Origin: Fusobacteriota bacterium
Lineage (GTDB): Bacteria > Fusobacteriota > Fusobacteriia > Fusobacteriales > JAAYPW01
Assembly: GCA_012519615.1 (NCBI GenBank)
Contig: JAAYPW010000032.1
Location: 1-35,627 of the forward strand
Length of the DNA stretch: 35,627 nucleotides
Reading direction: 5' to 3'
Of this stretch, positions 1 to 35,627 are shown one piece after another. A program made the translations under genes and the position numbers. The notes below the pieces were generated by a model. The model was not told the DNA's origin, made no database searches, and worked only from the letters and a program-made list of their open reading frames with translations. Positions within the stretch are counted from its first letter, which is position 1; every line of letters begins with the position of its first letter.

Positions 1-1
1 A

Positions 2-631
2 TTAAGTAAAAGTAGGAATTTAGCAATTAAGAATAGTAAAGCGGATATATGCTTAATTGCAGATGACGATATGATTTATGCAAATCAATATAAAAATATA
101 ATTTTAGAGCAATTTAATTTACATACAAATTATGATATATTAGTTTTTCAAATAGAAGGGATAAATAAAAAATTTAAAAAATATAATAAAAAATCAAAAG
201 ATATTAATTTTATAAATTCAATGAAAATTTCATCTGTTGAAATTGCTTTTAGAAGAAAAAAAATAGTTGAGAATAATATAGAGTTTAATGAACTTTTTGG
301 TGCAGGAGCAAAATATTATTGTGGTGAAGAAAATATATTTTTATACGATGCAATAAGAAAAAAGATGAAAATAAAATATATACCTATAAAAATTGCTGAT
401 ATTTATTTAGGTGATTCAACATGGTTTGAAGGTTATAATAACAGATATTTTATTACAAAAGGTGCTGCTTTTACAGCAATGTCAAAATTATTTTCAATAC
501 CTCTTATATTACAATTTGCTTTTAGAAAAAGAAAACTATATAAAGAAAGGATCTCTACTTTTAAAGTGATTAGTTTAATGTTATATGGAAAAAAAGAATA
601 TTTAGAAACATTAGCAAATACAAATATATAA
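2..631 (+). CDS. Family 2 glycosyltransferase, 3' part (5' end outside window)
   Basis: The reading frame is open from base 2, well upstream of the first ATG at 71, so this is the C-terminal part of a longer protein. The entering residues read SKSRNLAIKNSKADICLIADDD, typical of the GT-A fold of family 2 glycosyltransferases: the SRN helix followed by an acidic DDD cluster that binds the nucleotide-sugar metal ion. The basic C-terminal part (FRKRKLYKERIS, then LYGKKEYLETL) suits a cytoplasmic enzyme held at the membrane face. It probably adds a sugar to a polysaccharide or LPS chain. Donor and acceptor cannot be told. It is followed by about 700 bp without genes and is likely the end of a surface-sugar cluster outside the window. 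Confidence 0.8.
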   Translation, partial: LSKSRNLAIKNSKADICLIADDDMIYANQYKNIILEQFNLHTNYDILVFQIEGINKKFKKYNKKSKDINFINSMKISSVEIAFRRKKIVENNIEFNELFGAGAKYYCGEENIFLYDAIRKKMKIKYIPIKIADIYLGDSTWFEGYNNRYFITKGAAFTAMSKLFSIPLILQFAFRKRKLYKERISTFKVISLMLYGKKEYLETLANTNI

Positions 632-1296
632 AGATTATTAGGTGTATAATTATTGGTTAATATGTTTCTACTCTCAAATGTAAAAGATCTACATGTTAAT
701 TTTAATTTAAAATCTATTTATATTGGTATTATTATTTAATATTTTAGACCTAGTTTGAATTTTTAGTTATTTTTGCTTTTTTATTTTGCTAGATACTTTA
801 TTCTATCAAAAATCAATATAAAAACTAAATAAGATTTTTATATTTCATATCTAAAAAATACATTTTAAATTAAATAAATTTGCATAGAATAATTTTGAAA
901 ATTATATCCTTAACCATATATTCACATTTATCAATAAGAATAATACTAAAATTAAAATAAAATTAAAATATAAAGATGAGCATACAGACACTTTTATTAA
1001 ATCAAAATCAAAATCAAAATCAAAAATAATGATAAAATTTTAACTGAAAATAAACTTTAATAATGTAAATAAATTTAGATAAAAAAGTTTTTTTAAATTA
1101 TCTAGGTGAGTGATTTAAACAAATTTTTATAAAACAAAATATTTTAAATTAATATTTTTTTACAATGCAATTTCGATATTTATAAAAATAAAAAATTAAA
1201 TAGATTTAATGTAAAATATAGTGGTAAAAAAAGTAAAAATATGATATTATTAATATCGTATATAAATTTTTATAAGTTGTAAAAATATATGAAATT
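632..1296. other. Long AT-rich intergenic region
   Basis: I see no convincing gene on either strand in this stretch. It holds an imperfect duplication of AAATTAAAATA near 948-970 and four tandem ATCAAA hexamers at 1001-1024. No clear promoter for uppS with good -35 and -10 boxes could be picked out. It may contain decayed coding sequence, but nothing recognisable remains. Confidence 0.5.
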
Positions 1297-1337
1297 GGAG
1301 GGAGTTATTCAAAATATTTTTGCATAACGTTGTGATG
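1297..1337 (+). promoter_or_regulatory. Split ribosome-binding site of uppS (SD, hairpin, start)
   Basis: GGAGG at 1297-1301 is the only SD-like sequence, 33 nt before ATG 1335. Between them 1304-1328 forms a hairpin: GTTAT pairs with ATAAC and CAAAA with TTTTG, with one T-C mismatch and a 3-nt loop. Removing the hairpin leaves a spacing of 8 nt to the ATG (5 nt to GTG 1332). Confidence 0.65.
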
Positions 1338-2033
1338 AATGGGAATATATCTCTAAACCACATTGGTATTATAATGGATGGAAATGGTAGATGGGCTTTA
1401 AAACAGGGAAAAAATAGAGTATATGGACATACTGAAGGTGTGAAAAATCTTAAAAATATTTTAGAAATTTCTATTGAGCTTGGAATTAAATATTTAACTG
1501 TATACGCTTTTTCAACAGAAAATTGGAAAAGACCGAAATCAGAAGTGGATGCTTTAATGTTTTTATTTAAAGAATATCTTCTTAATGAGGTGAATAATTT
1601 AAATAAAAATGGGATAAAAATTGTTTTTTCTGGAAGAAAAAATGGTTTAAATGATTCTTTAATTAAACTTATGGATGATATTGAGGAAAAATTGAAATAT
1701 AATGATAAAATTACATTAAATATTGCATTTAATTATGGTGGAAGAGCTGAAATTGTTGATGCTGTTAATAAAATAATTAAAGAAACAGATAAGAAAATAA
1801 TAGATGAAGAGGATATCCAAAACCATCTATATCAATCTAATATACCAGATCCAGAATTAATTATAAGAACAAGTGGAGAATTTAGGATAAGTAATTTTTT
1901 ATTATGGCAAATTGCATATAGTGAATTTTATATTACAGATAAGTATTGGCCTGAATTTAATAAAGAGGAATTTATGAAGGCAATTAGTAGTTACAATAAA
2001 AGAGAAAGAAAATTTGGAGGTTTAAAAATATGA
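1335..2033 (+). CDS. uppS: Isoprenyl transferase (undecaprenyl diphosphate synthase)
   Basis: This 232-residue cis-prenyltransferase condenses isopentenyl diphosphate onto farnesyl diphosphate to make the C55 lipid carrier for peptidoglycan and LPS sugars. The signature MDGNGRW with its catalytic Asp lies near residue 15, followed by the YAFSTENWKRP motif; RTSGEFRISNFLLWQ is the C-terminal diphosphate-binding motif. The family usually begins a few residues before NHIGIIMDGNGRW, which fits ATG 1335 (or GTG 1332). A TTG at 1320 is in frame but lies inside a predicted hairpin. It is the first gene of the run uppS-cdsA-dxr-tmk, and its last codons carry the SD of cdsA, with a 4-nt overlap. Confidence 0.95.
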   Translation: MNGNISLNHIGIIMDGNGRWALKQGKNRVYGHTEGVKNLKNILEISIELGIKYLTVYAFSTENWKRPKSEVDALMFLFKEYLLNEVNNLNKNGIKIVFSGRKNGLNDSLIKLMDDIEEKLKYNDKITLNIAFNYGGRAEIVDAVNKIIKETDKKIIDEEDIQNHLYQSNIPDPELIIRTSGEFRISNFLLWQIAYSEFYITDKYWPEFNKEEFMKAISSYNKRERKFGGLKI

Positions 2034-2851
2034 TTAGTAGAATATTAGTTGCACTATTAACAATACCCGGGCTTATATTAGTTATGTTAAAAGGGGATAT
2101 CTCTTTGTGGTTTGTTATGACAGGTATAATTGTAATATCTACATTTGAATTTTATAAAATGCTAGACAAAAAAGGGATAAAAACATATAAAGTCTATGGA
2201 ATATTAGCGTCTTTTTTCATACCAACTTTTTGCTATTTTAAATATGAATTTTTCTCATTTATAAAAAATGAGCCTTATTTTATATTGACTTTTTTTGTTA
2301 TGCTTACTATTATAACACATATATTTTCAGGAAAAATTGAAGAAACTAGTATGAAATTATCGTATACATTTTTAGGAATACTATATGTCCCTTTTTTATT
2401 TTCACATGTTTTACTGTTAAAACATGTTGATTATGGAAATCATTGGATTTTAACTGCATTTTTACTTGTGTGGGCAAGTGATTCTGCTGCATATTTTATT
2501 GGAATTAAATTTGGAAAACATAAAATGTCTCCGAAAATTAGTCCTAAAAAATCTATTGAAGGTGGTATTGCTGGTATTGTAGCACCTATATTAGCTTTAT
2601 TTCTTATTAAATATGTTCTATATTTTAAAGAAGTAAATATACCTTTTATTCACTTAATATTATTAGGAATGGTTATAGGTATTATAGGTCAATTAGGTGA
2701 CTTAGGAGAATCTTTGTTAAAAAGAGAGTATAATATAAAAGATTCTGGTAATCTATTATTTGGTCACGGGGGATTTTTAGATAGGTTTGACAGCCTTATA
2801 TTTATAACACCAACACTTTATTATTATGTTAAATTTTTCATAACAAAATAA
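2030..2851 (+). CDS. cdsA: Phosphatidate cytidylyltransferase
   Basis: This 273-residue integral membrane enzyme makes CDP-diacylglycerol from phosphatidate and CTP, the branch point of phospholipid synthesis. Hydrophobic segments fill most of the protein. The CDP-alcohol signature is at the C-terminal end (GDLGESLLKREYNIKDSG, then HGGFLDRFDSL), with acidic residues that bind Mg. An upstream SPKKSIEGGIAG stretch is also typical of the family. The ATG overlaps the uppS stop by 4 nt, with GGAGG 8 nt upstream, so the two are translationally coupled. The uppS-cdsA-dxr order is common in bacteria. Confidence 0.95.
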   Translation: MISRILVALLTIPGLILVMLKGDISLWFVMTGIIVISTFEFYKMLDKKGIKTYKVYGILASFFIPTFCYFKYEFFSFIKNEPYFILTFFVMLTIITHIFSGKIEETSMKLSYTFLGILYVPFLFSHVLLLKHVDYGNHWILTAFLLVWASDSAAYFIGIKFGKHKMSPKISPKKSIEGGIAGIVAPILALFLIKYVLYFKEVNIPFIHLILLGMVIGIIGQLGDLGESLLKREYNIKDSGNLLFGHGGFLDRFDSLIFITPTLYYYVKFFITK

Positions 2852-2867
2852 TATAATGGAGGATATT

Positions 2868-4025
2868 ATGAAAAAACTAGTTATTTTAGGTTCAACAGGT
2901 AGTATTGGTAAAAATACACTGGATGTTATAGAAAATAATTCTATGTTTTCAATTGTAGCAATGTCTGCAAATACTAATTATAAACTATTTTGTACACAAG
3001 TAAATAAATATAAACCAAAATATATTGCAATTGGAACAAAAAAAGGTTATGATTATCTAAATTTAAATATAAATTATAGTGTGAAAATATTTCATGGTGA
3101 AAATGCAATAAAAGAGATGTGTAATGAAGCAGAATATGATATACTAGTCAATGCTGTTACAGGGACCAGCACATTAGAAACCACAGTAATTGCATTAAAA
3201 AGCGGAAAAAGAGTTGCTATTGCGAATAAAGAGATATTAGTAACATCAGGTAAAATTATAAATGATCTTGTTAAAAAATATAAAAGTGAACTTATCCCAA
3301 TAGATAGCGAACATAGTGCAATTTTTCAAGCACTTCAATGTGGGGAAAAAGATGAAGTTAATAGAATAATATTAACTGCATCAGGTGGAGCATTTCGTAA
3401 TTATTCATATGACGAATTAAAAAATGTAACACTGGAAGATGCATTAAAGCACCCAAATTGGAATATGGGGAAAAAAATCACAATAGACTCAGCAACACTG
3501 ATTAATAAAGGACTTGAGATTATAGAAGCAAGATATTTATTTGATTATGATTACGATAAAATTGACGTTATAATGCATCCGGAGAGCATAATACACTCTA
3601 TGGTTGAGTATAAAGATAATTCTATTATTGCACAATTAGGAACTCCGGATATGAGAATTCCTATACAATACGCTCTTACTCATCCTTATAGAATTTCTAA
3701 TAATTCAGTAAAAAGTTTAAATTTATTAGAGTATAATTTATTAACATTTAAAAAGATAAATAAAGATATTTTTAAAGGGATCGACTTTGCATATTATGCT
3801 GGAAAAACTGGGAAAACAATGCCATTATGCTTAAATACAGCAAATGATCTAGCTGTAAATTATTTTGTTAAACAAAAAATAAAATTTTTAGATATATATA
3901 AAATAATAGAATACGCAATGGAAACACATAATTTAGTTGAAACTTCATGTGTGAAAGATATTGTAGAAGTGGAAAAATATGAAAAAAATAGAATTAATAG
4001 TTATATTGAATTAAACTATAAATAG
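2868..4025 (+). CDS. dxr: 1-deoxy-D-xylulose 5-phosphate reductoisomerase
   Basis: This 385-residue enzyme makes 2-C-methyl-D-erythritol 4-phosphate with NADPH, the committed step of the MEP isoprenoid pathway feeding UppS. The N-terminal LGSTGSIGKNTLDVI is the NADPH-binding loop. ANKEILV, IDSEHSA and the HPNWNMGKKITIDSATL block carry the metal and substrate ligands. I place the start at ATG 2868 because GGAGG at 2857-2861 lies 6 nt upstream; an in-frame ATG at 2856 overlaps that SD. It is 16 nt after cdsA and in the same operon. Confidence 0.95.
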   Translation: MKKLVILGSTGSIGKNTLDVIENNSMFSIVAMSANTNYKLFCTQVNKYKPKYIAIGTKKGYDYLNLNINYSVKIFHGENAIKEMCNEAEYDILVNAVTGTSTLETTVIALKSGKRVAIANKEILVTSGKIINDLVKKYKSELIPIDSEHSAIFQALQCGEKDEVNRIILTASGGAFRNYSYDELKNVTLEDALKHPNWNMGKKITIDSATLINKGLEIIEARYLFDYDYDKIDVIMHPESIIHSMVEYKDNSIIAQLGTPDMRIPIQYALTHPYRISNNSVKSLNLLEYNLLTFKKINKDIFKGIDFAYYAGKTGKTMPLCLNTANDLAVNYFVKQKIKFLDIYKIIEYAMETHNLVETSCVKDIVEVEKYEKNRINSYIELNYK

Positions 4026-4071
4026 AAAGGTGGTGTAGAACATTATAGTAATATAATTGTTCTTTAAAATG
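4025..4071 (+). promoter_or_regulatory. Split ribosome-binding site of tmk (SD, hairpin, start)
   Basis: GAAAGGTGGTG at 4025-4035 is an extended SD, 35 nt from ATG 4069. Bases 4038-4062 form a hairpin: GAACA pairs with TGTTC, then TTAT with ATAA, with one bulged T and a 6-nt loop. Folding it out leaves a spacing of 10 nt. No other SD lies near the ATG. Confidence 0.7.
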
Positions 4072-4743
4072 GGAAAACTTATTGTAATAGAATCTGGTGT
4101 CGATGGGAGTGGAAAGCAAACTCAAACTGAAAAAATTTATAATAGATTAATAAAAGAAAATTACAAAATAAAAAAAGTTCAATTTCCAAACTATGAAAGT
4201 GATGCATCATCTCTTATAAAAATGTATCTTAATGGGGATTTTGGGAAGAATGCTAATTCAGTTAATCCATATACAGCGTCAACTTTTTATGCAGTTGATC
4301 GATATGCATCGTATAAAAAAGATTGGGAAAACTTCTATAATGAGGGTGGAATAATATTATCGGATAGATATACAACATCGAATATGATTCATCAAGGATC
4401 TAAAATATCTCATATTGCAGAAAAAATAGAGTATTTAGACTGGTTAAATGATTTAGAGTTTAATAAAATAAAATTACCTAAACCAGATTTGGTATTTTTT
4501 CTAGATTTACCATTGGAATATAGTTTAGAATTAACGAAAAACAGAAAAAATAAGATAAATGGAGATATAGAAAAAGATATTCACGAAAAAGATATTGAAT
4601 ATTTAAAAGATACATATGAAAATGGATGTTTTTTAGCAGAAAAATATAAATGGGAAAAGATTAGTTGTATTTTAAATGGAAAATTACGTGAAATAGATGA
4701 TATACATAATGAAATTTATTTAAAATTAAAAAAATATTTATGA
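4069..4743 (+). CDS. tmk: Thymidylate kinase (dTMP kinase)
   Basis: This 224-residue nucleotide kinase phosphorylates dTMP to dTDP. The P-loop GVDGSGKQTQT is at residues 11-21, the substrate-binding YAVDRYASYK lies in the middle, and SDRYTTSNMIHQG is the DRY motif region. PDLVFFLDLPLEYSLEL precedes the lid. The P-loop with Gln after Lys and the overall sequence are of the type seen in clostridia and fusobacteria. Family members begin just before GKLIVIE, which supports ATG 4069 over the TTG at 4057; that TTG lies in the predicted hairpin. It follows dxr in the same operon. Confidence 0.93.
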   Translation: MGKLIVIESGVDGSGKQTQTEKIYNRLIKENYKIKKVQFPNYESDASSLIKMYLNGDFGKNANSVNPYTASTFYAVDRYASYKKDWENFYNEGGIILSDRYTTSNMIHQGSKISHIAEKIEYLDWLNDLEFNKIKLPKPDLVFFLDLPLEYSLELTKNRKNKINGDIEKDIHEKDIEYLKDTYENGCFLAEKYKWEKISCILNGKLREIDDIHNEIYLKLKKYL

Positions 4744-4778
4744 AAATAATAACTATAAAATTTTAAGGAGGAAAAGAG

Positions 4779-5486
4779 ATGAATTTTGATAATTTTGAAA
4801 CACAAGGTGCTTATAGAAATTCAAATTATACTAATTCAAATGTATCGCAATTTGTTAATGCTGTCTACGGCTGGATGTTTTTAGCACTTTTATTAACTGC
4901 GGGAATATCTTATGCTACAGCAACAAATGAAGCTTTATTAGCTTTCGCAATTAATAACATGTTATTTATAGGGATTTTACAAATAGCATTAGTACTTATA
5001 ATAGGTTTTGCATTTAATAAATTAAGTAGTATGAACGCTACTATACTATTTTTTGTATATGCAGGTCTAAATGGATTACTCTTAAGTCCGATATTTATAG
5101 CATATACAAGTGGATCAATATTTACAACGTTTATAGTATGTGCAGCTATGTTTGGAGTGACATCTTTAATAGGTCTTGTAACTAAAAAAAATCTTGATGG
5201 TGTAGGAAGATTTGCAATTATGGCACTAGTTGGAATTATTATTGCAAGTATAATAAATTTCTTTGTGAAAAGTAGTAGTATGGATATGATATTAACATAT
5301 GCAGGTGTATTAGTATTTGTGGCTTTAACTGCTTATGATAATCAAAAGATTAAAAGAATAGGTGCAACTGTAGATCCTAGTTCACCATTTGCAAATAAAT
5401 ATGCAATATATGGGGCTTTAGCGCTTTATTTAGATTTTATAAACCTATTTCTGCACCTATTAAGAATAATGGGACGTAGAAAATAA
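4779..5486 (+). CDS. Bax inhibitor-1 / YccA family membrane protein
   Basis: A 235-residue protein with a short polar N-terminus and about seven hydrophobic segments, ending in a basic LLRIMGRRK tail. The order of segments and the late motif (TAYDNQKIKRIG, then YAIYGALALYLDFINLFLHLLR) identify the BI-1 / YbhL-YccA family of membrane proteins, proposed as Ca2+ leak channels or protease modulators. Its role in bacteria is not settled. A plain SD (GGAGG, 7 nt before the ATG) precedes it, 35 nt after tmk. No terminator is visible after it; enolase has its own promoter downstream. Confidence 0.88.
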   Translation: MNFDNFETQGAYRNSNYTNSNVSQFVNAVYGWMFLALLLTAGISYATATNEALLAFAINNMLFIGILQIALVLIIGFAFNKLSSMNATILFFVYAGLNGLLLSPIFIAYTSGSIFTTFIVCAAMFGVTSLIGLVTKKNLDGVGRFAIMALVGIIIASIINFFVKSSSMDMILTYAGVLVFVALTAYDNQKIKRIGATVDPSSPFANKYAIYGALALYLDFINLFLHLLRIMGRRK

Positions 5487-5518
5487 TAGATGAACTAGTT
5501 TGCTTGTTAAAAAATTAC

Positions 5519-5547
5519 TTTACAATAAAAACAAAATATGTTAAAAT
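5519..5547 (+). promoter_or_regulatory. Sigma-70-type promoter of eno
   Basis: TTTACA at 5519-5524 and TAAAAT at 5542-5547 are separated by exactly 17 nt. The predicted transcript starts about 30 nt before the eno ATG. Confidence 0.6.
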
Positions 5548-5555
5548 ATGTTTAA

Positions 5556-6875
<1,320 letters not shown>

Positions 6876-6883
6876 TAATAAGA

Positions 6884-6918
6884 AAAGACAGCTAATTAAG
6901 TGGTTAGCTGTCTTTTTT
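6884..6918 (+). terminator. Rho-independent terminator after eno
   Basis: AGACAGCTAA (6886-6895) pairs perfectly with TTAGCTGTCT (6904-6913), followed by a T run. It separates eno from the convergent purE. Confidence 0.9.
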
Positions 6919-6938
6919 AAAAAAAGTAGAACTATTTA

Positions 6939-7454
6939 TTACATATTTTCAAGATATAATTTATATCCCAATTCTTGTAATTTCATGTTTTTTTCTAAAA
7001 CATTTTTTTTCATATTATCTCTATAATTCTGTATTTTTTCACGATAATTTGGATATTTAATACCAAGTATCTTTAATGCGAGTACAGCAGCATTTTTTGC
7101 ACCAGTACTACCTATTGCAACTGTAGCAACAGGGATTCCCACTGGCATTTGTACTATAGAGTATAATGAATCAACTCCACCTAAGTCAGAAGTAGTCATA
7201 GGTACTCCAATTACAGGTAAATTTGTATGAGAAGCAAGCACCCCAGGTAGGTGAGCTGCTTTTCCAGCTGCAGCAATTACAATATCAACGCCTTTATCTT
7301 CGGCATTTTTTACATAATTTAAAGCTTCTTCCGTACAACGATGTGCAGATAAAACAGCAATTTCAAAAGGTATATCAAATTCTTCTAGTAGTTTAGCACA
7401 TTCAGACATAATTTTTAAATCTGAATCGCTTCCCATTACTATAGAAACACGCAA
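6939..7454 (-). CDS. purE: N5-carboxyaminoimidazole ribonucleotide mutase
   Basis: This class I PurE of 171 residues interconverts N5-CAIR and CAIR in purine synthesis. The N-terminal VSIVMGSDSDLKIM is the phosphate-binding signature; SAHRCTEEALNYV and AAAGKAAHLPGV follow, with GVPMTTSDLGGVDSLYSIVQMP later. I take TTG at 7454 as start because AAGGAG (7469-7464 on this strand) is 9 nt upstream; an in-frame TTG at 7463 touches the SD. It is alone rather than in a pur operon, and is divergent from comM across about 120 bp. Confidence 0.94.
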   Translation of the reverse strand: MRVSIVMGSDSDLKIMSECAKLLEEFDIPFEIAVLSAHRCTEEALNYVKNAEDKGVDIVIAAAGKAAHLPGVLASHTNLPVIGVPMTTSDLGGVDSLYSIVQMPVGIPVATVAIGSTGAKNAAVLALKILGIKYPNYREKIQNYRDNMKKNVLEKNMKLQELGYKLYLENM

Positions 7455-7495
7455 ATTAATCAACTCCTTAATTTTAATTTAAAATCTATAAATAG

Positions 7496-7524
7496 ATAAT
7501 AACATATATAAATAAAAAAATCAA
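7496..7524 (-). promoter_or_regulatory. Likely purE promoter
   Basis: On the minus strand TTGATT (7524-7519) and TATTAT (7501-7496) are separated by 17 nt. The region is AT-rich, so such matches arise easily. No PurR site or purine riboswitch is evident. Confidence 0.45.
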
Positions 7525-7535
7525 AATTTTTTACA

Positions 7536-7581
7536 AAAAGGTGGTGAAAATTAATAAAATATAGTTATTTTATTAGTGATG
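7536..7581 (+). promoter_or_regulatory. Split ribosome-binding site of comM (SD, hairpin, start)
   Basis: AAAAGGTGGTGAAAA at 7536-7550 is an extended SD. TAATAAAATA (7552-7561) and TATTTTATTA (7566-7575) are perfect inverted repeats with a 4-nt loop, ending on the base before GTG 7576 and ATG 7579. Removing the 24-nt hairpin brings GGTGG to 10 nt from the ATG. Confidence 0.75.
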
Positions 7582-9090
7582 AAAATGTTATCAAGAATAA
7601 TAAGTAGTAGTTATATAGGTGTAGATGCTTATATTGTAAATGTAGAAGTAGATATATCAAATGGTTTACCTAATTTTTCAATTGTTGGATTAGGAGATAC
7701 TGCAATATCAGAAAGTAAAGAAAGAGTGAGAGCTGCTATTAAAAATAGTGATTTCTTTATGGTGCCGAAAAAAATAGTTGTAAATTTGTCACCTGCGGAC
7801 ATAAAAAAAGAGGGTGCTTCATTTGATTTACCAATTGCAATTGGAATTTTAAATTCTATGGGGATGATAGAAGATAAGAAAATTGATTCATATCTAATTA
7901 TTGGTGAATTATCGTTAACAGGTGAAGTAAATAAGGTAAAAGGGGTTATAAATAGTGTAATTGCAGCAAAAGAAAATAATATTAAAGGTGTAATTATTCC
8001 ATATGAAAATTATAAAGAAGCAGATATGATTAAAGGATTAGATATTATTCCTGTTAAAAATTTAAGAGAAACAGTAGATTTTTTAAATGATGAAATAGTA
8101 CCAAAATATGAAGGTCCATTTGATGAGGAGATAGAATTTAAATTCGATATTGATTTCGATGAGGTAAAAGGTCAAGAAAAGGCAAAACGTGCAATGGAAA
8201 TTGCAGCTGCAGGTGGACATAATATTTTATTAAATGGTAGTCCTGGTGCTGGAAAAAGTATGCTTGCAAAAAGAATTTGTACTATTTTACCAGAGATGAC
8301 AGAAGAAGAGATCATAGAAACAACTAAAATATACAGTATTGCGGGATTACTTTTGAAAAATAATCCTATTATAAAAGCAAGACCTTTTAGATCACCACAT
8401 CATACACTTTCAGATATAGCTCTAATTGGAGGTGGAAGATACCCAAAACCAGGGGAAATAACTCTTGCACATAATGGGGTATTATTTTTAGATGAGCTAT
8501 CTGAATTTTCAAAAAAAGTTTTGGAAGTGTTAAGACAACCTTTAGAAGATAAAGTTGTAACTATATCTAGAGCAAACGCAAGTAATGATTTTCCAGCTAA
8601 TTTTATGCTTGTTGGTGCAAGTAATCCTTGCCCATGTGGATATTTATATGAGGAACATGGTACAAAAACATGTACATGTTCATTAGCACAAATTGAAAAA
8701 TATAGTAAGAAACTATCAGGACCAATACTAGATAGAATTGATATAAATATTGATATTAAAAGGGTATCAGAAGATGATATGTTAAATAACCTCCCTTCTG
8801 AAAAATCTGAATCAATAAAAAAACGTGTAATAAGTGCTAGAAAAATTCAATATAGCCGTTACAAAGGGTTAAAGTTAAATGCAAATATAAGTGGTAGAGA
8901 AATAAAAAAATATTGTAATATAGATGAAGATTCTAAAAATATATTAAAATTAGCAGCACAAAAATATAGTTTTTCAGGACGTGCTTTTGATAAAATTTTA
9001 AAAATCTCAAGAACAATAGCTGATTTAGAAGGCGTTGAAAATATTAGAAGAGAACATATTTTAGAAGCATTATCTTATAGAAAAGGGTAA
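7579..9090 (+). CDS. comM: YifB/ComM family AAA+ ATPase (Mg chelatase-like)
   Basis: A roughly 503-residue protein with three parts: an N-terminal ChlI-like domain (VEVDISNGLPNFSIVGL, RVRAAIKNS), an AAA+ core with Walker A GSPGAGKS at residues 220-227 and Walker B LFLDELSEF, and a C-terminal helical domain (AFDKILKISRTIADLEG). A cysteine cluster NPCPCGYLYEEHGTKTCTC lies in the core and is typical of the family. In Vibrio and Haemophilus ComM is a hexameric helicase promoting branch migration during natural transformation. Start codon: GTG 7576, ATG 7579 and ATG 7585 are all in frame; family members usually start at the MLSRI residues (ATG 7585), whereas folded SD spacing favours 7579. Confidence 0.93.
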   Translation: MKMLSRIISSSYIGVDAYIVNVEVDISNGLPNFSIVGLGDTAISESKERVRAAIKNSDFFMVPKKIVVNLSPADIKKEGASFDLPIAIGILNSMGMIEDKKIDSYLIIGELSLTGEVNKVKGVINSVIAAKENNIKGVIIPYENYKEADMIKGLDIIPVKNLRETVDFLNDEIVPKYEGPFDEEIEFKFDIDFDEVKGQEKAKRAMEIAAAGGHNILLNGSPGAGKSMLAKRICTILPEMTEEEIIETTKIYSIAGLLLKNNPIIKARPFRSPHHTLSDIALIGGGRYPKPGEITLAHNGVLFLDELSEFSKKVLEVLRQPLEDKVVTISRANASNDFPANFMLVGASNPCPCGYLYEEHGTKTCTCSLAQIEKYSKKLSGPILDRIDINIDIKRVSEDDMLNNLPSEKSESIKKRVISARKIQYSRYKGLKLNANISGREIKKYCNIDEDSKNILKLAAQKYSFSGRAFDKILKISRTIADLEGVENIRREHILEALSYRKG

Positions 9091-9094
9091 ATAA

Positions 9095-9123
9095 AAAAGG
9101 AGTTATTAAACTCCTTTTGTTTT
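9095..9123. terminator. Bidirectional terminator between comM and metX
   Basis: AAAAGGAG (9095-9102) pairs with CTCCTTTT (9111-9118). T runs lie on both sides when each strand is read 5' to 3', which suits the convergent genes. Confidence 0.85.
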
Positions 9124-9125
9124 AT

Positions 9126-10304
9126 CTATTTTTCCATATTATTAATGAAATTTTGTATAATTGGATTTATTTTTTCATATTCTATAAGAAAAGAGTCGTG
9201 TCCGTGATAAGAGCTAATTTCAAAATATTCTATATTTTTTCCAAGTCCTTTCAAAATATCTGCCATCTCTTTAGAATAATATGGTGGAAACAACCAGTCA
9301 GAATTAAATGATATAATCATTATATTTTTAGCTGCTAAACGACTTAAGGCATCTTTTAAAGAACCATATTCTCTAGAGATATCAAATAAATCCATAGATT
9401 TACTAAGATATAAATATGAATTAGCATCAAATCTTTTTATAAATTTATATCCTTGATGATCAAGATAGTTTTCAACTTCAAATTTCTCATCGAAATCATA
9501 CATTTCACTATTATTTTGGTGTTTTCTACCAAATTTAATCTGCATAGCTTCATCAGATAAATATGTAATATGAGCAACCATTCTTGCAAGGGCAAGCCCT
9601 TCTAAAACTTCGTTAGAATAGTAATTTCCCTTATTCCATTTAGGGTCAATCATTATAGCGTGTCTACCTATTTTATTAAAAGCTATTGCTTGTGGAGATA
9701 ATTTACTTGTAGCTGCAATTGCAATTAGTCCGTCTGCAAATTCAGGATAATCAACACCCCATTGTAAAACTTGCATCCCACCAATGGAACCACCTATAAT
9801 AGCTTTTACATGATTAATTTCAAAATGAAGTTCTAAGAGAGTTTTTTGTGCATTAACCATATCTTTCATAGTAATAGTAGGAAAATCCATTGCATAAGGT
9901 TTATTTGTTTTAGGATTAATAGAACTAGGTCCTGTAGATCCACTACATCCACCTAAAATATTTGAACAAATTATAAAATATTTATCTGTATCCAAAGGAC
10001 GATTTTTACCAATAATAGGATCCCACCAACCGGTATCTCCATTTTCAGATTTACCTGCAACATGCGCATTACCTGTAAGAGCATGGCAAATTAAAATTAC
10101 ATTACTTTTGTCTTCATTTAATGTACCATAAGTTTCATATACTAATTTAATAGGACCCAAAAATTTGCCACATTCTAATTTCATAAAGGGATCTTCTGTT
10201 GTACCTTTTGCAAAAGTAAATTCACCTTTTTGTAAATTGATATCTAAGGGATTATTTGGTGGATATAATTCTTCTCTTTCATTTTTACCTGATTTTTGTT
10301 CCAT
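9126..10304 (-). CDS. metX: Homoserine O-acetyltransferase
   Basis: An alpha/beta-hydrolase-fold acyltransferase of 392 residues that activates L-homoserine for methionine synthesis. Key features are the LICHALTGNAHVAG block (oxyanion region), GGCSGSTGPSSINP, the nucleophile elbow GGSIGGMQ with Ser near residue 173, and a C-terminal YHGHDSFLIE with the catalytic His, preceded by an Asp in SFNSDWLFPP. MetX and MetA differ in fold, so the assignment to MetX is firm; acetyl versus succinyl specificity is not proven. An in-frame ATG at 10349 abuts the SD and would add 15 atypical residues; ATG 10304 is preferred. Confidence 0.94.
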   Translation of the reverse strand: MEQKSGKNEREELYPPNNPLDINLQKGEFTFAKGTTEDPFMKLECGKFLGPIKLVYETYGTLNEDKSNVILICHALTGNAHVAGKSENGDTGWWDPIIGKNRPLDTDKYFIICSNILGGCSGSTGPSSINPKTNKPYAMDFPTITMKDMVNAQKTLLELHFEINHVKAIIGGSIGGMQVLQWGVDYPEFADGLIAIAATSKLSPQAIAFNKIGRHAIMIDPKWNKGNYYSNEVLEGLALARMVAHITYLSDEAMQIKFGRKHQNNSEMYDFDEKFEVENYLDHQGYKFIKRFDANSYLYLSKSMDLFDISREYGSLKDALSRLAAKNIMIISFNSDWLFPPYYSKEMADILKGLGKNIEYFEISSYHGHDSFLIEYEKINPIIQNFINNMEK

Positions 10305-10357
10305 AATAATTATAGTTACAATAAACTTAGATAAAAGTTTGTGTAACATCCTCCTTT
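10302..10357 (-). promoter_or_regulatory. Split ribosome-binding site of metX (SD, hairpin, start)
   Basis: On the minus strand AAAGGAGG (10357-10350) is 45 nt from ATG 10304. GTTACA (10347-10342) pairs with TGTAAC (10320-10315), and inside it AAAC with GTTT. Removing this 33-nt hairpin leaves 12 nt. No SD lies next to the ATG. Confidence 0.6.
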
Positions 10358-10398
10358 CCTATAATAAATATATTTAATTATTATTTTTTTATAACTAT

Positions 10399-10427
10399 AT
10401 TATACATTAAAAGTAAAAATTCTTCAA
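10399..10427 (-). promoter_or_regulatory. metX promoter
   Basis: On the minus strand TTGAAG (10427-10422) and TATAAT (10404-10399) have a 17-nt spacer. The predicted 5' leader is under 100 nt, too short for a SAM riboswitch. Confidence 0.7.
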
Positions 10428-10705
10428 TACTTTTTTAAATTTCATCTTATTTATAATGTAGCGTTAGAACATAAAGATGAAATCATTATAATCTTATTTA
10501 TGGAGTTTGGCGATAGTTTTTTAATTTTTATTTTTAAAAAATTAAAATCTTATTACTTTTTTCTATAGAAAATAAATAATATGTTGTGAATTTTTTAATG
10601 GAGAGATTTTATAAATATTATATTTTCAAAAGCATACATTATTATTTTAGAATGAATAAGGTAAAATAAATCTAAATTTATAATCTTGACATTCAACTAT
10701 AAATC
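10428..10705. other. Intergenic region between metX and chrA genes
   Basis: No gene is visible. One inverted repeat is clear: TTTCATCTT (10440-10448) with AAGATGAAA (10474-10482), a 9-bp perfect stem around a 25-nt loop. It has no T tract, so it is not an obvious terminator. Confidence 0.5.
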
Positions 10706-10734
10706 TTGATAAAATTAGTGTAGTATGATATAAT
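10706..10734 (+). promoter_or_regulatory. Promoter of the chromate-transporter pair
   Basis: TTGATA (10706-10711), 17-nt spacer and TATAAT (10729-10734). A TTGACA also occurs at 10686-10691 but lacks a good -10 at the right distance. Confidence 0.7.
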
Positions 10735-10803
10735 TTTATTATAAATAATAAAAAAAAGATAATAGTTGCAAATTAATTTATAAAAATAGAGGAGAATAGC
10801 AAA

Positions 10804-11334
10804 ATGAATAAAGATCTTTTTATCTCATTTTTTAAAATAGGATTGTTTACATTTGGTGGTGGCTATTCAATGTTACCGCTTATGGAAAAAGAACTTGTTG
10901 AAACAAAAAAATGGCTTAATAAAGAGGAATTACTTGATTTTTACGCTGTAAGTCAATCAACACCAGGGACCATTGCAGTAAATACAGCTACATTTATAGG
11001 ATATAAACAAAATGGGATTATTGGAAGTATATTTTCTATTTTTGGAATGATCGCACCATCTATTATAGTAATTAGTGGATTGTTTTTATTTTTGAATACA
11101 TTAAAAGAAAATCTATTATTTCAAAAAATATTTCAGGGAGTTAGAGTCTCTGTGGCAATATTAATTCTTTATGCGGTATATAATATGAAAAAAACAATTT
11201 CAAAAAGTTATATGACATTAATAATAGCTGGAATAGCATTTCTTCTATCACTTTTATATGCACAAGTTATACTTATTATTGTATTTGCTGCTTTAATGGG
11301 ATTTTTAACTTATAGAGGTGAAGAAAATGATTGA
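10804..11334 (+). CDS. Chromate transporter, first half (short CHR protein)
   Basis: A 176-residue membrane protein with one CHR domain: FKIGLFTFGGGYSMLPLMEKELVE at the N-terminus, then SQSTPGTIAVNTATFIGYKQ, followed by several hydrophobic segments. Long ChrA proteins carry two such domains with opposite topology; here they are two separate genes, the short-chain arrangement in which the two proteins probably form a heterodimer. The family exports chromate by proton antiport in characterised cases; the native substrate here is unknown. The stop overlaps the start of the second gene by 8 nt. Confidence 0.88.
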   Translation: MNKDLFISFFKIGLFTFGGGYSMLPLMEKELVETKKWLNKEELLDFYAVSQSTPGTIAVNTATFIGYKQNGIIGSIFSIFGMIAPSIIVISGLFLFLNTLKENLLFQKIFQGVRVSVAILILYAVYNMKKTISKSYMTLIIAGIAFLLSLLYAQVILIIVFAALMGFLTYRGEEND

Positions 11335-11875
11335 GTTTTTAGTAATGTTAAAGGTGTTTTTTAAAGTAGGGTTACTATCAATAGGTGGTGGATTAGCAAG
11401 CATACCAATACTTAAAGGGGAAGTTATACCGAGAGGGTGGATGACTGAAACAGAATTTATAGATATGATAGCAATTGCAGAATCAAGTCCAGGACCTATT
11501 GGAATTAATGTAGCTACATATGTTGGATTTAAACAGTTTGGATTATTAGGTGCAATATCTGCATCTATTGCAGAGGTGATGCCTGCATTTATAATAATAA
11601 TTATAGTTGCAGATTTTTATGAAAAATATAGAGAAAATATCCATGTAAAAAAGGTTTTTTGGGGAGTAAGATCTGCTGTAGTTGGGATGATTGGATATAT
11701 TGGGATTGAGTTTTTATTTATATGTTTATATGTAAAAAACGATATTTGGTATAGCAGAATTGACTATAGAAGTCTTGTAATTGCAATTATTATTTTAATA
11801 AGTTTGCAGTTTAAAAAGATGAATCCTATTATTTGTATAATTTTGGGTGGATTATTAGGAGTATTTCTATTTTAG
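11327..11875 (+). CDS. Chromate transporter, second half (short CHR protein)
   Basis: The partner CHR protein, 182 residues, with the parallel motifs FKVGLLSIGGGLASIPILKGEV and AESSPGPIGINVATYVGFKQ. Start ATG 11327 has AGAGGTG upstream; a GTG at 11318 is in frame but sits in that SD. Translational coupling with the first half is expected from the ATGATTGA overlap. The two halves are homologous across the N-terminal motif and presumably arose by duplication. Confidence 0.88.
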   Translation: MIEFLVMLKVFFKVGLLSIGGGLASIPILKGEVIPRGWMTETEFIDMIAIAESSPGPIGINVATYVGFKQFGLLGAISASIAEVMPAFIIIIIVADFYEKYRENIHVKKVFWGVRSAVVGMIGYIGIEFLFICLYVKNDIWYSRIDYRSLVIAIIILISLQFKKMNPIICIILGGLLGVFLF

Positions 11876-11924
11876 ATCACTATAATTCACTAAAATTTCT
11901 AACGAAATCCACAGTAAATATATC

Positions 11925-11953
11925 TTGACATTCAAATAAATATTTGTTACTAT
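11925..11953 (+). promoter_or_regulatory. Strong promoter of the leuA leader
   Basis: TTGACA (11925-11930), 17-nt spacer and TACTAT (11948-11953). It predicts a leader RNA of about 160 nt before leuA. Confidence 0.8.
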
Positions 11954-11987
11954 TAATTAAATAGATTAAATAACCTAAAAAAAGGGG

Positions 11988-12020
11988 ATGATAGCGTTGG
12001 GACTGGGGTTAATAGCGTAA
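11988..12020 (+). CDS. Candidate leucine-rich leader peptide of leuA
   Basis: A tiny reading frame in the leuA leader encodes MIALGLGLIA and stops; a TTG at 11997 is an alternative start better spaced from AAAGGGG. Three of its codons are for Leu (TTG, CTG, TTA), one or two for Ile, and TTG and CTG are uncommon in this AT-rich window. Placement between promoter and a leucine-pathway gene suggests ribosome-mediated attenuation. Downstream short hairpins exist (AAAGC with GCTTT near 12027-12041; TAACTA with TAGTTA at 12066-12082), but I see no clear terminator with a T run. Confidence 0.4.
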   Translation: MIALGLGLIA

Positions 12021-12120
12021 ACTACAAAAGCTACTATGCTTTATATATATTTTGTCTGCTCAGAATAACTATTATTTAGTTAAATATAAGTAGAAAATAT
12101 AATAAAGGAAGGGATAAAAA

Positions 12121-13803
12121 ATGAAAAAAATGGCATTTGAGAAGTATAAAAAATATGAGAAAATAGAGTTAAAAGATAGAACATGGCCAAATAATGAGAT
12201 TACAAAGGCACCTATATGGACCAGTGTAGATTTAAGAGATGGAAATCAATCCTTAATTGTACCGATGAATGTAGAGGAAAAATTGGAATTTTTTAAATTA
12301 TTAGTTGATGTTGGATTTAAAGAGATTGAAATTGGATTTCCATCTGCATCACAAATAGAATATGATTTTTTAAGAAATCTAGTTGATAATAATTTAATTC
12401 CAGATGATGTAACAATACAAGTTTTAACTCAAGCAAGGGAGTCTTTAATTAGGAAGACATTTGAATCATTAAAAGGGGTAAAAAGAGCAATAGTTCACTT
12501 ATATAATTCAACTTCTACATTACAAAGAGATGTTGTATTTAATAAAGGAAAAGATGAAATTAAAAAAATTGCAATTGAGGGAACCAGACTTATAAAAGAG
12601 CTAGCAAAAGATTTTGATGGCGAGATAATATTAGAGTATTCGCCAGAGAGTTTCACTGGTACAGAGCTAGATTATGCTTTGGAAGTATGTGAGGCTGTAC
12701 AAGAAACATGGAAACCTACTCCAGAAAAGAAAATGATATTTAATTTGCCAGCAACTGTTGAAATGTCTACACCAAATGTGTATGCAGATCAAATAGAGTG
12801 GATGATTAAAAATTTTAAAGATAGAAAAAGTGTATATATAAGTTTACATACTCATAATGATAGGGGAACAGGGGTAGCTGCTAGTGAATTAGCGCTATTA
12901 GCTGGTGCAGATAGAGTAGAAGGGACATTATTTGGTAATGGAGAACGTACAGGAAATGTTGATATTGTTGCTTTAGCTTTAAATTTATTCTCACAAGGGA
13001 TAGATCCTAAATTGGATTTTAGTGATATTAATAAAGTCATTAATATTTACGAAAGATGTTGTAAAATACCTGTACATATTAGACATCCATATGCAGGGAA
13101 ACTAGTATACACAGCATTTTCTGGTTCACACCAAGATGCAATAAATAAAGGACTTAAAATCTATAAAGAGAAGGGTCAAAAAATATGGGAGGTTCCTTAT
13201 CTACCAGTTGATCCAGCTGATTTAGGTAGAGAATACGAAGCACTAGTTCGAATAAATAGTCAATCTGGAAAAGGTGGAATTGCTTATGTAATGGACTATT
13301 ATTTCGGATACAAATTACCTAAAAGTATGCATAGAGAATTTGCTGATATAATTCAAGCAATTTCTGAAAAACAAGGCGAGGTTGCACCGGATACAATATT
13401 AGCTACGTTTGAAAAAGAGTACTTAAATTTAAGTGGTCCATATAAATTAGTAAGTTATAAAATAAATGAAACAGAATTAGAGGAAGAAGAACAGATTGAA
13501 AATAATAAAAATACTACAATTACATTAAAATATAAATATAACAACGAAGTTAAAGAGATACAGGGAATTAATGGAAATGGTCCATTAGATGCACTTAGAA
13601 GAGCATTTAGTAAAAATAATATTTTAAATTTTAGAATATTAAATTATACAGAACATGCCTTAGGTGAAGGTTCTGATTCGAAAGCAGCATCATATATAGA
13701 GATACAAGATAAAAACGGCAATTCAAGTTATGGTGTAGGTGTAGATACAAACATTATATGTTCAGCGATTAAAGCAGTATTTAGTGCAATGAATAGATTA
13801 TAA
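12121..13803 (+). CDS. leuA: 2-isopropylmalate synthase (LeuA, type 2)
   Basis: A 560-residue enzyme condensing acetyl-CoA with 2-ketoisovalerate, the first step of leucine synthesis. The N-terminal RTWPNNEITKAPIWTSVDLRDGNQ is diagnostic of the long yeast/actinobacterial-type LeuA. The TIM barrel carries the metal site HTHNDRGTG, and GNGERTGNVD follows. The last ~120 residues (GNGPLDALRRAF, YTEHALGEGSDSKAASYI) form the regulatory domain that senses leucine. SD GGAAGGG is 7 nt before the ATG. No leuB, leuC or leuD is adjacent. Related synthases (citramalate, homocitrate) are less likely because of the type 2 N-terminus. Confidence 0.93.
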   Translation: MKKMAFEKYKKYEKIELKDRTWPNNEITKAPIWTSVDLRDGNQSLIVPMNVEEKLEFFKLLVDVGFKEIEIGFPSASQIEYDFLRNLVDNNLIPDDVTIQVLTQARESLIRKTFESLKGVKRAIVHLYNSTSTLQRDVVFNKGKDEIKKIAIEGTRLIKELAKDFDGEIILEYSPESFTGTELDYALEVCEAVQETWKPTPEKKMIFNLPATVEMSTPNVYADQIEWMIKNFKDRKSVYISLHTHNDRGTGVAASELALLAGADRVEGTLFGNGERTGNVDIVALALNLFSQGIDPKLDFSDINKVINIYERCCKIPVHIRHPYAGKLVYTAFSGSHQDAINKGLKIYKEKGQKIWEVPYLPVDPADLGREYEALVRINSQSGKGGIAYVMDYYFGYKLPKSMHREFADIIQAISEKQGEVAPDTILATFEKEYLNLSGPYKLVSYKINETELEEEEQIENNKNTTITLKYKYNNEVKEIQGINGNGPLDALRRAFSKNNILNFRILNYTEHALGEGSDSKAASYIEIQDKNGNSSYGVGVDTNIICSAIKAVFSAMNRL

Positions 13804-13805
13804 AA

Positions 13806-13838
13806 TAAAGGGGGGCTTATATGTCCCCATTTTTTTAA
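13806..13838 (+). terminator. Probable terminator after leuA
   Basis: A G run (13810-13815) faces CCCC (13825-13828), followed by ATTTTTTT. The stem is short but G/C only. Confidence 0.65.
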
Positions 13839-13869
13839 AAATAATTTAATATTTAAGGAGGTAAATAGA

Positions 13870-15123
13870 TTGGATTTAAATGAGATAATCATTGGATATG
13901 GTAAATTAGCTAGAGAGGCGTCACATAAATTAGCAACTACTCTTACTAAAGAGAAAAATAGAGCACTTCTTTTAATGTCTAAAAAATTAAAAGAGAATAA
14001 AGAGATTATAAAAAAAGAGAATGAAAAAGATATAGAAAATGGGAAAAAAGATAATTTATCTGATGCGATGTTAGATAGACTTTTATTAAATGATAATAGA
14101 ATAGAGGATATGGCAAATGGAATAGAGAAAATTGCTTCACTTATTGATCCTGTTGGAGAGATTATAACAGGTTGGAATACAGAAAATGGTTTAAATATAA
14201 AAAAAATTAAGGTTCCAATTGGAGTGATTGGGATGATTTATGAGTCAAGACCTAATGTAACAGCAGATGCAGCAGCATTAGCTTTAAAATCAGGTAATAG
14301 CATTATATTACGTGGCGGAAAAGAAGCGATTCATTCAAATAAAATAATAGCATCTCTTTTAAAAGACGCTCTAAAAGAAACTACAATTCCTGAAGATGCA
14401 ATTAATCTTATTCAAACTACAGAAAGAGAAGCTGTAAAAATAATGACAAGGTTAGAAGAATATATTGACGTTATTATTCCACGTGGTGGAAGTGGGCTTA
14501 TAAAAGCTGTAACAGAACATGCAACTGTACCAGTAATATTCCATGATAAAGGGCTATGTCATGTGTATGTAGATTGTGATGCAGATCTTAAAATGGCAAA
14601 TGATATTTGTATGAATGCAAAAACACAAAGACCAGGTGTGTGTAACGCAATGGAAACTCTTTTAATTAATGGGAAAATTGCAGATAAATTTTTACCAATA
14701 ATTGCAGAAAATCTTAAAAAAGATGGTGTAGAATTAAGAGTGTGTAGTAGATGTAAAGAAATATTACCAAATGAAAAAGATGCTACTGAATTAGATTGGG
14801 AAACAGAATATTTAGATTTAATATTATCTATCAAAATAGTAGATAATATAGATTCTGCAGTAGAACATATTAATAAATATGGATCAAAACATTCAGAAGC
14901 TATTATAAGCAATAATTATGAAAACACTACAAAATTTCTTAATTCTGTAGATGCATCAACAGTGTATGTAAATGCTTCTACGAGATTTACTGATGGTGGT
15001 GAATTTGGATTTGGTGCTGAAATAGGTATAAGTACAAATAAACTTCATGCACGAGGACCATTTGCTTTAAATGAGCTTACTACATATAAATATATTGTTT
15101 TAGGTAACGGACAAATTAGATAA
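13870..15123 (+). CDS. proA: Gamma-glutamyl phosphate reductase
   Basis: A 417-residue NADPH-dependent aldehyde dehydrogenase-fold enzyme that reduces gamma-glutamyl phosphate to the semialdehyde in proline synthesis. Signatures are GVIGMIYESRPNVTADAAALALKSGN, IPRGGSGLI, and the catalytic Cys (about residue 258) in QRPGVCNAMETLL. It starts with TTG: AAGGAGG lies 8 nt upstream and no ATG is nearby. proB is not in the window. The glutamate semialdehyde link makes it metabolically adjacent to the arginine genes downstream. Confidence 0.95.
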   Translation: MDLNEIIIGYGKLAREASHKLATTLTKEKNRALLLMSKKLKENKEIIKKENEKDIENGKKDNLSDAMLDRLLLNDNRIEDMANGIEKIASLIDPVGEIITGWNTENGLNIKKIKVPIGVIGMIYESRPNVTADAAALALKSGNSIILRGGKEAIHSNKIIASLLKDALKETTIPEDAINLIQTTEREAVKIMTRLEEYIDVIIPRGGSGLIKAVTEHATVPVIFHDKGLCHVYVDCDADLKMANDICMNAKTQRPGVCNAMETLLINGKIADKFLPIIAENLKKDGVELRVCSRCKEILPNEKDATELDWETEYLDLILSIKIVDNIDSAVEHINKYGSKHSEAIISNNYENTTKFLNSVDASTVYVNASTRFTDGGEFGFGAEIGISTNKLHARGPFALNELTTYKYIVLGNGQIR

Positions 15124-15132
15124 AATTAAAAT

Positions 15133-15176
15133 AAATACTCTTAAGATAGTTTTACTATTTTAGGGGTATTTTTTTA
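15133..15176 (+). terminator. Rho-independent terminator after proA
   Basis: AATAC pairs with GTATT, TCTTAA with TTAGGG (with G-U pairs) and GATAG with CTATT: a stem of about 16 bp, then seven T. Confidence 0.85.
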
Positions 15177-15184
15177 AAATTATA

Positions 15185-15213
15185 TTGCAATTTTAAAATA
15201 TTTAGAATATAAT
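15185..15213 (+). promoter_or_regulatory. Promoter of argJ-argB-argD
   Basis: TTGCAA (15185-15190), 17-nt spacer, TATAAT (15208-15213). No convincing ARG box could be identified in the AT-rich surroundings. Confidence 0.75.
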
Positions 15214-15247
15214 AAGTTAAAATATAATATATTGAGGAGGAGACAAA

Positions 15248-16459
15248 ATGCGAATAATTGAAAATGGGACAATAACTAGTGTAGATGGATTCTTAGCAAG
15301 TGGAGTAGATGCAAATATTAAAGGAAAAAACACTGGGAAAAAAGATGTTGCGATAATATATAGCGAAGATAATTGTGTGGCAGCTGGTGTTTTTACATTA
15401 AATAAAGTGAGGTCAAAAACAATAGATGTATGTTTAAAAAACATAAAAAATCCTATAAAAGCAATTGTTGCTAATAGTGGAAATGCAAATGCTTGTGTTG
15501 GGGAAAAAGGTTATGATGATGCATTGAAAATGACAGAAGTAGTTGCTGAAAACCTAAAAATAGAAAGCGATAAAGTATTAGTATCTTCTACTGGTGTTAT
15601 TGGTGTTATTTTACCAATGGATAGAATTGAAAACGGAATTGTAAAAGCTTGTCAAAATCTTAAAAAAGATGGTGGAGACGATGCAGCACATGCTATTATG
15701 ACAACAGATCTTGTTAAAAAAAATATAGCTGTTCAGTTTGAAATTAATGGGGAAAAAATAGTAATTGGAGGAATAGCTAAAGGGTCTGGGATGATTCATC
15801 CTAATATGGCTACTATGCTAGGATATATTACAACAAATATAAATATAGAACAAAGTATTATGCAAAATTTATTGAAAGAGATTACAGACAAAACATTTAA
15901 TATGATCTCTGTGGATAGAGATACATCAACAAATGATTCTCTTATAATTTTATCTAATAAAAGAGCAAAAAATAGATTAATAGATTCAAAAGAGATAGAA
16001 GGATATGATTTATTTAAAAATGCACTTCACTATGTAATGGAGTATTTAGCAAAAAGTATAGCAAAAGATGGTGAAGGTGCAACAAAATTAGTAGAAGCAT
16101 ATATTAAAAATGCAAAAACAGATGAAGATGCAAAAAAAGTTGGGATGGCAATAATAACTTCTCCTTTAGTAAAAACGGCAATTTTTGGTAAAGATCCAAA
16201 CTGGGGTAGAATAATTGCAGCAATAGGATACTCTGAAGTTTCTGTAAATGAAGGTGCCATAGATATTTTCATAGGAGATGTAAAAGTATGTGAAAATGGT
16301 ATTGGAGTATTGGAAAACGAAGTAAAAGTAAAAGAGGAACTACAAAAAGATGAGATTATTATAACTGTAGATTTAAAACTGGGTGCATCAAGTGCAAAAG
16401 TATGGGGATGTGACCTAAGTTATGACTATGTAAAAATAAACGCAGATTATAGAAGCTAA
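15248..16459 (+). CDS. argJ: Glutamate N-acetyltransferase / ornithine acetyltransferase
   Basis: A 403-residue self-cleaving protein of the cyclic arginine pathway that recycles the acetyl group from N-acetylornithine to glutamate. The autoprocessing site is in GSGMIHPNMATMLGY: Thr at about residue 189 becomes the N-terminal nucleophile of the beta chain. ANSGNANAC and SSTGVIGV mark the oxyanion region, and FGKDPNWGRI and the GASSAKVWGCDLSYDYVKINADYRS end are conserved. Mono- versus bifunctional activity cannot be read from sequence. SD GGAGG lies 7 nt before the ATG; argB follows 20 nt on. Confidence 0.95.
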   Translation: MRIIENGTITSVDGFLASGVDANIKGKNTGKKDVAIIYSEDNCVAAGVFTLNKVRSKTIDVCLKNIKNPIKAIVANSGNANACVGEKGYDDALKMTEVVAENLKIESDKVLVSSTGVIGVILPMDRIENGIVKACQNLKKDGGDDAAHAIMTTDLVKKNIAVQFEINGEKIVIGGIAKGSGMIHPNMATMLGYITTNINIEQSIMQNLLKEITDKTFNMISVDRDTSTNDSLIILSNKRAKNRLIDSKEIEGYDLFKNALHYVMEYLAKSIAKDGEGATKLVEAYIKNAKTDEDAKKVGMAIITSPLVKTAIFGKDPNWGRIIAAIGYSEVSVNEGAIDIFIGDVKVCENGIGVLENEVKVKEELQKDEIIITVDLKLGASSAKVWGCDLSYDYVKINADYRS

Positions 16460-16479
16460 ACTAATATAAAGGAGGAAGA

Positions 16480-17352
16480 ATGTTAACTAATATGGATAGA
16501 GCAGATGTTTTAATTGAGGCATTACCTTATATAAAAGAGTTTTATGGAAAAACAATTGTATTAAAATATGGTGGAAACGCTATGATAAATGAAGATATAA
16601 AAGAGCAAGTAATAAAAGATATTGTACTTATGAAATATGTAGGGATAAATCCAGTTGTTGTACATGGTGGTGGACCTGAAATAAATAAAATGTTAGAAAA
16701 AATAGGAAAAAAATCTGAATTTAACTGTGGAAATAGAGTGACAGATGCTGAAACTATGGAGATTGTCGAGATGGTACTAGCAGGGAAATTAAATCAGGAG
16801 ATAGTATCAAAATTAAATAAATATGGTGGTAAAGCAGTTGGTTTAACAGGAAAAGATGCAAATTCAATATTAGCAGAAAAAAAATATATAGAATCAAACG
16901 GGGAAAGTATTGATATTGGTTTTGTAGGAAAAGTGAAAAAAATTAATCCTAAAATGATAAAAATACTTCAAAATGAAGGTTATATACCAGTTATATCTTC
17001 TATAGGTGTAGATGAAGATGGAAATACCTATAATATAAATGCAGATTATGTAGCAGGTGAAGTGGCAGCGGCGCTTTCTGCAGATAAATTTATATTAATG
17101 ACAGATATAAAAGGGATTATGAAAGATTTAAATGATCCAACTAGCTTAGTAAATTCAATAAGTTTAAAAGAGATAAATGATATGATAGCAGATGGAATAA
17201 TATCAGGTGGAATGTTGCCAAAAGTAGATGCATGTATTACAGCAATTAATAAAGGTGCAAATAGAGTCCATATTATTGATGGAAGGATAAATCATGCATT
17301 AATATTAGAATTATTTACCGACGAAGGGGTCGGAACAATGATAACAAAATAA
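16480..17352 (+). CDS. argB: Acetylglutamate kinase
   Basis: A 290-residue amino-acid kinase that phosphorylates N-acetylglutamate. VLKYGGNAM near the N-terminus and VVVHGGGPEINKML are nucleotide and substrate loops; GNRVTDAETMEIVEMVLAGK and INADYVAGEVAAALSADKFILMTDIKGI follow. The N-terminal extension before the kinase core (about 20 residues) is compatible with arginine-sensitive hexameric forms, which fits control by end product in the ArgJ-type cyclic pathway. SD AAAGGAGG lies 4 nt before ATG 16480; ATG 16492 is an alternative. Confidence 0.95.
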   Translation: MLTNMDRADVLIEALPYIKEFYGKTIVLKYGGNAMINEDIKEQVIKDIVLMKYVGINPVVVHGGGPEINKMLEKIGKKSEFNCGNRVTDAETMEIVEMVLAGKLNQEIVSKLNKYGGKAVGLTGKDANSILAEKKYIESNGESIDIGFVGKVKKINPKMIKILQNEGYIPVISSIGVDEDGNTYNINADYVAGEVAAALSADKFILMTDIKGIMKDLNDPTSLVNSISLKEINDMIADGIISGGMLPKVDACITAINKGANRVHIIDGRINHALILELFTDEGVGTMITK

Positions 17353-17380
17353 AATCATTGTAATTTAGGAGGAATTATAT

Positions 17381-18568
17381 ATGAAATTTGAAAAAATTAA
17401 ACAAAAAACAGAAAAATATGTTATGAATACATATGGCAGACTTAACCTTGCAATAGAGAAAGGTGAAGGGACAAAAGTATGGGATAGTGAAGGGAAAGAA
17501 TATTTAGATTTTTTAGCAGGTATTGCAGTTACAAACTTGGGACATTCAAATCCAAAAATTATAGCTGCTGCAAAAGAACAATTAGATAAAATTATGCATA
17601 GTTCAAATATGTATTATATAGAAAATCAAGCTTTATTAGCTGAATTAATTGTAGAAAATAGTGGATTCGATAAGATGTTTTTCTGTAATAGTGGTGCTGA
17701 AGCAAATGAAGGTGCAATTAAATTAGCTAGAAAATATGGAAAAGCAAAATTAAATGGTAGAAATGAGATAATTACAATGAAAAAATCATTTCATGGAAGA
17801 ACCATCACAACAATAACTGCCACAGGTCAAGAAAAATATCAAAAAGATTTCACACCTCTTACAGAAGGTTTCGTTTATGCTGAATATGGTAATATCGAAA
17901 GTATAAAAGAGAAACTAAATGATAATACATTAGCTATTATGATTGAAGTGATACAAGGTGAAGGTGGAGTAAATGTTCTAAAAAAAGATTTCTGGGATGA
18001 ATTAGGTAAAGTTGTAAAAGAGAATAATATTTTACTAATTATAGATGAAGTGCAAACCGGTGTAGGTAGAACAGGATATCTATTTGCACATGAGATGTAT
18101 GGATTAAAACCACATATTGCTACATTAGCGAAAGGGCTTGGTAATGGGATACCAATTGGTGCAGTAGCTGCGGTTAATGAAGTTTCATTATTTGTACCAG
18201 GGGATCATGCAAGTACATTTGGAGGAAATCATCTATCTACAGCAATTGCCAATGCCACTGTGAAAGAGATAATAAATGGTGATTTCTTAAAAGATGTAAG
18301 AGATAAAGGGGAATATTTCAAAGAAAGTCTTAGAAAATTACAAGAAAAACATGAATGCATTAGTGATGTAAGAGGGGAAGGGCTTCTAATTGGATTGGAA
18401 GTTACACCAGAAAAAATACCTTTAATTTCAAGTGAAATGATGAAAAATGGTGTATTAATAGGTAGTGCTGGCGGAATAGTATTAAGATTTGCACCACCAC
18501 TTACAGTTACAAAAGAGGAAATTGATAAAGTTATCGAAAAACTAGATATAGTTTTAGGAACATTATAA
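17381..18568 (+). CDS. argD: Acetylornithine aminotransferase
   Basis: A 395-residue class III PLP aminotransferase that makes N-acetylornithine. FCNSGAEANEGAIKLARKY, KKSFHGRT, the IIDEVQTGVGRTG motif and PLP lysine 251 in LAKGLGNGIPIGA are all present. SD TAGGAGG is 8 nt before the ATG and a terminator follows, closing the argJBD operon. argC and an NAGS gene are not in the window. Ornithine aminotransferase is a close relative, but operon context favours ArgD. Confidence 0.95.
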   Translation: MKFEKIKQKTEKYVMNTYGRLNLAIEKGEGTKVWDSEGKEYLDFLAGIAVTNLGHSNPKIIAAAKEQLDKIMHSSNMYYIENQALLAELIVENSGFDKMFFCNSGAEANEGAIKLARKYGKAKLNGRNEIITMKKSFHGRTITTITATGQEKYQKDFTPLTEGFVYAEYGNIESIKEKLNDNTLAIMIEVIQGEGGVNVLKKDFWDELGKVVKENNILLIIDEVQTGVGRTGYLFAHEMYGLKPHIATLAKGLGNGIPIGAVAAVNEVSLFVPGDHASTFGGNHLSTAIANATVKEIINGDFLKDVRDKGEYFKESLRKLQEKHECISDVRGEGLLIGLEVTPEKIPLISSEMMKNGVLIGSAGGIVLRFAPPLTVTKEEIDKVIEKLDIVLGTL

Positions 18569-18576
18569 TTTTACAT

Positions 18577-18612
18577 AAAACTCTACTTTATAAAATAAGG
18601 TAGAGTTTTTTT
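18577..18612 (+). terminator. Rho-independent terminator after argD
   Basis: ACTCTACTTTAT pairs with ATAAGGTAGAGT (one G-U pair), flanked by an A run and a T run. Confidence 0.9.
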
Positions 18613-18640
18613 AGAAAATATCTAGAGGGGGAAAATATAA

Positions 18641-20074
18641 TTGAAAATTTTAAAAAAAATATTTTTAATTTTATTAATTTTTTTATTCTCATCAGTTACA
18701 ACAGTATATTTGTACAGAGCAATTGAATCAAATCAGATGAGAGATTTAAAAAAATATCACATTGAAAGTAGAGCAACAAAACTATATAATTATGTTAATT
18801 ATATAAGTATTAGTGAATATATTGATGCAGATAAAAAATATTTAGAGGAACTATATACAGAATTATCTGAAAAAGAAAATGATATTTCAAGTAAATATCA
18901 TAAAAAAAGTGTAGGAAATCCATATGATAATGGAGAGAATCTAAATGTTTCATTTCAATTAATACCTAAAGAAATAAAAGGTGGAGTTCTACTTATTCAC
19001 GGACTTAGTGATTCACCGTATAGTCAAAGAGATATAGCAGAAATATTCTATAAAAAAGGATACTATGTTTTATGTCTAAGACTACCTGGGCATGGTACAG
19101 TACCACATGATTTAATCAGATATACAGAGATTGATTGGTACAAAAATGTAAGATTTGGTATGGAAAAAATTAATGAAGAGATGAAAAAAGTTAAAAATCC
19201 TGAAATCATAATGGGTGGGTACTCATTAGGTGGGGCTTTAACGCTTGAGTATATATTTGAGTCACTAAAAGATGAGAAACTAACTATGCCAAATAAAGTA
19301 TTTCTATTTTCACCAGCTATAGGGATACCTGAAGTAGCAAAATACGGTAATTTACATGGAATTTTAAGTAATTTTTCATATTTTAATAAATTTGCTTGGA
19401 ATAATATATCTATAGAGTTTGATAAGTATAAGACCCGTTCGTTTCCTAAAAAAGCGGCTAAATCAATATCTAATGTTGTTAGAAAAAATAGTAAAACATT
19501 AGGCAAACTAAGTAAAGAAAATATAGAAAAATTACCACCAATATATATATATCAGACAATAGCAGATAGCACAGTAAAAAATAGTGAGATATATAAAATG
19601 TACAGTAAATTAGATAATAATGAAAAAAATAATCTATATATTTTTGATATAAATAGAGAATATGAGAATGTTTTTTCAGAAAACTATAGGGAACTTAAAA
19701 TAGAGGATATTATAGTGAATTATAATATAAAATCGAAGGTGCACTTTATATCAAACAACACGACAAAATTACCAGATTTTATTTATGAAGATGTGTATTT
19801 AATGGAGGGAAATAAGCCAATCTTAAAAAACAGAAATAAAATAAAAGAAGCTTGGCACGAAGGGGAATATTCTTTATCACATGTTGGAATGCTTTATTCA
19901 CCAGAAAATATTTATTATGGTCGAAATGGAATACTTACAAAAATAAATATAAAAGGGGAAGATGGATTACATATCTACAGTTATGGCTGGAGTCGTATTA
20001 GATATAATCCTTTGTTTAACTATTTAAGCGATAAAATATCTATGAATTTAGAAAACGAATATAAAACAGATTAA
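18641..20074 (+). CDS. Membrane-anchored alpha/beta hydrolase (serine lipase/peptidase-like)
   Basis: A 477-residue protein. Residues 1-25 form a hydrophobic anchor or uncleaved signal (basic MKILKK, then a hydrophobic stretch), so the enzyme probably faces the periplasm. The hydrolase core shows GVLLIHGLSDSPYS (oxyanion region), LRLPGHGTVPHDL and the nucleophile elbow GGYSLGG with Ser near residue 195; a His in LSHVGM near the C-terminus may complete the triad. The layout resembles the Hydrolase_4 / monoacylglycerol lipase group. Substrate unknown. Start is TTG with GAGGGGG about 9 nt upstream. No promoter is evident; it may depend on read-through from argD. Confidence 0.75.
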   Translation: MKILKKIFLILLIFLFSSVTTVYLYRAIESNQMRDLKKYHIESRATKLYNYVNYISISEYIDADKKYLEELYTELSEKENDISSKYHKKSVGNPYDNGENLNVSFQLIPKEIKGGVLLIHGLSDSPYSQRDIAEIFYKKGYYVLCLRLPGHGTVPHDLIRYTEIDWYKNVRFGMEKINEEMKKVKNPEIIMGGYSLGGALTLEYIFESLKDEKLTMPNKVFLFSPAIGIPEVAKYGNLHGILSNFSYFNKFAWNNISIEFDKYKTRSFPKKAAKSISNVVRKNSKTLGKLSKENIEKLPPIYIYQTIADSTVKNSEIYKMYSKLDNNEKNNLYIFDINREYENVFSENYRELKIEDIIVNYNIKSKVHFISNNTTKLPDFIYEDVYLMEGNKPILKNRNKIKEAWHEGEYSLSHVGMLYSPENIYYGRNGILTKINIKGEDGLHIYSYGWSRIRYNPLFNYLSDKISMNLENEYKTD

Positions 20075-20119
20075 AATAGAATTTTTTTCTAATTGATATG
20101 AATGTATGCCTTACCAAAT

Positions 20120-20292
20120 GATACTAATTTCTATAAAGTTAAGAGAATGAATGCAAATATAAAAAGTATAGATAATATAATAATGTAATCTCCATTGTTG
20201 TTTCAAAAAGCAATGATAAAATTATAAATGATTTAGCAATTGAAAAAAATGTTCAAATATTTAGAAATAAAAGAATACAACTAAAGAATTAA
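20120..20292 (+). pseudogene. Decayed sugar-nucleotide cytidylyltransferase-like remnant
   Basis: Short translated pieces separated by stops and frameshifts look like the N-terminal half of the SpsF/NeuA/KdsB nucleotidyltransferase family. One frame gives NIKSIDNIIM. Another, 20185-20292, gives VISIVVSKSNDKIINDLAI followed by EKNVQIFRNKR, resembling the family pattern in which a (V/I)AT(S/T) strand precedes an acidic helix and a (V)xxFRG strand. No start, SD or catalytic motif survives. The match is from memory of the family and needs a translated search. Confidence 0.35.
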
Positions 20293-20628
20293 AAAGTAAG
20301 CTTTTCGTCAAAACTTGTAAATACTTATAATTTATTTTCAAAGCAAAAAATTTATAATAGAATATTGTATAATATTTTTATTTAAATTATGATACAATAT
20401 TTGTGTGCATTCCTAGTAAGAAAATTATAATCAATTTATATTTAGTTTCAATTATAATTACATTATAATGGGGATAAAATTGAAAATAACTATTTATTTT
20501 TATAGTTCATTGAAATACAAAAAGTTTTAAATAATTAGAGAGATTGTCTAAATTTATATAAAAAATTATAGAAGAATATATTATTTTATATTTATAGAGG
20601 AAATAGAATCTCTTTTTAAAAAAATAAA
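20293..20628. other. Intergenic region before the ilvE promoter
   Basis: No gene is seen. ATATTGTAT (20362-20370) and ATACAATAT (20392-20400) form a 9-bp inverted repeat, possibly an operator or a hairpin of an old transcript end. The rest is unstructured A/T sequence. Confidence 0.4.
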
Positions 20629-20657
20629 TTGAAAAAAAAGAGTAAATATGATATAAT
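20629..20657 (+). promoter_or_regulatory. Promoter of ilvE-argF-argG
   Basis: TTGAAA (20629-20634), 17-nt spacer, TATAAT (20652-20657). Transcription from here gives a leader of about 210 nt. Confidence 0.75.
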
Positions 20658-20663
20658 GTCAAT

Positions 20664-20786
20664 AGAGAATTGTAAAAATAAAAATATAGTTCTACTGAGG
20701 CAAGTGAGTTATTGCTTGCCAAATTTGATTTTTAAATATAAACTTTAAAATACGTCTGTTACAACGTAAAGAATAATAAATAGAGA
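20664..20786 (+). promoter_or_regulatory. Structured 5' leader of ilvE, upstream part
   Basis: The leader holds a hairpin, GGCAAG (20699-20704) with CTTGCC (20715-20720), and GTTACAACGTAA at 20758-20769, which can pair with the element right after the SD. No T-box consensus and no terminator T run were found. A GTG at 20704 after GAGG opens a short frame with several Leu and one Ile codon, but its case as a leader peptide is weak. Confidence 0.45.
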
Positions 20787-20878
20787 GGAGGAAGTTACGT
20801 CAAAAAATTGTAACGTTATAAAGTAATAATATTATTATTAATTTTATTTTGTAAATTTTGCGTAACAAGTTAGCAATG
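20787..20878 (+). promoter_or_regulatory. Split ribosome-binding site of ilvE with long hairpin
   Basis: GGAGG (20787-20791) is 84 nt from ATG 20876. GTTACG (20794-20799) pairs with CGTAAC (20861-20866), extended by CAAAA with TTTTG (one bulge), and an 8-bp palindrome at 20824-20840 forms an inner hairpin. Folding out 20794-20866 leaves 11 nt. GTTAC can alternatively pair with GTAAC at 20810-20814, and TTACGT with ACGTAA at 20764-20769. Confidence 0.65.
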
Positions 20879-21793
20879 ATTGAAGCAGGAAAAATATGGA
20901 TGGACGGAGAATTTGTAGATTGCGAAGATGCTAAAATAAATATTTTATCTCATGTTGTACATTACGGAACAGGCTTTTTCGAGGGGATAAGAGCTTATAA
21001 AACTGAAAAAGGTGGTGCTATATTTAGATTAAAAGAACATACAAATAGATTGTATGATAGTGCTAAAATATATAGAACAGAGATTCCTTATACAAAAGAA
21101 GAGTTCAATCAAGCTATAATAGATACGTTAAAAATTAATAACTTAGAAGAGGGATATATTAGACCACTTATATATAGAGGTTATAATAAACTTGGTGTAA
21201 ATCCATTTACTTGTCCAGTACAAGCGATGATTGCTGCATGGAAATGGGGGAAATATTTAGGTGAAGAAGCAATGAAAGATGGTGTTAGCGTAAAAATATC
21301 ATCATGGAGAAGATTGGCACCAAATACTATGCCCACAATGGCAAAAGCTAGTGGTAATTATTTAAGCTCACAATTAATAAAAATGGAAGCTCTAGTAGAT
21401 GGATATGAAGAGGGAATTGCTTTAGATTATAATGGGTATGTAAGTGAGGGAAGCGGCGAAAATATATTTATAATTAAAAATAATATTATATATACACCTG
21501 CTATGAGTGGATCTGCATTACCAGGAATAACAAGAGATGCAATTGTAACTGTAGCAAGAGATCTAGGATATGATGTAAGAGAAGAAGGGGTACCTAGAGA
21601 AATGCTATATATTGCAGATGAGATATTCTTAACAGGAACTGCTGCAGAAATTACACCAGTAAGTAGAGTGGATAAAATAAAAATAGGTGCTGGCGAAAGA
21701 GGGCCTATTACTGAAAAAATTCAAACTAAATTTTTCTCAATTGTAGAAGGACGAGAAGAAGATAAATATAATTGGTTAACCTATATAAAGTAG
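20876..21793 (+). CDS. ilvE: Branched-chain amino acid aminotransferase
   Basis: A class IV PLP aminotransferase of 305 residues for the final step of Leu, Ile and Val synthesis. HYGTGFFEGIRAYKT is the family N-terminal block; the PLP lysine is at about residue 157 in MAKASGNYLSS; GSGENIFIIKN and FLTGTAAEITPV follow. The conserved start region (MIEAGKIWMDGEF) supports ATG 20876; TTG 20858 is in frame but lies inside the hairpin. argF follows after 33 nt, so a branched-chain gene leads an arginine operon. D-amino acid transaminase is the main alternative, less likely by length and motifs. Confidence 0.94.
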   Translation: MIEAGKIWMDGEFVDCEDAKINILSHVVHYGTGFFEGIRAYKTEKGGAIFRLKEHTNRLYDSAKIYRTEIPYTKEEFNQAIIDTLKINNLEEGYIRPLIYRGYNKLGVNPFTCPVQAMIAAWKWGKYLGEEAMKDGVSVKISSWRRLAPNTMPTMAKASGNYLSSQLIKMEALVDGYEEGIALDYNGYVSEGSGENIFIIKNNIIYTPAMSGSALPGITRDAIVTVARDLGYDVREEGVPREMLYIADEIFLTGTAAEITPVSRVDKIKIGAGERGPITEKIQTKFFSIVEGREEDKYNWLTYIK

Positions 21794-21826
21794 GGGAAAC
21801 TTGCTATAAAAAATAAGGAGTTGTAT

Positions 21827-22765
21827 ATGATGTCGGTTAATTTAAAAGGAAGGGACTTTTTAACATTACAAGATTTTACAAAAGAGGAGTTACTTCAAAT
21901 ATTAGATACTGCAGATTATCTAAAAATGCAAAGTAAATTTAATAAAAATGAAAAACTATTAGAAGGTAGAACTCTAGGGATGATATTTGAAAAATCATCT
22001 ACTAGAACAAGAGTTTCCTTTGAAGTGGGAATGCATGAATTAGGTGGTTATGCATTATTTTTAAGTCCTAAAGATATACAGATGGGACGTGGCGAAACGA
22101 TATCTGATACAGCAAAAGTTTTGTCAAGATATGTAGATGCAATTATGATTAGAACATTTTCACAAAATATAATAGAAGAACTTGCAAGAGAAGGTACGGT
22201 TCCAGTAATAAATGGTTTAACTGATGATTTTCACCCTTGTCAAGTTATGGCGGATTTTCAAACAATCAGAGAAAAATTAGGGAGACTAGAGGGGATAAAT
22301 TTTACATATATTGGTGATGCTTCAAATGTAGCGCACTCATTACTTATTGGTGGTGCTATAATGGGGATGAATGTTAAAATGATATCTCCTAAAGAATTTT
22401 CTCCAAAAGAGGAAGTTGTAAATTTAGCTAAAGAATTTGCTAAAAAAACAGGATCTAAAATAGAGGTTACTCCTGATGTAACTGATGCTGGTAAAGATGC
22501 AGATGTCCTTTGTACTGATGTATGGGTAAGTATGGGTAGAGAGGAAGAGCGTGAAAAAAGAATTGAAAAATTAAAAGACTATCAATTAAACCAGACAATT
22601 TTAGATAGAGCTAATAAGGACGCTATTGTTCTTCATTGTTTACCTGCACATAGAGGAGAGGAGATTACAAAAGAAGTTATAGATGGACCACAATCAGTGG
22701 TTTTTGATGAAGCAGAAAATAGATTACATGTACAAAAAGCAATAATGGCTTTAATAATCGAATAA
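21827..22765 (+). CDS. argF: Ornithine carbamoyltransferase
   Basis: A 312-residue enzyme that makes citrulline from ornithine and carbamoyl phosphate. The carbamoyl phosphate loop is [15 protein letters not shown], with MRTF-like IMIRTFSQ and [11 protein letters not shown] next; [11 protein letters not shown] and the ornithine loop [12 protein letters not shown] follow. These residues separate it from aspartate carbamoyltransferase. AAGGAG lies 6 nt before ATG 21827; ATG 21830 is also possible. An ornithine catabolic role is not indicated, because argG follows directly. Confidence 0.96.
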
Positions 22766-22778
22766 GGAGAGATTTGAT

Positions 22779-24002
22779 ATGTCAGAAAAAAAAATAAAAA
22801 AAGTAGTTCTAGCTTATTCAGGTGGTCTTGATACATCTGTTATGATCCCGTGGTTAAAAGAAACGTATGGTTGTGAAGTAATAGCATTTGCTGCTGACTT
22901 AGGACAAGCAGAAGAATTGGATAATCTTAATGAAAAAGCAATAAAAACAGGTGCATCAAAAATATATATAGAAGATTTAAGAGAAGAGTTTTTAACAGAA
23001 TATGTATGGCCAACGCTTAAAGCTGGAGCAATATACGAAGAGAAATATCTATTAGGTACATCTTTTGCAAGACCTTTAATTGCTAAAAAACAGGTTGAAA
23101 TTGCTATTAAAGAAGGGGCAGATGCTGTAGCTCATGGAGCAACAGGAAAAGGAAATGACCAAGTTAGATTTGAACTTGGATATATGGCAAATGATCCATC
23201 ATTAAAAATCATTGCACCTTGGAAAGATGATAAGTGGACACTGAAATCAAGAGAAGCTTGTATTGCATATGCTAAAGAAAAAAATATCCCAATTGAACAA
23301 ACTGCAGAAAAAATTTATTCAAGAGATAGAAACTTATGGCATATATCACATGAAGGTGGAGAATTAGAGGATACGTGGAGCGAACCAGTAGGGGAAAGAA
23401 TATTTGTATTATCAAAAACAGTAGAGGAAGCACCAGATAAACCAACATATGTAGAAGTTGGATTTGAAAAAGGGATCCCTGTATCGGTAGATGGGGTTGA
23501 GATGAAAGCTGTAGAATTAATGGAAACATTAAATAAAATTGGTGGAGAAAATGCCATTGGTCAAATTGATATGGTAGAAAATAGACTTGTTGGAATGAAA
23601 TCAAGAGGTGTATATGAAACACCAGGTGGAACAATACTTTATTTTGCACATAAGGAGCTAGAAAGACTATGTTTAGATAAAGAAACACTACATTATAAAG
23701 AGATTATAGCAAAAAGATATGCAGAAATAGTATATAACGGAACTTGGTTTGGTAAATTAAGAGAATCTCTAGATGCTTTTGTAAATGTAACTCAAGAAAA
23801 TGTAACAGGTACTGTTAGAATGAAACTATATAAAGGAAACATAATTGGAGCAGGTACCAAATCGGAATACTCTCTATATTCTGAAGAACTTGCAACATTT
23901 GGTGAAGATGAAGTTTATAACCAAAAAGATGCAAATGGTTTTATTAGATTATTTGGATTGCCATTAAAAGTACAAGCTATTTTGAAAAATAAAAATAAAT
24001 AA
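22779..24002 (+). CDS. argG: Argininosuccinate synthase
   Basis: A 407-residue ligase joining citrulline and aspartate with ATP. The N-terminal PP-loop is [31 protein letters not shown] and the [12 protein letters not shown] stretch bind substrates. SD AAGGAG is 8 nt before the ATG, and only 13 nt separate it from argF. argH is absent downstream and must be elsewhere. The gene is followed directly by the SD of the PpiD-like gene, so that gene is probably co-transcribed. Confidence 0.97.
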
Positions 24003-24006
24003 TCGT

Positions 24007-24079
24007 GAAAGGTGGTGAATTTCGTTATCAAATTTGAAATAGATTGTAAAAAATCATTTTGATAGCGGAGCAATCTGTG
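24007..24079 (+). promoter_or_regulatory. Split ribosome-binding site of the PpiD-like gene
   Basis: GAAAGGTGGTGA (24007-24018) is an extended SD 61 nt from GTG 24077. Bases 24020-24032 pair with 24058-24070 (core TATCAAA with TTTGATA; 13 pairs including three G-U). Folding this out leaves exactly 10 nt. A GGAG at 24067-24070 could serve as a close SD, but it lies inside the stem. Confidence 0.6.
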
Positions 24080-25993
24080 TTAAGAGAACTAAAAAAATCT
24101 ATGAAAGTAATAATAATAATATTTTTAGCCTTTTTTATAATGTCTGTATTTTTAATAGGTGTTGCAGGTGTGGATTGGGGTAGAATAGGTAAAAATTATG
24201 TAGTAAAAGTAAATGATTCAAAAGTAAAATATCAAAAATTAGCTTTAATACAATTTATGTATAAAAATTACTATGATAATATAATGGGATATCTTACAGA
24301 ACAAGAAGCTGCAATGTATGAATATAACCCTGAATTAAATTCAAATTTAGATATTTTAAGTTATGAATATTTTGAAAAATTCGCATTTAATAATTTAGTA
24401 CAAAATGAAATTATCTTATTAGAAGCGAAAAATAAGAATATTAAAGTTTCATCTGCAGATATAGAAAAAACTTATAAAGAAAAATATCAAGGGATATTTG
24501 GTACACCTAACTATGAAAGATGGTTAAATTACAATAGAATCAATAAAAGAGATGTAAAAAATAGCGTAAAAGAAAATCTTATTATTGAAAAATATGTAAC
24601 ATTATTAGAAGAGCAGTATAATCCAGACGAAAATGAAATTAAAGAGTTTTATAATGAGAATAAATACAGTAAATATTTAAATAAAGAGTATGATGAGATA
24701 AAAGATACTGTAAAAGAAGATTTCAAAAATATGAATAAACAAGCATATGTACAAGGTGTTCTTGATGAAAAAAGAAAAAATGCAAAAGTAGATATTATTG
24801 CTGAATATCAAAGATTATTTAATAGTGATGCAATCCAAATAGATGGTGTTATTATAAGTGAAGTTGATTTTTATAATGTAGTATTATCAAAACTTATCAA
24901 TGAATTTAGAAGTATTAGCTCAAAAGAAACATTATACAATAACGTAATAGAAGAATATAAAGAAAAAATAGCTATCTATAATGAAGCGAAAAAAAGAGAA
25001 TTAGCAGTGGACGAGTCTTTATCAAAAGAGGGAAAATATGTATATGCATCAAGAGAGTTAAGAAAAAATATAGCTGATAAAGTTGAATTTAATGAAAAAG
25101 ATATTGAAAATTATTTTGAATTAAATAAAGAGAGATATTCAATACAAGAAACTGCTGATATAAAAGTGATATATTTAGCTCTAACACCTACAGAAAAAGA
25201 TAAAGAGATAAAAAATATGGTTAAAGAGGTAAGAGCAAGCCATATATTAGTAAGAGTAGATGAAAATTTAGATAAAAAAGATAAAGATAATCTTAAGAAA
25301 AAAGCAGAAAGTCTTTTAACTAAAGCAAAAGATAAAAAGACAGATTTTAGTCAATTAGCTATGGATAATTCCGAAGATGAAGGATCAAAACATAATGGTG
25401 GAGATCTAAACTTCTTTAGAAAAGGTGTAATGGTAAAAGCATTTGAGGATGCTGTATTTTCTGCAAAAGTTGGGGAAGTTTACTCTAAGTTAGTAAAAAC
25501 AGACTATGGTTATCATATAATAAAAGTAACTGATGAACGTGAAGTAGAAGGGGAACCAGTAGCAAGCGAAGAAACTAAAACTGCTTTAAATGTTAAATCT
25601 GAAGAGATATTAGCTAAATTATTAGCTGAAAATAGTGATTTTAATGCTATATCTGAAGAATATTCGGAATTAAAAAGTAATGAAGTAAACAACTTGAGAA
25701 ACACTGGATATATATCAAATGAGATTGGATATAATAAACAATTATCAGAAGACATTTTCAAAATGAAAGTTGATGAAACTAAAATTATAAAAACAGAAAA
25801 AGGAAATTATATTGTTAAATTAACAAAATATGTTCCCTATGAAGCAGCAAAACTTGAATCTATAAAAGATAGAGTAATATCTGATTATAAAGATTTTGAA
25901 GGATATAAAGTATATAATGATTTAAAAAAAGAATTAGTGAAAAATATCAATGTTAATATTATTAGTGATAATATTAAAGATATAATAGAATAA
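24077..25993 (+). CDS. Membrane-anchored SurA/PpiD-like peptidyl-prolyl isomerase
   Basis: A 638-residue periplasmic folding factor. Residues ~9-28 are one membrane anchor (basic LKKSMK, then a hydrophobic run). A long, Lys/Glu-rich helical SurA_N-type chaperone region follows. A parvulin domain at about residues 383-480 has [30 protein letters not shown] and [11 protein letters not shown] second helical part closes the protein. Such proteins help outer membrane proteins and secreted proteins fold. The start is GTG 24077, placed just before the anchor as in PpiD; TTG 24059 is in frame but in the hairpin. Terminator follows. Confidence 0.85.
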
Positions 25994-26001
25994 AATTATA
26001 T

Positions 26002-26033
26002 AAGGGATAAATTTAATTTATCCCTTTTTTTAA
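26002..26033 (+). terminator. Rho-independent terminator after the PpiD-like gene
   Basis: AAGGGATAAA and TTTATCCCTT pair perfectly around a 5-nt loop, followed by a T run. Confidence 0.92.
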
Positions 26034-26798
26034 TATAAATTTTAAGATAGCTTTGTATAGAAAATACAATTTAAAATATGTGATTTTATTTCAAATGTAA
26101 AATATTAAAATCTTCATTACCCATAATAATAATTTTTTAGACTAAAAAACAATATAAAAATATAAAATAATAGAAAGCACGAGATGCTATACATATATTA
26201 TTATATTTATATTTATATTTTAATATATTACCGTCCTAAAATAAATATAGTTTTAGAGTCAAAATGTGTTATAAATATTAATATAGTTATGTACAAAAAT
26301 TTTAATTTTAAATGTACAATTTTATTTAAATTAAATAATTAAAATATTATTATTTTTTATGCATTAAAGATTTGTTTGCATAGCAAAAAAAACTAAGCGA
26401 TTAATATTTCTCTGCTAATATTTTTCTTTCATAAAATTTCTAATAACTTTTTATACTATATTTCTAAAAATTTCAAACTCACTATGTTCAAACATAAGTA
26501 GAATTTTTATGAAATCGAAAATCTTACATAATACGGACTTTTAAATCTTCAGAAAATATTTTTAACAGAAGATTTTATTAAAAAGAATGCAATTTTTTCC
26601 GATGTATGAATTTTATTGGAAACTAAGATTTGTTTTTATAGAAAGTTTAATAATAATTAAAACTATATGACATAATCATTATAATTTTATTTTACTAGTA
26701 TTTAAAAAGTATTGTAGTAAGATTTAAGTTGATATTCTTATTTTATAATTGAAACATAAATTTTGAATAAATAATAAAAAATTATTTTAAAAAAAGTA
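26034..26798. other. Gene-free region before the tRNA operon
   Basis: No coding sequence is recognised on either strand. TGTACA occurs twice in a short palindromic stretch near 26290-26320. The one clear structure is the inverted-repeat element at 26427-26514, listed separately. Confidence 0.5.
26427..26514. repeat. 88-bp inverted-repeat element (MITE-like)
   Basis: TTTCATAAAATTTCTA at 26427-26442 and TAGAATTTTTATGAAA at 26499-26514 are inverted repeats matching at 15 of 16 positions. The middle has a smaller palindrome (ATGTT with AACAT near 26484-26494). No open frame is inside. The size and ends resemble a miniature non-autonomous element or an interspersed palindromic repeat. Confidence 0.5.
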
Positions 26799-26827
26799 TT
26801 GACATTTTTTAAAAAATAATGTATAAT
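26799..26827 (+). promoter_or_regulatory. Consensus promoter of the tRNA operon
   Basis: A perfect TTGACA (26799-26804), 17-nt spacer and perfect TATAAT (26822-26827), about 28 nt before the first tRNA. Confidence 0.92.
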
Positions 26828-26855
26828 CTTTAATGTCCTTGAGAGAGGAAGTTAA

Positions 26856-26943
26856 GCCTCGGTGGCGGAATAGGTAGACGCACAGGACTTAAAATCCTGT
26901 GGTGAATTTCACCGTGCCGGTTCGATTCCGGCTCGAGGCACCA
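26856..26943 (+). tRNA. tRNA-Leu (anticodon TAA)
   Basis: Acceptor strands GCCTCGG and TCGAGGC pair (one G-U). The anticodon arm ACAGGA-CTTAAAA-TCCTGT carries TAA; a long variable arm (GGTGAATTTCACC) marks a class II tRNA, and the T arm is GCCGGTTCGATTCCGGC. CCA is encoded. Confidence 0.95.
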
Positions 26944-26974
26944 TTTTCAAAGTCGGTGCTTTTTATAAAATTGT

Positions 26975-27051
<77 letters not shown>

Positions 27052-27055
27052 AAAC

Positions 27056-27132
27056 GCCGATGTAGCTCAGTTGGCTAGAGCATGCGGTTCATACCCGCAG
27101 GGTCGTAGGTTCAAATCCTATCGTCGGCACCA
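27056..27132 (+). tRNA. Elongator tRNA-Met (anticodon CAT)
   Basis: Acceptor GCCGATG pairs with TGTCGGC-type strand ending in ACCA; anticodon arm TGCGG-TTCATAC-CCGCA. The CGGTTCATACCCG arm is that of elongator Met, not lysidine-type Ile(CAT). It lies 4 nt after tRNA-fMet. Confidence 0.9.
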
Positions 27133-27194
27133 ATATAATAATTACGTAAAAACCTTATACCCCCTTTTTAAGGAATTACGAATATATAAATTTT

Positions 27195-27227
27195 AAAGTC
27201 TAAATATTTTATTTGGACTTTTTTTTA
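27195..27227 (+). terminator. Terminator of the tRNA operon
   Basis: AAAGTCTAAAT pairs with ATTTGGACTTT (one G-U), followed by a T run. A weaker CCTT/AAGG hairpin lies just upstream. Confidence 0.85.
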
Positions 27228-27244
27228 TTTATGTTTAATTTTTC

Positions 27245-27273
27245 TGTACAAAGAATATAAAATATAGTATAAT
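27245..27273 (+). promoter_or_regulatory. Likely promoter of the LPS cluster
   Basis: TGTACA (27245-27250), 17-nt spacer, TATAAT (27268-27273). A perfect 12-nt tandem repeat AATTTATATAAT (27271-27294) overlaps the -10 and start region. Confidence 0.65.
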
Positions 27274-27313
27274 TTATATAATAATTTATATAATAAATAT
27301 AGAGGTGGATAAC

Positions 27314-28075
27314 ATGAAATTATCTGTGGCAATATTAATATTTAATTACGAAAAACATATTGAGCGTACTCTTAAGTCGATTAAAGATTGGGCAGATGAA
27401 ATAGTTATGATTGATAGCTATAGTAGTGATAATACAGCCGATATTGCATCAAAATACGGTACTGTATATAAAGAGGAGTGGAAAGGTGATGGTCCACAGT
27501 ATAAAAGCGTTGTTGCTAAATGTAAAGGGGAATGGATTCTTTTAATTGATCAAGATGAAGTAGTAACTGATAAACTAAAAAAAGAAATCAGTGATATAGT
27601 TAATAATGGTAGTAAATACGATGTTTTTAAATTACGTTTTCTTAATAATAGTTTTGGTAAAACACTTAAATTTGGAAATAAATTTTATAGAAAATCTTTT
27701 TTTAGAAATGGATTTATGGATTTTGAAGATCGTCCACTTCATGCAGCTTTTTTAAGTAAAGGAAAATTAGGAAATTTAAAAAATTGTGTAATTAATTATA
27801 ACTATGAAAATCTTGAAGAATATTTTAAAAAGTTTCAAATTTATACAACAGAGGGTGCGGAAACTAGATTTAAAAAAGGCAAAAGGGGAAGTATAATTAA
27901 AATATTAATGAATCCAATATTTAGATTTATAAAAAGATATATATTTCAATTAGGGTTTTTAGATGGATTTTATGGATTTTTAGATGCAGTACTTTCATCT
28001 TTTTATACTTTTACAATTTATTCAAAGTTAAGATTATTAAATATTGAAAATGAAAAAATAAAAAAGAACGAGTGA
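27314..28075 (+). CDS. WaaE/KdtX-like family 2 glycosyltransferase
   Basis: A 253-residue GT-A glycosyltransferase. LSVAILIFNYEKHIERTLKSI starts the nucleotide-binding fold, IVMIDSYSSDNTADIA is the first acidic site, and ILLIDQDEVVT contains the metal-binding DxD-type motif. Length and the EWKGDGPQYKS stretch resemble WaaE/KdtX, which adds a hexose to the first heptose of the LPS inner core. Start ATG 27314 follows AGAGGTGG by 5 nt; a GTG at 27305 is in frame inside that SD. The kinase gene starts 4 nt after the stop, so the two are coupled. Confidence 0.85.
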   Translation: MKLSVAILIFNYEKHIERTLKSIKDWADEIVMIDSYSSDNTADIASKYGTVYKEEWKGDGPQYKSVVAKCKGEWILLIDQDEVVTDKLKKEISDIVNNGSKYDVFKLRFLNNSFGKTLKFGNKFYRKSFFRNGFMDFEDRPLHAAFLSKGKLGNLKNCVINYNYENLEEYFKKFQIYTTEGAETRFKKGKRGSIIKILMNPIFRFIKRYIFQLGFLDGFYGFLDAVLSSFYTFTIYSKLRLLNIENEKIKKNE

Positions 28076-28079
28076 TATT

Positions 28080-28778
28080 ATGAAAAACTTTAAAATTAAA
28101 TATTTTGATACTGATAAAAAAACATGGTCAATTGATGATATTAGAGAAATCATGACGACAAAGGGGAAAATTTTAAAAAATAATAGAAGAAGTTTTGTAA
28201 AAAAAGTAGAAATAAAAAACAAAACTATAATTTATAAAATCCCTACAGAAAAAAATATCTCAAATTGGATTAGACTGTTAACATTATTTAGAAAAAGCGA
28301 AGCACAAGTTGTATTAGAATCAATGGTCATATTAAATGAAAAAAATATATATACGAATAAACCAATAGCATATGGTGAAAAACGAAAATTTGGGATGGTA
28401 GTAGATTCGTTTATGATTTACGAATATCTAAATGGAACAACTGTAACTGAAGAAAATTCCAAAGAAGTAATTCTTTTATTAAAACAAATACATGCACTGG
28501 GCTACCTACATAATGATTCGCAAATTGAAAATTTTTTAAAAAATGGTGATAATATATATGTTATCGATGCAAAACTAAAGAGAAAGAAATTTGGTAAAAT
28601 ATCTGAAAATTCTGAATATATTAAATTTGCCTCTAATGCAGAAAAAGCATATGATTATATAGATACAAAATCTATCTATTTTAAAATTGCTATGTTTTTT
28701 TATAAATTATTTAAATTCAAAAGAAAAATTAGAAAACAGATGAAAAATAGAAAAATAAAAAAAGATAATAAAAAGTAA
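28080..28778 (+). CDS. RfaY-like LPS core kinase
   Basis: A 232-residue small protein kinase-fold enzyme. Visible parts: a Lys-containing N-lobe (RSFVKKVEIKNKTIIYK), a hinge IYEYLNGTTV, the catalytic loop LHNDSQIENFL with Asp as base and Asn downstream, and a metal-binding IDAKLKRKKFG. This matches the RfaY/WaaY family, which phosphorylates heptose in the LPS core. The acceptor sugar is inferred from the neighbouring WaaE-like gene. The tail is very basic. A decayed copy lies at 29235-29912. The SD is weak, suggesting coupling to the upstream gene. Confidence 0.8.
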   Translation: MKNFKIKYFDTDKKTWSIDDIREIMTTKGKILKNNRRSFVKKVEIKNKTIIYKIPTEKNISNWIRLLTLFRKSEAQVVLESMVILNEKNIYTNKPIAYGEKRKFGMVVDSFMIYEYLNGTTVTEENSKEVILLLKQIHALGYLHNDSQIENFLKNGDNIYVIDAKLKRKKFGKISENSEYIKFASNAEKAYDYIDTKSIYFKIAMFFYKLFKFKRKIRKQMKNRKIKKDNKK

Positions 28779-28908
28779 AGAAATATCTTATTAAAGAAAA
28801 GTTTAAAATTATAGTTAATGAATAAATATATTAAATATTATGAAATAAAGATAAAATTATAAATATATCTGCAATAAATAAACTAAAGATAGAATAAAGA
28901 TAATTTAT

Positions 28909-29169
28909 TTGAGGATAGTTAACTCTAAAGTAAGTTATAAATATATATTTAACTATTATAATAGTAGTGCATATATGGTAGGGAAAATGAAAGGAACAGG
29001 AGAGTATTATAGCTCCATAAATATAATAAAAAACCATGATAGAAAAAATCTATTAAAATTATATTTTTTTAATCTAAATTTAGGTATAAATATTAAATCC
29101 ATGGGTAAATTTTATAAAAGATTATTTTCAGATTTAAATTTTTTTACATTTAAGACCTTCAATTTTTAA
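28909..29169 (+). CDS. Unrecognised small reading frame between the two kinase copies
   Basis: A possible 86-residue product starting at TTG, rich in Lys, Asn and aromatic residues. No SD of note precedes it and I recognise no family. It ends in a Phe-rich stretch. Since it sits beside a decaying duplicate it may be the tail of a lost glycosyltransferase gene rather than a functional gene. The rest of 28779-29234 shows nothing else. Confidence 0.25.
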   Translation: MRIVNSKVSYKYIFNYYNSSAYMVGKMKGTGEYYSSINIIKNHDRKNLLKLYFFNLNLGINIKSMGKFYKRLFSDLNFFTFKTFNF

Positions 29170-29234
29170 TAACTTTATAATATATTTAAAATTAAAATCA
29201 ATAATCATAAATAATAAAAATAGGTGAGATTATA

Positions 29235-29912
29235 ATGAAAGATTTTAAAATAAAATTTTTTAATAGTGAAAATATAAATTGGTCTATTGAAGATATTAAA
29301 GAAGTTATAACTAGAGATGGAGAAGTTTTAAAAAATGATGAAAGAAGTTTTGTAAAAAAAATGGAAATAAAAAATAAAAAAATAATCTACAAAGTTCCTA
29401 ATCAAAAAAACAATTCAAAAAGAACTAGATTTTTATCACTTTTTAGAAAAAGCCAAGTAGAAGTTGTGTTAGAATCAATGGAGATATTAAATAAAAATAG
29501 AATATATACTAATCAACCAATAGTCTTTGGAGAAAAACGAAAATTTGGGATGGTCATTGATTCGTTTATGATTTATGAATATATAAAAGGAATCGAAATA
29601 ACCTAAGAAAATACTAAAGAAATATTGGATAGTTTAAAAAAATCCATAATATTGGTTATTTACATTTCGATCCATATAAGTGGAACTTTTTAAAAATGGA
29701 AAACGAGATATATGTTATTGATGCAAAATTAAAAAAAGGTAATTGGAAAAATTTATGAAAATACTGAATATATTAGATTTGCAAGAGATGTAGAAAAAGC
29801 ATATGAGTATATAGATAAAGAATCTATCTGCTATAAAATTGTATCGATTTTTTATAAATTTAATAAATGGAAAAGAACAATGAAAGCCGAGAGAAAAAAA
29901 GAAAATAAATAA
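29235..29912 (+). pseudogene. Broken duplicate of the RfaY-like kinase
   Basis: The translation parallels the intact kinase at 28080 from the first residues (MKDFKIKFFNSENINWSIEDI against MKNFKIKYFDTDKKTWSIDDI). It is interrupted by a TAA at 29604, at the position of the VTEENSKE stretch. It then continues in two more frames (IHNIGYLHFDPYKWNFLK with YVIDAKLKK, then GKIYENTEYIRFARDVEKAY) to a stop at 29910. At least one nonsense change and two frameshifts are needed. The catalytic loop HND has become HFD. The SD (AGGTGAG) and ATG survive. It is a tandem duplication now decaying; sequencing errors could explain single frameshifts but not all three. Confidence 0.85.
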
Positions 29913-29923
29913 AAATAAAGAAT

Positions 29924-29967
29924 AAAAAGGTGGTGAAAAATAAGATTTTAATCTTATAAAAAAAATG
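29924..29967 (+). promoter_or_regulatory. Split ribosome-binding site of the DegT-type aminotransferase
   Basis: AAAAAGGTGGTG (29924-29935) is an extended SD. ATAAGATT (29940-29947) and AATCTTAT (29950-29957) form a perfect inverted repeat. GGTGG is 31 nt from ATG 29965, or 13 nt with the hairpin folded out. Confidence 0.7.
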
Positions 29968-31059
29968 AAAATACCTTTTGGAACATTAAAAAGACAATAC
30001 GATATGCACAAGGATGAATATGAAAATGCCGTATTAGAATCTATGAGAAGTGGTTGGTATATATTAGGGGAAAAAGTATCTGCATTTGAAGAGGCATTTG
30101 CTTCTTATACAGGAACGAACTATTCTATAGGGGTAGGAAATGGACTAGATGCATTAATAATTTCTATACGTGCATTAGATATAGGTATAGGTGATGAGGT
30201 TATTGTACCTGCAAATACATTTATAGCAAGTGTAATGGGAGTTACAATAAATGGAGCAACTCCTATTTTTGTAGATTGTGATAAATATAGTTTAATAGAT
30301 GTAGATAAAATAGAGGAGAAAATCACAGCTAAAACAAAAGCTATATTACCTGTACATCTTTATGGGCAATCTTGTAATATGGAAAAAATAATGGAAATTG
30401 CTAAAAAAAATAATTTATATGTAATAGAAGATTGTGCACAGTCACATGGAGCAACATTTAAAGATGAAAAAACAGGAACTTTTGGGGATATATCTTGCTT
30501 TAGTTTTTATCCAGGTAAAAACTTAGGTTGTTTTGGAGATGGAGGAGCTATTAATACTTCCGACGAAAAATTGTATAATAGAATAAAAATGTTAAGAAAT
30601 TATGGAAGCGAAAAAAAGTATCATAACAAAGAAGTAGGATATAATTCTAGATTAGATGAGATACAAGCTGCCATTCTATTAGTAAAATTAAGATATTTAG
30701 AGGAATTAACAATTGAAAGAGAAAATATTGCAAAAAAATATTTAGAAAATATTAATAATGAAAATATAAAATTACCAGAAATCAGTAAAAATTGTAGACA
30801 TGTTTGGCATCTTTTTGTAATTGAAGTGGAAAATCGTGATAAATTTCAAAATTATATGCAATCTAAAAATATTGACACAATGATCCATTATCCAATACCA
30901 CCATATTTATCAGAAGCATATAGTTACTTAAATATAAAAAGAGGAATTTATACAAATACAGAAAAATTATCAGAAAGAATAGTAAGTTTACCAATTTATA
31001 ATGGTATGACTAATGAGGAAATTTTCTATGTTATAGAATCTATAAATAATTATAAATAG
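29965..31059 (+). CDS. DegT/DnrJ/EryC1 sugar aminotransferase (FdtB/QdtB-like)
   Basis: A 364-residue PLP enzyme that transaminates a dTDP-3-keto-6-deoxy-hexose. [27 protein letters not shown] is the standard start of the family, supporting ATG 29965. [33 protein letters not shown] and the PLP Lys (about residue 185) in SFYPGKNLG are clear. Directly followed by an FdtA-type isomerase, it fits synthesis of dTDP-Fuc3N or dTDP-Qui3N. The product cannot be chosen from sequence, and the usual acetyltransferase is not next to it. Confidence 0.9.
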
Positions 31060-31078
31060 TATTTATAAGGAGTAAAAA

Positions 31079-31504
31079 ATGGATAGAGGGCAAATAAGAA
31101 TTGTATATATAAATCAAATCGAAGATAGAACTGCAAATCTATGTTTTATGGAATATGAATCTATGATCCCGTTTTTAGTCAAAAGGGTATATTATGTACA
31201 TGACATAAAAACCGATGCAAAACGAGGATTTCATGCACATAAAGAGCTTCATCAGTTTATGTTTTGCCCTTATGGGGAGATAGAATTAGAACTAGATACA
31301 GGTCATGAAAAAGTAATTGTAAATTTAGATAAACCAAATAAGGGATTAATACTAAAACCAGGCGTATGGAGAGAATTTAAAAGTAAAAAAGAGGGATCTG
31401 TTTTATGTGTCTTAGCTTCTGAAAAATACGAGATTGACGACTATGTAAGAGAGTATAGTGAATTTAAAGATATGGTAAAAAATGGATTTTGGGACAATAT
31501 ATAA
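31079..31504 (+). CDS. WxcM-like cupin isomerase (FdtA/QdtA-like)
   Basis: A 141-residue cupin of the dTDP-4-oxo-6-deoxyglucose-3,4-oxoisomerase type. VKRVYYVHDIKTDAKRGFHAHKELHQF carries the conserved His pair of the active site, and the C-terminal SEKYEIDDYVREYSEF is characteristic. It moves the keto group from C4 to C3, giving the substrate of the aminotransferase upstream. It sits 19 nt after that gene with a normal SD (AAGGAG). Galacto (FdtA) versus gluco (QdtA) outcome is undetermined. Confidence 0.88.
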   Translation: MDRGQIRIVYINQIEDRTANLCFMEYESMIPFLVKRVYYVHDIKTDAKRGFHAHKELHQFMFCPYGEIELELDTGHEKVIVNLDKPNKGLILKPGVWREFKSKKEGSVLCVLASEKYEIDDYVREYSEFKDMVKNGFWDNI

Positions 31505-31519
31505 AATGGAGTTAATAAT

Positions 31520-32605
31520 ATGAAAAAAATAATTTTTTTTAATAGCTGTAAAGTCTGGGGTGGAGGCGAAAAATGGCATTTAGAAATGGCAACTGAAATA
31601 GCCAAAAAAGACTATGATGTTGTAATTTTTGGTTACAAAAATTCTGAACTTATACAGAAAGCAAAACAAAATGGTTTGAAAACAAAAGAGATTAAAATAT
31701 CAAATCTTAGTTTTTTAAATATTTTCAAAATGTTTAGATTAAAAAGAGAGTTAAGAAATGAAAATGCCGATATATTAATTATGAATTTACCGTCAGATGT
31801 AAAAACAGCTGGAGTTATGTGTAGAATTAATAAAAAAACTAAAATAATATACAGACGAGGAAGTGCAATTCCGATAAAAAATAGTATATTAAATAGATTT
31901 ATATTCAATAATGTTATTGATTATATAATTGCCAATTCAGAAGAAACTAAAAAAACAGTATTAAAAAATCAAATTTTTAAAGAAGATAAAATTATTACTA
32001 TATATAATGGGATAAATATAGATAAATATAATAATAGAAATTATGAATTGCTGTATAAACGGGAAAATAATGAACTTATTATAGGAAATGCAGGAAGATT
32101 ATCATATCAAAAAAATCAATTTTTTTTGCTTGATTTGGCTGATGAATTAAAGAAAAATTTTATTAATTTTAAAATATTAATTGCAGGAGACGGAGAATTA
32201 AAAGAAAAATTATTAAATGAGATAAAAAAAAGAAATTTAGACAATAATATTATATTTTTAGGATTTGTAGAAAATATTAAAAGCTTTATGAAGTCAATTG
32301 ATATTTTTATATTACCATCTCATTGGGAAGGGTTTGGATATGTTATGGTAGAAGCAATGTTATCTAAAAAACTTGTAATTGCCTTTAATAAAAGTTCAAA
32401 TTCAGAAATTGTAGAAAATAACAAAACCGGATATCTCGTAAATTACAATAATATTTATGAAACTTATGATAAAATAATAGATTTTATAAAGATAGATGAA
32501 AATATAAAAGAAAATATGGGAAATTATGCAAAATTATATTGCGAAGAGAAATTTTCGCTAGAAAAATCAGTAGAAAAATTTGAAAAATTTATTAATAGCA
32601 TTTAA
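31520..32605 (+). CDS. GT4 family glycosyltransferase
   Basis: A 361-residue GT-B retaining glycosyltransferase. The N-terminal domain opens with SCKVWGGGEKWHLEMATEIAK, a glycine-rich acceptor-side loop. The C-terminal domain shows GNAGRLSYQKNQFFLLDLA, a phosphate-binding region, and the EX7E motif stretch HWEGFGYVMVEAMLSKKLVI. The donor may be an activated hexose or the amino-deoxy sugar made by the two genes upstream. A close SD (GGAG) precedes the ATG. Confidence 0.87.
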   Translation: MKKIIFFNSCKVWGGGEKWHLEMATEIAKKDYDVVIFGYKNSELIQKAKQNGLKTKEIKISNLSFLNIFKMFRLKRELRNENADILIMNLPSDVKTAGVMCRINKKTKIIYRRGSAIPIKNSILNRFIFNNVIDYIIANSEETKKTVLKNQIFKEDKIITIYNGINIDKYNNRNYELLYKRENNELIIGNAGRLSYQKNQFFLLDLADELKKNFINFKILIAGDGELKEKLLNEIKKRNLDNNIIFLGFVENIKSFMKSIDIFILPSHWEGFGYVMVEAMLSKKLVIAFNKSSNSEIVENNKTGYLVNYNNIYETYDKIIDFIKIDENIKENMGNYAKLYCEEKFSLEKSVEKFEKFINSI

Positions 32606-32620
32606 ATTGATATAATAATA

Positions 32621-32677
32621 AAAAGGGGGGGTGAAAATTTATTAGTAATATAATATTATTAATAAATTCCTTTAATG
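32621..32677 (+). promoter_or_regulatory. Split ribosome-binding site of the family 9 glycosyltransferase
   Basis: AAAAGGGGGGGTGA (32621-32634) is the SD. Bases 32636-32649 pair with 32655-32668: 14 consecutive pairs with one G-U and a 5-nt loop, the strongest hairpin of the set. ATG 32675 is 43 nt from the SD core linearly, 10 nt with the hairpin folded out. Confidence 0.78.
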
Positions 32678-33760
32678 AGAGTATTGTTAATACAATTAAA
32701 ACAGATAGGAGATGTGCTAATAACGTCATCAATGTGCGGTAACATTAAAAAAAATTATCCTAATGCAAAAGTAGATATATTGGTATATGAACATTGTGCT
32801 GGGGTAATAGAAAATAATCCATATATAGATAATATTATAACATTAACTAAAAAAGAGAGAAAAAATCCTTTTTTATATCTAAAAAAAATATTGTCTATTA
32901 AAAAAAATCGATATGATTATACTATTGATTTATTAGCTGATATGGCAAGCGGAATAATAACTTTTTTAGTGAAATCAGAGTATAGAATAGCTAATAGAAG
33001 TAAGAAATTTAGAAATAATTTTTTTTATAATATTAGATTAGAAAATCCATATTTAAATACTGTAAAAAGAAGAAATCACTTATTATTAGGGATAAATCAG
33101 GATATAAAATTAGAAAATAATGTTAAAATATATTTAGATAATAACGAAATTCAAAATTTAAAAAAACGGATGGAAGAAAATGGAGTTAAATTTAATAAAA
33201 AGATAGCAGCAATTGGTATAAATAGTCGCAGACATTACAAAATATGGAAAATGGAATATTTTATCACTTTAATTGATTATTTAATAGATAAATATGATAT
33301 TCAAGTGATATTATACAGTAATGATGCAGAACGTGATTATGCATTATTAGCAAAAAGTAAAATAAAAAATCAAAATAATGTTTTTACAGATATTTATACT
33401 AAAAATATACGAGAATTAGCTGCTCTACTTAAAAATTGTGATATTTTCATAGGAAATGAAGGTGGGCCTCGTCATATTGCAGAAAGTGTCGGAATACCGA
33501 CATTTGTAATGGCATCAATTACACATATTGATGACGCGTGGAAATTAGATGAAAAAACTTTTGGAACAAAACATATAATTATAAAACCTATTTTGAGTAA
33601 AATTATGAATGAGAAAGAATTTTCTCAATATAGAAAAAAACTACTTAAAAATAGAGATCAAGAACGAAGAATATTTGATGAATTAAAACCGGAAATTGTT
33701 ATTGAAAAGCTAGAAGAGATGTTATTACAATCTAAAATTATAAAAAGGAATGGGGATTAA
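32675..33760 (+). CDS. Family 9 glycosyltransferase (heptosyltransferase-like)
   Basis: A 361-residue GT-B enzyme of the LPS heptosyltransferase family. The start MRVLLIQLKQIGDVLITSS is the family's N-terminal motif with the catalytic-region Asp; DYTIDLLADMASG follows; the C-terminal donor site has IFIGNEGGPRHIAESVGIPTF, close to the conserved D(T/S)GP-H pattern. The residue before GP is Gly here, as in some non-heptose members. It likely adds heptose or a hexose to the LPS core. ugd starts 3 nt after its stop. Confidence 0.87.
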   Translation: MRVLLIQLKQIGDVLITSSMCGNIKKNYPNAKVDILVYEHCAGVIENNPYIDNIITLTKKERKNPFLYLKKILSIKKNRYDYTIDLLADMASGIITFLVKSEYRIANRSKKFRNNFFYNIRLENPYLNTVKRRNHLLLGINQDIKLENNVKIYLDNNEIQNLKKRMEENGVKFNKKIAAIGINSRRHYKIWKMEYFITLIDYLIDKYDIQVILYSNDAERDYALLAKSKIKNQNNVFTDIYTKNIRELAALLKNCDIFIGNEGGPRHIAESVGIPTFVMASITHIDDAWKLDEKTFGTKHIIIKPILSKIMNEKEFSQYRKKLLKNRDQERRIFDELKPEIVIEKLEEMLLQSKIIKRNGD

Positions 33761-33762
33761 TT

Positions 33763-35085
33763 ATGAATATAGGTGTAATAGGAACAGGATATGTTGGATT
33801 AGTATCAGGTACATGTTTATCTGAAGTGGGACATAATGTAATTTGCATGGATATAGATGATAGAAAAATTGATATGTTATTAAAAGGGATAATGCCAATA
33901 TATGAAAATGATTTAGAAAAATTAGTATTAAAAAATATAGATGAAGAGAGGTTACAATTTACCACAAGTATAGAAAAAACAGTAAAAGAAAGTGATGTAA
34001 TATTTATAGCTGTGGGAACACCTCCAAAAGATGATGGAAGTGCTGATTTACAGTATGTACTTGAAGTAGCTAAAAATATTGGTAAAAATATTAATAATTA
34101 TAAAGTTATAGTAAACAAATCTACAGTACCAGTGGGTACAGGAAAATTAGTATATGATAAAATAAAAAAAGAGATAAAAAAAAGGGGAATAGATATTGAA
34201 TTTAGCGTAGTATCTAATCCAGAATTTTTAAGAGAAGGGAAAGCTGTTTATGATTTCTTAAATCCAGATAGAATAGTTGTAGGTGTAAACGATAGTAGAG
34301 CTAAAGAGGTAATTAAAAAAGTATATAATTATTTTATAAAAAAGAATACACAAATTATGTATACAAATATAGAAACATCAGAGATGATAAAATATGCTTC
34401 AAATGCATTTTTAGCAGTAAAAATAAGTTTTATTAATGAGATGGCGCTTTTAGCAGAAAAAGTTGGTGCAAATATAGAAGATATTGCAAAAGGAATGGGA
34501 CAAGATAGTAGAATTAGTCCTAAATTTTTAAATGCAGGTGCTGGATATGGGGGAAGTTGTTTTCCAAAAGATACGAAGGCAATTGTAGATATTGCAAAAC
34601 AATATAATGAAGAATTTTATATAATTGATTCAGCAATAAAAGCAAATGAAAAGCAAAAACGTAAAATGGTAGAAAAAATAGTAAATAATATGAATGGCGT
34701 TGAGGGAAAAACTATATGTATATTAGGGCTTAGTTTTAAACCGGAAACTGATGATGTAAGAGATGCGCCATCAATAGATATTATTAAAGGATTAGTACAA
34801 AATGGTGCTAAAATACATGCTTTTTGTCCAGAAGGGATAAGAGAATCAAAATGGAGATTAGAAGAGATTAAATCAGAAATAACATATTTTGATAATAAGT
34901 ACGATGCTATAAAGGAATCAAATGCTGTAGTAGTTGTTACTGAATGGGATGAATTTAAGGAACTAGATATAAATCGATTAAAAGAGATAATGACAGAGGA
35001 CTATTTTTTTGATTTAAGAAATATTTATTCAAATAATGAAGTATTTAGAAAAGAATTTAAATACTTTGGGGTAGGTGTTCTTTAA
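33763..35085 (+). CDS. ugd: UDP-glucose 6-dehydrogenase
   Basis: A 440-residue NAD-dependent enzyme making UDP-glucuronate. N-terminal Rossmann motif GVIGTGYVGLVSG, then VGTPPKDDGSADL, VNKSTVPVGTG and NPEFLREGKAVYDF. The catalytic Cys (about residue 266) is in AGYGGSCFPKDTKAI. The C-terminal UDP-binding part has LGLSFKPETDDVRDAPS. UDP-mannose/GDP-mannose and N-acetyl-hexosamine dehydrogenases share the fold, but the motifs favour UDP-Glc. It supplies hexuronic acid for surface polysaccharide or core sugar in the same cluster. Confidence 0.92.
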   Translation: MNIGVIGTGYVGLVSGTCLSEVGHNVICMDIDDRKIDMLLKGIMPIYENDLEKLVLKNIDEERLQFTTSIEKTVKESDVIFIAVGTPPKDDGSADLQYVLEVAKNIGKNINNYKVIVNKSTVPVGTGKLVYDKIKKEIKKRGIDIEFSVVSNPEFLREGKAVYDFLNPDRIVVGVNDSRAKEVIKKVYNYFIKKNTQIMYTNIETSEMIKYASNAFLAVKISFINEMALLAEKVGANIEDIAKGMGQDSRISPKFLNAGAGYGGSCFPKDTKAIVDIAKQYNEEFYIIDSAIKANEKQKRKMVEKIVNNMNGVEGKTICILGLSFKPETDDVRDAPSIDIIKGLVQNGAKIHAFCPEGIRESKWRLEEIKSEITYFDNKYDAIKESNAVVVVTEWDEFKELDINRLKEIMTEDYFFDLRNIYSNNEVFRKEFKYFGVGVL

Positions 35086-35087
35086 GA

Positions 35088-35627
35088 TTGAAAATAAGTG
35101 GATTTAGCATGATAAAAAATTCAAGTAAATTATATTATCCGATACAAGAATCTATACGTTCAATACTTCCAATAGTTGATGAATTTGTTGTTGCTGTTGG
35201 TGATTGTGATAAAGATGATAACACAAGAGAATTAATAGAGGGTATTAATTCAGATAAAATTAAAATAATAGATACTGTGTGGGATTTAGAAAAATATCCA
35301 TATGGTATGGAAAATGCACATCAAACTGATATCGCAAAAGCAGCATGTACAGGGGATTGGTTGTTTTATTTACAAGCAGATGAGGTTGTACATGAAAAAT
35401 ATTTAGAAAAGATTGTAGAAAGTTGTAAAAAATATTTAAATGATAAAGAAGTTGAAGGTTTTTTATTTAAGTATATCCATTTTTGGGGTGATTATAATCG
35501 CTATCATAAATCACACTCTTGGTATCCAAAAGAGATAAGAATTATAAGAAATGATAAAGAGATACATTCATGGGAATCTGCACAATCTTTTAGAAGAATA
35601 CCTAATTTTAATGGGATTAACTATAGA
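35088..35627 (+). CDS. Family 2 glycosyltransferase, N-terminal part (runs off window)
   Basis: The frame opens at TTG 35088, 2 nt after ugd, with GGGGTAGGTG upstream inside ugd, and stays open to the end (180 codons). The start MKISGFSMIKNSSKLYYPI and PIVDEFVVAVGDCDKDDNTRELI resemble a GT-A fold; WLFYLQADEVVHEKYLEKI holds the metal-binding acidic motif in QADE form. The aromatic stretch HFWGDYNRYHKSHSWYPKEIRIIRN is typical of surface-sugar transferases of this type. ATG 35109 is an alternative start. Confidence 0.8.
   Translation, partial: MKISGFSMIKNSSKLYYPIQESIRSILPIVDEFVVAVGDCDKDDNTRELIEGINSDKIKIIDTVWDLEKYPYGMENAHQTDIAKAACTGDWLFYLQADEVVHEKYLEKIVESCKKYLNDKEVEGFLFKYIHFWGDYNRYHKSHSWYPKEIRIIRNDKEIHSWESAQSFRRIPNFNGINYR

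Follow-up and report, generated by a model that had tools for sequence, protein, structure and literature searches.

Hairpin-split ribosome-binding sites as a probable genome-wide mode of translation initiation in a member of the Fusobacteriales

Introduction

Gene finders and models of translation initiation treat the spacing between the Shine-Dalgarno (SD) sequence and the start codon as a fixed, short window. The closest described systems in which this spacing is bridged by structure are the split translation initiation regions of bacteriophage T4 (Nivinskas 1999; Malys and Nivinskas 2009; reviewed in PMC3014915). As summarized in that review, an intervening structure shortens the SD-AUG distance of T4 genes 25 and 38 from 27 to 11 nt and from 22 to 5 nt, respectively, and mutations that destabilize it reduce initiation (PMC3014915). 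Gene 25 had been named as an isolated precedent in the original prediction, which was made on the DNA analyzed here; this is borne out, with gene 38 as a second case.

The leaders described here have the anatomy of the T4 genes 25/38 type: a strong but distant SD without a closer one, a stable stem in between, and a near-functional spacing once the stem is folded out. They were found in a window of 35,627 nt, which is one whole contig of a 1.80 Mb genome in 158 contigs, and the same anatomy recurs in the remainder of the genome that we sampled. Judging by its relatives, among which are records of Fusobacterium and Leptotrichiaceae, the genome belongs to the order Fusobacteriales.

Results

Eight leaders in the window

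The original prediction listed eight leaders composed of an SD, an inverted repeat and a start codon, and all eight are present at the predicted positions (Table 1), with folded-out distances close to those claimed. Our automated stem search recovered seven of them; uppS falls just below the SD-energy threshold, and its gap and effective distance were measured by hand. The single partial exception allowed to the rule that only a far SD is available is metX, which has an in-frame ATG (10347-10349) directly after its GGAGG SD. The assignment of the start codons from conserved family N-termini likewise holds, as profile matches support the window starts: residue 2 of the GT9 protein corresponds to profile position 1, residue 1 of the PpiD-like protein to position 1 of SurA_N_3, and residue 3 of IlvE to position 5 of PRK06606.

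Table 1. Split leaders of the 35,627-nt window. Gaps were measured from the last G of the SD core; comM has two possible ATGs.
Gene	Positions	Strand	SD	Hairpin	Start codon	SD-start gap (nt)	Folded-out distance (nt)
uppS	1297..1337	+	GGAGG 1297-1301	1304-1328 (GTTATtCAAAA..TTTTGcATAAC)	ATG 1335	33	8
tmk	4024..4071	+	AGAAAGGTGG 4024-4033	4037-4063	ATG 4069	35	8
comM/yifB	7535..7587	+	AAAAAGGTGG 7535-7544	12-bp, 7550-7577	ATG 7579 or 7585	34/40	6/12
metX	10302..10359	-	GGAAAGGAGG 10350-10359	10315-10347	ATG 10302-10304	45	12
ilvE	20784..20878	+	AGAGGAGG 20784-20791	long compound, 20794-20866	ATG 20876	84	11
PpiD/SurA-like gene	24006..24079	+	GAAAGGTGG ~24007-24015	24020-24070	GTG 24077	61	10
fdtB-like aminotransferase	29924..29967	+	AAAAAGGTGG 29924-29933	7-bp, 29940-29957	ATG 29965	31	13
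glycosyltransferase family 9 (GT9) gene	32622..32677	+	AAAGGGGGGG 32622-32631	15-bp, 32636-32668	ATG 32675	43	10

Some of the coding regions of the window are of interest in themselves. The tmk product (4069-4740) is a divergent dTMP kinase that scores under the curated cut-offs of TIGR00041 and PRK07933. Positions 28080-28778 and 29235-29760 hold a tandem pair of similar kinase-like genes (lipopolysaccharide-kinase-like by eye), of which the second copy is broken by an in-frame TAA near 29604, giving it the appearance of a decaying duplicate.

Hairpins in the gaps exceed shuffled controls across the genome

The genome was sampled as the window plus 77 further stretches, 870 kb in total, of which 19.5 kb is N and 850 kb is readable (47% of the genome); the G+C content of the sampled part is 25.5%. 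Five small contigs (L007, L016, L049, L052 and L076) read as N (G+C 0) and perhaps carry rRNA. Gene calling was mechanical, with 638 ORFs of at least 110 codons as the denominator, and an SD was considered strong at a stacking energy of -13 or lower against the expected anti-SD, which was assumed because the 3' end of the 16S rRNA lies outside the readable assembly.

In the 850 kb, 234 strong SDs lie 4-14 nt from a start codon, and a further 60 have no start at that distance and precede a frame that becomes open only downstream of the SD. Counting as gap-filling those hairpins whose stem starts at most 10 nt from the SD and ends 3-17 nt before the in-frame start, we found one in 49 of the 60 far SDs, against 9.5 ± 2.7 in dinucleotide-shuffled gaps; loosening the SD threshold to -10 gives 62 of 117 against 15.6 ± 2.7. 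The excess over shuffled leaders anticipated by the original prediction is therefore found. Inspection by eye added nine leaders in which the reading frame extends across the SD, bringing the set to 58. As an independent measure, we scored the best stem at any place within the gap, which reaches p ≤ 0.05 in 37 of these 58 and p ≤ 0.01 in 20; the same statistic gives p ≤ 0.05 for 19 of 234 42-nt segments upstream of ordinary SDs and for 4 of 44 gaps in 1.3 Mb from diverse phyla. A looser statistic based on minimum free energy (44 of 120 at p ≤ 0.05, with 6 expected) mixed in SD-like sites within genes and was replaced. In the sampled 47% of the genome, the 58 split leaders correspond to about 9% of ORFs of at least 110 codons, or about one gene in eleven, and by extrapolation to approximately 120 genome-wide.

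Properties of the split leaders

The gap between SD and start codon in the 58 leaders is 47 ± 18 nt, ranging from 28 to 105 nt, and the spacing that remains unpaired is 12.8 ± 4.0 nt (median 12; 4.7 nt leading into and 8.1 nt trailing the stem), compared to 7.9 ± 2.0 nt in ordinary genes. Their SDs are stronger, with a median energy of -17.4 versus -14.3 (p=1e-11), and the claimed extension into GGTG is confirmed, following the SD core in 33 of 49 split and 70 of 234 ordinary genes (Fisher p=2e-6). Longer effective spacing together with stronger SDs would fit a cost of bridging the base of the stem. The SD itself is not part of the stem, and its accessibility matches that of ordinary genes (probability of being unpaired 0.55 in split leaders and 0.56 in ordinary ones), and the closing stems are predicted to be still folded at 65 C in 86% of cases. 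As had been proposed, structure rather than sequence is kept, since the only similarity among the stems of this genome is in short A/T-rich or SD-flanking stretches. The split genes include murI, ftsA, murG, purM, rsmI, ylqF/rbgA, miaB, lon, pyrH, pheS, pheT, bipA and accC, whose varied functions point to no single pathway. An Rfam search matched only three tRNAs in the window and nothing in ten loci of family f3, one of the families (labeled f1 to f4) among the relatives within the order Fusobacteriales.

Relatives mostly have ordinary leaders

Samples of families f2 (400 kb) and f4 (200 kb) gave hairpin counts near those of shuffled gaps (7 versus 8.9, 6 versus 4.0 and 2 versus 1.6), so there is no clear excess in the samples of these two other families of the order, nor in those of diverse phyla. 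The check in relatives thus found the arrangement to be absent from most of those sampled. The same holds for individual genes: comM orthologs have ordinary leaders in 29 relatives, as do the accC and uppS orthologs in all those examined, so the hairpin is dispensable for the gene concerned.

A second family, f3, has the same geometry

In many f3 species, bipA is preceded by AAGGAGG-TTAACAA..TTGTTAA-ATG, and in four f3 species pheT has a 19-bp hairpin; both genes are thus split in some species of this family as well as in the window's genome. The unbiased sampling of f3 is small: 100 kb of one genome (G002) yields no hairpin excess (2 versus 1.6), and another (G036) yields a modest one (7 versus 2.7 ± 1.1).

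The gene behind accC in f3 provides a comparison across eight species. Its SD lies 53-171 nt before the ATG, all eight leaders fold with a closing stem that adjoins the SD and about 6-13 nt from stem to start, and the interior length of the hairpin varies freely. In three genomes (L293, L296 and L297, from G014, G020 and G018, respectively) the hairpin has grown, placing the SD 151-171 nt before the ATG, well outside the customary distances. Covariation of the stems had been put forward as a test, and its outcome is divided: pairing is conserved in f3, with 82% of cells in the eight-species leader able to pair, a share that drops to 34-53% if the register is shifted, but the formal pair count on the eight-species alignment does not rise above a letter-shuffle control, in part because of alignment shifts. 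Strict covariation in this leader is accordingly only suggested by the alignment.

A recurrent f3 module, GAAAGGAGWGTRTGRTA, is found upstream of unrelated genes and is accompanied by a hairpin and a start codon in all 20 sampled loci. Across 33 f3 genomes there are about 35 copies of a 17-base pattern restricted to the SD and the 5' arm, and none of the reversed-pattern control. The full 8-bp partner arm is present in 19 of the 20 loci, with 0.94 expected after shuffling, and the twentieth (L360) has a 7-bp hairpin with a 4-nt loop; L360 and L344 were read by eye because the script demanded a longer loop. The start codon lies mostly 7-11 nt past the stem, and the pair types vary consistently, with A-U, G-U and G-C at pairs 3 and 6. 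The stem base GTRTGRTA/TAYCATAC is common to many of these modules, although the genes that they precede are unrelated.

In two f3 genomes (L332-L335, L337 and L338 in G002 and G022), cassettes of about 60 nt comprising upstream flank, SD and hairpin recur almost unchanged before unrelated genes, giving the impression that an entire ribosome-binding module was duplicated to other sites in the genome. Copies with a shared sequence, as expected of dispersed palindromes of the REP or MITE type, are present for one f3 cassette and absent in the window's genome.

Discussion

Taken with the shuffled controls, the relatives and the f3 pairing, the sequences support the main claim of the original prediction, and we consider it probable that split ribosome-binding sites constitute a genome-wide initiation mode in the window's genome. 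In the mechanism that we propose, the 30S subunit would pair with a strong, extended SD, and the next 20-75 nt would form a hairpin that remains intact and is kept out of the way. A start codon 4-13 nt past the stem could then enter the P site with an effective spacing of about 12 nt, compared to 8 nt in ordinary genes. The stronger SD and the extra 3-5 nt may pay for bridging the base of the stem. The hairpin would form on the ribosome and be accommodated rather than melted, presumably with initiation at a useful rate at the assigned starts. We looked to the loss of ribosomal protein S1 as a cause and rejected it, since, in common with its relatives, the genome contains a 535-aa frame bearing several S1 domains.

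It could be that the true start lies near the SD, as a non-AUG codon or a short leader peptide, and that the assigned start is either mistaken or used through reinitiation. The in-frame ATG of metX would be compatible with this, as would the GTG or TTG codons inside some gaps and the 28 of 58 split SDs that stand close behind the stop of an upstream gene. However, 49 of the 58 gaps contain an in-frame stop, so that in those leaders the start cannot adjoin the SD, and ATGs 4-13 nt past the SD are rarer than expected (5 leaders, with 9.7 ± 2.7 expected from shuffles); the leader-peptide form was rejected on these two grounds. Moreover, bipA, pheT and accC orthologs align from residue 1 of the assigned start, and a start near the SD would leave the hairpins unexplained. 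We regard this reading as very improbable. Excision of the hairpin from the mRNA, with rejoining of the ends before translation, would fit the independence from length seen in the f3 orthologs, but the leaders carry no splice-site signal, no cleavage-ligation system is known for such a use, and the T4 precedent works without one; such processing is hardly credible.

The hairpins might instead be regulatory, in which case the binding of a protein, metabolite or small RNA, or a thermometer effect, would switch the distant SD on and off, and the arrangement would not be constitutive. The stem base shared among f3 modules could be a recognition element, and bipA and pheT are split in both groups; against this, the stems of the window's genome have no common sequence, the genes are unrelated, and Rfam gives no match. 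The thermosensitive control that the original prediction had entertained is not favored, given that the SD lies outside the stem; because most closing stems are predicted to be stable at 65 C, a thermometer operating in the growth range is unlikely. The factor-sensitive control that it also named may apply, although regulatory switches as a whole appear doubtful. A possibility that deserves more weight, if still short of an even chance, is that the hairpins are neutral, being palindromes that were inserted or grew between SD and start and are tolerated since the ribosome can bridge them. Consistent with this are the near-identical SD-hairpin cassettes, flank included, at several loci of one f3 genome, the alternation of orthologous leaders between ordinary and split, and the freedom with which loop lengths change. 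However, the stems of the window's genome are mutually unrelated, and both the greater SD strength and the constraint on spacing indicate selection, if only of a compensatory kind. This explanation concerns the origin of the hairpins and is compatible with initiation across a folded-out hairpin.

A broader form of the folded-out mechanism is tentative: two Fusobacteriales families may routinely initiate a sizeable share of their housekeeping genes through hairpin-split sites, using a ribosome or factor adapted to keeping a hairpin between SD and start codon and possibly a trans-acting factor that reads the f3 stem base. In either form, tens of housekeeping genes break the SD-spacing rule in sequence and apparently obey it in structure. 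This would turn an isolated phage curiosity into about a hundred natural test cases of the way in which the 30S subunit copes with structured RNA between the SD and the P site. The starts of split leaders could also be misplaced by gene finders built to look for a close SD.

Comparison with known systems

Full-text literature yielded isolated precedents and no case of genome-scale recurrence in cellular housekeeping genes, an absence that is weak evidence because subscription journals and preprints are largely outside the coverage. The split site is known as a kind, and its genome-scale use in cellular housekeeping genes appears to be new. RNA thermometers and riboswitches that sequester the SD also place a hairpin in the initiation region; here, in contrast, the SD is outside the stem and accessible as in ordinary genes. 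In E. coli thrS, a hairpin parts an upstream single-stranded region from the initiation region, whereas here it lies between the SD and the start codon. What thrS, as described in PMC3936740, has in common with our proposal is a long hairpin that the ribosome tolerates in its folded state. T4 genes 25 and 38 resemble the present leaders most closely, in that the SD is too far from the AUG and a stem restores a functional distance. They differ in that T4 offers two phage genes, compared to about 58 leaders in 47% of a cellular genome, and gaps of 22-27 nt, compared to up to 105 nt here (171 nt in f3 orthologs); furthermore, the stem sequences here are unrelated between genes, and the folded-out spacing is slightly longer than both that of T4 (5-11 nt) and that of the genome's own ordinary genes.
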